Shown one piece after another: positions 1 through 64,000 of a DNA stretch of 64,000 nucleotides. The DNA is taken from contig OX243817.1 in assembly GCA_945859605.1 (NCBI GenBank), positions 34,870,968-34,934,967 on the forward strand, written 5' to 3'. Both the position numbers and the translations under genes were made by a program. Positions within the stretch are counted from its first letter, which is position 1; the number at the start of each line of letters is the position of its first letter. The notes beneath the pieces are model-generated. The model saw only the letters and a list, made by a program, of their open reading frames with translations. It searched no databases and was not told where the DNA came from. Origin of the DNA: Lumbricus rubellus. Its lineage: Eukaryota; Annelida; Clitellata; Crassiclitellata; Lumbricidae.

Positions 1-530
1 ATATCTCTGGTTGGCCAACCATGACATCGTTTACGTGTCATCCACTCATTTGCTTCTGACGGCCAATGGGGACATAAAACGGATCGAACATGGTCAGTCG
101 TTAATTCATTAAATGACAATAAATTCATTTTATTCTTCCACGCACCATCGAATAGGTAACTAACCTCGCTCTGCGTCATTAGACGACTTTTGATTGCTGG
201 TCCATGAAGAGATTTGCGACTCCATTTGAAATATTCAATCTTTTCTTCTCGACGCTGAAACAACCGAGCAAATCCCAAATGACAATCTTTGGTTTCAATT
301 GTAAATATTTCCCCATGAAATGATTTAGAAATGACGGTGGTTTCTGCTGCAGCAATGACGGTGCGGTCGTAGAACAACTGATCAAGATCGGTTAAATTCA
401 ACATCGCGTATTCGAGCGGTTGCTCATAGAAGCTGCCGCAGAATAAGATGCCTATGTGGCAACTGCGAGGGATAATATGTTTGCAGAAACTGTCAAAATT
501 TTCATCTGATAGCGCATCCGGGTTATCCAT
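1..530 (-). CDS. Mab-21/cGAS-like protein, 5' part, truncated by window edge
   Basis: The N-terminal 176 codons of a cGAS-like nucleotidyltransferase; the rest lies left of the window. The ATG at 530 is preceded directly by an in-frame TAA, so the start is firm. Visible motifs: GSFYEQ at residues 32-37, TDLD with Asp48 and Asp50, HLGFARL near 83-90, and TTDHV with Asp146 followed by CPHWP and EW..RKRCHGWPTRD. These match the nucleotidyltransferase core and the third acidic residue of Mab-21 proteins. No frame break is seen. The N-terminus (CKHIIPRSCHIGIL) is closer to the gene at 59716 than to its neighbour at 2592, so it belongs to that subgroup. Function as an innate sensor is inferred from the family. 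Confidence 0.85.
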   Translation of the reverse strand, partial: MDNPDALSDENFDSFCKHIIPRSCHIGILFCGSFYEQPLEYAMLNLTDLDQLFYDRTVIAAAETTVISKSFHGEIFTIETKDCHLGFARLFQRREEKIEYFKWSRKSLHGPAIKSRLMTQSEVSYLFDGAWKNKMNLLSFNELTTDHVRSVLCPHWPSEANEWMTRKRCHGWPTRD

Positions 531-1499
531 TTATTTTAACTTTGAACTTCGGCGTTTCAGATGTTTGTAGCAGCGTTCAAATAAAAGTAGGCTATCTAAC
601 CAGGACTGTTCCACCAACATCTTACTCTGGCAGACCCCTATTATACAAATGAACATTAAAGTGCACACGATGCATGTTGTTGCACAACTTAAGTTTAAAT
701 TGATATATCAAATCCAAACTATTTCAGTGCAGTTGCAGTTGCAGACTGCAGTCATTAAATTTGAATTTGGCATTTCCTTTATTCACCTTTGCGTCAGATT
801 CAATCGTTGAACCTTTTTTTTCAATAGCTCATCTTCACATAGACCTCTGAAGAGCTCGTGGACCTAGGCAGAGTGCCTACTATGCTTTGTGAATAAAACG
901 AGCTTGTGTTAAATGCAATCTATAGAACAACAGGAGAAAGATATAAAAAGGAGTGAACCAGAGCAGTTATTCTTACCTCCACGAGCACTCCGTATGCAAT
1001 TACTCTCGCTCTTAACGTCCTTATGTCGAATCCCACACAAAGACTGAAATAATTATACCCTATAACTGTCGGCATAAAATATATATTATAGCGTTTTACG
1101 CTGGATTAGGTCCTAATGAGGTAAGCCCACAGGCTATAACGAAAACAAGTCCATAAATCCAAGAGCCACGTCGCATATAAAGAAATTGAAGATGGTCTCT
1201 TATTATATAAACATGTATAATTGTATATATAAACGCATAGCATATAAATTATATATAGCCTATTATATAATTATTGTATGCCCAAGCATGTGCGTGTTCG
1301 TGTCTGTGTTGTATGTGAGCCTAGAGAGAAACCGACAATAAAATTATGTCCAGGCTCAACAAGGAACATTTAACCTATTACTTATTTGCACGCGCAAAAT
1401 ACCTCGTACGAAAGACCAATTAAAATATGTGAGCATGATAGAAGACCGAAAACAGCAGCTCAACCACACACACTGGAAAGTAACAGACAGAAAAGTGAT
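531..1499. other. Intergenic spacer, no gene seen
   Basis: AT-rich sequence upstream of the partial gene, where its promoter or 5' noncoding exon is expected. I see no coding region, RNA gene or element with clear ends. Confidence 0.5.
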
Positions 1500-1622
1500 T
1501 TAGTCTGACGCTAGGACAACAGTGTTCCTGTACACACATATATACACACACGCACACGCAAACACACACACACACCCACACACACAAACGCACACACAAC
1601 TCACACGCACACATACACATGC
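1500..1622. repeat. Imperfect CA/TG microsatellite
   Basis: Interrupted CA dinucleotide runs. The reading frames across it are low-complexity Cys/Val strings and are not genes. Confidence 0.85.
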
Positions 1623-2479
1623 CTACTTATAGTCTTTAACGGCTTTCCTCGATGAGCCCAAGGTGTGCAGCCAATTCACTTTACAACACAAAGTGTATAT
1701 AATAGCGACATATATTTGCTTACTTGATTTACTAACCAAGATTAAATATCCTGTTTAATATCCTGATGGGTTCGCTGAAGGTATCATAAAAGCTTCTTTC
1801 TTTTACTGGTTTTACCTAATAGCCTACTGGTCAAACATGCCAAGGCGTCCTGGGCTAAAAGCCATACTATATACGTCATCAGCATATTTTTTATGTGTTG
1901 TAGTCCTATATTAACAGAGGTCTAAAGCCACCCCATGCCAACATAGAAGGTTTATTATTAGTTTTTCATGCATATTATGGAAACTATTAGGCCAATTGGC
2001 TATTGTAGGCTATAGCAATATCCTTACACCAAAAGAGCTTGAACATTAACTACTTAGAGCAAAACATTATAATCATTTACTTAAGCGAACCTTCAAGGTT
2101 ATCTACTCAGAAGCGCTCCGAAGGGGCGCTATAGAAATATTTCAATTCTGATTTAGGGGCCTATTTAAAATATCCTGAGGAAGGGTGTCGTGGAATGGGT
2201 CTGAGGACGAGTAAGGCCGAAAATATCGTGGATCGACAACGTCCTAAAGTCATGGACTCGATTCGTTTGTTCTGGTTGATTGACAGCGGTTTGGCGAAAG
2301 AATACGTTGGGCAGTGAGAGCTCATTTTATCGATAAGAGATGATGGCCATGTGGGATTATACGAGATGACGGTTTTCAGCCTCATTTATCTACTCGAACA
2401 TATAAGTATCCCTATGTACAATATCCGACGCCTGCAATCGTTATTTCTGATAGCTCAGGTACGATGGAGTTCTTTGCAT
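1623..2479. other. Spacer, nothing recognised
   Basis: AT-rich unique-looking DNA without a supported gene. A 74-codon frame at 2161-2385 has no recognisable domain. Confidence 0.4.
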
Positions 2480-2591
2480 TCGCTCCTGCCAAAAACAGAT
2501 ATGAGCGTGACACTAACATCTTGAAAGAAAACGATAAGGATATTCGACAAATTGCAAATCAGTATCTGAATCTATAGGTATCGCAGAATGC
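2480..2591 (-). other. 3' flank shared with the paralog at 13981
   Basis: Sequence around GACACTAACATC and GAAAGAAAA just beyond the stop codon is repeated near 13900-13980 beyond the stop of the next paralog. The duplication unit therefore extends past the coding region. Confidence 0.6.
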
Positions 2592-4670
2592 TTAGTCACA
2601 ATGAGTGACGCAGTCGACGCGGAGAGCGACAGATAACATGGCAATCGACAGTCTTCTAAGATAAACATAAATCTCCTTGTGAGCATCACAAAACAGTCTC
2701 ATGTCATCTAAACAATCACCACAGCTCAGTCGCAACTTATTTCTGCACCGAATTCGAATATACTCCAGAAATTCACCAGCACAAATCTGAATAACGAGAT
2801 CACGAACCAGTAATCTTGGGTCCAACGCAGTGCTTTCGTTAGACCTAATGGCAGTCATGTAGAGAGCCAGAAAGCCGAACAGAGCTTGAATGCCTGAATC
2901 GAATATGTTTATATAATGGCGATTTATGAACATGCAAAGTACTTCATTTGAGAATTCTTCTTCAAACGTGTTCAGACTGAAAACATTTCTCAATGAAATC
3001 AAAGATGCCAGTCCCTCTTCGCATACCTTTAATGCCTTTCGATAATCACGTAGACCACTATACAAAAAATTCGCATAGTATGCGGCGCTGATAAAGTAGG
3101 ATGCATTGTGGTGATTGGCATCAACTGTTGATATTATGGATTGAAAAAGGGCTTCCATGGTTTCTTTAGTCACACTGCCTTCCTCTGTTCGCCTATAGCA
3201 ACACATTCGCTGTTTGTGCACACCGGGGGTTTCACACAAAAAGCTGCTTACGGCAGTCGCAAAGGAGTCACACAGTGAAATATAAACATCTGAATAACTG
3301 CTTGCACTTTTCCTTTCCAAACTGATCTGAAAGTAGATCAAAGCATCTGCTTTGAAAACCTTCCTTTTTTCGCTGATATTTTCTTCACCTGAAGATAGAT
3401 CAGACATCAGAAGACGATGCAATTGTACTGCTCTGAATAAATGCTCGACTTCATTACGGAGTAATGCATTTGATGACAAATCTTTCACAATGTATCTTCC
3501 ACGTTCTTCATTGAATGCATTCGTAAAGTATCTTCTATTTATTCCTAGTTGCAATAGCAGTATCACCTTGCCGCTGAGCTGAACGTGAATCATTTTGCCA
3601 CGATAAACCTTTGGTTCCCTAGTAACGACTCTGTGAATAATTTTGAGGGCGTCGTGCAACAACGAAACTTCGCTGCTCACGTCAACTTCGCTCTGCAAAT
3701 AGTCAAGCATGTTGTATCCTCGTATGAAATAATTTGGACAATTTCTCTCAATTACCCATTGAATCATCTGCAGAAGTAACTCTTCAATGGCTGCCTCAAT
3801 TCGATCTTCATTCCAAAAGTCAGAAGGTTTTTCTTCGCAAGACCACAACATAAGAGTTTTGAAGAAATATGTGCACAGAAATGTCTTCTTCTCTCCTCCA
3901 CATCTTGCAACGATATCAGATTTAAGAAGTCGAAGTATGTGATAGACATACTTTTGAACTTCATTCCAAGAATTGAGCAATAGTAACTCTGCCTGGGAAA
4001 AGGAAAACCTCCAAGTAGTGTTATCATCAGGATTGCTTTGGTGTGACTTCGGAACAAGATGACACCCACCTGCGACAATTTTATCAATCATATCTCTGGT
4101 TGGCCAACCACGACATCGTTTGCGAGTTCGCCACTCATCTGCTTCTGATGGCCAGTGAGGGCATAAAACGGATGTAACAACGTCAGTTGTAAATTCTTCA
4201 AATCCTTTAAAATTCGGTGCACACTGCTGTGCATTGCTGAATATATTCCTGACTTCAGACCACGTCGGCAGACGTTTTTTTACTGCTGGTCCGTGAAGGT
4301 AATGGTGATGCCTTATATAATAGTGAAACCTGTCCCCACAACATTGCAATAACCGAGCAAATCCCAAATGACAGTTTTTAGTTTGAATTTTTAGTATTGC
4401 TCCATGAAAAGATTTTGAAATTATCGCGGTTTCTGTTGCAGCAATGAGTTTGCGATCGAAGAACATGTTATCAAGATCTGTTAAATTCAACAACGCGTAT
4501 TCGAGTGGTTGTTCGTAGAAGCTACCGCAGATCAACGTGTCCGGATGGTAATTGAGAGGAAGAATATGTTTTCCAAAATCCTCAAAGTCTCCAAGTTGTT
4601 GAACATCCATTTGATGTACCTTTGAGCTTAAGGTCTGTCTGACGTCTGGTCGAACAATTTGAGTTAGCAT
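2592..4670 (-). CDS. Mab-21/cGAS-like protein with helical C-terminal extension (cGLR candidate)
   Basis: A 692-residue single-exon protein. Residues 45-310 form a Mab-21 domain: GSFYEQ 49-54, acidic pair Asp65/Asp67, third acidic Asp163 before CPHWP, EADEWRTRKR, GGCHLVPKSH 201-210, WRFSFSQAEL 220-229 and FKTLMLWSCEE 270-280. All expected catalytic positions are present, so it may be an active nucleotidyltransferase making a cyclic or linear oligonucleotide signal; that step is inference. Residues 320-692 extend well past a usual Mab-21 protein of about 360 residues. They contain a TPR-like stretch at 525-560 (AAYYANF..GLRDYRKALKVCEEGLASL). The ATG at 4670 is used; a TTG one codon earlier is also open. 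In the paralog at 13981 the frame opens with the matching ATG, which supports this start. A later Met21 is possible. Confidence 0.9.
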   Translation of the reverse strand: MLTQIVRPDVRQTLSSKVHQMDVQQLGDFEDFGKHILPLNYHPDTLICGSFYEQPLEYALLNLTDLDNMFFDRKLIAATETAIISKSFHGAILKIQTKNCHLGFARLLQCCGDRFHYYIRHHHYLHGPAVKKRLPTWSEVRNIFSNAQQCAPNFKGFEEFTTDVVTSVLCPHWPSEADEWRTRKRCRGWPTRDMIDKIVAGGCHLVPKSHQSNPDDNTTWRFSFSQAELLLLNSWNEVQKYVYHILRLLKSDIVARCGGEKKTFLCTYFFKTLMLWSCEEKPSDFWNEDRIEAAIEELLLQMIQWVIERNCPNYFIRGYNMLDYLQSEVDVSSEVSLLHDALKIIHRVVTREPKVYRGKMIHVQLSGKVILLLQLGINRRYFTNAFNEERGRYIVKDLSSNALLRNEVEHLFRAVQLHRLLMSDLSSGEENISEKRKVFKADALIYFQISLERKSASSYSDVYISLCDSFATAVSSFLCETPGVHKQRMCCYRRTEEGSVTKETMEALFQSIISTVDANHHNASYFISAAYYANFLYSGLRDYRKALKVCEEGLASLISLRNVFSLNTFEEEFSNEVLCMFINRHYINIFDSGIQALFGFLALYMTAIRSNESTALDPRLLVRDLVIQICAGEFLEYIRIRCRNKLRLSCGDCLDDMRLFCDAHKEIYVYLRRLSIAMLSVALRVDCVTHCD

Positions 4671-4990
4671 CAAATAGGCCTATGAAACTGAAGTACCCTC
4701 TTTGTCAAGATACGCTGTGTGCAATATTAGTTCTCCCTTTGTGCCAGCGGGTTCCATAGCATCTCAAAGTTCTTTATAGGTTGATTAAAAGTCTTAGGGA
4801 CGTGTTGTGATAATTTCAACATCGCAACAACATATTTCCAGGAACAAGCACAGGATCTTAATGTTCAGTTTCGCAATATTCATTGATCACAGTGATGAAC
4901 TTCCGGCAGATCTCATGCATTGGCGTCAATGAGATAAACTTAAAATAAACAATGATATTTTTTATCTGTCTGTGATAGGCCTATAATTAT
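4671..4990 (-). promoter_or_regulatory. Conserved 5' flank of the minus-strand subgroup
   Basis: About 300 bp upstream of the start is recognisably shared with 16057-16350 and 47700-48070, including the segment around GGAACAAGCACAGGATCTT and a GCATTGGCGTCAATGA motif. Just before the start, reading on the minus strand, TTCAG followed by TTTCATAGGCCTAT could be a splice acceptor and is shared with the gene at 13981. The region probably holds the promoter or a 5' noncoding exon and intron; no TATA box is convincing. Confidence 0.5.
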
Positions 4991-5340
4991 ATGAGTAGTC
5001 TACAGAAGAAACGACGCCATATCGCGAACATATCAAATCGCATTAAAGTGATTAGACCAAAGTCGTGGAATTCAACTGCGTTCCGCGAATAGAACACGAT
5101 TTAACATTGCTTTCTTTCTGACTATTATAGGCCTAGGCTGAGTCTATTTGTGTTTACAATGCAGGTGAACTAAAAAAAGCACGAGAGCATGTAAGCCCCG
5201 TCACTGGTTGCACTCTGCCAGTGCAAGTCCCAAGCCTGGATAAAGAAGTAGGGCGACACCAATCATCTTTGATATGGCAGTGTCGTTAAACAGTAGTAGT
5301 GTTAGGCCTAATGGTAGCAGCAGTATTAGTGGTGGTGGGG

Positions 5341-5985
5341 TGACCGTACAAAATGGTAGCGGACACAATGGTATGGACAAAATGTTACGGACAAAATGGT
5401 ATGGAGGAAATGAAAGCTGGATTAGTGAATTTTTATATATGAAATAGAAGCTGGACTAATGAAAAGACGCATGTGAAATGGAAGCTGGATGAAGGCTCTG
5501 CGTGGATATTTTTATGAAATGGAAGCTGGATTGATGAAAATAACGCTTTAGATATAGAATCTGTATCAGGGTTTTTTCATAGCTGAAATAGAAATTGGAT
5601 TAATGAAAGATGCATTACAAATAGAGGTTGGTTTAAGGAATCTTATGGCTGAAATAGAAGCTGTATACATCACGAAACACATGAATGAAAGACGTCAATC
5701 CAGCTTCCATTTCACAAGCATTTTTATTCGCCAATCCGGCTTTCTTTTCTCACGTTTTTGCTTAACTACAGCTGTATTTCAGCCCCCCAAAGCCATCCAC
5801 CCTCTATTTCAGCAATAAAATACCCTCATCTAGCGTCAATTTATCTACTGTATACCGTTTTGTCTTTACCATTTTGTCCGTGCCATTTTGTCCGTACCAT
5901 TTTGTCCGTGCCATTTTGTCCGTACCATTTTATCCGTGCCATTTTGTCCGTACCATTTTATCCGCTGCCATTTTGTCCTAGAACC
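5341..5985. mobile_element. Foldback element with tandem-repeat arms (GGACAAAATGGTA type)
   Basis: The left arm (5343-5405) has degenerate copies of a GGACAAAATGGTA unit. The right arm (5855-5979) has the same unit inverted and tandemly repeated (TACCATTTTGTCCG). The interior has tandem segments around GAAGCTGGATTAATGAAA, plus an inverted copy near 5690-5750. The right end reads TTCTAGGAC on the complementary strand, the same terminal string as the element at 62035. No coding capacity was seen. Confidence 0.65.
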
Positions 5986-6156
<171 letters not shown>

Positions 6157-6937
6157 GTGACTTCATAGGCACTCACGCATTTCTACGGACTTTTGTAGCG
6201 CAATAAGCGCGGAGTTCTAGGAAATTTTTTGTGGCGTATTGATTAATTTAGGCCTACTTACAGGACAAACACGTTGTAAAGGAAGAGTGGAAATGAGTAC
6301 CGGTAACCTTATTCTACTGGACTGAAAAAGAAGCTTGGTCTTTGCAGATTTTCACTTACGACAATAAATTCATAATGGAGAGGAATAGTAAGAAGCAACG
6401 ATGAAATCGAAAGAAATGGAAGGAATCGAGGTAAGGCATTTGAGAGACATAGCTAAGGATACTTTTTCTTTTGTGGATTGTTTATAAGGAAGAGTTGCAT
6501 ACAGTCTAGTAGATGCATCATGTAGGTCTGCAATACGTGACAGAAGGAACGAACGACAAGCTTCTTCGTTTGTCATTATTTTATATTTAGAGGCTTATGT
6601 ATAAATGTACCATCCAGTTAATTTTCTTTATTGTTTTCCATGTCCACATTTCGAAGGCTTCCAGTCTTCTCATGATTATATTGCTTTTCTCATGGTTCAT
6701 GTCTCAATTCCAAACAGCACAACGTACACTCCATATCAATGTTTTATCATCCACTTCTTTGGATTTCTGTTCAATTTTCTTTTCAGTTTATCGTGATTCT
6801 TATATTTAAATTTATAAGTCCCTCTTCCTATTTTCAGGTGTAATAAAAAATTATATAGCATCAGATGTTTTCGCATAGGGTCTACTCCAATAATATCCTG
6901 GAAAACCGCTCTTTAGAGCTCATGCTCTTCTTGTACC
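6157..6937. other. Spacer, nothing recognised
   Basis: No supported gene. Short frames near 6370-6810 have no recognisable domain. Confidence 0.4.
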
Positions 6938-7320
6938 AAGGTCTCAGAATGATCGGAGAAGAGTTACTGTATATGTATAGACCTACACACTGCAAAAGAG
7001 ATCGAGACAAAGGAAGCAGGCAGAATGTAGGCTGACCGCAGACTCACTGCTAAGAATGCTCAATTGCTCATGAAGGAAAAATGAAGGGAAGCGAATAAGA
7101 TAAGGACCTCGACCGGTTAGGCCTATGCTGGATTGTATTAAGGTCTCAGAATGATCGGAGAAGAGTTACTGTATATGTATACACACTGCAAAAGAGATCG
7201 AGACAAAGGAAGCAGGCAGAATGTAGGCTGACCGCAGACTCACTGCTAAGAATGCTCATGAAGGAAAAATGAAGGGAAGCGAATAAGATAAGGACCTTGA
7301 CCGGTTATGCAGGATTGGAT
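6938..7320 (+). repeat. Roughly 190 bp tandem duplication
   Basis: The segment beginning AAGGTCTCAGAATGATCGGA at 6938 is repeated from 7140 with a few indels (about 202 and 181 bp). The sequence after the second copy (CATCGAGATGATTGGCGACG) reads like the very end of a LINE-type ORF, ending in a basic dR..WRR string, so this may be LINE-derived. Confidence 0.6.
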
Positions 7321-8701
7321 AATAACAAATGGATATAGAAAGTTTGAAGAAGAGGTCCAACATCGAGATGATTGGCGACGTCGGACATTTCATCCTGCAA
7401 AACTATAAAGAAGAAGATGATAAACCATAAGAGGTTCAAGAAATTAAGTTAGCCAATAACATTATCTTCTAACGTTGTTTCGCTTGTTTAAATAAGCCAG
7501 TCAAAATGATTGACTTGCGTGGCCTACTTTAAGATTGGCTAACTGTTGAGAGGTCATACTTCACAAAGATAGATTCACATTATTTTATTATAATAATTTC
7601 CTTCGATTTCAACTAATTCATAAACTGCTAGTACTGTTAGAGCCAATAAATCTGATGTGTGGGAGAGCTTTGTCAAAATTTCGTCGACGATAACTTCGTA
7701 TTTATTATTGTTGCAGTATTCTTGCTAAGAAATGTCATCATTTCCGAAAACACGGGCCCCTCAAAACGGCGGCTCCGGGTACTGCAGCACCCTTAGGTAA
7801 CTCCGAAAATGACCATTTTTGACTCACCAACCAATTCTGTAACGATCCGTAACGCTTTCCCTTGACCCACCCGCCCAGCGCTACGTGATTATAATTATTT
7901 TTACGAAAAATCAGTTAAGATCTAGGCCTAGGGCCTATAGCCTACATGAACGCGCAATAATAATTCATATTTTAAAGGGAATTTAATATAGTAGTCTATT
8001 TGAATTATAATTATTTGACAGTAGGCTAGGCTTCAAATATAAGCTTGCATGTTTTATTTGTATAAATGACAGTCATGTTTGAAATGCAATTTTGTTAGGT
8101 TTTGCATCGAGAGTAAAATTGTAGGGCCTACACGCTGCTGAAAAATATTACGAATTAAATATGCTCATTCGGCCTGGCAATTAATCAAAATTAAGAAGAA
8201 CTAATTGTTTGCATAGTCTGAGAACTTCGATAATTAATTATTAATAGAAATATTTTTTAGTTTTGTTGATCATGAATTTTAAATGTTTGAAAGTCGTATC
8301 CATGCACTAAGAAAATATGCTTCAAAATGGTTCTTCGATGTTAGCTAGTCAAAATGATTGAAATGAGAATTAGGCCTACCACGTTGCTCCGATGGTAACT
8401 ATCAATGATCCAAACAATTCGAACAGTAAAGTAGTTACCGGTTTAGACAAGTGGGCGAACAGATATAGGCCTATTGAACAAGAACTTAATTGGTGTCTGC
8501 TGCCTGCTGGCGGATCTTCTTTGTAAAGGTCTATAGAATAATTGACCTAGGCTACTTCGGTTAAGTTTTTACTTCAATGTCACGATGTTTGAACTTCAAT
8601 CACATCATCTCTAAAGTGCGTCATTCGATGTTAATTTGAAATTCATTTATAACTTAACTTTTGGCAAAAGGCGTTACGTAGCGTTCAGCTCCCCCAAAAC
8701 C
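7321..8701. other. AT-rich spacer, nothing recognised
   Basis: Long unannotated stretch with frequent TAGGCCTA-type strings; no coding or RNA signal found. Confidence 0.4.
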
Positions 8702-8709
8702 CACCCACC

Positions 8710-9073
8710 CATGGGCGCCCGCAGAAATTTTTACAGGAGGGGCAAAACACGATGGTCAACGTTGAAATATTTTGAGCAGGAGGTAAAAAAAATGCAAAGC
8801 GGGGAGTTAAGAACATGCATGGGTATTTTTCACATAGGTTTCTTGATGGAAATTTCTCGGTTTCACTTTTTAAAATTTCTAATATCAATTGTTTCTTTTT
8901 GCAAGTAAATTTGTTTAAAAAATCGAAAAGTATTAGTTTAAAGTAGGTTTTAAAAATTCTCTAATGCGAAGAAATTTGCTACAAACCCCAAAAGTAGTAG
9001 TGGGAAAAATAGGTTTCAATTTTTCGGGAAGGGGGGGAAGTGCTCCCCTTGCCCCTATGTGCGGGTGCCCATG
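8710..9073. mobile_element. hAT-type nonautonomous element (MITE)
   Basis: Inverted termini CATGGGCGCCCGCA and, on the other strand, CATGGGCACCCGCA. They are flanked by an 8-bp direct repeat CACCCACC (8702-8709 and 9074-9081). An 8-bp duplication is the hAT signature; the flank is C-rich, so some of the match could be chance. Interior is noncoding with G-rich subterminal runs. Confidence 0.6.
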
Positions 9074-9452
9074 CACCCACCCGCCCACCTGCCCGCCCAC
9101 CCACCAATGTAACGTCTCGTAACTATTTCAATAACCCCACCACCCACGTGACCCACCCTAGAGCGTTACGTAACTATGCAATGGCCCCTATATTCCGTCA
9201 ATGATAATTGTAGGCCTACACAGGCCTAAATAGTCAGTCGCCTAACCCAGCAATGTGCATATGGCCTGTCGAAGGTTCCTATAGTCAGACTAACTAGTTA
9301 TGACGCAGGCGTTAGTCTGTGACTATTTTTTAATCCTCTTCGTCGTCCACCCACGCACCGATTAGTGATGTAATTCTCACAACGCGTAGGCTACGAACCG
9401 GACTTTCTGAACGCTGCGTGGTTACCAATGTATTTCAGTTCATCCTACTTAA

Positions 9453-10434
9453 CTCTCGGAGGCTAACCTGGGTGTTTTTTCACCCCACTGTCAGTATTTT
9501 CCCTGAAATTTTTTACTCCTTTCAAATTATGCCATGCGCTTTTGTGTATCTATTCATAGATGGTTTTGGCTTAATTTCACATTTTTTCAAAAAAATTATC
9601 GAATGCACGGTCACGTGACCGAAGTCATACAATGGCCATTGTTACTAATAATGTATTTGTGCTGAAGTGGTTTCGACAGTTATCAACAGCCAATGCCGTT
9701 AAACTGAAATCATAATTTATGTCAATGGATTGAAAATGATGATAGTGATGAAGATAATGTAGAGTTTGTTGATTGTAATGATGTCTCGGAGCCCGATAAT
9801 GTTGAAATCGATTACATGTATGTCATAGACCTAGCCTACGTGATGCAACTTTGTATGTGGAAAGCATGCAACAAAGCGTTACTTGTGTGTCAGGGCCGTG
9901 TTTAACATAGGTCCATTCGGTGCGGTGCACCGAATGCCTCTGAGCCGAAAGTTTTTTTGCCATTGGCCAAATGTCTTAAATCGTGAGTCTCAGTGTTACT
10001 TAGACCTTTTGTAAAATCAGTAAGTGTAAAAAAATATTAATTTCACTAAGTTCACCGACGTTGCTTGCTTGCTTACTGACCCGCCACAGCCGGCAAACCA
10101 CGTAGGCTAACCTAATGAACAGCTGATTTTTGTAAAATGACTAATCTTGTAAGACTGCCGAACGGCACTTTGCCCCTGCTGTAACACTTTCCACCGGCAC
10201 TCGAAGAACCATAAACACGGCCCTGTTGTGTGTAGGTGACCGTAGACTCGATGATTGTGTTGATATCTTACTTTTGTTAAGTTTCATATATTGTAAATTC
10301 CATGCTGAACTTGAATTAAGTGCCGTTGTTGATCAAACATGGTCTAATATTATATCATAGGCCTCAAATGGTGTGGGTTGAAAAATATACCCCAGGTTAT
10401 ATAATATGTGATTTTTTAGGTTAGCCTCCGAGGG
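9453..10434. mobile_element. TTAA-flanked (piggyBac-like) element, carries a nested hAT MITE
   Basis: Flanked by TTAA at 9449-9452 and 10435-10438. Inverted ends CTCTCGGAGGCTAACCT and CCCTCGGAGGCTAACCT differ at one base. TTAA duplication plus CCCT-like ends is the piggyBac pattern. An acidic coding-like remnant (DDSDEDNVEF) near 9740-9820 fits the acidic N-terminus of such transposases but is interrupted by the element at 9891. No intact transposase remains. Confidence 0.7.
9891..10225. mobile_element. hAT-type MITE nested in the TTAA-flanked element
   Basis: 335 bp with inverted ends CAGGGCCGTGTTTA, flanked by perfect 8-bp direct repeats TTGTGTGT at 9883-9890 and 10226-10233. Just inside the left end lies the small palindrome CATTCGGTGCGGTGCACCGAATG. 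Noncoding. Confidence 0.85.
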
Positions 10435-10602
10435 TTAAAATGTGTCTGTGCCATCAGGCATCCTGTTCTTCACGCAATCACAGACATTCCGATCAGTCAT
10501 AAGTTGTCTACATCCGGTAATAAAGCAGATAGGCTGTTTTTTTGTGAAGACCAATTTAGCCGTTCTGGCCGAATAAACCACGTAGGCCTACGCCGGGGTA
10601 AA

Positions 10603-11084
10603 CCGGTGTAGGCCTATAGGTTTCAGATTAGCCTACCCCTCCTAAACATCACCCCACGGTAACTTGAAACCAGTTTCAGATTACCCCCCCCCCCCCCGAA
10701 CACTAGATTTGATCAATCATCGCATTTATTGCACTAACAAAATCAGAAAAATCATCCCGCTTCTTGTTTTGGTCTGAAGATTTTCATCCCTCATCCCACT
10801 TCGTGGTATGTTATCAATTTTTTAATCCGAAAAAATAATAGCTTCGAAGCCATTTCTCCATTGTAACTTCAGCGGCGATTAGTATTTTAGTTACAGCCTA
10901 CAGATGAAAATATTGAAAACAAACCACGAAGTGGGATGACGGATGAAAATCTTCAGACCAAAACAAGAAGCGGGATGATTTTTCTGATATTTTTAGTGCA
11001 ATAGGCTAAATGCGATGATTGATGCAATTTACAGTTTGCAGGGGGTAATGCTTAGAGGGGGGTAATTTGAAACCTTTACACTGG
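10603..11084. mobile_element. Long palindromic foldback MITE
   Basis: The two halves are inverted copies. The arm at 10737-10808 (CATCCCGCTTCTTGTTTTGG) reappears inverted at 10923-10989. The outer ends GTGTAGGCCTATAGGTTTCA and GTGTAAAGGTTTCA align inverted, with C-rich and G-rich subterminal runs. The left arm has an extra copy of its terminal segment. Target-site duplication not resolved. Confidence 0.65.
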
Positions 11085-11826
11085 TCAAAAATGCACCTTA
11101 AAAATAATTTACTTCCGCTAATGTTCTTCTCATTCCCAAAAAGTAGTCTAACCTTGCAATATCATTATCGTCTATTCGTCTCTAATCCCTATCCTACTTT
11201 ATATAGATATAATTTGGTATAATGTTGGCAGTCAGTCAGTTTAAATTTAGTCTATTTAAAAAATAAGAAAATTTCCCGAGATTACCCCTGCTTCCCCTAC
11301 CTAGACTAGGCTACCGGGACTTCTTTACAACGCTGAGACTACTACAAATGACCAACTACACACTGTTGAAAAGGTTCAAGCCAACAAGATTGACAAATGT
11401 TCGTTCAACTCCTTCGGTTTAGCTGTTCAAAAAGACGTTCAGGTCATGGGACTACAGATTGAACGCTCCGCTGTCTATTCACGTTGGTCTCCGGGAACGT
11501 GTTAACACGTCCCCAAATGGGTTAGCTCAGACGCTAGGGACGTGCATAAACGTCCCTTAGCTATTGGCCGCTTATAGGCAGTTCAGCGTCCCGGTTATAT
11601 TTATTTCCTGCCGCTTATTAGTAATAAACGACACATTCTGCCATTTGTTGAATGTATGTAAGTCTATTTATTGGTAATGTGTAGGCCTACTGAAAAAACC
11701 AAATGAATAAGGCGTCTGTTGTGGTGTCAGCCATCTATCTTGTTCCTATAGCGTGATTAGCGTCTTTCGGTAAAAACAATGATTATATCAATTTGAAGTA
11801 CTCGAAAAATACTTGAAGCTTTGCAG

Positions 11827-11897
11827 ATGTTGTACGAATCGGACGATGAATCCTTTGATGATGCTGACTATGCTTGGCACAGTAATTATGAAATAAG
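11827..11897 (+). pseudogene. Possible piggyBac-like transposase N-terminal remnant
   Basis: The frame from ATG 11827 reads an acidic start (MLYESDDESFDDADYAWHS) and continues in sense across the insertion at 11898-12682 to ISDDRHTTELYDS before a stop near 12770. About 325 bp upstream, TTAA at 11502-11505 is followed by CACGTCCCCAAATGGG, which could be a terminus. Acidic N-termini are usual in piggyBac-family proteins, but the fragment is short and identification is weak. Confidence 0.3.
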
Positions 11898-12682
11898 CAA
11901 AGCTCGAGGGTACGTACCATACGTATTCTATTTTTTGAAAGGTACGTACGTATTTTAACGTACCCTATTTTAGGGTACGTACCAATAAATAAAATACGTT
12001 AACCACGTCATTGCTCATTATAAGAATTACAATTTAATTTAAGCAAACAATCACAACCCAGTATAGGGCGTAGTAAATTGCTGCAATGCTATATTGTAGG
12101 TCTACATGTATGTTTATCCATCATACATTGCACTTAATGCACTAATGCCAGTCAGTCGGCTCAGTTCTGCTGCAGCACTTCAAAGGTGTATTCTTATGCG
12201 ATTGCCTGATCCACACTAGAACTGTTTGTCGAAAAAATTGCATTCGATCAAAGAATTCTTTTTCGCATTTTTCAAAACTTTCCCGTGCGTATATTCCTTC
12301 CCATGTTCTCTGGGCATCGCTGAATCGCTGACTGATGCATAGGCTATATACGTATTGCAACTTTAGAGTTACAGCAATTTGCAAACCAGTGACGTGTATT
12401 TAGCTCTAGTCGGAAAGACAGTACAATTTGCATTAAATTAATTATAACCGAAGAAATTATCGAATTAAATTTACTGCTACGCTACCGGAAGTATCGGTTT
12501 CAATGACGCATAGGCCTACAGTTGACGTCAGATTATAGCCTACGTAGGCTATGGGTCGCCGGGTAAACCATGAATAAAATTTTCGTGTATGGTACCGTAC
12601 GTACCATACGCGTATTCTATTTTTTGAAAGGTACGTTCGTATTTTAACGTATTCTATTTTAGGGTACGCGTACCCTCGAGCT
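11898..12682. mobile_element. Inverted-repeat element interrupting the remnant ORF
   Basis: Ends AGCTCGAGGGTACG are inverted at 11901 and 12682. A near-duplicate ATGAAATAAG / ATGGAAATAAG flanks both sides, suggesting a target-site duplication of about 10 bp. About 75 bp just inside each end (TATTCTATTTTTTGAAAGGT) is also repeated in direct orientation. An 80-codon minus frame inside has no known domain. Confidence 0.55.
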
Positions 12683-12699
12683 ATGGAAATAAGTGATGA

Positions 12700-13090
12700 T
12701 AGGCATACGACAGAATTGTACGACTCAATAACCTATCAGTCCACGGTGTGCAACCTGCAGGGACAGTGATGAAGTGAACATGGCTTCTACGGCTGCAGTT
12801 CAAACACGACCCAGTAGCCTACAGTTTTCTATCAAACTTTGGAGAGACAGTTACGTTGTTAGAGCAAGTTGCAGCATTAGCAGAAAAGAACTTGGTTCGT
12901 GGCTGCAGGGCAGGTTGAAGGTCAACTGCAACTCGTGAGACGTTTGACCAGCTGAGACTAGACATCTGTATTTCATCCACAGTCGGAAATGATGCTTTCC
13001 CTCCTACAAGCAGTGGGATCAGAGGCCACATCCAGCGAGGGACCTTCCTGGTGCACAGGGTATGCCAACTACTTGCACTACTATTATTGT
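12700..13090. other. Spacer with remnant coding-like sequence
   Basis: Contains the distal part of the interrupted acidic frame up to about 12770. The 124-codon frame on the minus strand at 12819-13193 runs into the SINE and shows no domain. Confidence 0.35.
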
Positions 13091-13296
13091 GGGGCACGGT
13101 GTTGTAGTGGTGGCGTCGTTGCCTTGGAGCCGGAAGGTTCGAGGTTCGAATCCACATCGCTGCGTAGGGACCTTGAGCAAGTCTTTCACTCACAATTGCT
13201 CAGCACTTCGGCGTGAAACTCCGATGCAGTGTCCGCTCTGCATTGGGAAACACCTCTGAGTAGTGAGAGCTTGATGGGGCGCTATAACAAGTGCAC
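13091..13296 (+). mobile_element. tRNA-derived SINE, copy 1
   Basis: The head has a degenerate polymerase III A box (GTTGTAGTGG) and a perfect B box GGTTCGAATCC at about 13140-13155. A SINE body and a tail ending GGCGCTATAACAAG follow. The same unit occurs at 18499-18700 and, 5'-truncated, at 57888-58010. Confidence 0.85.
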
Positions 13297-13361
13297 AGTC
13301 ATGCCTACACAAACGATTGAGACCATATAATTATAGGCGTAGACCAAAGTTATAATATATA

Positions 13362-13484
13362 GGCTACCACATATATATATATAATATATATGTGGTAGCC
13401 ACATATATAATATATATATATGTGGTAGCCTATATATTATATCTTAGGTCTATATATATATAATATTATATATATATAATATAT

Positions 13485-13518
<34 letters not shown>

Positions 13519-13521
13519 AAT
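13362..13521. repeat. TA-rich microsatellite with a palindrome
   Basis: AT dinucleotide runs interrupted by GTGGTAGCC and its inverse, so the DNA can fold into a cruciform. Confidence 0.9.
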
Positions 13522-13980
13522 ACGGTCCTCCAAGACATTCGGACAATTTTCCAGGTGATTAAGAAAGATTATAAGGTGCATTTTAAAGATTCGCATGCAA
13601 AATGGAGAGTAAGCTTACCAGTAGGCTATTATAAACGGCTTTGCTGCAGTTTAATCCAGAGAGGTTGCTTGTTGATTACCATAGGATTATATTTGAATAT
13701 TAAATTCCAAACATTAAGAACTGATTAAAATCATAATATTAGGCTATGTAGGTTATGCATTATCGTACCCATTGATACCCACACTTTTTTTAATTTGTTT
13801 TTATGTAAATTTGCTTTAAAAGCCTAAAGGTAGTTAAGGGCCCGGTTAATGCTCAGCCCAGGGGCCCGGAATTTCTGTCGGCGGGCCTGAGCATCATGAG
13901 CATGACACTAACATCCTGAAAGAAAATGATAGCGATTTTCGACCGGCTCCAATTCAGTAGGCCTAAGCTTATCTGTATAG
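13522..13980. other. Spacer; last 90 bp is shared 3' flank
   Basis: Nothing recognised except the 13893-13980 portion, which is homologous to 2500-2591 downstream of the neighbouring paralog. Confidence 0.45.
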
Positions 13981-16056
13981 CTATCGCAGAATGCTGTAGC
14001 GAGCGTAGTCAATGCTGATAGCGGCAGATAGCATGGCAATCGAGTGAATCGACAGTCTTCTAAGAGCAACATGAATCTCCTTGTGAGCATCACAAAACAG
14101 CCTCGTGTTATCTAAACAATCACCATTGCTCATGTGCAACTTATTTCTACACCGAATTCGAATATACTCCAGAAACTCACTAGCACAAACCTGAATAACG
14201 AGATCACGAACAAGTAATCTTCGGTCCAACGCAGACCGTTCATTCTGACTAATGTCTGTCATATAGAGAGTGATAAATCCGAACAGAGCTTGAATGCCTG
14301 AATCGAATATGTCTATATATTGGCGATTTATGAAGATGCGAAGTATTTCATTTGAGAAGGCAACTTCAAACGTATTCATACTAAAAATTTGTTTTAATGA
14401 TTTCAGACATGCCAGTCCCTCTTCACATATCTTTAATGCCTGTCGATAATCATGTAGACCAGTATACAAAAAATTCGCATAGTATGCGGAGCTGATGAAG
14501 TAGGACGCATTCGGGTGAATGGCATCAACTGTTGATAGTATGGATTGACACAGAGCTTCCATGACTTCGCTCGTCAAATTGCCTTCCTCTGTTCGCCGAT
14601 AGCAACACAGGCGCTGTTTGTTTACACCGGGTGTGTCGCACAAAAACCTGTTTACGGCGATCGGAAGCGAATCAAACAGTGAAATGTAGACATCCGAGTA
14701 ACTGTTTGCACCTTTCCTTTTGCAGCTAGTCTGAAAGTTACTCAAAGCATCTGCATCGTATGCCTTCCTTCTTTCGCTGATATTTTCTTCACCTGAAGAT
14801 AGATCAGCCATCAGAAGACGATGCAATTGTACTGCTCTGAATAAATGCTCGACTTCATTACGGAGTAATGCACTTGATGACAAATCTTTCACAATGTATC
14901 TTCCACGTTCTTCATTGAATACATTCGTAAAATATTTTCTATTTATTGCGAGTTGACATAGCAGTATCGCCTTGTCGCTGAACTGAACGTGAAGCATTTT
15001 GCCACAATAAACTTTTGGCTCCCTACAAATAACTCCATGAATGACTTGGAGAGCGTCGTGCAACAATGAAACTTCGTTGCTAACATCAGTATCACAATGC
15101 AAATAGTCAAGCATGTTGTACCCTCGTATGAAATAATTTGGACAATTTTTTTCAATTACCCATTGAATCATCTGCAGAAGTAACTCTTCAATAGTTGCCT
15201 CAATTCGATCTACATTCCAAAAGTCAGACGACTTTTCTTCGCAAGCCCACAGCATCAATGTTTTGAAGAAGTATGTGCACAGAAATGTCTTCTTCTCTCC
15301 TCCACTTTTCTTAACCATATCGGATTTCAGAAGTCGAAGTATGTGGTAAATATACTTTTGAACTTCATTCCAGCTGTTCACCAATATCAACTCCGCCTTG
15401 GAAAACGACAACCTCCAAATAGTGTCATCGTTTGGATTGTTTTCGTGTGACTTTGGAACAAGATGACATCCACCTGCGACAATTTTCTCAATCAAATCTC
15501 TGGCTGGCCAACCATGACATCGTTCACGAGTTCTCCACTCATCTGCTTCTGTTGGCCAGTGAGGACATAAAACGGATGTAACAACGTCAGTCGTAAATTC
15601 TTCAATTGCTTTTAATTTCGGTGTATACTGCAGTGCATTGTCGAATATAGTGGTGACTTCAGACCACACCGCCAGACGCTTTTTTATTGCTGGTCCACGA
15701 AAGGGTTTGCGATTCAATATTTCGTCACGACGCCTCAGTAAACGAGCAAATCCCAAATGACAGTTTTCAGTTTCAATTGTTAGTATTTCACCATGAAAAG
15801 AGTTTGAAATCATCGCGGTTTCTGTTGCAGCAATGAGCTTTCGGTCGTAGAACATGTGATCAAGATCGGTTAAATTCAACAACGCGTATTCGAGTGGTTG
15901 TTCGTAGAAGCTACCGCAGACTAACGTGGCCGGGTGGTAGTTGAGAGGAAGAATATGCCTGCGAAAATTGTCAAATTCTTCAAATTGTTGGGGATTCATT
16001 TCCTGTACCTTTGAGCCCAGATTCTGTTTGATATTTGCCCGGACATTTGTTAACAT
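13981..16056 (-). CDS. Mab-21/cGAS-like protein with helical C-terminal extension (cGLR candidate)
   Basis: 691 residues, one exon, ATG at 16056. Core motifs: GSFYEQ 48-53, Asp64/Asp66 in TDLDHM, Asp157 in TTDVV before CPHWP, GGCHLVPKSH, WRLSFSKAEL and FKTLMLWACEE. The extension carries the TPR-like segment SSAYYANFLYTGLHDYRQAL and the C-terminal FLEYIRIRCRNKL motif seen in all complete members. Closest relatives in the window are the genes at 2592 and 45644: shared HILPLNYHP N-terminus, shared 5' flank, shared 3' flank with 2592. It is head-to-head with the gene at 20078, about 4 kb apart. Enzymatic activity is plausible from the intact acidic residues, not shown. Confidence 0.9.
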   Translation of the reverse strand: MLTNVRANIKQNLGSKVQEMNPQQFEEFDNFRRHILPLNYHPATLVCGSFYEQPLEYALLNLTDLDHMFYDRKLIAATETAMISNSFHGEILTIETENCHLGFARLLRRRDEILNRKPFRGPAIKKRLAVWSEVTTIFDNALQYTPKLKAIEEFTTDVVTSVLCPHWPTEADEWRTRERCHGWPARDLIEKIVAGGCHLVPKSHENNPNDDTIWRLSFSKAELILVNSWNEVQKYIYHILRLLKSDMVKKSGGEKKTFLCTYFFKTLMLWACEEKSSDFWNVDRIEATIEELLLQMIQWVIEKNCPNYFIRGYNMLDYLHCDTDVSNEVSLLHDALQVIHGVICREPKVYCGKMLHVQFSDKAILLCQLAINRKYFTNVFNEERGRYIVKDLSSSALLRNEVEHLFRAVQLHRLLMADLSSGEENISERRKAYDADALSNFQTSCKRKGANSYSDVYISLFDSLPIAVNRFLCDTPGVNKQRLCCYRRTEEGNLTSEVMEALCQSILSTVDAIHPNASYFISSAYYANFLYTGLHDYRQALKICEEGLACLKSLKQIFSMNTFEVAFSNEILRIFINRQYIDIFDSGIQALFGFITLYMTDISQNERSALDRRLLVRDLVIQVCASEFLEYIRIRCRNKLHMSNGDCLDNTRLFCDAHKEIHVALRRLSIHSIAMLSAAISIDYARYSILR

Positions 16057-16350
16057 TAGATAGGCCTATGAAACTGAACTTCCTCTTTGTCGATATATGC
16101 TATCGGTACGCTTATGCAATTGGTTCTTCCTTTTTATGCTCCGTATAATGTAAGTGTAGGCTATTTAGGACTATTCAAAGTCTTAGAGAAGTGTTGTGAC
16201 ACTTCTAACATCGAAACGACTTCCGTGCAAGGAACAAGCGCAGGATCTTTATAATTATTCCGAAGCGCAATCTTCACTGATCACTGTAATTTAATGGATT
16301 TCCGCAGGTCGCATGCATTGGCGTCAATGACACAAACCTAAAATAAATAA
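16057..16350 (-). promoter_or_regulatory. Conserved 5' flank of the minus-strand subgroup
   Basis: Parallels 4671-4990 segment by segment: TTTCATAGGCCTAT next to the start with a preceding TTCAG acceptor-like site on the minus strand, then the GTGTTGTGA, GGAACAAGC and GCATTGGCGTCAATGA segments. Likely promoter or 5' noncoding exon region. Confidence 0.5.
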
Positions 16351-16810
16351 TGAGATTTCTTTTATTTGACTGCGGCACACAAGTGTTGTAGTCTATAGAG
16401 GAATCAATGCTTTTTATCATGAACGGAGACTTAGGGGTTGACAGGGGGACGGTCCCTCCAATGTTTGTGGTGGTGGTGTGGGAGGGGGAACCGTTCATGT
16501 TCGTGGCCTATTCCAATGTCTAAGAAATAAACGTGTTTAAATGACAGCGTACGTAAATTTCCACAGTGTTGGAAGATGTAGGATATTTTGGCTGTTCCTG
16601 GCAATATAATATGGGGAAACTCAAAAAAGAAAATAAGGCCATCAGCTATTTTGCATGAAATGTATAATTACATGTATTGTATATTCATTATTTTCATAAT
16701 TAGGTTATGTGATTAATATATCCTACTGTAACAGTCAGAGGTGTCATGTCTAACACTTAACAGTGTCATGTCTAACACTTAATTGCTGTTTGGTCATTTT
16801 TCAGCACTAG
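16351..16810. other. Spacer, nothing recognised
   Basis: Part of the head-to-head interval between two cGLR-like genes; no elements with clear ends found. Confidence 0.4.
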
Positions 16811-16922
16811 GTAATTGTCCGGGGGTAATTGTCCGGGGGGTAATTGTCCTGGGGATAATTGGCACGGGGTATTTGTTTGGGGGTTAATTGTCCGGTGGTA
16901 ATTGTTCGGGGGATTATTTTCC
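16811..16922. repeat. Short minisatellite, TAATTGTCCGGGGG unit
   Basis: About seven degenerate tandem copies of a 14-17 bp unit, G-rich on the plus strand. Confidence 0.8.
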
Positions 16923-17746
16923 TGTAACCAGATATTAACAAGGAAGGAATATCGGCTATAGGCCCTAATAGTTAATTAACTATCGACAACAAAAAATTTG
17001 TCAAGAACTGACTATAATTTGAAGGTTTAAGAAATTATCGGTGATAACTCAAATATTAAATATAAATTCTGAATAATAACTATAATCATGCTTAAGTTAC
17101 AACAAAGTACTTAGACTCACCCCGAAACGACGACCAACCAAGATAGCCCTATTGGAATAACATGTTCCTCCACTTAACTGACTAACTAACTCGTCTTTAA
17201 TAATTTATGTCTTTTCATAGCAGCCAAAACGTCGTGGGAGAGCGGAGTTTACCCTAATTATATACCAGCCAGTGAAAATGTCAATATCCACTTAGGCAGA
17301 GTAGGCAAAACATCGGTTCAGGCTCATCCAGGCAACAGCCTTTGCTTACGGCCTTAGTCATTTACCCTTTCAACTACTGCATTTTGCCATTCTGTCTGTG
17401 TGTAGAATCTAGTTATAGCCACCTTGCATAAGCCTATAAATTATACTTAGGCCCTAATTATATTATGACAGAACTATTGACCAGGAACAGCTTGTGTGTT
17501 TTATTTGTGTGTCGGTTTTATTGCCACCTATCGAGTCAAGTAAAAATGTTATGATGCAGCTTGAGATCAGTAATTATTTTACTGCATGCGATTCAGGCGA
17601 ATGGTTAACTTTTATTAGCTGAAATAAAATCTCATGATGAGGTCTAGGCTACCTACGTCTAACATCAACGAATGACAGTTATATAGCAATTGAGCAAACA
17701 AACCAGGCAGGTCTTTCACTCAAAACTGAAAACATCACTTTTTCAC
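16923..17746. other. Spacer, nothing recognised
   Basis: AT-rich; no gene or element supported. Confidence 0.4.
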
Positions 17747-18087
17747 CAGGGTTGTACACGAGGGTATACGCGTGTATACAGCGCGTATTCACCTCCGGGG
17801 GAAAACGGCATCGTATACTTACCTCCCGAAAACCAGGGTATACGTGGGAAAACAGCAGGGTATACACGGGTACACGCTGTTAATTAGATGTAGGCCTATT
17901 CTTGCAGCAATTGTGAGCGAATGACTAAAAAAAGTCATCAGCTTATTCGGACGGGAAATAGGCGAATATTTTCTGAAGATTTCGGCCGGATGACCAAAAA
18001 AAGGTCGTCAGAATTTTCAGCCCAAAAAGAGTCGGTTTTTCTCCCGGTCAGCGTGTACTCACCTCAAAATTTACCAGTACAGCCCTG
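17747..18087. mobile_element. hAT-type MITE, family copy A
   Basis: 341 bp with inverted ends CAGGGTTGTAC / CAGGGCTGTAC and perfect 8-bp direct repeats TTTTTCAC on both sides (17739-17746 and 18088-18095). Contains repeated GGGTATACG segments and two GGCCGGATGAC/AAAAAAG-type segments. A diverged second copy is at 22598-23036. Confidence 0.85.
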
Positions 18088-18242
18088 TTTTTCACCAATC
18101 CTATCCTGATTCCATCTCTTATCCTCACACCCCTCGCCTTTCAACTCTAAGCAGCACCAAAGTAAGCCGTCCGTATGTCTGCCTGTCTGACCCTCATTCG
18201 CTACTTTGAGATTGCACTTTTAACGTAGTCCTGAGCAGAGAC

Positions 18243-18429
18243 AAGTAACATGACAATAACGACGATGATGACGACGACGAGGAGGAGGAAGATTATGATG
18301 ATGACGGCGATGACGATGACGAAGACGAAGACAACGACGATGACGATGATAATGATCATCATGATTATGATGAAGAAGATTACGACAATCATGATGATGA
18401 CGATGACAACGACGACGATGATGATGATT

Positions 18430-18461
<32 letters not shown>

Positions 18462-18497
18462 TATTGTCGTCGTCATCATCATCATCATCACCACATC
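18243..18497. repeat. Imperfect GAT/GAC trinucleotide microsatellite
   Basis: Trinucleotide array directly abutting the SINE at 18499; Met/Thr/Ile-rich frames across it are artefacts. Confidence 0.9.
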
Positions 18498-18498
18498 A

Positions 18499-18700
18499 TG
18501 GGCGCGGTGGTCTAGTGGTGGCGTCGTTGCCTTGGAGCCAGAAGGTCCGAGGTTCGAATCCACCTGGCCGCGTAAGGACCTTGGGCAAGTCCTTCACTCA
18601 CAATTGCTCAGCGCTTCGGCGTGAAACTCCGATGCAGTGTCCGCTCTGCATCGGGAGCGCCTCTGAGTAGAAAGAGCTTGAAGGGGCGCTATAACAAGTA
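18499..18700 (+). mobile_element. tRNA-derived SINE, copy 2 (best preserved)
   Basis: Intact A box (TGGTCTAGTGG) and B box GGTTCGAATCC in the tRNA-like head, then a roughly 130 bp body. The tail contains CGGGAGCGCCTCTGAGTAG and GGCGCTATAACAAG. The tail matches the 3' end of the LINE at 58662 and 23694, suggesting the SINE borrows that LINE's machinery. It sits inside a trinucleotide microsatellite. Confidence 0.9.
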
Positions 18701-18713
18701 GGCCTACACATAC

Positions 18714-18714
<1 letters not shown>

Positions 18715-18811
<97 letters not shown>
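18715..18811. repeat. Pure ATC/ATG microsatellite
   Basis: About 32 uninterrupted copies directly following the SINE tail; poly-Met frame is an artefact. Confidence 0.97.
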
Positions 18812-18812
<1 letters not shown>

Positions 18813-19320
18813 GGTGATAGGCTAGTTATTCGTAATCGCGATCTCGAATTTGCAAAGCGCGACTTCAAGAAAAACTCCGCATAGGTGTTCCCAACCTTAC
18901 AGCACCAAACCAAGATCAAAGAGAATGTTTTTAAACGGCTGTGGAAAGCGGCAAATAAAGACAAATTAGACCTACACTCATGTGATGTGAAAAAGATAAT
19001 TTATGGCAATAGAAACCCTGTGGTAGACAGGACAGTAACGTATTTTGATTCTTTGGGTATTTTGTTCCTTGTTATGTTTGACACCAATACTGCATATTAC
19101 CATTTCTGCATTTGCACCTTACCGTGCAGTAGCCCCAGTCCAAATAGCAAACTAATAGAGGTCAAGTAGTAATTTCCTAAGACTAATACAAGTGATGCGT
19201 CACATCATGTTATCATGCTAGCTTCAGGCACTCTAAAGAAGGCTGTCCAAAAGCAATGCGTGCGTGAAATAGTTAAAAGTATTTTGTGAGAATGAGTCGA
19301 GTGTTTTATGAGATTTCTGA
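18812..19320. other. Spacer upstream of the gene at 20078
   Basis: A 94-codon plus-strand frame (18885-19169) is present but has no domain I recognise and is not called. Confidence 0.35.
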
Positions 19321-19321
19321 G

Positions 19322-19542
19322 TACTTATTGACGTCATAACTTCGTCGAATCGACACTCGACAGTACCCTCCAATATGTTTGTTTGTCTTCTCCACACCTG
19401 GAACTTCCGTCTGGGCGCGTTTTAGGCCGGAGTTTGCGTGTATCGCGCAAAGTTCTAGTCGTGCATGATGAGCCTATTCGCAAGTCAGGTGTAAGCCAGA
19501 GTTTTGAGGATTGTCATACAAAAGGTTCTGCAGTACCGGGAG
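19322..19542 (+). promoter_or_regulatory. Conserved 5' block with splice donor, plus-strand subgroup
   Basis: Shared in order with 24686-24866 and 54016-54303: a GACGTCATAACTTCGTC-type segment, a TTTGTTTG..CTTC segment, GTGTAAGCCAGAG, then TTGTCATACAAAAGG. It ends at a donor-like AG/GTTAGT at 19541-19548. The matching acceptor TTCTAGCAG/TTC ends at 20046, 31 bp before the ATG. I infer a noncoding first exon and an intron of about 500 bp. The promoter should lie in or just upstream of this block. Confidence 0.55.
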
Positions 19543-20077
19543 GTTAGTCAATGGGGACTTAAGCATTAATTTATTTGCGCTTTAGACCTACAATTAATTT
19601 GTATAGGGCCTAACTGTTTTCAAGATATGGACTGAGCGGCGAGAATAATAGAGTCTATTATAATGTGAAGTCGCATGTTCGAAATGCAATTACATTTATA
19701 GTGCTGTTTGTTACAATAGTGAGTGGGATATTGGGTTGGCTAAGGATAATTTTATATTGAAACTTTTACGCTCAGGCCTATACTATGGTACAGCGCATAG
19801 GCTTTCTAAAATTTTAGTGGTAGCTTAGGTGCTTAAATCTGTCACATTCACAAACGCATTCACATTTAGGCAACACCGTTTTCTGACACGCCCATTCTTG
19901 TCGACCATTAGGCCTACAGGTCCACCACTCCCCTGAAATACTTATAAAGGCAGTTGTATTCATGAATATGTAAATGTAATTCGATTTGCAGAGAACTTGG
20001 AATGTAACATTCATCGGCAAGTTGAAAAACAATAAATTTCTAGCAGTTCACTTCAATTCTCCACACTATCGAGCAAA

Positions 20078-22111
20078 ATGAAACTTATTTCGAGACGGCA
20101 AAGAGATATAGATTTAGATCATGTTGAAGATCTTGAAAACTTTTGCAAGCATATTCTTCCTCGTCCTTGCAAAAAGGGCGTATTCTTCTGTGGCAGCTTC
20201 TACGAACAGGCCATCGAATACGCGATGCTGAATTTAACTGATCTTGACCATATGCAATTCGACCGCACCGTCATAGCGGCGACAAAAGACCAGGACATTT
20301 CGAGACATTTTCACGCAGAGATACTAAGCATTGATACTAATAAATGTCACTTGGGATTTGCTCGCTTATTGCGGCGTTGCGGAGAAAAGACGGAATGCAT
20401 CAGTCTTAGCAGAAAATCATTACACGGACCAGCAATAAGAAGTCGTCTGATAACGTGGTCTGAGGTCAGTGATATATTCAACGCAGCATTGAAGATCCGT
20501 CCAAATTTAAAAGCCTTTGTAGAAATGACGAATGACTACGTATACGCCATCCTATGTCCTTACTGGCCACCAGAGGCCGAGGAGTGGAGAACTCGTAAAC
20601 GATGTCATGCTTGGCCAACCAGAGATTTGATTGAGAAAATTGTCGCAGGTGGATGTCATCTTGTTCCGAAGTCACATCATAGCAATCCTAATGATAACAC
20701 TAGTTGGAGGTTTTCTTTTTCTCGGGCGGAGTTAATATTGCTGAGTAGTTGGAGTGAAGTCCAAAAGTATGTTTACCACATACTTCGACTTCTTAAATCC
20801 AATGTCGTTGCAACATGTGGAGGTGAGAATAAGACATTTCTATGCACATACTACTTCAAAACTCTTATGTTGTGGGCTTGCGAGGAAAAACCCTCTGACG
20901 TTTGGTGTGAAGATCAAATTGAAGCAACCATTGAAGAGTTGCTGTTGCAGATGATTCAATGGGTTATTGACAGAAATTGTCCAAATTATTTTTTCCCAGG
21001 GTACAACATGCTTGACTATTTGCAGAACGAAGTTGATGTGAGCAGAGAAGTTTTACTCTTGTATGACGCTCGCAAAGTTGTTCCAACAGTTATTACATCT
21101 CAACCAAAGGTTTACCGTGGCAAAGTGTTTCATGTTCTGATTAGTGATAAGGCGTTACTTTTGGCTCAGCTGGCAATAAACAGAAGATTTTTCAGCAATG
21201 CGTTGAATCCTAAACACGGAAGATATATTGTGGAAAAATTATCAACATGTCCATTGTTGAGTCGTGAAGTAGAACATTTATACAGAGCAATTCAATTGCA
21301 CCATCTCATGGCATCAGATCTGATTTCATGTGAAGAGAAGATCAGCGATCGAAGGAAATTTTACGAAATAGAGGCCTTGAGAAACTTTAAGATTGGTTGC
21401 AAAAGTAAAGGTGCAAACAGTTACTCAGATGTTTATATTTCATCGCTGGATAATCTTTCGCGCACCGTAGACAAGTTTTTATTCGGAACACCCGATGAGC
21501 AAAGGCAGCGCATGTGCTGCTATCGACGATCAGATGAAGAAAATTTGACAAAAGAAGCCATGGAAGCTCTATGTCAAACAATGATATCTACACTCGACAA
21601 CAATCACTACAATCCGTCGTTTTTCATCAGCGCCGCTTACTATGCGAATTTCCAATACACAGGTCTACAAGATTATTGGCAGGCATTGATGATTTGTGAG
21701 GAGACGCTGGCGTCATTCGGAAGATTAGAGAAAACAGTTGGTCTGAATACGTTTGAAGCTGCTTTCTCAGATGAAATTCTTTGCGTTTTTATAAATCGCC
21801 AATATATAAACATATTCGATAAGGGAATTCAGGTTATTTTTGGATTTTTGACACTCCTTATTAATTGTATTAAACGTATTGCGAAACGCAAGTTGCATAG
21901 AACGTTACTTGTACGTGATTTCGTTCTTCAAGTTTGTCCTGTTGGAATTCTGGAGTATATTCGAATTAGGTGTAGAAGTAAGTTGCATCTGAGTAAAGGC
22001 GATTGCTTTGAGACCTTGAACTTCTTATACGATAAAGATAGCGAGAGAGATACCGCTCTTAGAAAACAGTCGAATGCAACCTTTTTTGCCGCTCTGTGCA
22101 TTAAGCTGTGA
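20078..22111 (+). CDS. Mab-21/cGAS-like protein with helical C-terminal extension (cGLR candidate)
   Basis: 677 residues in one coding exon. GSFYEQ 39-44, Asp55/Asp57 in TDLDHM, Asp153 in TNDYVYAILC before CPYWP, GGCHLVPKSH, WRFSFSRAEL and FKTLMLWACEE mark the Mab-21 domain. A TPR-like stretch (SAAYYANFQYTGLQDYWQAL) lies near residues 514-546. The start is the first ATG after the inferred acceptor at 20046. The N-terminus has a basic lead (KLISRRQRD) absent from siblings. It is most like the genes at 25029 and 55439. All predicted catalytic acidic positions are kept, so activity is possible. It is followed by 3' flank shared with those siblings, interrupted by a hAT-type insertion. Confidence 0.9.
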   Translation: MKLISRRQRDIDLDHVEDLENFCKHILPRPCKKGVFFCGSFYEQAIEYAMLNLTDLDHMQFDRTVIAATKDQDISRHFHAEILSIDTNKCHLGFARLLRRCGEKTECISLSRKSLHGPAIRSRLITWSEVSDIFNAALKIRPNLKAFVEMTNDYVYAILCPYWPPEAEEWRTRKRCHAWPTRDLIEKIVAGGCHLVPKSHHSNPNDNTSWRFSFSRAELILLSSWSEVQKYVYHILRLLKSNVVATCGGENKTFLCTYYFKTLMLWACEEKPSDVWCEDQIEATIEELLLQMIQWVIDRNCPNYFFPGYNMLDYLQNEVDVSREVLLLYDARKVVPTVITSQPKVYRGKVFHVLISDKALLLAQLAINRRFFSNALNPKHGRYIVEKLSTCPLLSREVEHLYRAIQLHHLMASDLISCEEKISDRRKFYEIEALRNFKIGCKSKGANSYSDVYISSLDNLSRTVDKFLFGTPDEQRQRMCCYRRSDEENLTKEAMEALCQTMISTLDNNHYNPSFFISAAYYANFQYTGLQDYWQALMICEETLASFGRLEKTVGLNTFEAAFSDEILCVFINRQYINIFDKGIQVIFGFLTLLINCIKRIAKRKLHRTLLVRDFVLQVCPVGILEYIRIRCRSKLHLSKGDCFETLNFLYDKDSERDTALRKQSNATFFAALCIKL

Positions 22112-22589
22112 TGGATAGGCTACCGTTATTTTGCTAGAAAATTTCGTAAAACAACGTTTCGTTGAAGCTTAAATTGTGTCTTTTATGTTTCTTGAAATGA
22201 CAGAAAATCGCTGCATGCATAAACAAAGTGAATTACTTGCCTAAGGTCCCAACACAGAAGCAGTCTCATAACCTATATTCTCAACATTGTAAAACGCTTT
22301 CCATCCATTTGGCTTTGTACTTATTATAAACAGATCTTATATGCAATCCTAGCTAGAACTAAGCTTACTGTAGAGTTAATAGTGATTTAATGTGTCACTG
22401 TTTATGGTAACATATGGGAATGAAAGAAAAAGACGGTCACCCATGTCAAGCCCTAATTACCGGTAATAAAGGAGTTATAAAATTGGTTGTACACTCTATT
22501 TGCCTTCCATTTTTGCTAATTTGATGCATCATAAAGAGAAAGTCAACAATATTACAGAGTCAGCTTTTGCGCAACCATAATTGAATTGG
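22112..22589 (+). other. Duplicated 3' flank of the plus-strand subgroup
   Basis: Recognisable shared strings with 27045-27600 and 57449-58250: ACAAAGTGAATTACTTGCC, AGCAGTCTCA, CCATCCATTTGG, and a GCAACCATAATT segment. The homologous segment resumes after the transposon at 23037. Confidence 0.65.
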
Positions 22590-22597
22590 CTGTCATT

Positions 22598-23036
22598 CGG
22601 GGCTTTACTCAAGGGTAGGCCTTTACCCGGGTATACGGCGTATAGTCGTATACTCGCCTCCCGGAAGAAACGGCATCGTATAGACTACTCACCTCTCGAA
22701 AACCAGGGTTTAGCCTACGCTTTGTAAAAACCATGGTACACAAGTAACGCTAGTAAATAAGGCACACGCAGCTATTTAGGTGTAATTCGGGTAAATTTGG
22801 AGCAAATGACTAAAAAAATGGTCATGAGCTTTATCGAACGGAAAATCGGGGACTTTTAGAAAACTTTCGGCCGGATGACTAAAAAAAAGATCCTCAGTTT
22901 TTTCGGACGAAAAAAATTGGCGACTTTTTGTACTAAAAACTGGCGACTCTTACCGAAAAAATTTCGAGCGGGAAAATTTTACCGGAGGTAGCGTATAGGC
23001 CTACTCACCTTAAAAGTTCTGAGTACAGCTCTGCAA
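22598..23036. mobile_element. hAT-type MITE, family copy B
   Basis: Diverged relative of the element at 17747: same order of GGGTATACG, AACGGCATCGTATA, CTCGAAAACCAGGG, TTTCGGCCGGATGACTAAAA and a GTACAGCTCTG end. Flanked by CTGTCATT at 22590-22597 and 23037-23044. The siblings' flanks carry an uninterrupted GTCATTGAAAGAACAG at about 27605, i.e. an empty site. Confidence 0.75.
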
Positions 23037-23044
23037 CTGTCATT

Positions 23045-23693
23045 GAAAGAACAGTAGGCCAATGAATAATTATAGGCCTACTATTCTCATATTGTCTGCA
23101 TAATTATGCTATATGGCCAATTTGGCCATAGAAGAAGGATTGAACAAAAGGACTACCATGTCTGCATTGTCTCAGCCAGGTCATTTGCAATGAGTGATCT
23201 TGAACGTTTGTCTCGCTTGTTGTTGGGCAACTCGATATGCCATTCATCTTATTGTCTTGAGCCAGTGTTCCTATTGTCTCTGTGAAGTCAAATGTGGACA
23301 TTAATTTTTGCGGTTACTGTTGATGTGCTATTCTATCGCACAACGCACCAGCTTTGATTGCTTCAAATTATTTAATTATTTAGTGATCAGTTCGTATTCA
23401 AGGGATCAGCGCTAGCAATATCTCAACTGCGAATACTCCATCACCTCCGGTTTGACAATCAAAACTGCGTTACTCAATAAATAAATCTTTCGCCCCTACA
23501 GCAATTAAACTAAATAATTTTTGCTAACTTCGCCATTTTAACTGGTAGACCTTCAGTCCACCAGTTGGTTTGTGGCATAACCCTACTTCAATCTTGCCAA
23601 TCATTTGCTTAGAATATGGTTATCTGCAATTGGCCTGTAACGGTCCTTAGCCTACTACCGTTGCAATATAATATATTATCGACAGCAAGTTAC
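23045..23693. other. Continuation of duplicated 3' flank, then spacer
   Basis: GAAAGAACAG, a TCTCAGCCAGG segment and a CTTGTTGT segment parallel 27610-27745 and 58250-58425. Beyond about 23300 nothing is recognised. Confidence 0.5.
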
Positions 23694-23810
23694 CAGATCT
23701 CGTCTTGTATTAAGCACTTAAAAACTGTCCTGTGTAGCCTCGCTGGAGACGGGAGCGCCTCTGAGTAGTTTCCTTAAAGAGGCGCTATGTAAATACTTAA
23801 ATCAATCACC
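23694..23810 (+). mobile_element. LINE 3' tail fragment
   Basis: CACTTAAAAACTGT, CGGGAGCGCCTCTGAGTAG and GAGGCGCTAT match the complementary strand of 58662-58770, where the same tail follows a reverse transcriptase C-terminus. Only the 3' untranslated end remains here. Confidence 0.7.
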
Positions 23811-24071
23811 ATCATGACTTAATACTCAGGCGAAGTAACGTAAGGCGATATAAAAATTTCTAAAATACATGTAGTAGCCTACAGATTCAAACAGATAGTG
23901 ACAAGTGTTCCACGACTAGATAATTATGCGGTTGAATAGCATTGGGCATCAGCCTGCCTATTTTAAGACCGAACAGTGCATAACAAGAAGTCCATCATCC
24001 GTACATTGCACTAGTACGTTGTCTGCCTGTGCCCTACTTTGAACAGAAACTGCCACAAAACTAATACAAGC

Positions 24072-24378
24072 CATAATAATTATATTTGACACTTGATAAT
24101 GATGATGGTTCTCTGCTCGAAGGCAGGTTCATTGGCATTACACCCCTGGGGATGGGATGAGTGAGGTGGTTCCCCGTTGCCTTCCCCACAGACAATGATG
24201 GGTAAGAAACTTGCCAAAGGTCGCTCCGCAGCAGCTTGCGCCACTGCATCTTTACGTGCTATCCCGAGATATCTAAACCTCTGAATGTCAACTCCCAGCC
24301 CGGGGCTTGAACCGCAGTCCGTTTTTAACAACAGACGTAAGCCGCTCTCGCTTACCGGTGTAGCTAACTAGGCCAGGA
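24072..24378 (-). mobile_element. Second tRNA-derived SINE family
   Basis: Read on the minus strand: A-box-like TGGCCTAGTTAG, B-box-like GGTTCAAGCCC about 60 bp later, then a body with GGGGAAGGCAACGGGGAACC, ending in ATTATC-like repeats. Unrelated in body and tail to the SINE at 18499. The embedded minus frames (62-83 codons) are not genes. Confidence 0.6.
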
Positions 24379-24681
24379 CGCACAAAAAACAACAGGCAGC
24401 GGTTGTTTGGTTTCTTCCGATGTTTGATGCATGCAACGTGATTCATCCATATAAGCATACTTTGCTACGCCGTCCCGTTCGTGCAATTATCAATAATAAC
24501 CAGGCTAATTAATTTTCAAGTAGGTCTAGACATAAAATTGCTAAAATACACGAAGTAGCCTACACGTGATGCTACGCGTGGCTCGACGCACATAAACAAG
24601 GATGTAAAAACACAGTGCTGGCATGGAAGAATTTAAAGCATCGTCGATGAGGAGTGGAGTGATATTATTATTATTATGAGG

Positions 24682-24866
24682 ATTTCCAACCACTTGTTGG
24701 CGTCACAACTCCGTCCGATCGACAGTTTTTTTTAACTCTGTATTTTGTTTGATCATCTTCCTTACGCCAGGAAGACGTACTCTAACGTCTAGTTGAGTGT
24801 GCTGACAATTCGGTGTATCACATAGGCAGCATTGAACTGCGCGTTGTCGTACAAAGGATCGAGAGG
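24682..24866 (+). promoter_or_regulatory. Conserved 5' block, plus-strand subgroup
   Basis: Same block as at 19322 and 54016: CCACTTGTTGGCGTCACAAC, TTTTGTTTGATCATCTTC, ACGCCAGGAA, GTCGTACAAAGGATC, ending GAGAG/GTCATT. The donor is weaker than in the siblings (GTCATT rather than GTGAGT). The acceptor ACTAGCAG/TTC ends at 24963, so the inferred intron is only about 98 bp. Confidence 0.5.
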
Positions 24867-25028
24867 TCATTTTAAAGTATGCTATAATTATATCTTCGGA
24901 TCATTGCATCGAACGTTGACATTGTTCGAACTGTTTTTGTGTGGAACAATTCTAAACTAGCAGTTCACACAGTAGCTTGGCTCTACTTCAATGCCAACAC
25001 TAGCAGACAATAAGAAAACTTACGTTGC

Positions 25029-27044
25029 ATGGACGAAAATATGGATCTACAATACGTTGAAGATTTTGAAGACTTTCGCAATCATATTCTTCCTCCTACT
25101 GGCGAAAATGCCCTGGTCTTCTGCGGTAGCTTCTATGAGCAACCACTCGAATACGCGATGTTGAATTTAACTGATCTTGACACCATGACCTTCGTTCGCA
25201 CCGTCATCGCGGCAACAAGAGGCCAGGACATTCCGAAGAATTTTTGCGGAGAAATACTAACTATTGAAACTATTAATTGTCATTTGGGATTTGCTCGCTT
25301 ATTTCGGCGTCGAGAAGAGAAAACTGAGTGCATCATTCTTTGTCGAAAATCTCTCCACGGACCAGCAATCAGAAAGCGCCTGGTAACGTGGTCTGAGGTC
25401 AGCGACATTTTTGACGCCGCATTGAAGTTCAGACCAAATTTAAAAGCTTTTGTAGAAATGTCGACTGACGTCGTTTTATCATTTTTATGTCCTCACTGGC
25501 CACCAGAGGCCACTGAGTGGATTATACGTACACGAATCAGCGGCTGGCCGAACAAGGATTTGATTGAGAAAATTGTCGCAGGTGGATGTCATCTTGTACC
25601 GAAGTCACATCATAGCAATCCTAATGATGAAACTAGTTGGAGGTTTTCTTTTTCCCAGGCAGAGTTAATATTGCTCAATTCTTGGAATGAAGTTCAAAAG
25701 TATGTCTACCACATACTTCGAATTCTTAAATCTGATGTCGTTGCAAAATGTGGAGGTGAGAAGAAGACATTTCTATGCACATACTACTTCAAAACTCTTA
25801 TGCTGTGGGCTTGCGAGGAAAACACCCTTGACGTTTGGTGTGAAGATCAAATTGAAGCAACCATTAAAGAGTTGCTGTTGCAGATGATTGAATGGCTAAT
25901 TGATAAAAATTGTCCAAATTATTTTATCCGTGGGTACAACATGCTTGACTTCTTACATGGTGATTTTGATGTAAGCAACGAAGTTTCGCTGTTGCATGAC
26001 ACACTCCAACTATTTACAAAAGCCATTGATCTCCAGCCAATGATATATCGTGGCAAAGTGTTTCGGGTTCTGGTTACCGATAAGGCGTTACTGCTCGCTC
26101 AACTGGCGTTAAACAGAAGATTTCTCACTAACGCATTGGATCAGGAGCGTGGAAGATATGTTGTGGAAAAATTATCATCAAGTTCATTACTGAGTCGTGA
26201 AGTGGAACATTTATTTAAAGCAGTACAATTGCATCGTCTTCTGATGTCTGATCTGATATCAAGTGGAGAGAAGATCAGTGTGAAAATGAAAACCTACCAA
26301 ACCGATGCTTTGAGTGACTTCAAGTTTAGTTGCAAAAGGAAAGAGACAAAAAGTTACTCAGCATTTTATATTTCATCGCTGGACTCCGTTTCCTGGACCG
26401 TAGACAAGTTTATGTTCGGAACACCGGATGAGCAAAAGCAGCGCATGTGTTGCTATCGAAGAACAGATGAAGGCAATTTGACAAAAGAAGCCATGGAAGC
26501 TCTATGTCAAAACTTGATATCAACAATCGATAATAATCATCACAATCCGTCCTTCTTTATCAGCGCCGCATACTATGCGAATTTCTGCTATACTTGTCTA
26601 CGAGATTATCGGCAGGCATTGAAAATATGTGATGAAGCGCTGGCATCATTCAGAAGATTGGAATCAGTCGTTAGTTTTGATACGTTTGAAGCTGCTTTCT
26701 CAGATGAAATTCTTTGCGTTTTCATAAATCGCCAATATATAAACATATTCGATGAGCGAATTCAAGTTATTTTTGGATTTTTGACTCTCCACACATATTA
26801 TATTAGGAGGATTGAGAAGCATGAATTGCATCAAAGGTTACATATGCATGAGTTCATTCTTCAAGTTTGTCCTGTTGGATTTCTGAAGTATATTAAAATT
26901 AGGTGTACAAGTAAGTTGCACCTGAGTAAAGGCGATTGTTTTGAGGGCCTGCATATATTATATGACAACTTTTATGACGGAGATACCGCTCTCAGAAAAC
27001 ATTCGAATGCAGCGTTTTTTGCCGCTCTTCGCATTAAGTTGTGA
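25029..27044 (+). CDS. Mab-21/cGAS-like protein with helical C-terminal extension (cGLR candidate)
   Basis: 671 residues, one coding exon. GSFYEQ 33-38, Asp49/Asp51 in TDLDTM, Asp147 in STDVV before CPHWP, GGCHLVPKSH, WRFSFSQAEL and FKTLMLWACEE. The TPR-like segment reads SAAYYANFCYTCLRDYRQAL. Two in-frame ATGs lie four codons apart (residues 1 and 5); the second aligns with the siblings' MDLxx starts, so either could be used. The usual FDR after the acidic pair is FVR here. Closest to the genes at 20078 and 55439, with which it shares 5' block, acceptor and 3' flank. Activity is inferred from intact motifs only. Confidence 0.9.
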   Translation: MDENMDLQYVEDFEDFRNHILPPTGENALVFCGSFYEQPLEYAMLNLTDLDTMTFVRTVIAATRGQDIPKNFCGEILTIETINCHLGFARLFRRREEKTECIILCRKSLHGPAIRKRLVTWSEVSDIFDAALKFRPNLKAFVEMSTDVVLSFLCPHWPPEATEWIIRTRISGWPNKDLIEKIVAGGCHLVPKSHHSNPNDETSWRFSFSQAELILLNSWNEVQKYVYHILRILKSDVVAKCGGEKKTFLCTYYFKTLMLWACEENTLDVWCEDQIEATIKELLLQMIEWLIDKNCPNYFIRGYNMLDFLHGDFDVSNEVSLLHDTLQLFTKAIDLQPMIYRGKVFRVLVTDKALLLAQLALNRRFLTNALDQERGRYVVEKLSSSSLLSREVEHLFKAVQLHRLLMSDLISSGEKISVKMKTYQTDALSDFKFSCKRKETKSYSAFYISSLDSVSWTVDKFMFGTPDEQKQRMCCYRRTDEGNLTKEAMEALCQNLISTIDNNHHNPSFFISAAYYANFCYTCLRDYRQALKICDEALASFRRLESVVSFDTFEAAFSDEILCVFINRQYINIFDERIQVIFGFLTLHTYYIRRIEKHELHQRLHMHEFILQVCPVGFLKYIKIRCTSKLHLSKGDCFEGLHILYDNFYDGDTALRKHSNAAFFAALRIKL

Positions 27045-27760
27045 CGGATATGGGGTAGGCCTAAGTTATAGCCTGATTTTGGAAAAGGTTCGAAGGGTAT
27101 ATCGTTGCCTTTTGGGTTTAATTATCTCTATATTAATAAATAATTTTGAGCAATGTACAGTGACCGAAAATTCACAATTGCCGCTTACAAGAACAAAGTG
27201 AATGACTTGCTTAAGGTGCAATATAGAGGCAGTCTCAGGTAAAGGCCTGAACCTGTACAAGTTGTATATTCAAAATTGTACCAAGAGCGCTGTCTCCATC
27301 CATTTATTTGGCTACCGTGTTTGCCAAAAACATTTCCTACATGCAATCTTTACAAGCGTAGAATAATTGTTAACAACCAGGTTGTATTTTTCCGGTTGAA
27401 AGAAGAAAGAAAGAGAAAAGCATTCAGCAAGAAAGCTTTATTCATAGTAAAAGTAGCCTAATACATACAATTTTTGGAGCAATGCTAATTATATAGGTCG
27501 TTTCCTTTTGTCTTCGGTGTTTGCTGTTTTGGAGCACCATAAATAAAAAGACACGTCAAGCGCAAAGTTCGCTTGTGAGCAACCATAATTTTTTAATTTC
27601 TTTGTCATTGAAAGAACAGTACACAATATATTCGCATAATTGCCCTCCTGTACTAAAGGGCCATAAAAAACGATTAAACAAAAGGGCGGACCATGATTGT
27701 TTGCATTGCCTCAGCCAGGCCATTGAACCTTTGCTTGGCTTGTTGTGGAGGTTACTCTAA
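27045..27760 (+). other. Duplicated 3' flank of the plus-strand subgroup
   Basis: Homologous to 22112-23300 and 57449-58430 through strings such as ACAAAGTGAATGACTTGC, CCTCCTGTACTAAAGGGCC and GCCTCAGCCAGG. It lacks the hAT insertion present after the gene at 20078, giving the ancestral arrangement. Confidence 0.65.
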
Positions 27761-28239
27761 AGTCTAAACCCCATTCATCGTATTGTTTTGAACCAATGTT
27801 TCTATAGTTATCTCAACGTAGCCTGATATAATTTTTATAGCCTACTTACGTGGTAGTTAGTCCGTATGATTAATGATTAATTTGCTTATGTATTGCACAA
27901 TGAATCTGCATTGAAACTTCAAAACTATATATTACGGTGAATGTGTTTTAAGAATTTCAGGAGGATACTGAAAGTTTTGGCCGAGTTATAATATTTTTTG
28001 CTGAGGTCCACTTTTCATCGGGAGACCGCGTAGGTTGGACCACCATCACCATGTCTTAGGCCGATCTATGGCAGTCATCTGGGTTTGACTATTTTCAGCA
28101 TCAATAAATAAAATCGGCCTACATAAATTATGTACTGCTGCTACAGCATGTCCCCAATAACTGTTGGTTATTGTCGTTTATTTCTGTTACTTCCACAACT
28201 TACTTGACTTACTGACGTATGGCCTTGGCGATGCTTTCC
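27761..28239. other. Spacer, nothing recognised
   Basis: No supported feature. Confidence 0.4.
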
Positions 28240-29326
28240 CCACACGCAGAGCCGCTCATCTATGGAAGCTCTCCATCTTCCTCTGTTCACCGCCCGATGC
28301 CCAACTTACTGCATCGACAGCCCCATATCCTGACAGTCCTCCTTGATCATGTCACCCCCCATCGTTCCCCGGTTTTCCTTTTTTATCAATCCCTGCACCT
28401 CCCCATTGAAGGCTATCTTTGTGTATCTGACGTTCTCCATTCTGACTATGTGTCCAAAATAGCGCAGTCGTCTGTTCTGTACTTTGCTCACTATGTCGTA
28501 ACAGATGTTTAATATTTTGTAGGTTATATGACCATTGACCGCATTCCGTATTTTATCTCTTCTTGTAACTCCCTCTATCTTTCGTAGACAGGCCATCTCG
28601 AACACCCTTAACACTTGAGTGCCCAAGGTAATTTTTGGTACACGAAGGCCCAAGGAGGGGGTCCGCGCGGACCCCAGCGTTTTTTGTTAATATCTTGAGA
28701 AGGGATTGGAATATCGTTACATAATTTAGTTCTATGTGATCCCAAATGAATTTGCAAGCGATTGATATATCTTATATCACAATAACACCACCTGGTGTTA
28801 AATAATAGTGTAATAATCTCGTGATACATTTTATGCTTGTTTGCGTTATTTACCGAAGGAAACCTATACGCGTGTATGAATATCAGCCGAATATCATGCG
28901 GTACCCTTAGTATATGTTGTGATTGTGGGGTACAGGGTAGGACAATACTCACGAAAAATTTACCATTCTATGCCCAAATGGTTGGCCTAGGAATACCTAA
29001 AAGCGTTTCTGCAGATTCATAGCCTTTAAAAAGTTATCCGGGGAAAACAGGCCTGGGGTCCGGTCGGACCCCCCCCTTGGGCACTCGAGGGTTAATCGCT
29101 GTTGCTCGGTCTCCCTCCATGTCCAGGTCTCGGAATTGTACAGCAATGCGCTTAACACCAGCGTTTCGTACATCTTCATCTTTGTGCTTCTGCTTATTTT
29201 GTTTGCACTCCATATTTTCCCCAGTGCCTGCCATAATCCTCTCGCTATTCCGATTCTTCTTTCCACGTCTTTCTTTGATCCTCCCTTCGTGCTGATGTTT
29301 CCATTCGGGTAGACGAAGCTATCCAC
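28240..29326 (-). pseudogene. Non-LTR retrotransposon reverse transcriptase, C-terminal part, interrupted
   Basis: Reading on the minus strand from 29326: FVYPNGNISTKGGSKKDVERR, RIGIARGLWQALGKIW, STKMKMYETLVLSALLYNSE and TWTWRETEQQRL, the post-palm region typical of LINE reverse transcriptases. The frame is broken by the element at 28612-29091. It resumes as VFEMACLRKIEGVTRRDKIR and NRRLRYFGHIVRM, the usual C-terminal continuation. Catalytic palm is absent. The left (3') boundary is uncertain. Confidence 0.8.
28612..29091. mobile_element. TTAA-flanked (piggyBac-like) MITE inside the LINE
   Basis: 480 bp with inverted ends CACTTGAGTGCCCAAGG / CCCTCGAGTGCCCAAGG and TTAA on both sides (28608-28611, 29092-29095). 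Removing the element and one TTAA leaves the LINE reading frame continuous, so the insertion is precise. G-rich GGGGTCCG segments lie just inside both ends. No transposase. Confidence 0.85.
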
Positions 29327-29330
29327 GACT

Positions 29331-30119
29331 TACAGTCAATTAGAATAATGTAGGCTACATGAAGATGTTTTTAAAAAAAGGTTTAATAATAATTAGCTTA
29401 TATGTATAAAATATTCAGCCAACAGAGTACAAAAGAACAACTTAATTGAACGCAAAACAAAATAGCACAGGTATAAAATTTCCGTCATAATAAAAACTTA
29501 TGCTGTGAATAATGATTAAAATTAATAGTTAAAACTGTTACATGTATTCTGTATGTTACGTGCATGCTTCCTTACGGATATCATAGTTCCACCCATGACT
29601 TCTCGACCCTAGTACATGTAGTTGCAAACGTGGTGCCCGAGAATAACAAGGTTCTGTGGAAGGTTCATCCATCATACATTAAATTTACAGATCCGACACA
29701 GTTGTAAAAAATCAAATAGGTCTGCTCGCATTTGACTCTGTCTGACAAACGTTCTTCAGTTCATCACTAGGCCTATGTAGGCCTATGGTTTATTAAGGAG
29801 ACTCCGGAGGATATTGCTCTTCAGAAGACTGATGTTATCAGCTACATCCGGGCGAATTAAAATTTATTCGCAAAGATTGCTCAGGTGACGGACTAAGCAG
29901 TTATGGATTTATAGTTATATCCCTATAACTATGCTCGAAGTAGTTCAATGTGTTTTTTCTGTGACTATATGTAACTTTGTTCTGTTCATATATTTTATAC
30001 TCTCGGTTATACTCTGTTTAGAGCTATAAATGTTATGTTCAAATAATAATTATTTTAAATGTGACTTAATAATAAAATATTTAATTTTTGTAGCTTATGT
30101 CAGTATGGCATTTGGTTGT
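29331..30119. other. AT-rich spacer, nothing recognised
   Basis: No gene or element supported. Confidence 0.4.
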
Positions 30120-30417
30120 AAAGACAGCGCAGGTTGTCTCAGTTGAGCAATTATTATCCTCTATGCGATTTAATAGCGACGCGAGTTTTTAACCGGACTT
30201 CGATCTTCTTCGGACCACTATTTTTAGACAACCCTTCTGACTAGACACAGCGCTCTTGAATAAGCTGCTGCCCTGCGCTTGGTCTTCGAGAGAATTATTA
30301 TAAATTTGAAGGTCACGATCGTACGATGTCTGGTATTGTCTACCTGTGCCTTACTTTGGAAAAGAACTGCTAACTAGACTAACATAACAACTCAAAATTT
30401 TATTGGCACATAGAGTG
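30120..30417 (+). other. Orphan copy of the plus-type upstream flank
   Basis: Homologous to 53260-53600, about 2 kb upstream of the gene at 55439: AACCGGACTTCGA, TCTTCGGAC, ACACAGCGC, CTTGAATAAGCTG, AACTGCTAACTAGACTAACAT. The end also resembles 24020-24070 upstream of the gene at 25029. The match resumes after the transposon at 31383-31440 (CAGTGGTTGTTTTGTTTC, compare 24395). No cGLR-like coding region follows. Confidence 0.65.
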
Positions 30418-30419
30418 TA

Positions 30420-31380
30420 CAGGGTGGGCCATAAAAAGTAACCCCCTACGGTTTTGAGCCCATATCCTGGCCAAACACAAGAATTGTTAAATGAAACTTT
30501 GCAGTCTTAAAGGCAATTCATATTTACGTACAAAGGTCAAATTTCAATCAAATATTTCAAAGATAACGAAAGTTATATCACTTTTAGTGAGGCCACCCAC
30601 CGTTTTTTGATGATTCAAAAACGAAACCCAACAAAAACTAGGTTTTTTGCCAATATCTTGGCCAGAAGTAAGGATTTCAAAATGAAATTTTTCAGGCTTC
30701 AGGCCAATTCATATTTACACACGATGGCCAAATTTAATCAAAATATTGCAAAGGGAACAACAATTATGCCACTTTTAGTGAGGCCACCCACCGTTTTTGA
30801 CGATTCAAAAACTAAACGCAAAAAAAAGTAACAAAAACGTGATTTTACTAAGTCTCATATCAAATAACTGTTGCCAAATGTACTTGGTAGTGCTTCACTA
30901 CTTGTGTTCAATGTGCCCACAACCAGTGCCAACACTTCTTTTGAGTCTCTTTGCAAAGTTCTCGATGGACCTGTTGATTAATCTGACAGATTCCTTATTT
31001 ACCAATTTGATTGTCATCTTTCTAAGTGACTTCTCAGTGACGTGCAGCTACGCTGGTACCCTGTTTCTTTTTAGATAGTAATAATAATGATCATCTGACA
31101 ATATCAAGGCTATTTGATAACAATTATTTGAGGTGAGACTTAAGAAATTGTGTTTTTGTTACTTTTTGTTGCGTTACCCTTCTGAATCGTAAAACAATCG
31201 GTGAGGCCTCACTGAATGTGGTTTAACTTTTGTTCTGTTTGAAATATTTTGATGAAATCTGGCCATCATGTGTAAATATAAATTGTCTTTAAGCCTGTAA
31301 AATTTCATTTCGAAATTCTTACTTCTGGCCAAGATATGGGCAAAAAACCGTAGGGGGTTACTTTTTTATGGCCCACCCTG
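30420..31380. mobile_element. Tc1/mariner-like nonautonomous element with TA target site
   Basis: 961 bp. Inverted ends beginning CAGGGTGGGCCATAAAAAGT, extending imperfectly for about 200 bp, flanked by TA at 30418-30419 and 31381-31382. The unfilled site is preserved at about 53580 (CATAGAGCGTACAAAAACGA). The left arm has a roughly 190 bp internal tandem duplication, each copy ending GAGGCCACCCACCG followed by TTCAAAAAC. No transposase frame. Confidence 0.88.
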
Positions 31381-31440
31381 TACAACAACGACAGTGGACA
31401 TGCAGTGGTTGTTTTGTTTCTCCAGTGACTGTTGCTTGAC

Positions 31441-31484
31441 ATACACAGACACACACACTCACACGCTTCGTCAATAAACGGCTA

Positions 31485-31522
<38 letters not shown>

Positions 31523-31719
31523 GCATACGCTACCTTAAGCTGACATTCCATGTGGGAACAATTCATGAGTTCAAAACATACGTTAAAGTAAATAGAACTC
31601 TGTGGGGTCAAGACACTACTTTCACTTATTTTCCACACAGCTAATAATATTCATTACTGTGTTTAACACACACACACACTTGTCTCCATGTGGATGGCTT
31701 ATAGAACCAGGAGTGTGTG

Positions 31720-31780
<61 letters not shown>

Positions 31781-31785
31781 TGCGC
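31441..31785. repeat. CA and TG dinucleotide microsatellites
   Basis: AC runs near 31442-31520 and 31660-31680 and a TG run at 31716-31778. Cys/Val and Thr/His frames are artefacts. Confidence 0.95.
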
Positions 31786-32438
31786 ATTACATACCTTCCG
31801 AAGGCGCGTCTATGTACCCACAGCAACCGTCCGAGGTACTAGGCGTAATCCGAAGGCTTTTGAGGACGCTCTCGGATTACGAGCCCATTATGAATTATTT
31901 GTAAAATTATAACATACAATTTTAACAAAACAAACATACTGAAAGATAGCTAACAATAATATCTTCTATATTTATTAATATTTTTGAAATTCGAATCGGT
32001 GAAGTATTTTAAAATCGCGATTTTGTCAAGCTCTCGGTTTGTCGTGGGCGGAGCTTAACTTTTCGCAATCCGAGAGCTAAGAAACACGTTTCCACCAGAT
32101 TCACACACGTATGTACTTTTGCCTGATTTTGGAGTGTGTTTCTTCAACTGGGCTAGTATTGGGCTAGGTTTCGTAGATCTGCGCCTAAGAAGAACGAATA
32201 CACTATCGACTGTGTTAAGCGTGGCGAAAGGGAAGAGATAGACTATTATTTTGTTTATATTTTAAAATCTTTTCAAGTTTGCGATACTTAGATCGGGGTT
32301 GAAGCTTAAGGCAAGTTATTCAAGCATTTGTATCATAGCGTTAATAGTAGGAAACACTAATAGTAGGCATAATCGAAGGTTGGTCTATAATACGCAATCG
32401 AAAGCGCGTACCCCCTGCTCACCACGGTTCTTGTCCAT
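31786..32438. other. Spacer with a dispersed CTCTCGGATT motif
   Basis: Several CCGAGAG/CTCTCGG strings (31868, 32030, 32071) recur near 39460-39485, so 31.8 and 39.4 kb may be the ends of one degraded composite repeat. No gene seen. Confidence 0.35.
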
Positions 32439-32525
32439 CTACACCAAGGGTGTCAAACCTTTTTGAGTGGCGGGCCAATGTGAACATCTTCCAGCAAGTG
32501 GTGGGCCAGGGTGTCATCACAGGAA
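32439..32525 (+). mobile_element. hAT-like terminal remnant
   Basis: CAAGGGTGTCAAACCTTTTT followed by GTGGCGGGCC resembles the CAGGGGTGTCAAACT-type ends common in hAT elements. No partner end was found, so this is a fragment or chance match. Confidence 0.3.
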
Positions 32526-33075
32526 AATATAGGCTTAACTAATGTGGAAACCTTATGTTCCTCAAGCGCGTTTCAATTTGACATTCTCTGTCGGTGTGCT
32601 TTGATATCAATATTTATTATGATAATAATAATAATCGTAATGTGTTGATAAAATACTACCTGATATTTTAATTTATCATTTGTCACATATTTAAAAATGA
32701 CACTGAATGAGTTATTTAGCGGCCGATTGACTAGATTTTGTCATTTTAAATCAGTTTGGGCTGGCTTTATGCGTAAACATATTAAGTTTCCTATTCGTAA
32801 AACTACTTCTGTGTATTTTACGACCATTTCTATTGCACATCAACAATGAAATGGAATCCCCCTCAAAAATCTTATGTATTCACAGACCGTAGACAGAGTG
32901 TAAATGCATGAATAAATTGTGTTTACAAGTAATTATCTGGTTTCGTGATATGTTTCCATTTGGCGACTGTATCTGTGATTTCTAATGGTTCTCGGCAAGC
33001 ATTTACAGAACGATAAACCTTTGTATTTAGTGGAGAATTTATGTATTATTATTCATCATTTTGTTTCTTCGGCAG
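32526..33075. other. Spacer, nothing recognised
   Basis: AT-rich; ends in a pyrimidine tract and AG suited to a splice acceptor at 33075. Confidence 0.35.
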
Positions 33076-33176
33076 GTACTATGCCGAATCACCGGACGCA
33101 GAAGAATGTCGTCAAGACGGTGATGGAGAAGACGCTGGCTGCTCAAGACAGATACTCGCAGAACACGGGCATTAAG
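33076..33176 (+). CDS. Possible exon of a spliced gene (tentative)
   Basis: TTTGTTTCTTCGGCAG/GTACT before and ATTAAG/GTATGC after look like acceptor and donor. The ATG at 33081 opens 32 codons (PNHRTQKNVVKTVMEKTL). GC-richer than its surroundings. No domain recognised. A second candidate exon at 33765-33855 has similar signals and joins it in phase, but its phase does not fit the recombinase frame at 34626. Confidence 0.3.
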
Positions 33177-33764
33177 GTATGCTGTGTGATGGTGAAGATC
33201 AGTAGCGTTGCCCTCTTTTTTTATCCGAGGTTGGGATTGGCTTTGCAAAATGCAAGAGTGCTATAGTCCAGCTGTGGTGTAAGGTGGTGTTAGGAGGAGA
33301 AAATTGTAAAAGGATAATAAATATAATAAGGCTCTGTAGTTGCATAATGCTAATCTTAGGAAATTTTTTAAATAATATTAATGATGTTGATAATAATAAT
33401 AATGTTGATAATAATATTATAATTCGTTTATTAATTCAATCTGACAAGTACACGGTGATATTTAAATAAGCTCCGTATTTTAGCAGTGAGCACTATGTAA
33501 ATCGTTAACCACTCTACCACAATTGCATGATCTTCAAAGTGCTCGTTAAGTTTTAAGGAAACTCCATATTTTAGTAGTGCTATATAAATTGTCCATCTCA
33601 TTGTATTTTGTCTATAAATTGACAATACATAATGCCTTTTGTCTTTAAATTGCCCATACCAATGCCTTTTGTCTATAAATTTCCTATAACAATGTCTTTT
33701 GAGGATGACCAGGTTTCCCAAAGCTTTCGTTTCTTTGTTTACAGTTTTCCATTGTTCTTTTCAG

Positions 33765-33855
33765 CAGGCAAGGTCTCAAGGTCTCACGGTCTCTGCACCC
33801 AGACGCAGCACTGTCCAGACAGATCCGTGGAGGGCACCCGTCACAGCAACGCAAG
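33765..33855 (+). CDS. Possible exon (tentative)
   Basis: Preceded by TTGTTCTTTTCAG, followed by CAAG/GTACGC. Frame reads QARSQGLTVSAPRRSTVQTD. No domain recognised. Coherent with 33076-33176 in phase; link to the recombinase exon is doubtful. Confidence 0.3.
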
Positions 33856-34222
33856 GTACGCATTCACAATCGAACAAAATACAATATGATGCAATACAGC
33901 ATGATGCCATACGATGCAATGTGCTTGTACCAGTGGTGTCAAAACTTTAATTATTCTTAAATAAGTGTTAAATATTTATTCAGTGATGGTGCTACCATGG
34001 GTCGTGGTTTTCTCTTGAACTGTCTTATAAACTGCCATAAATTCTTTGCATAATTTTAATGTCTTCTCTACATTTAACTTCTTTAGCCCCAACGTGAAAT
34101 GCCAAAAATAATATTATTATAAGCTTCATTATTATTAGTACTGCTATTATTCGACAAATTCTGTTTGAACAAATGACCCGCTGAGGGCTATGGCGTTAAA
34201 GCTGGATGGAACAGATACCAGA

Positions 34223-34225
<3 letters not shown>
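33856..34225. other. Spacer or intron
   Basis: No coding signal; leads into a trinucleotide array. Confidence 0.35.
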
Positions 34226-34529
<304 letters not shown>

Positions 34530-34625
34530 TGTTGTTATTGTTATCAGTTATTTAACATAAGTATTTAGCCTACCAATCAATGTCCAATGTGATAAATAAT
34601 ATCGTTTTGTGAACGTTTATTACAG

Positions 34626-34801
34626 GGCAGAATGAATCTGTCAGCTATCAATCCAGAGGGCAACGATGGATACGATGCTGTGAGCTCAAGCACTGCTGGT
34701 TTGTCTTGGAAGATGAATAAAAGAAATCGAGGAGTTCCTGTTTTGTTCACCCCAGACATGCATAAATCTACAGAACTTCTAGTAAGGCTTCGAGGAAACT
34801 A
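34626..34801 (+). pseudogene. Tyrosine-recombinase-associated exon
   Basis: After TTATTACAG the frame reads GRMNLSAINPEGN, then KRNRGVPVLFTPDMHKSTEL and LVRLRGN before a stop. The RGVPVLFTPDM...ELLV..R pattern is the segment that precedes the catalytic domain in a family of eukaryotic tyrosine-recombinase (Crypton-like) proteins, from memory of the family. The expected continuation (N..FAR...R.H..HxxY) is not downstream on this strand but lies inverted at 34965-35645. Confidence 0.45.
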
Positions 34802-34964
34802 GAAAATTTCTCTATTTATGACTATTTCTTAGGCCCACGGTACATCTTAGACTTATGTTTGTTGATCTGTGTGTTGACGTAAAATTTTACACTTTTCCAT
34901 GTCCGATCGGCAAGCGCTGGTTCCTTGGCTTTTGCATTTAAGCAATCCAGTTGTCTAGGACACT

Positions 34965-35645
34965 TCAGTTTCTGTATGAAAGTAGACAACTGTCTGGTAA
35001 CTGCTTCTGTTTCTTCCTTAGACCATATCTTGTATTCTCTGCTCCTATTCCCTTTTTCTTGGCATCAAAATTGTAGCCGTCAGCATTTATATCACGATCA
35101 GAGACAATGTCGTGATTTTGACCCTTGTCAAGAACTACATCAGCATCAACATCCTTACCATCTGCACTCTCTTCTCTGTCATGATCATCATCATGATCAT
35201 GACAGAGATCATCAACATGATCATCATCATCATGATGATCATCATCGTCAGAGTGGTTTTCACCCGCAATTTCATAATCTGAATTGATGTCTTCATCAGC
35301 ATCATCAACATTTATCTCATCCAAGGACTTTCCATAGAAAAGCTGCACATCACCTCGTTCCATAAGCAGCAAAACTTTACTGAGTTTAGCCACCATCATA
35401 GTGTCTTCCGGCAACCTATAATACTCCCGATGCACGCGAATGTCATGACCCATGAACTTTGCAAGGAGGTCTAATTCATGTCCGTGGAGATTGAGAAGCT
35501 GTGAAATGGTTGCAACATGCTTGCGAAGACCTACTGAAGTGATCAATTCAGGTTTCTTGGCACCACAGTCTTTGGCCAACTCCTGCAAGATGTCTCTGGC
35601 TCTTAACGTGGTTGCTGAGTCTCCAGAGCGAGCAATAGTGTTGTT
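34965..35645 (-). pseudogene. Tyrosine recombinase C-terminal catalytic region (Crypton-like)
   Basis: Open for 226 codons on the minus strand: IARSGDSATTLRARDILQEL, then VGLRKHVATISQLLNL with an Arg-Lys-His, FMGHDIRVHREYYRLPEDT with H-x-x-R and a Tyr nucleophile candidate, and AKLSKVLLLMERG. A long His/Asp-rich acidic tail follows, encoded by a CATGATCATCATC-type repeat. No ATG opens the frame; in-frame stops lie just upstream near 35645-35650, so the 5' part is missing. It faces the + strand exon at 34626, suggesting an inversion. Could be a Crypton remnant or a domesticated gene. Confidence 0.6.
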
Positions 35646-36235
35646 TTATCATCTATAACCTTTTTGCTTGGCTTTTCTTATTGCTGCTCTAATGTTTCGG
35701 ATCTTGTTGCATTTGCAGTTAGATCCTGATGAAAATTGATTTTTCAACATTGTTGTTTGCTGACTGTCAAAACTTGTGTCTACAGTTTGCATAACTTCTA
35801 TTCAAGTATTGTCATAACACAGTCTAGACGAGCAACATAAATAGAATATAATAGAATATAATAATTGATTCCGTAGCCCAACCTTAACTCTTAATAATTA
35901 ATTCTCTTAGTCATAATAATGAAGGACGAACCATGTACATCATTATAAATTCACAAGACTATAATTGATGATACTATACAATCCTTTGATATGTTTAAAC
36001 AGAATGAATTGATGGATTTTTAAACAGTGCGATAAGTAGGTTGTGCCGGTGCAGTTGACATTTTCAAACTGGTTGAGTTTATGGGCCAGAAATTTTTAAA
36101 CTGTTTGAGTTTATGGGCAATACATTTGTTAATTGTCTAAAACTTGAGTGACTATACAACTGGGTGAATTGATGGACTATACATTTTAAGTGCTTATATT
36201 GAGGACTATAAAACAGCTGTATAGATTAGTGCCTG
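35646..36235. other. Spacer before the satellite
   Basis: Partly composed of degenerate GAATTGATGGA and GGTTGAGTTTATGGGCC repeats between 36000 and 36235; no gene. Confidence 0.4.
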
Positions 36236-37893
36236 CGAGAAGAGTAGTGATCTGCTTATAACCTGAACATGTTTCAAAAAAAGCACTATTCAATGGCAGA
36301 TACAGTTGGCTTGTATCTTGGTTCAGCTATGTTACAGTGGTGACCTGTACATCATATTAGAATTGATATCTATTAGGCCTCTGCTTCTGTGCCAGCATAT
36401 GTTTGGTTTTATGTTTGGCTGTATGTTATGATTCTAAATTTTTTTGCACAGTATCTTAACTTACATTGAAGCTTGGATATCTTTGCATGACTAGTTTTAG
36501 TGCCAGCATATTGCAAGTGTGATTATCTGCTTATAACCTAAACATGTTTCAAAAATAGCACTATTCAATGGCAGATACAGTTGGCTTATATCTTGTTTCA
36601 GTTATGTTACAGTGGTGACCTGTGCATCATATTAGAATTGATATCTATTAGGCCTCTGCTTCTGTGCCAGCTTATGTTTGGTTTTATGTTGTCTGCATAT
36701 TATAATTCTAATTTTTTTGCACAGTATCTTAACTTACATTGAAGCTTGGATATCTTTTGCATGACTAGTTTTAGTGCCAGCATATTGCAAGTGTGATTAT
36801 CTGCTTATAACCTAAACATGTTTTAAAAATAGCACTATTCAATGGCAGATACAGTTGGCTTATATCTTGGTTCAGTTATGTTACAGTGGTGACCTGTGCA
36901 TCATATTAGAATTGATATCTATTAGGCCTCTGCTTGTGTCACAGCTTATGTTTGGTGTATGTTTGGCTGTATGTTATGATTCTAAATTTTTTTGCACAGT
37001 ATCTTAACTTACATTGAAGCTTGGATATCTTTTGCATGACTAGTTTTAGTGCCAGCATATTGCAAGTGTGATTATCTGCTTATAACCTAAACATGTTTCA
37101 AAAATAGCACTATTCAATGGCAGATACAGTTGGCTTATATCTTGTTTCAGTTATGTTACAGTGGTGACCTGTGCATCATATTAGAATTGATATCTATTAG
37201 GCCTCTGCTTCTGTGACAGCTTATGTTTGGTTTTATATTTGGCTGTATGTTATGATTCTAAATTTTTTGCACAGTATCTTAACTTACATTGAAGCTTGGA
37301 TATCTTTGCATGACTAGTTTTAGTGCCAGCATATTGCAAGTGTGATTATCTGCTTATAACCTAAACATGTTTCAAAAATAGCACTATTCAATGGCAGATA
37401 CAGTTGGCTTATATCTTGTTTCAGTTATGTTACAGTGGTGACCTGTGCATCATATTAGAATTGATATCTATTAGGCCTCTGCTTCTGTGCCAGCTTATGT
37501 TTGGTTTTATGTTGTCTGCATATTATAATTCTAAGTTTTTTGCACAGTATCTTAACTTACATTGAAGCTTGGATATCTTTTGCATGACTAGTTTTAGTGC
37601 CAGCATATTGCAAGTGTGATTATCTGCTTATAACCTAAACATGTTTCAAAAATAGCACTATTCAATGGCAGATACAGTTGGCTTATATCTTGGTTCAGTT
37701 ATGTTACAGTGGTGACCTGTGCATCATATTAGAATTGATATCTATTAGGCCTCTGCTTGTGTCACAGCTTATGTTTGGTGTATGTTTGGCTGTATGTTAT
37801 GATTCTAAATTTTTTTGCACAGTATCTTAACTTACATTGAAGCTTGGATATCTTTGCATGACTAGTTTTAGTGCCAGCATATTGCTTCCAAGA
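36236..37893. repeat. Satellite: six tandem copies of a 275 bp unit
   Basis: The landmark TGCTTATAACC occurs at 36252, 36527, 36801, 37077, 37351 and 37625, a period of 273-276 bp. Copies differ by a few substitutions and short indels; the last ends at CAGCATATTGC near 37885. No conserved reading frame. Confidence 0.95.
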
Positions 37894-38303
37894 AGCTCAG
37901 ACTGCCCTAGGTAAACGGCTCTCCTGTCCCACTTTGATGTCCTTTGCATTCATTTAGGTGCTATGATTTTTTTCTGCAATGTCAATTTCAATGTCACTGG
38001 AATAATAAATGAGTTATTGATTGCTAATTTAGTTTCTTGTTGGTCTGTAGATCCCTGAAGAGTGCTTTCTTAAAGTGGCGCTTAAGTGGTGTCAGATTAC
38101 AATTACAAACATCACTCAGAAATCAGAATGTATTGTTCTGTAATATAATGTAATCAGCAATTTCTACAGCGCTGCTCACAGCCGTGGCCATTCAGAAGCG
38201 CTCCCAGTGCAATGAATTTTATTTGATTGCTAATATGAATTTTATTTAAAAATTTCAAGACCATTTGATTTAATGCATGTAATTCCAAAAATTATTTTTA
38301 ATT
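37894..38303. other. Spacer, nothing recognised
   Basis: No supported feature. Confidence 0.4.
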
Positions 38304-38712
38304 GGTTCACACACACTCTTTTGTACTCGGAATGATGCTGTGTGTGTACAAGTCCAAGCTCTCAGACCGCATGCAAAGAATGCACACAGGAAAAACCTGC
38401 AGTATTGGTTCACACACACTATTTTGTACTCGGAATGATGCTGTGTGTGTACAAGTCCAAGCTCTCAGACCGCATGCAAAGAATGCACACAGGAAAAACC
38501 TGCAGTATTGGTTCACACACACTATTTTGTACTCGGAATGATGCTGTGTGTGTACAAGTCCAAGCTCTCAGACCGCATGCAAAGAATGCACACAGGAAAA
38601 ACCTGCAGTATTGGTTCACACACACTCGCCAAAATAGATTTTGCACTCGGAATGATGCAGTGTGTACTTAGGCCAAGCTCTCAGACTGCATGCAAATAGT
38701 GTGCGAACACAG
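38304..38712. repeat. Tandem repeat, four copies of a 102 bp unit
   Basis: TTGGTTCACACACACT recurs at 38304, 38406, 38508 and 38610 (period 102). 102 is a multiple of three, so frames stay open in several phases without being genes. A stand-alone fifth copy is at 39238-39330. Confidence 0.95.
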
Positions 38713-39237
38713 AAAACATACACACAGTCGCTAAATGGAAACAATTCTTCGACCCCAGATAGGCTAATTCTTTTTCCACCGTAATTAAGAATTTTAACAG
38801 ATACAAATCAAAGGCAAAAAATATCTAGCAACACTCAAATTATTCGATAAATCTGCACAAACGGCGAATTGTTTAGCTTGAAGCCAAAGACTGTCTGGCT
38901 CTCGGGTCTTATTGAAGATTGGCCTAAAGTTTTGAAATATCATTGCCAATTTCACTTCGTTCTTGACAATTTAACGTGGATTAAACTTAGGACACGATTC
39001 TTCCAATTTGCAAACCCATCGAAGCTTGCATTTTGTTTTTTTACTTAACAGAATGCAACCCAGAAAAACGACGCTACATAAATGCCGTTCGTTTACTTCA
39101 TGTTATCGTGCTTCGGCTAGCTGTTAAAAAATTCGCATAATTCAGGCAAACTATATTAATGCATAGCTTTTTAAATATTATTTTTCCTACATTTAATTTC
39201 AGAATTAAATTTATCTTCAATTAATATTTCGTTGAGG
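38713..39237. other. Spacer between copies of the 102 bp unit
   Basis: Nothing recognised. Confidence 0.4.
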
Positions 39238-39330
39238 GCTTGGTTAACACACACATTTTTGCACTCGGAATGGTGCTGTGTGTGTACAAGTTCAAGCTCT
39301 CAGACCGCATGCAAAGAATTCACACGCAGA
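39238..39330. repeat. Detached copy of the 102 bp unit
   Basis: TTGGTTAACACACACA, GCACTCGGAATGGTGCTG, CAAGCTCTCAGACCGCATGC match the tandem units at 38304. Confidence 0.85.
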
Positions 39331-39676
39331 CTCTACATTGCAATGGTAAATTTGCTGCTATGTCAATTTACGTCTCTTTCGAGAACTAAAAACACACACT
39401 CACACACCGTTACCAAGCGTGCTCCTTATTTCCTCGCCCGCCTCTTAATACAGAATCCGAGAGCGTCCTCGGATTCACGCTCTCGCTTATGATGCAACGT
39501 ATGTCATTGGTTATAATTAAAAAAGCAAGAAGTGTATGCTTTCAAATCGGCGATTGTGATTGGCTACTCATCACTACGAACATTTTGATACATAGATCGA
39601 CCTTCTAGCCCTACGGGATCCACGCGATCTCAGACTGCATGGGCACTATCAGGGCCTCGGATGTACATACGAGGCA

Positions 39677-39715
<39 letters not shown>

Positions 39716-40065
39716 ATGAATGGTGCCAAAACATACCTTATCGATATGCACCTAAGATTACAATCTGTCTATCCCATTCCACAAGTCAGTCTAGCGTAAA
39801 CTGATTAATTAATACACTAGCTGCCAGTTTCTTCTAAATATAATAAACCACCGTTACGATGGGCTAATAGATGATGAAGAAAATAAGTTATTTCACCCAA
39901 AAATCCTGTTTATTAAGTAGTTTAGGATCCATAAAAACATGATATCTGAGAGGAAGAGAAAAGAATCTTAGCCAAATATCATCTTAACTATCTGATCTTG
40001 ACGCCTTTACTTATGAACACAAAACGTTAGAGAAACCGACGATGCATCCCTCGGGGGTTGTAAAC
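39331..40065. other. Spacer with TG microsatellite
   Basis: A TG run lies at 39679-39711; CCGAGAGCG strings near 39460 echo 31.8-32.1 kb. No gene. Confidence 0.5.
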
Positions 40066-45643
<5,578 letters not shown>

Positions 45644-47686
45644 TCAAAGTTTTGAAAAAGTATGTGCATAATGAGTGTAGTCGACGCGGAGAGCGGCAGC
45701 TAACATGGCAATGGACAGCCTTCTAAGAACAACATATATCTCCTTATGAGCATCGTAAAACATCCTCGTGTCATCTAAACAATTGCCATTGCTCAGGTGC
45801 AACTTATTTCTACACCGAATTCGAATATACTCAAGAAATTCACCAGCACAAACCTGAATAACGAGATCACGATCAAATAACACTGGGTCCAACGCAGCCA
45901 TTTCGTTCTGCCTAACGACAGTCATGTAGAGAGTCAGAAAACCGAACAGAACTTGAATGCCTGAATCGAATATGTCTATATATTGACGATTTATGAACAT
46001 GCAAAGTATTTCATTTGAAAAGTTAACTTCAAACGTATTCAGACTAAAAACATTTCTTAATGACTTCAGAGATGACAGTCCCTCCTCGCATATCTCTAAT
46101 GCCTTTCGATAATCTCGTAGACCAGTAAAACAAAAATTGGCATGATATGCGGCGCTGATAAAGTAGGACGCATTGTAGTGATTGTCATCAGCTGTTGATA
46201 GTATGGATTGACACAGAGTTTCCAGGACTTCATTTGTCAAGTTGCTTTCTTCTGTTCGAGAAGAGCGACGTTCACGCTGCCTCTGCTCATCAGGTGTTTC
46301 ATGCAACAACCTGTTAATGGCCATCGAGAAGGAGTCAAGCAGCGAAATATAAGCATCTAAGTAACTGTTTGCACCTTTCCTTTTGCAACATATCTGAAAG
46401 TAACTCATAGCATCGGTTTCGTAGGTTTTTATTCTTTCGCTGATATTTTCTTCACCTGACGATAGTTCAGACATCATAGCACGATGCAATTGTACTGCTC
46501 TGAATAAGTGTTCAACTTCATTACGGAATAATGCACTTGATGACAAATCATTCACAGCAAATCTTCCACGCTGCTCATCCAATACATTCATAAAATATCT
46601 TCTATATAATGCTAGTTGACATAGAAGTATCGCCTTATCGCTGAGCTGAAGGTGAAGCATCTTGCCACGATATACCTTTGGTTCTCTGGCAATAACATCG
46701 TGAATGGCTTGGCGAGCGTCGCGGAATAGCTTGACCTCGTTACATACATCAAGATCACTTTTCAATATATCAAACATGTTGTTACCTCGTATGAAATAAT
46801 GTGGGCATTTTTTTTCTGTTATCCATTGAATCATCTGCGACAGTAACTCTTCAATGGCTGCCTCAATTCGATCTTCATTCCAAAAATCAGAAGGTTTTTC
46901 TTCACAAGCCCACAACGTCAAAGTTTTGAAGAAGTATGTGCACAGAAATGTCTTATTCTCACCTCCACATTTTGCAACGACATCAGATTTAAGAAGTCGA
47001 AGTATGTGGTAAACATACTTCTGCATTTCATTCCAAGTATTGACCAATATCACCTCCGCCTTAGAAAACGAGAACCTCCAACACGTGTAATCGTTAGGAT
47101 TGCTTTGGTGTGACTTTGGAACAAGATGACATCCACCTGCGACAATTTGTTCAATCATATCTCTGGTTGGCCAACCACGACATCGTTTACGAGTTCTCCA
47201 CTCATCGGCTTCTGTTGGCCAGTGAGGACATAAAACGGATGTAACAACATCAGCCTTAAATTCTTCGAATGCTTTTAAATTCGGTGCACGCTGCTGTGCA
47301 ATGTTGAATATTGTGCTGACTTCAGACCCCGTCAACAGACGCTTTTTGATTGCTGGACGTGGCGGACCGTGAAGAGATTTGCCACTCGATTTAGAGTAGT
47401 CGATCTTGACCCCACTGCGACGCAGTAGGCGAGCAAATCCCAAATGACAGTTTTCAGTTTCAAATGTTATTATTTTTCCATGAAAAGATTTTGAAGTCAT
47501 CGCGGTTTCTGTTGTAGCAATGACGTTGCGATCGAAGAACATGTGATCAAGATCGGATAAATTCAACATCGCGTATTCCAGTGGCTGTTCATAGAAGCTG
47601 CCGCACATTAGAAGGGCCGGATGGTAATTGAGAGGAAGAATACGCTTGCGAAAAAAGTAAAAATGCTCACAATGTTCCAAATCCAT
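45644..47686 (-). CDS. Mab-21/cGAS-like protein with helical C-terminal extension (cGLR candidate)
   Basis: 680 residues from the ATG at 47686 (MDLEHCEHF), which aligns with the siblings' MDxxx starts. The frame is open 29 codons further upstream but with only a TTG. GSFYEQ 29-34, Asp45/Asp47 in SDLDHM, Asp146 in KADVV before CPHWP, GGCHLVPKSH, WRFSFSKAEV and FKTLTLWACEE. A two-residue insertion (HGPPRPAIK) is unique. The last residues (HYAHTFSKL) are encoded by a translocated gene fragment, so the native C-terminus was replaced. TPR-like segment SAAYHANFCFTGLRDYRKAL. Closest to the genes at 2592 and 13981. Its 3' side abuts the 5.3 kb minisatellite. Confidence 0.88.
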   Translation of the reverse strand: MDLEHCEHFYFFRKRILPLNYHPALLMCGSFYEQPLEYAMLNLSDLDHMFFDRNVIATTETAMTSKSFHGKIITFETENCHLGFARLLRRSGVKIDYSKSSGKSLHGPPRPAIKKRLLTGSEVSTIFNIAQQRAPNLKAFEEFKADVVTSVLCPHWPTEADEWRTRKRCRGWPTRDMIEQIVAGGCHLVPKSHQSNPNDYTCWRFSFSKAEVILVNTWNEMQKYVYHILRLLKSDVVAKCGGENKTFLCTYFFKTLTLWACEEKPSDFWNEDRIEAAIEELLSQMIQWITEKKCPHYFIRGNNMFDILKSDLDVCNEVKLFRDARQAIHDVIAREPKVYRGKMLHLQLSDKAILLCQLALYRRYFMNVLDEQRGRFAVNDLSSSALFRNEVEHLFRAVQLHRAMMSELSSGEENISERIKTYETDAMSYFQICCKRKGANSYLDAYISLLDSFSMAINRLLHETPDEQRQRERRSSRTEESNLTNEVLETLCQSILSTADDNHYNASYFISAAYHANFCFTGLRDYRKALEICEEGLSSLKSLRNVFSLNTFEVNFSNEILCMFINRQYIDIFDSGIQVLFGFLTLYMTVVRQNEMAALDPVLFDRDLVIQVCAGEFLEYIRIRCRNKLHLSNGNCLDDTRMFYDAHKEIYVVLRRLSIAMLAAALRVDYTHYAHTFSKL

Positions 47687-48070
47687 TTTGGACCTTTGAG
47701 TCTGTTTGACTATATTAGACGTACATTTTAGATCAACATTAGATCGGCCTTTGTCAACATGCGGTGTATGCAAAATTAATAGTTCTACTTTTGGCTAAAG
47801 CGTGTTTCGTAACTTCTAAAAATTCGTCATTAGGTCTATGTTTATTTAATTATTTTTGTTAAATTATTGTGTGATAATTTCAACTTCGCAACAACTTCCT
47901 TGCACTAGGTCTCCAGAAACAAGCACAGGATCTTCATATTCAGTTTCACAATCTTCATTGATCACTGTAGACTACCGATAACAACGTCAGCCTTAGATTT
48001 TCGCAGGTCACATGCATTGACGTGAATGACATAAACCTGAAATAAACAATGCGATTGATTTTTTTTATCT
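47687..48070 (-). promoter_or_regulatory. Conserved 5' flank of the minus-strand subgroup
   Basis: Shares GGAAACAAGCACAGGATCTT, TTCATTGATCACTGT and ATGCATTGACGTGAATGA with 4671-4990 and 16057-16350. The TTCAG/TTTCATAGGCC acceptor-like site of the siblings is not preserved. Confidence 0.5.
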
Positions 48071-48213
48071 GACTATAGTATATAGGATAGGTGTAGTAAA
48101 CTATAGAGGAAACAATGCTGGTGATGCAATTTTGAGTAATAGAACATTTCAGGCTTTCACGTTAACGTAGGAGTTGATTTTGTTTTAGAAAATTGTATAG
48201 CCTAAATAAAATG

Positions 48214-48513
48214 GAACACCACCGGGGTCTATTATTTCTCCATTCTTGTTTCTACTAATGATTAATAATTTGGACTAGATAATGGAGAATTATCCCTGTT
48301 TGTCGATGATAGTGCTATTGTTTATGCCAGTCAAAGCTTAATCTTAATTCAGGACAAAATTCAGAAAGCAATAGATAAAATAAGCGACTGGTATTATAAG
48401 AATGGCTTCAAAATTTCCACAACTAAAACCTTTGGAGTCTTATCTACTAAAAAGAAGAAAATTTATTGTAGTCAACCCATGTTTTTCAGCAATGAATTTA
48501 TTAATGTTTTTTA
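48214..48513 (+). pseudogene. Non-LTR reverse transcriptase palm remnant
   Basis: GTPPGSIISPFLFLLMINNL is the G.PQGS.iSP motif. After a stop and a frame change comes LFVDDSAIVYA, an FVDD form of the catalytic YADD motif, then IQKAIDKISDWYYKNGFKIS. Clearly LINE-type, short and broken. Confidence 0.75.
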
Positions 48514-49549
48514 AAATGACAGCTTAAAATGCTACTTATTACAGTGTGCAAATTAAACTTTTTGCAATCAATTTGGGGACACATTTATTGAAGTTCTAGA
48601 CCCCGTCTCTGAGCACTGAAATTACGGGTAATTTTGTGTTAGACGATGGTTTTAAAAGCTATGTAGACTGCGTGTTAAATCCCAAAAATTGGACGCAATT
48701 GAGATGCAACACTCTGAAATCATAAACTAAATGCATGACTTTCAGCAATAACAAAATGAGCAATTTTATTCATATGACAAGTTGACAACCTAAAATCCTA
48801 CCATTGTAGCATGGAAATTCAATCAATTTTAAACAATGGGGAGGGGACATTTAATTGAAGTCATTAGTCATGTTTTTAGAAGAAAATTATGAGAAATTTC
48901 GTTTAAATGACAACCTAAAATGCTACCAATAAAGTGCGGCTTAAAAAATTGAAGTAGGGGAGGGGCGCATTCCTTCTGCACCTCTCCTCTTCGCGCCTCG
49001 GCGATCGTGATTCGGCCGCTCGTTCGTCCTCCCCATCATCCTATGGTGGATTCTTTTGAAAAAAATGTTTGGGCTTATCTGAGATAAATTGTACAAACTA
49101 TTTAGAATTACATGAAATATATCCCATAATAATAAAAAATATAAGATTCATAAATGGCAATGCGAATATGACAGTGAGTCTAAAGGAAAATTCTAATCAT
49201 CGATCCAACCTCTTGTTTCCACGGATATAGGCATACCATAAGGTATAATATGGTAAAATCAAGAAAACTAGAGGTTCAAATTACTAGACTGAGGATGGGC
49301 CGTGATCTTTCTAATGCATGGTTAAAATTTATAGGCAAAAGTGAAACAGATCTCTCTGTTCAGAATGACGAGTAACCTAACTGTGACCATTGATAAAGAC
49401 TAGTCTATCATATATTAGTCAGGTCAATCTACAACATGACCCCAACAAATTGCAAGAAAGCGTTATGTGACAATGTTCTACACCAGAACATTAGGTCTGG
49501 TGATGAACATATTAAAAGTTACAAGAAATCGGACCACGACAAGTGGTCC
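48514..49549. other. Spacer with a weak internal repeat
   Basis: Three diverged segments share ATGACAACCTAAAATGCTACC (48518, 48775, 48914) at spacings of 140-260 bp. No gene. Confidence 0.4.
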
Positions 49550-50060
49550 AATTTTGGCAGGAAAAAAAGATGGCCGCCAATTGGACCAAGCATGGAATCT
49601 GGAAATGATACTGTTAGAAGCAAATCATGTAATAATTTGCTAACATGCTTTTCTAGACTAATTTGACTCTTCTGAGGACGAAAATCGTGGTTAGCAAACT
49701 TGATTTTTAGCGGTTGCATGGGAAAAACAAGATGGCGGCCAATATGGTGGTCTATTGCTTAAAAGGCTGTAAGTCGGGTATTGTATGTGATATGAACACG
49801 ATTTTGTAATTTCAATTAAAATGTAAGGGTTCTAGGCATGCAATGGAATCAAAAACACATATGTAGCACTGGAAGAAAACAAAATGGCGAAAACATGGCG
49901 GCCAGAATGTTGAAATTGCTATAAGTGAAGTGATGTATGCAACGGAAACATGAATTCGGACTCCAACTTAGCATTTTTGAAGTAACGAAAAGCAATGGAA
50001 TCAACTTTGCAAATATGACACTGCAAGAAAACTAAAATGGCAGCGATCGGAAGCGTTTCC
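49550..50060. repeat. Degenerate repeats with YY1-like AAGATGGCGGCC motifs
   Basis: ATGGCCGCC or ATGGCGGCC-type strings at 49567 (inverted), 49729, 49881, 49894 and 50034, spaced about 150-160 bp, each preceded by GAAAAAC/GAAAAC. They resemble the YY1 consensus AANATGGCGGC. Unit bodies are strongly diverged. Confidence 0.5.
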
Positions 50061-52519
50061 GAGAAGTCTGTCAACGGAACTTTTCGGTTTATGAAAAGCG
50101 GAAGTGTCTCGGAAATGGATGGATCTTTAAAACGAGGAGGCGGAGGAGAAGCGGAACAGGGTAGAAGGCGAATGGAATCCATCCTCCGCAATCCCATCCT
50201 CCGCCAACCCAAGTTTTTTCGTAGATTGACCCGACTAATATAAATATTATTTTAATTTAATCTCTAACAGAAAGATGAAGATAATATTATCAAAGCATTG
50301 TCGATAAATTCGTGGCTTTGAAGAAACGAAGGATGATTTGAATCTTTCTGTTTAGTTTTTAAAAGATATTAGAAAAAGGCCTTGAAAATTAGTTGCGGTC
50401 CTGGACCTCCAAATCAGGGAGAAAAAAATTGAACAGAGTTTTAAGGAATCATGCATTTGAATTTATTTTTACACTAGTCTTGCTAAACTTAACTTTAATA
50501 GGCTACAGAGAAAATTAGGAAGATTCGTAATTGTGTACTTACGAAAAAGGGGTGAAAATTTCGAAAATTGATTTATCGCGTCAATATCTCGAATACTGAA
50601 ACATTACTGTTATGGAAGGTTCACAAGATGTCGCTGCATGCAATGAGACAACTAAAACACGAATTTATCTGTGTATCCGATTTAAAGGGGGTGGGCAACT
50701 TACTCGCCCTGGGCATCTTGTAGCACTCTCCCCTACTTCGCAAAAATGTTTTTGTTATTTTGGTGCAATAAAAGTGATGGTTATGGTTATGGTTATATTT
50801 TAGCATAGCTATTATATAACAACTTGACAGTCCATCCGCCAATCACGAGAAACGTGTGACCAATCACAAGAGCTTTAGCTGCATGACATCATCTTGTATG
50901 CCATCAAAGAACAATCACATAGTAGCCTGCATGTATACTTCGCGCATAGGACAGCAGTTGAATCATCGTTATTTCCCAGCCAGCCAACTCGCATAGAAAA
51001 ACGGCACGCTGGCTCAGCACGTCGAGTTGAATCATTGCTATTTCCCTCAATATTATTCCCTTCAGCGGTTTTCGCTGCAGCACACAGGCATATTTACCCA
51101 ATAACCGGATCCGCAAGACTGACATTATATGACACGGCGGGTTTAACTCAAGCGTGTATTTACCCCCCCCCCCCCCCCATTCAACAGGCGGCATCTATGC
51201 GTTATGGATCCGAGCAATGGCATTTGCAAGCATGGTCATATTAACATGTGACCATCTTGCTTCTTTTCATAGCAAAATAATTCCTTTGCTAAGCGAACGA
51301 AACAGCAGAAACTTACCTCTTTCATTCCAATATCCATATTAATGAAAAAACTCACGGATAACTCACAACTGTAAACCAGCAGACGTAAACTTGTTCAATC
51401 TACTGTAACATATCAGTGTCTTGAGTGTCTTCTCCCAATGATACACGCGTAAAACAATTCCTAATGGCAGAGGGCTCAAACCAAGTGGTAGAAATTCAAA
51501 CCAGGCCAGACATACGCTCTCAAGTGCTGAAATTTTGCAACAACGCAGGCGACCCTATAATATTGGTTAAATAGCCTACCAAACGAACAGTACACAGTTA
51601 TGAACGGTTATGCGTAAGTGACACCTACAGGTAGAATAATATTCACAAAGATGCTTACACAGACATGAACCAACGTGTCATAGCTCCAGGCAAAACTCAC
51701 CCATGGATGTGACGCTCTCAAAGGGCTGTGTATTCGCTCATGCGAAGATCATCGAAGTACGAACATCAAAGTTGCTTACAGCAATACAACTGTATGCTAT
51801 AATTATGCAGGCTATAATTATGATATACTGGACAGGTGTGACGCTCAGGGTTCCGCGAGCAAATGCGTACATTGAAAAGGTTCTGCGACTATAAAAAGAT
51901 TGAAAACCACTGGGTACAGCTATAATGGAGCGGCATGAATAATATGGTCTGCATGGGCTCATTGGGCTGGCACATAAAGCTTGCACTGTTTAGAATGTAC
52001 TTCATACGGTGTAATGATTTTGACTGCTCACAGCTTTTTATTTGTCACGGGCCTCTTTCGCAAACACTCAGACTCTTTATATCCTATACGCAGCCACATT
52101 CATAGGCTGAACAATTTCTGCGGCAAATAATTACACATATCCTGCGGAATAAGGAAGGTAATTATGCCCATTAAGAGGTATAAATAGCCTAAAAACCGCA
52201 TATAATATTTATTTCTATGGTGAATGCGTCAAGGGATAAATGGTCTACCCTTTAATCCTTTATCGAGGGCTATAATAAAATTGTAATAGTGTTGATCTCG
52301 AGCAGCGGTCTACATGGCACAAGTCGTTCGCTTTACATAGAGACTATAGGCCTACCTCTATACATTGAGACGATGACTGCCAGCATTTTAATATCAGATC
52401 GCTGCTGCATTTGCAACCAACATCAAAGCGTTATTTGCCTTATACAGTCTGTACAGTAACGAAATATTCATAATATGCCTAGAGAAATTCTGTAAAAGAA
52501 AATATCCTTTTGCATTTAC
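50061..52519. other. Long spacer, no gene recognised
   Basis: Contains a short TTATGG run (50777-50798), a poly-C run (51162-51178) and a local duplication near 50955-51050 (GTTGAATCATTGCTATTTCCC). Short frames here lack domains. Confidence 0.4.
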
Positions 52520-52590
52520 TTAACCCTTTAATGCCGGAGGGTATAGGATTTCCCATGCCATTTACTACCATCTGGGCATTAAAAGGTTAA
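52520..52590. mobile_element. Tiny TTAA-flanked palindromic element
   Basis: Inverted ends TTAACCCTTTAATGCC / TTAACCTTTTAATGCC enclose about 40 bp; TTAA at both borders suggests a piggyBac-type miniature element. Very short, so a chance palindrome is possible. Confidence 0.45.
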
Positions 52591-53259
52591 AAGAGCCAAA
52601 ATTCAATGGCATCCACTCGTACAGCATGGATCCGGGCTATGTATCGTTAGACCTAATGCACGACCTCTCTCAACCAAGGCGAATATGCTCCACTCAATAT
52701 AGCCACAAATGAAACGGCTAACATACTTAGGCTAACATACAATTATGTGCAAATGGCCCATATGCGCCGATTTTGTTCGAATAAACTGTCCATTGAGGGC
52801 AGAATGAAGGGTGGAAAAGTGGAAATGACAGACAGGATGCTGCTGGACTGAAGACCTAAACAAAAAGCTCAGCATCGAGAAGATTTCTATCATTGGACTT
52901 TGAATCTGCCTCTAACGGAGTACCCCCAAACGAATGTTAATGGTCAGTTTTTTTATGATCGAATGGCAGTAATTCAAAATAGATTTAGTTAAATTGTAGG
53001 CATTAGCCTATGTGAAAGTATTAGGCCTAATAATCCCATAATTTCACGTGCAGGAGTATATAGGATTGAACATTTTAGATTTGTTCACATTACCTGAAAT
53101 GCATTTGGCCCCGAGTGTGGTCGCTCATTCCAATCCATAGGATTTCTTTCAGTATGTGCTAAAACAGCACTGCTGGCCTGTGTCTGACGGTATTTTATTT
53201 GCATCTCGTCTTGTCTTAATCGACTTTATGGGATGGCCTTTCCGCTCCGCATATAATTA
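52591..53259. other. Spacer, nothing recognised
   Basis: No supported feature. Confidence 0.4.
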
Positions 53260-53610
53260 TGTCGAGTATGGCATTGGGTCCTAAAGATAGCGCATGGCTT
53301 CTCAGTTAGCAACCATCCTCTAAGTCTAGGTGATGGAATAGCAGCGCTAGTTTACACGTATAACCGGACTTCGACCTCCTTCGGATTACTCTTTATAAAC
53401 AACCCATAATTATGACTATACACAGCGCCCTTGAATGAGCTGGTCCCACGCTCTTAGTCTTCGCAGTGAGGGTTAGAAATTTGAAGATAGCGATTACGAT
53501 CGAGCCATCCATCTGTGCCTTATTTTGAAAAGAAACTGCTAACTAGACTAACATACCAACAGGAAAAAACAGTGACACCCCATAGAGCGTACAAAAACGA
53601 CAGTGTAACG
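53260..53610 (+). other. Duplicated upstream flank; empty site of the mariner-like element
   Basis: Homologous to 30120-30417 and partly 31383 onward. At 53583 the string CATAGAGCGTACAAAAACGACAGT is uninterrupted where the other copy carries the 961 bp element. Confidence 0.7.
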
Positions 53611-54009
53611 AATAACAAGTTATATATGAAATGAACAAAACAAACTGAAATAATGAGAAACAGATTTTAAAGAAAAATTAAATTAATCTCTATTTACTAG
53701 ATTTGAACCATTTGTCATAATTTGTGTTTTTTTCTTATCTGTTTCTTGTTTAGTTTCATTTTCTGTTCATTTCACGTATCACATAGCCTAGGCTTAGGCC
53801 TATTGGTCTTTGCTCTGTTTTACAACAGTCAAATTTTATCGAGAAAGGAAGAGTCAATCCAGCCTCATCGGGTCCATAGTACGACCTCTTTTGGATTGAT
53901 CCTTTGACCTCTGCACAATCACTTGGAAGTCATTGAGTTTGACTAATTGGTATTATTTTGCATTTTGCTCTGTCAATAAACGCCTGCTAATGAGAACAAG
54001 TGGAGTGGC
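53611..54009. other. Spacer upstream of the conserved 5' block
   Basis: A 61-codon frame at 53722-53907 has no domain; nothing else recognised. Confidence 0.4.
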
Positions 54010-54303
54010 TTGTGAGGGTTTCTAACCACTTGTTAGCGTCACAAGTCACAACCGAACCTTAACCTTCGATTTTGTTTGATTAGGCTAAATCTATCTTCTC
54101 TACGCCAGGAAATATCCACTTATGTCTTGGCGAGATTCACACTGGAGATAGTGTGAATGTAGGTTTACAGTAATGAGCTAAGACTTTAGACATAATATCG
54201 GCCTAGTCGTGCATACCGAGCTTATAAATTTGATATTCGAGTGTAAGTCAGAGTCAGCCTGGGTCTTCTCGTTGTCTTACAAAGGATCCAGCTTCATCGA
54301 GAG
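54010..54303 (+). promoter_or_regulatory. Conserved 5' block with strong splice donor, plus-strand subgroup
   Basis: Same order of segments as at 19322 and 24682: CCACTTGTTAGCGTCACAAG, TTTTGTTTGATTAGG, ACGCCAGGAAA, GTGTAAGTCAGAG, TTGTCTTACAAAGGATC. It ends CGAGAG/GTGAGT, a near-consensus donor at 54304. Acceptor ACTAACAG/TTCCC ends at 55370, 68 bp before the ATG. Confidence 0.6.
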
Positions 54304-55370
54304 GTGAGTTAATGCATTAAATAATTTCATTTGTTGATTTCATTTCGTATAGCACCCACTCAAGACAGTCTACCGTAATCAGAAGCGCTCTGGATCGGTG
54401 GATCCAACCCCGTCTAAACAGAGAACGTCTTGAGAGAACAATAAAATTTGATTCATTTCGTGGTTTAAGATCGGAACTAAATGTAAGAAGCGACAGGTTC
54501 GTCCTGACATTGTGTAGTTTCATGTTCGAAATATGGGCTACAGTGCTGCTTTGTTGAGTTTTGTCCACTAGAGCTAGTATAGTGTGTTGTGGCCTATATT
54601 GCTTGGATCATTTTTTCATCCTACAGTAGGCCTAATCCTATAGCACAAACTTTCAATAATTTCAGTGGCAGCAACTGTTGTTTAAATCAATTAAGTGAAG
54701 AGACTCACTCACATTGATGTGATCGGTCAAGAGAGCCGCATGCTTTTCGAAGTGTGTCATTTTTGGTCACTTTTTGATCGATTAAAATAAGTCTCCACAG
54801 TTTACGGTAGCCTATTTGGTTTTTAAAACTGGACTACTAAGGCTTCCGTTGACGTATTTAGCTTATCTATTCCGCCACGGTTTTTGAAAGTTTCTGACGA
54901 TATTCGGACGCTTGCCATGTTTTACTGGTGAGCGATAAAAATTTAATGATCTGATTTTCAATAGGAATAGGAATCTGTCCTTTTTATCTAACGCTGTTGC
55001 TAGCTGGCCTCAACTTAATCCAGGAACAGTGCACAGAGACCTCGCCAGGATACAGAATTTACTCCTTGGTCAACTACGAGTAGCCTAAGTCAGAGTTATT
55101 GTAGCTGTCTAGCCTCTGTCATGAACACAGGACCGTATGTGGCGTGATCACTGATTAGGGCCTATTATAGCTTAGTTAGTGCAACTGTCTTAAAATGCGT
55201 TCTGCGTGTTTTTACTCCGTCCATTTTGTCTGTGAACATCAGTCATCACTCCACTCAAAACACTACAAAGCCAACAGTGTTCTTGATTAACGGCATGTAA
55301 ATATTTTGGGTCATTGTAGAGAACGCTGACAATCATCAAACTACTTGCAAAAAATATAGAACACTAACAG
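54304..55370 (+). other. Inferred 5' untranslated intron
   Basis: GTGAGT at 54304 and ACACTAACAG at 55370 bound about 1.07 kb, against about 500 and 98 bp in the two siblings. The extra sequence (about 54650-55300) has no recognised element. Confidence 0.45.
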
Positions 55371-55438
55371 TTCCCAAAGAACAACTTCAATTTCCTCAGT
55401 CGCAGACAAAAAGAAAACTTGCGTTGAAATGAAAAGAC

Positions 55439-57448
55439 ATGGATTTAAAACATCATGAGCAATTTGAAAACTTTCGCAATCATATTCTTCCTCGCAATAG
55501 AAAAAATGGCATACTCGTATGCGGTAGCCTTTTCGAACAGCCACTCGAATACGCGATGTTGAATTTAACTGATATTGACCACATGTTCTTCGACCGCACC
55601 ATCATTGCGGTAACAAAAGGCACGGACATTCCAAGGAATTTTTTCAGAGAAACGCTAGCCATTGAAACTAATAATTGTTATTTGGGATATGCTCGCCTAT
55701 TGAGGCGACGTGAAGAAAAAACGGAATTCATCATTCTTAATCGAAAATCTCTCCACGGACCAGCAATCAGAAAGTGTCTGATAACATGGTCTGAGGTCAG
55801 CGACATATTCGACGCAACATTGAAGTTCAGACCAAACTTTAAAGCCTTTACAGAAATGACTAGTGATTTCGTTTATTCCATTTTATGTCCTCACTGGCCA
55901 CCAGAGGCTACTGAGTGGAATATACGTACACGAAGTAGCGGCTGGCCGACCAGAGATTTGATTGAGAAAATTGTCGCAGGTGGATGTCATCTTGTTCCGA
56001 AGTCACATCATAGCAATCCCAATGATGAAACTAGTTGGAGGTTTTCTTTTTCAGGGGCAGAGTTGATTTTGCTCAATTCCTGGAATGAAGTCCAAAAATA
56101 TATATACCACCTACTTCGACTTATTAAATCTGATGTCATTGCAAAATGTGGAGGAGAGAAGAAGACATTTCTATGCACATACTACTTCAAAACTCTGATG
56201 ATGTGGGCTTGCGAGGAAAAACCTTCTGATTTTTGGAATGAAGATCAAATTGAGGCAACAATTGAAGAACTACTGCTGCAGATAATTCAATGGTTAATTG
56301 ACAGAAATTGTCCAAACTATTTCATCCGAGGGAACAACATGCTTGACTATTTGCTGAGCGAAGTTGATGTGAGCAGCGAAGTTTTACTCTTGCATGACGC
56401 TCGCAAAGTCATTCAAGCAATTGCTACATCTCAACCGAAGGTATATCGTGGCAAAGTGTTTCATGTTCTGATTAGTGATAAGGCGTTATTGATAGCTCAG
56501 CTGGCAATAAACAGAAGATTTTTTAGTAATGCATTGAATCATAAACACGGAAGATATATTGTCGAAAATTTATCATCAAGTCCTTTGCTGAGTCATGAAG
56601 TGGAACATTTATTCAGAGCAGTACAATTGCATTGTCGTCTAATGTCTGATCTATATTCTTGTGTAGAGAAGATAAGTGAAAGAAGGAAAACCTACGAAAC
56701 CAATGCATTGAGTTACTTTCATATTAGTTGCAAAAGGAAAGGTGCAAACAGTTACATAGATGTTTATATTTCATTGTTTGATTCTCTCGCTAATGCAGTA
56801 AACAGTTTTTTGTTTGAAACACCCGATGAACAGAATCAGCGCATGTGTTGCTATCGACGAACAGATGAAGGCAATTTGACAAAGGAAGCCATTGAAGCTC
56901 TATGTCAAAACTTGATAGCAACAGTCGATAACAATCATTACAACCCATCCTTCTTTATCAGCGCCGCATACCATGCGAATTTCCAATACATTGGTCTAAG
57001 AGATTATTGGCAGGCATTGAAGCTATGTGAGGAGGCGCTGGCATCATTCGGAAGATTGGAAGCAACCGTTGGCTTGAATACGTTTGAAGCTGTTTTCTCA
57101 GATGAAGTTCTTTGCGTTTTCATAAATCGCCAATATATAAACATATTCGATGAGGGAATTCAAGTTATTTTTGGATTTCTGACTCTCCACACAAATTATA
57201 TTCAGCGCATTGAGAAGCGTGAATTGCATGAAAGGTTACATATGCATGACTTCGTTCTTCAAGTTTGTCCTGTTGGATTACTGGAGTATATTCGAATTAG
57301 GTGTAGAAGTAAGTTGCATCTGAGTAAAGGCGATTGCTTTGAGACCTTGAACTTCTTACATGATATAGGCCTAGATAGTGAGAGAGATACCCCTCTTAGA
57401 AAACAGTCGAATGCAGTCTTTTTTGCCGCTCTTTGCATTAGGTTGTGA
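55439..57448 (+). CDS. Mab-21/cGAS-like protein with helical C-terminal extension (cGLR candidate)
   Basis: 669 residues, one coding exon, ATG at 55439 aligned to the siblings' MDLxx. The nucleotidyltransferase motif is GSLFEQ 29-34 (Leu-Phe instead of Phe-Tyr), Asp45/Asp47 in TDIDHM, Asp143 in TSDFVYSILC before CPHWP, GGCHLVPKSH, WRFSFSGAEL and FKTLMMWACEE. TPR-like stretch SAAYHANFQYIGLRDYWQAL, then VGLLEYIRIRCRSKLHLSKG. Near the C-terminus HDIGLDSERDT includes a codon run from a TAGGCCTAG string not present in the gene at 20078. Tail-to-tail with the gene at 59716, 2.3 kb apart. Confidence 0.9.
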   Translation: MDLKHHEQFENFRNHILPRNRKNGILVCGSLFEQPLEYAMLNLTDIDHMFFDRTIIAVTKGTDIPRNFFRETLAIETNNCYLGYARLLRRREEKTEFIILNRKSLHGPAIRKCLITWSEVSDIFDATLKFRPNFKAFTEMTSDFVYSILCPHWPPEATEWNIRTRSSGWPTRDLIEKIVAGGCHLVPKSHHSNPNDETSWRFSFSGAELILLNSWNEVQKYIYHLLRLIKSDVIAKCGGEKKTFLCTYYFKTLMMWACEEKPSDFWNEDQIEATIEELLLQIIQWLIDRNCPNYFIRGNNMLDYLLSEVDVSSEVLLLHDARKVIQAIATSQPKVYRGKVFHVLISDKALLIAQLAINRRFFSNALNHKHGRYIVENLSSSPLLSHEVEHLFRAVQLHCRLMSDLYSCVEKISERRKTYETNALSYFHISCKRKGANSYIDVYISLFDSLANAVNSFLFETPDEQNQRMCCYRRTDEGNLTKEAIEALCQNLIATVDNNHYNPSFFISAAYHANFQYIGLRDYWQALKLCEEALASFGRLEATVGLNTFEAVFSDEVLCVFINRQYINIFDEGIQVIFGFLTLHTNYIQRIEKRELHERLHMHDFVLQVCPVGLLEYIRIRCRSKLHLSKGDCFETLNFLHDIGLDSERDTPLRKQSNAVFFAALCIRL

Positions 57449-57887
57449 TGGATTTGCGATGTAGGGCTTCATAGGCCTACGTTGTAAGAAAATGTACGAA
57501 GATCATAATATTATCTTTTCACGGAGTCTTTATTTATCTCTCTATTATTTGTACCTTGTTACCTGCGGTGGGAAAAATGTATATCATTCGCTTACATGAC
57601 CAAGTGAATGACTTACCTTAGTTACCTAAGGTCTAAGATAACTAGGGTAAGTCATTCACAGCACAGAAACAGTTGTAAATAGAGTGCTCATTCCATTTGA
57701 ATGCCATGCATGCCAGAAACATTATTTTACATACGATCTTTACGTGTGGAGTTAATGACAATGTAACATTTTTGTGGTAGAATGAAGGAAAGAAAGAGAA
57801 AATTCACCAAGTGAAGTCATAATAAATTAGCAATAAGAGTAGGCCTAATAGTTTGTAGTGATTGTAGGTCGTTACCTTTCCAAACTT
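57449..57887 (+). other. Duplicated 3' flank of the plus-strand subgroup
   Basis: CAAGTGAATGACTTACC, CAGAAACAGTTGTA and TACGATCTTTACG parallel the flanks at 22200 and 27195; continues after inserted elements at 58208-58430 (CCTCCTGTACTAAAGGGCC). Confidence 0.6.
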
Positions 57888-58010
57888 GGACCTTGGGCAA
57901 GTCCTTCACTCGCAATTGCTCAGCGCTTCGGCATGAAACTCCGATGCAGTGTCTGCGCTGTAGTCGGGGGCGCCTCTGGGCAGGAGCTTGAAGGGGCGCT
58001 ATAACAAGTG
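57888..58010 (+). mobile_element. tRNA-derived SINE, 5'-truncated copy 3
   Basis: Begins within the body (GGACCTTGGGCAAGTCCTTC) and ends GGCGCTATAACAAG; lacks the tRNA-like head with A and B boxes. Confidence 0.85.
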
Positions 58011-58025
58011 CACATACCAACTTAG

Positions 58026-58199
58026 CAGTGGTGTAGTCCTGAAAAATGAAGTGGGGGAACGCTCTTTAATGAAGTGGGGGAACGCTCTTTATAATAATAA
58101 TATTATTATTAGTATTATTATTATTAATATTCCATTATCCCTGGAAAAAAGTGGGGGAACGGCGTTCCCCCGCGCTCCCCCCCCCCGACTACACCACTG
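58026..58199. mobile_element. hAT-type MITE
   Basis: 174 bp with 13-bp perfect inverted ends CAGTGGTGTAGTC and 8-bp direct repeats CAACTTAG at 58018-58025 and 58200-58207. Interior has a duplicated GTGGGGGAACG segment and an ATT-rich run. Confidence 0.88.
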
Positions 58200-58207
58200 C
58201 AACTTAG

Positions 58208-58661
58208 GTACAGACTTCGCTTTTGTACAACCATGATTCAATTGTTTTACATTGAAAAAAGTACACAAATTATGTTTCCATATTGTCCTCCTGTACTAAA
58301 GGGCCGTGAAAGACTGCTTGAGCAGAAGGACATAGCTTGTTTGCATTTTGTCTCAATCATGTCATTTGCAATAGACCTAGCCTAAGTGATTTTGAACCTT
58401 GCCTGGCTTGCTGTGCAGAATAGTCTACTTGAAATCCCATTCATTTAATTGCCTTGAGTCCTTTTCTTTTCCTTCAGGCTTGGATTAATCCATCTCTACG
58501 GAGGGGTCAGCCATTCGGATCCTGGGTTCCAATTCGGTTCCAATTTAATTACCTTGAGTCAATGTTCATATTGTTTCAATGAGATCTAATGTAACAATTT
58601 AACATGTACGCCACCATACGTATTAATTATGTCCTACAGTTCTTCACGCAGTCATAGATTC
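58208..58661 (+). other. Continuation of duplicated 3' flank, then spacer
   Basis: 58240-58430 parallels 27610-27745; after that nothing recognised. Confidence 0.5.
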
Positions 58662-59045
58662 ATTCATTCATTCAAGTATTTATATAGCGCCTCTGCAAGG
58701 AAACTACTCAGAGGCGCTCCCGACTCTAGCACGGACAAATAGAACAGTTTTTAAGTGTTTATAGAATGTGTCAGAGAGTGATCTAAGGAACAGGCGCAGC
58801 TTAAGTGGGAGGGCACTCCATGCCACCGGGTCAACCACAAAAAGCACGACTTTGCTGCAGCATGTAAGAGGTACGAGCAAACGGGACCACGAGCACTCTC
58901 CTATCAGCCGTGCGTAGGGACCGACGAGTCTGAGTACTTGACACAGGTCGACTAAAATCAAGTAGGTAAGTTGGAGCAAGACCTAGCTGGCATCGCCATA
59001 TCACGGAAGAGTAGCCTTTATTTGCATCTGACAAGCGCACACGAA
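58662..59045 (-). pseudogene. LINE reverse transcriptase C-terminus and 3' tail
   Basis: Minus-strand frames read QLGLAPTYLLDFSRPVSS, RSLRTADRRVLVVPFART, SYMLQQSRAF, then after a one-step frame change PVAWSALPLKLRLFLRSLSD and HLKTVLF. This is the familiar C-terminus of an L2/CR1-like LINE. The 3' tail has CGGGAGCGCCTCTGAGTAG, GCGCTATATAAATAC and ends in GAATGAATG repeats, as usual for that group. Confidence 0.8.
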
Positions 59046-59340
59046 TTACATTGTAATAACGCGATTAAATACATTTCAAATAAGCCTTAGCAGCAGCTTA
59101 TTAAAGCACAATCGGAACTAAATAAAACTACCGAAAATTGCCTACAAATCCTTGGTTGTAACGAAGGTCCTCTGAATGTCGTAAAAATTAAAACGCTAGA
59201 CACTTTATCTAAAACAAATTCTTTTTATATTCCCTTCCAATGGTTCTTCGCTTTCTATTCGTTTCTGTCTGCTGCTAACTTAAGTAAAAATATTTAAATA
59301 CTCAAATTTACATTTTCATAACTTTATTTCACATTATCTT
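59046..59340. other. Spacer, nothing recognised
   Basis: No supported feature. Confidence 0.4.
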
Positions 59341-59460
59341 ATTGCCTCACTGTTTGCATTACGACACATGTAGGCCTAATTTTATTCATAATAATCAGAT
59401 TCACAAAACTAGCATGTCTGAATCTAAACTTCTAAGTCATAGGCCTACAGTTCATTCATA
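59341..59460 (-). other. 3' flank shared with the gene at 45644
   Basis: TGTTTGCATTACGACACATG, TAGGCCTAA and CATGTCTGAATCTAAACTTCTA parallel 45446-45540, and the first part parallels 42140-42193 inside the minisatellite. Confidence 0.7.
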
Positions 59461-59715
59461 GCCTATATTACTGTAATTACCTCATAACCTAGTCCAAATT
59501 ATTCTGCTTTCTTCATTTTCTGAAAATTCCTATGCTTTGTCTACGACGTTTCAATTTACGAACCTCACGTGTTACTCAAAGTTTCTTCTCTTTGGCTCCT
59601 TTTAGCTCTTGATTGTCTCTCACAGTTCGCAAAATTACATCATTATCGTAACAAAATTACATAAATGAGGGAAAACGTCCGAGGTTTACCCCTTTGCAAC
59701 CAATCACCATGCAAC
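59461..59715. other. 3' spacer of the gene at 59716
   Basis: Nothing recognised. Confidence 0.4.
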
Positions 59716-61746
59716 CTATAAAAGACTACGATAATTGTAGTCAACGGAAACAGCGGCAGACAGAGCGGCATTCGACATCTTTCTAACACCGGTGTCTCTC
59801 TCCTTATTAATGATATGAAAAACTTTCATGGCTTCAAGACGGTCAAGTTCGCCAAGATGCAACTTGTTTCTACACCGAATTCGAATATACTCCAGAAATT
59901 CTAAAGGAAATATTTGTAGGACAAAATCTCGTTCCGGTAAACTTCGGACAGACGCTTGCATCTCATTCTGTTTAATTCTGCCGCCAATTGCCACGCAGAG
60001 TGTAAGAAACCCCCAAACGCATTGAATTCTTGCGTCGAACATGTCTATGTATTGACCATTAACAAAAACGCAAAGTATCTCATTTGAGAAAGTAGGTTCC
60101 AGAATGTTCATACTGAAAACATTTGCCAGATACCGGAAAGCTGCCAGCGTCTCTTCGCATATTTTTAATGCTTTTCGATAATCTCGTAGGCCAGTATATT
60201 GAAAATTGGCATAGTATGCGGCGCTGATAAAGTAGGACGCATTCTGGTGATTGACATCAGCTGCTGATATTATGGATTGACAAATAGCTTCTATGGCTTC
60301 TTTTGCCAAATTACTTTTGTCTGTTCGACGAAAGCGCCACTCACGCTGCCTCCGCTCATTGGGCATTTCATGCAAAAACCTGTGTATGGAGGTGGAAAGA
60401 GAGTCGAACAGAGAAAAATAAGCATCTAAATAACGGTTTGCACCTTTCCTCTTGCAACTAATCTGAAAGTATCTCAAAGCATCGGTTTCGTAGGGTTTCT
60501 TTCTTTCACTGAAATTGTCTTCACCTGAAGATAGATTAGACATCAGAAGACGATGCAATTCTACTGCCCTGAATAAATGCTCGACTTCATTACGGAATAA
60601 TGCACTTGATGACAAATTATTCACTATGAATCTTTCACGCTTTTGATCCAATAAATCGACAATAAATCTCCGGTTTATTTTTAGCTGACCCAAAAGTATC
60701 GCCTTGTCGCTGAACTGAAGGTGAATCATTGTGCTACGATAAGCAATTGGTTCCTTAGCAACGACTCTGTGAATGACTTGGAGAGCGGCATGCACCAACA
60801 AAACTTCGTTGCTTACATCAAAATCACCTTGTAAGAAGTCAAGCATGTTGTTTTCTCTCATAAAATAATTTGGACAATTTTTTTCAATAACCCATTGAAT
60901 CATCTGCAACAGCAACTCTTCAATGGCTGCCTCAATTCGATCTTCAGTCCAAAAATCAGGAGGTTTCTCTTCGCAAGCCCACAACATCAGAGTTTTGAAA
61001 AAGTATGTGCACAGAAATGTGTTCTTCTTCCCTCCACATTTCTTAACTATATCGGATTTAAGAAGTCGAATTATATGATAGACATATTTTTGAACTTCAT
61101 TCCAAGTACTGAGCAATATCAACTCCGCCTTAGAAAAAGAAAACCTCCAACAAGTGTCATCGCTGGAATTGCTTTCGTGTGACTTTGCAACAAGATGACA
61201 TCCACCATTGACAATTTGGTCAATCGTATCTCGAGTTGGCCAACCACGGCATCGTTGACGAGTTCTCCATTCAGCGGCCTCTGACGGCCAGCAAGGGCAT
61301 GAAATGGCGTAGACATAGTCAATCATATATTCTGTAAAGGCTTTAAAGTTTGGCTTATACTCAGATACAGCGCTGAATAAATTGCTGACCTCAGACCACG
61401 CTACCAAACGCTTTGTGAATGCTGTTCGTTGGATGGCTTTACGTTTCCGAATATAGTATTCCGTTTTCCCTTCACGACACCGCAATAAATGCGCAAATCC
61501 CAAATGACAATTTGTAGTTTCAATGGTTAGCACTTCTCCGTAAAAGTTCTTTGGAATGACTGTGAGTTCTGTTGCAGCAATGAGGGTTCGGTGGCAGAAC
61601 ATGTGGTCAAGATCACTTAAATTCAACATCGCGTATTCTAATGGTTGCTCATAGAAGCTGCCGCAACCTAATATTCCCAAACTGCAAGTGCGTGGAAGAA
61701 TATGATTGCAGAATGTGTCAACATTTTCTTTGGATTGTAAGTCCAT
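59716..61746 (-). CDS. Mab-21/cGAS-like protein with helical C-terminal extension (cGLR candidate)
   Basis: 676 residues, ATG at 61746. GSFYEQ 29-34, Asp45/Asp47 in SDLDHM, Asp143 in MIDYVYAISC before CPCWP. It is the most divergent complete member: NGGCHLVAKSHESN replaces AGGCHLVPKSH, HGPAI is RTAFT, CHR replaces FDR after the acidic pair. WRFSFSKAEL, FKTLMLWACEE and the C-terminal FLEYIRIRCRNKLHL are kept. TPR-like segment SAAYYANFQYTGLRDYRKALKICEE. N-terminus (TFCNHILPRTCSLGIL) pairs it with the partial gene at the left edge. Active-site acidic positions are intact, so catalytic competence is possible but unproven. Confidence 0.9.
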   Translation of the reverse strand: MDLQSKENVDTFCNHILPRTCSLGILGCGSFYEQPLEYAMLNLSDLDHMFCHRTLIAATELTVIPKNFYGEVLTIETTNCHLGFAHLLRCREGKTEYYIRKRKAIQRTAFTKRLVAWSEVSNLFSAVSEYKPNFKAFTEYMIDYVYAISCPCWPSEAAEWRTRQRCRGWPTRDTIDQIVNGGCHLVAKSHESNSSDDTCWRFSFSKAELILLSTWNEVQKYVYHIIRLLKSDIVKKCGGKKNTFLCTYFFKTLMLWACEEKPPDFWTEDRIEAAIEELLLQMIQWVIEKNCPNYFMRENNMLDFLQGDFDVSNEVLLVHAALQVIHRVVAKEPIAYRSTMIHLQFSDKAILLGQLKINRRFIVDLLDQKRERFIVNNLSSSALFRNEVEHLFRAVELHRLLMSNLSSGEDNFSERKKPYETDALRYFQISCKRKGANRYLDAYFSLFDSLSTSIHRFLHEMPNERRQREWRFRRTDKSNLAKEAIEAICQSIISAADVNHQNASYFISAAYYANFQYTGLRDYRKALKICEETLAAFRYLANVFSMNILEPTFSNEILCVFVNGQYIDMFDARIQCVWGFLTLCVAIGGRIKQNEMQASVRSLPERDFVLQIFPLEFLEYIRIRCRNKLHLGELDRLEAMKVFHIINKERDTGVRKMSNAALSAAVSVDYNYRSLL

Positions 61747-62034
61747 CTCTTATGTCCTTGAGACTAATCGTTTACAGCTCCCGCATGATCATTTTCAAAA
61801 CCGAAGTAGTTCCTTCTTTGAAGGTGAACAGCAGTAACTGTTGTTGTTCCGCAATCAACATATTTCCTGAAAAAAGAAACCACATGATAGATCTAAAATG
61901 ACACACTCGCGCAAGTTGCGACCATCTTGTCCATGTTTACGCCTATTGTACACAACTAGAGTATCAAAATACCCGAAATCTAGTCAGAACGAGCTAAGCA
62001 ATAGGCTGTTTGGCATTTACATGTACCGAGGATT
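61747..62034 (-). promoter_or_regulatory. 5' flank of the gene at 59716
   Basis: Upstream spacer expected to hold the promoter. It has no clear match to either conserved 5' block beyond short strings (CAACATATTTCC, also near 4845). Confidence 0.25.
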
Positions 62035-63015
62035 CTAGGACGTTTCATCCGGACGATTCATCCCCGGACGATTAATCCAGGACGATTCATCCAGTGGACG
62101 TTTCATCCCCCGACGGTTCATCCCCGGACGGTTCATCCAGTGAACAATTCATCCAGTGGACGGTTCATCCCCGGACGTTTCATCCGGTGGACGGTTCATC
62201 CCCGGACGGTTCATCCCCGGACGATTAATAGAGAATAATATGACACACTAGTCGATCCCCAAGTAGATCCACATTCATTTTTTACTATTAAATTGCATGT
62301 TTTATGGCTTACGTGTTCCTTTATTAAATTATTATAGTTAATTGCATGTTATAAATTATAGGCTTATTTGTTCTTACATACTCATATTATATTCCTATTT
62401 TATTCCTAGTTTTTAAAGACGGTTTATCTATATTTTGTTGCATGTTTTATAACCTTATGTGTTCCTATAAGATATCTATTTTATTCTAAATATATGAAAC
62501 TATTTATATCTATTTAATTGCATGTTCTACAGGCTTGTGTATTTTTTAGGATATTTATTTGCATGTATAATGGCTTATGTGTTATTATAATTATGATAGC
62601 TAGTTTACTCCAAGTATTTTTTACTTTTTGGATCTATTAGATTGATAGGCTATATTATAGGATTGTGTTCTTATATATTGGCTTATATGTTCTTATATGA
62701 TAGCTCTTTTATTGCAAGTATTTTCGACTTTTTATATCTATTACATTGCATGTTTTAAAGGATTAAGTATTCTTAAATTGTTTAAATTTCCGTCCGTGGG
62801 ATGAAACGTCCTGGGATGAAACGTCCACTGGATGAATCGTCCTGGGATGAAACGTCCGCTGGATGAAACGCCCTGTGATGAAACGTCCACTGGATGAAAC
62901 GTCCTGGGATGAAACGTCCACTGGAGGAAACGTCCTGGGATGAAACGTCCGCTGGATGAAACGTCCTTGGATAAATCGTTTACTGGATGAATTTTCCGGG
63001 ATGAAACGTCCGGAT
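62035..63015. mobile_element. Foldback element with tandem-repeat arms (GGACGTTTCATCC type)
   Basis: The left arm (62035-62225) is a run of GGACGTTTCATCC / GGACGATTCATCC units; the right arm (62798-63012) is the same unit inverted (GGATGAAACGTCC). The 570 bp core is AT-rich with loose repeats around TTGCATGTTTTA and GGCTTATGTGTT. The left end TTCTAGGAC equals the complementary end of the element at 5341. Two minus frames across the right arm are repeat artefacts. Confidence 0.75.
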
Positions 63016-64000
63016 ACCATACCGAGACAAAGGTATTCAGTGTCTCTCTATCCGAAGGTTGACGCACCTCCCTTGACTTAAGGTCGAGGTCACCACAAAG
63101 GCCCGTATTTTATGCAAAAACTGGGCTAAACGCGATTTACACGGATGTCCTACACCGGATGGATTACCCTGATGCAGTCACCAGTCACCGTTACAAGTAG
63201 GCCTATCGACCGATGGCATCCAATCTAATACTCGTGCTCTATTGATAATTTATACCAGATTATTGTAGACAATTTTGTAAGGGTCTTTCTTAGAACTTAG
63301 AACTTAATCCTTCCCTTCCAGGTTTCCACATTAGGCACTGCATTTCCTCCACTCGTCCCTGTTAATCGCCGTCAGTTTTTCGGCCTCCTCTAATATTTCC
63401 AATAATAGTATTACAGTAAATAAAAAGGGAATAAAGTAACAAAGAAATAATGTAAGAAAAACAGTTGTTACTACAAACAATTGTTTTGTTTTTTCTTATT
63501 TAAGTGGTTAAATAACCTTTAAAAAACCTTTTCCTAAGCCAATGGGGTTTGTAACCCTCTAAACCCCTTTGTCTACGCCAATGCTGATATTTAGCGACAT
63601 CTATCAGTCGATGACGCTGAATAATTGTAAGTGACGGACTTTTCAATGTCCTTACACGACAACAATCTCTGCAGAATTTTTAGATCACGTTACATAGTAG
63701 GCTAAGCCCAAAAATATCTCAAAAACAAAGCACAATTATGGCCTACTATTGCTCGAGTCAAATCTGGAAAAGAAACTGCATTAGACCAATAAATTTATTG
63801 TAGACAATGTATGAATGCATAACTATACGTACGCAGACTTAGGCTACTTCCTGAGGCTGGATCCAAATGTTCGGCGAAGTCTACACGGTAAGTCTTAGTC
63901 CAACACGGCTTACATTCGCATATGACAATAGCCTACTATTTTAATACAGGCAATGAATTCAAAATATAGCCTATGGCAAGGTCTTTTCGCACAGCGCATT
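63016..64000. other. Spacer to window end, nothing recognised
   Basis: AT-rich DNA with no supported gene or element. Confidence 0.4.

What the first reader, a model, noticed from the sequence alone, without database searches (positions are those of the whole stretch)
1..61746. Cluster of eight catalytically intact-looking cGAS-like (Mab-21) genes with a large helical C-terminal extension
Seen: eight paralogs in 62 kb, seven complete, all single coding exon, all with GS...E, D-x-D and a later Asp before CPxWP; the complete ones carry the Mab-21 helical lobe. Established: Mab-21/cGAS-like receptors are nucleotidyltransferase sensors, expanded in many marine invertebrates. Inference: a rapidly evolving set of nucleotide second-messenger sensors. 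The extra C-terminal region of about 310 residues with a TPR-like segment is not part of the textbook cGLR and could be a regulatory or partner-binding domain; it may define an undescribed subfamily.
Basis: partly seen in the sequence, partly recalled or inferred. Interest (0 to 1): 0.85.

Follow-up and report, generated by a model that had tools for sequence, protein, structure and literature searches.

The report
cGAS-like enzymes with unknown C-terminal domain
A stretch of animal-like DNA holds a tight family of eight genes for cGAS-like immune-type enzymes that keep their active-site residues and carry a large extra domain with no clear match among known structures, which may let them sense something other than DNA or RNA.

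The parts
3..530 (-). g0: N-terminal 176 aa of an eighth Mab-21 gene, cut by the window edge; CGS 31, D48/D50, D146
2592..4670 (-). g1: Mab-21 gene, 692 aa; CGS 48, D65/D67, D163
13981..16056 (-). g2: Mab-21 gene, 691 aa, modelled here; CGS 47, D64/D66, D157
13984..15084 (-). g2 C-terminal extension, residues 325-691; alone AlphaFold2 pTM 0.81
14137..14499 (-). g2 residues 520-640: conserved module (TPR-like hairpin, IFDxxIQ helix, FLxYI helix) with N528, D585, Y631
20078..22111 (+). g3: Mab-21 gene, 677 aa; CGS 38, D55/D57, D153
25029..27044 (+). g4: Mab-21 gene, 671 aa; CGS 32, D49/D51, D147
45644..47686 (-). g5: Mab-21 gene, 680 aa; CGS 28, D45/D47, D146
55439..57448 (+). g6: Mab-21 gene, 669 aa; CGS 28, D45/D47, D143
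59716..61746 (-). g7: Mab-21 gene, 676 aa; CGS 28, D45/D47, D143

Best explanation
A local family of cGAS-like nucleotidyltransferases of an invertebrate (a mollusc is my inference, not shown). The N-terminal 345 residues are a Mab-21/cGAS catalytic core that most likely joins two NTPs into a cyclic dinucleotide (inferred). The C-terminal domain of about 360 residues, conserved as its own unit, most likely acts as the switch: it binds a ligand or partner protein and releases or orders the active site (inferred). The core is less basic than published DNA/RNA-sensing cGLRs. The product would signal through STING-type receptors (inferred from cGLR biology, PMC9980059). Shown: predicted fold, residue conservation, shared extension, constraint. 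Not shown: activity, ligand, product, role of the extension.
Against: No activity, expression or product data. The published cGLR motif h[QT]GS is not met: Cys precedes GS in 8 of 8, and the X50-90 spacing is exceeded in 7 of 8 (88-96). The active-site counts cover only the 49 chosen rows; in more distant homologues outside that set the motif was not always recovered by my patterns. Foldseek's whole-model superposition is poor (8gjy: E 6.9e-11 but rmsd 10.9 A, TMt 0.53). Mab21L1 has a putative complete site and it is not understood whether it makes a signal (PMC9980059). Three shrimp Mab21 proteins act without cGAMP synthesis (PMC12928593, abstract). pI is a crude proxy, computed with another program than the paper's; I had no coordinates to map charge or measure distances. 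The extension's regulatory role rests on conservation alone.
Confidence: 0.5

Rival explanations
1. Ordinary nucleic-acid-sensing cGLRs whose extension is only a scaffold or localisation domain; dsDNA or dsRNA binds the core as in cGAS and Cv-cGLR1.
For: Same predicted fold and active site; oyster cGLRs make 2'3'-cUA on dsDNA (PMC9980059 section 7).
Against: Whole-protein pI below 8.5 in 7 of 7 window proteins and 29 of 34 relatives over 580 aa; no H-x5-CC-x6-C zinc-thumb pattern in 8 of 8, g0 being partial.
Confidence: 0.25
2. Catalysis-independent adaptors: the core binds nucleotide or nothing, and the protein acts by protein contacts through its helical extension, like the shrimp Mab21 proteins that activate IKK-epsilon.
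For: Precedent in PMC12928593 (abstract); a large helical extension with weak resemblance to 14-3-3 and TPR arrangements.
Against: Catalytic residues are kept almost without exception across extension-bearing relatives mostly 26-38% identical to g2, unexpected if catalysis were dispensable.
Confidence: 0.15
3. Developmental or housekeeping Mab-21-like proteins without an immune role.
For: Mab21L1-related proteins share the fold and have a developmental role (PMC9980059).
Against: Multi-copy local cluster with paralogue dS 0.31-0.80 and a far better sequence match to Sp-cGLR1 than to Mab21L1 (4.9e-23 against 1.4e-5).
Confidence: 0.1

Closest known systems
Sp-cGLR1 (PDB 8gjy, Stylophora pistillata)
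   Same: Best sequence match among solved structures, E 4.9e-23 over residues 130-322, and best Foldseek hit, E 6.9e-11; an Asp aligned with D157 and the helical lobe.
   Different: The solved chain of 376 residues has no match to the extension; dsRNA sensor making 3'3'-cUA, a ligand class doubtful here.
Cv-cGLR1 (PDB 8gjw, Crassostrea virginica)
   Different: dsDNA sensor making 2'3'-cUA; no match to the extension in its 355-residue solved chain.
TPR- and ankyrin-fused cGLRs of Li et al. 2023 (PMC9980059)
   Same: cGLR core plus an added repeat-type domain; most cGLRs (87%) lack one.
   Different: Their domain tables were not available to me; here Pfam calls no TPR above cut-off in the proteins scanned, so identity with that class is unknown.
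Human MB21D2 (PDB 7lt1)
   Same: Sequence match E 8.9e-13 over residues 156-324.
   Different: With the g2 sequence, no match to the extension.
Unnamed ~950 aa Mab-21 proteins (P0056, P0060 and others)
   Same: Mab-21 core plus a long C-terminal part; the extension profile matches 14 of the 30 long C-termini at E<=1e-3 in the set of 115.
   Different: C-terminal part of 332-661 residues, about 600 in the ~950 aa ones; may hold the module twice.

Membership tests
Mab-21 family (Pfam PF03281 + PF20266) | Both profiles above gathering score | tested here: met
   7 of 7 complete proteins
Animal cGLR as defined in PMC9980059 | Motif h[QT]GS-X8-20-[DE]h[DE]h-X50-90-h[DE]h | tested here: not met
   GS and three Asp present in 8 of 8, but Cys precedes GS in 8 of 8 and spacing is 88-96, over 90 in 7 of 8. 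Among the 43 A2 rows with a letter there (7 window proteins included) C 22, T 9, S 8, A 2, I 1, V 1
[quoted passage not shown]
Animal cGLR as defined in PMC9980059 | Predicted structural homology to known cGLR/CD-NTase enzymes | tested here: met
[quoted passage not shown]
   needs biochemistry
Nucleic-acid-sensing cGLR | pI above 8.5 (PMC9980059, reported property) | tested here: not met
   whole-protein pI 6.44-8.41 in 7 of 7
Vertebrate cGAS | Zinc thumb H-x5-CC-x6-C (motif recalled) | tested here: not met
   absent in 8 of 8, g0 being only partial
Tetratricopeptide repeat proteins (extension) | Pfam TPR profile above cut-off | tested here: not met
   none in 7 window proteins, 10 extension-bearing relatives or 10 long relatives (sub-threshold TPR in 3 of those 10, best E 0.028)
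TPR or 14-3-3 fold (extension) | Structural match of the isolated extension | tested here: inconclusive

The most novel reading that the evidence does not exclude
These proteins belong to a large, unrecognised class of animal cGAS-like receptors in which a dedicated C-terminal sensor domain of new fold, not the nucleic-acid groove, detects a non-nucleic-acid ligand and switches a conserved cyclic-nucleotide synthase, the module being used once or twice in different branches.
Probability: 0.2. Interest if true: 0.75.

Novelty: new variant of a known kind. Interest (0 to 1): 0.45.

Why it matters
cGLR expansions in bivalves are known (PMC9980059), and the same paper proposes that acidic cGLRs sense unknown non-nucleic-acid ligands. 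This cluster offers single-ORF paralogues with near-neutral cores and a conserved extra domain that folds alone in prediction, so the ligand question can be tested directly by deleting or swapping that domain.

Tried and rejected
'Rapidly evolving': rejected on average dN/dS; only the last window (residues 660-691, 0.84) comes near neutrality, the one before it being 0.55. No site-by-site selection test was run.

Internal duplication of the extension: self-comparison of the two C-terminal alignments gave no hit.

Two copies of the module in ~950 aa relatives: hhalign 97.2% and 96.0% probability, scores 92 and 77, against 12-20 for 7 reversed or column-shuffled controls. Without three intermediate proteins (P0059, P0066, P0088) this falls to 94.8% and 61.5%, so the second copy is uncertain. 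Read one protein at a time, the first copy is weak (P0060: 0.14 against 7.8e-9 for the second).

Relatives elsewhere: viral contigs and prokaryote genome contigs gave none that tblastn confirmed.

Tree: the seven complete window genes form one clade, but with support 0.28, so monophyly is not claimed.

Other ORFs: Pfam on 7 further ORFs of the window gave nothing above cut-off.

Literature: seven searches. PMC9980059: outline with abstract, sections 5 and 7 and passages. PMC10732462, PMC10855445, PMC12424679: passages only. PMC12928593: outline with abstract, and section 2.1. Supplements were not open to me.

Full report
Observation. The window holds seven complete Mab-21 ORFs (669-692 aa) and the first 176 aa of an eighth. 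tblastn at 1e-3 showed no other copy or fragment. Both Mab-21 Pfam profiles pass their cut-offs in 7 of 7. The genes lie on both strands. DNA similarity at the settings used is mostly limited to the coding region and up to about 100 bases around it, reaching about 300-430 bases upstream among g1, g2 and g5.

Deviations from the published cGLR motif. Cys precedes GS in 8 of 8 and the spacing to the third Asp is 88-96, over 90 in 7 of 8. I therefore file the proteins as Mab-21 family members that probably work like cGLRs, not as cGLRs by that definition.

Evolution. dN/dS is 0.31-0.44 over whole genes in 21 of 21 pairs. Mean dN is 0.19 in the core (residues 20-329) and 0.26 in the extension; residues 180-319, mostly the helical lobe, are most constrained (0.17-0.21) and residues 660-691 least (0.84).

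Extension. It is 357-367 residues long by the start I chose (18 residues after NYF/HYF), folds alone with pTM 0.81 (44-row alignment), and shows helices interspersed with short strands. No Pfam family passes its cut-off there in 7 window proteins or 10 relatives; the recurrent weak hit is COP9_hel_rpt, in 5 of 7 window proteins, best E 0.0065. The extension alone finds 5 proteins in the large database, but 44 of the 115 homologues from the full-length search match it at 1e-3 by phmmer when only those 115 are searched. In the 34 non-window rows with a long C-terminus N528, D585 and Y631 are invariant, G593 is kept in 33, C544 and L597 in 31. A profile of 44 rows matches 30 of the remaining 78 homologues at 1e-3, 14 of these among the 30 long C-termini. 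That profile starts at residue 322, and some of the other 16 are short proteins matched only near its start.

Charge. Whole-protein pI is 6.44-8.41 in 7 of 7 (g3 and g7 are 8.40 and 8.41); the N-terminal part, which includes a few residues past the core, is 5.21-7.94. In 34 relatives longer than 580 aa, 5 have whole-protein pI of 8.5 or more and 2 have an N-terminal 330 aa of 8.5 or more. PMC9980059 reports pI above 8.5 for dsDNA/dsRNA-sensing cGLRs and proposes positively charged, non-nucleic-acid ligands for acidic ones (passages); its pI program differs from mine. The cores here are near neutral rather than strongly acidic, so this points away from nucleic acid without proving another ligand.

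What is known. PMC9980059 reports over 200 cGLRs in Dreissena polymorpha and Crassostrea virginica, 87% of cGLRs without extra domains, and some with TPR or ankyrin modules. PMC12928593 reports shrimp Mab21 proteins that act on IKK-epsilon without cGAMP synthesis (abstract). In the listings of seven searches and the passages I opened, I saw no description of this extension; that is a statement about those only.

Verdict. A real cluster of genes for cGAS-like enzymes with a conserved extra domain without a convincing structural match: a new variant of a known kind. Whether they make a nucleotide signal, and on what cue, is open.

Noticed in passing
40069-45445: A 5.4 kb minisatellite of 9-bp units, about 596 copies, ending about 200 bases from g5; the low-complexity FPK/GNL-type ORFs over 200 aa there are artefacts of it.
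   Followed up: partly
62037-63013: Tandem-repeat arrays in inverted orientation at 62038-62226 and 62799-63011, like the ends of a small non-autonomous mobile element (inference).
   Followed up: no
5348-5978: Two short arrays with complementary 14-bp-type units at 5348-5412 and 5853-5978, the same kind of inverted arrangement.
   Followed up: no
28309-29329: Minus-strand ORF pieces; the one at 29000-29329 has a sub-threshold match to DUF6451 (E 1.1e-4). It looks like a retroelement remnant (recalled resemblance).
   Followed up: partly
34968-35645: Minus-strand ORF of 226 aa resembling the end of a tyrosine recombinase (recalled resemblance); no Pfam hit at 0.1.
   Followed up: partly
36250-37885: Six copies of a 274-bp satellite, 95% matches.
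   Followed up: no
13092-13297, 18500-18699, 57888-58014: Dispersed repeat of 125-201 bp at three places, 85-91% alike.
   Followed up: no
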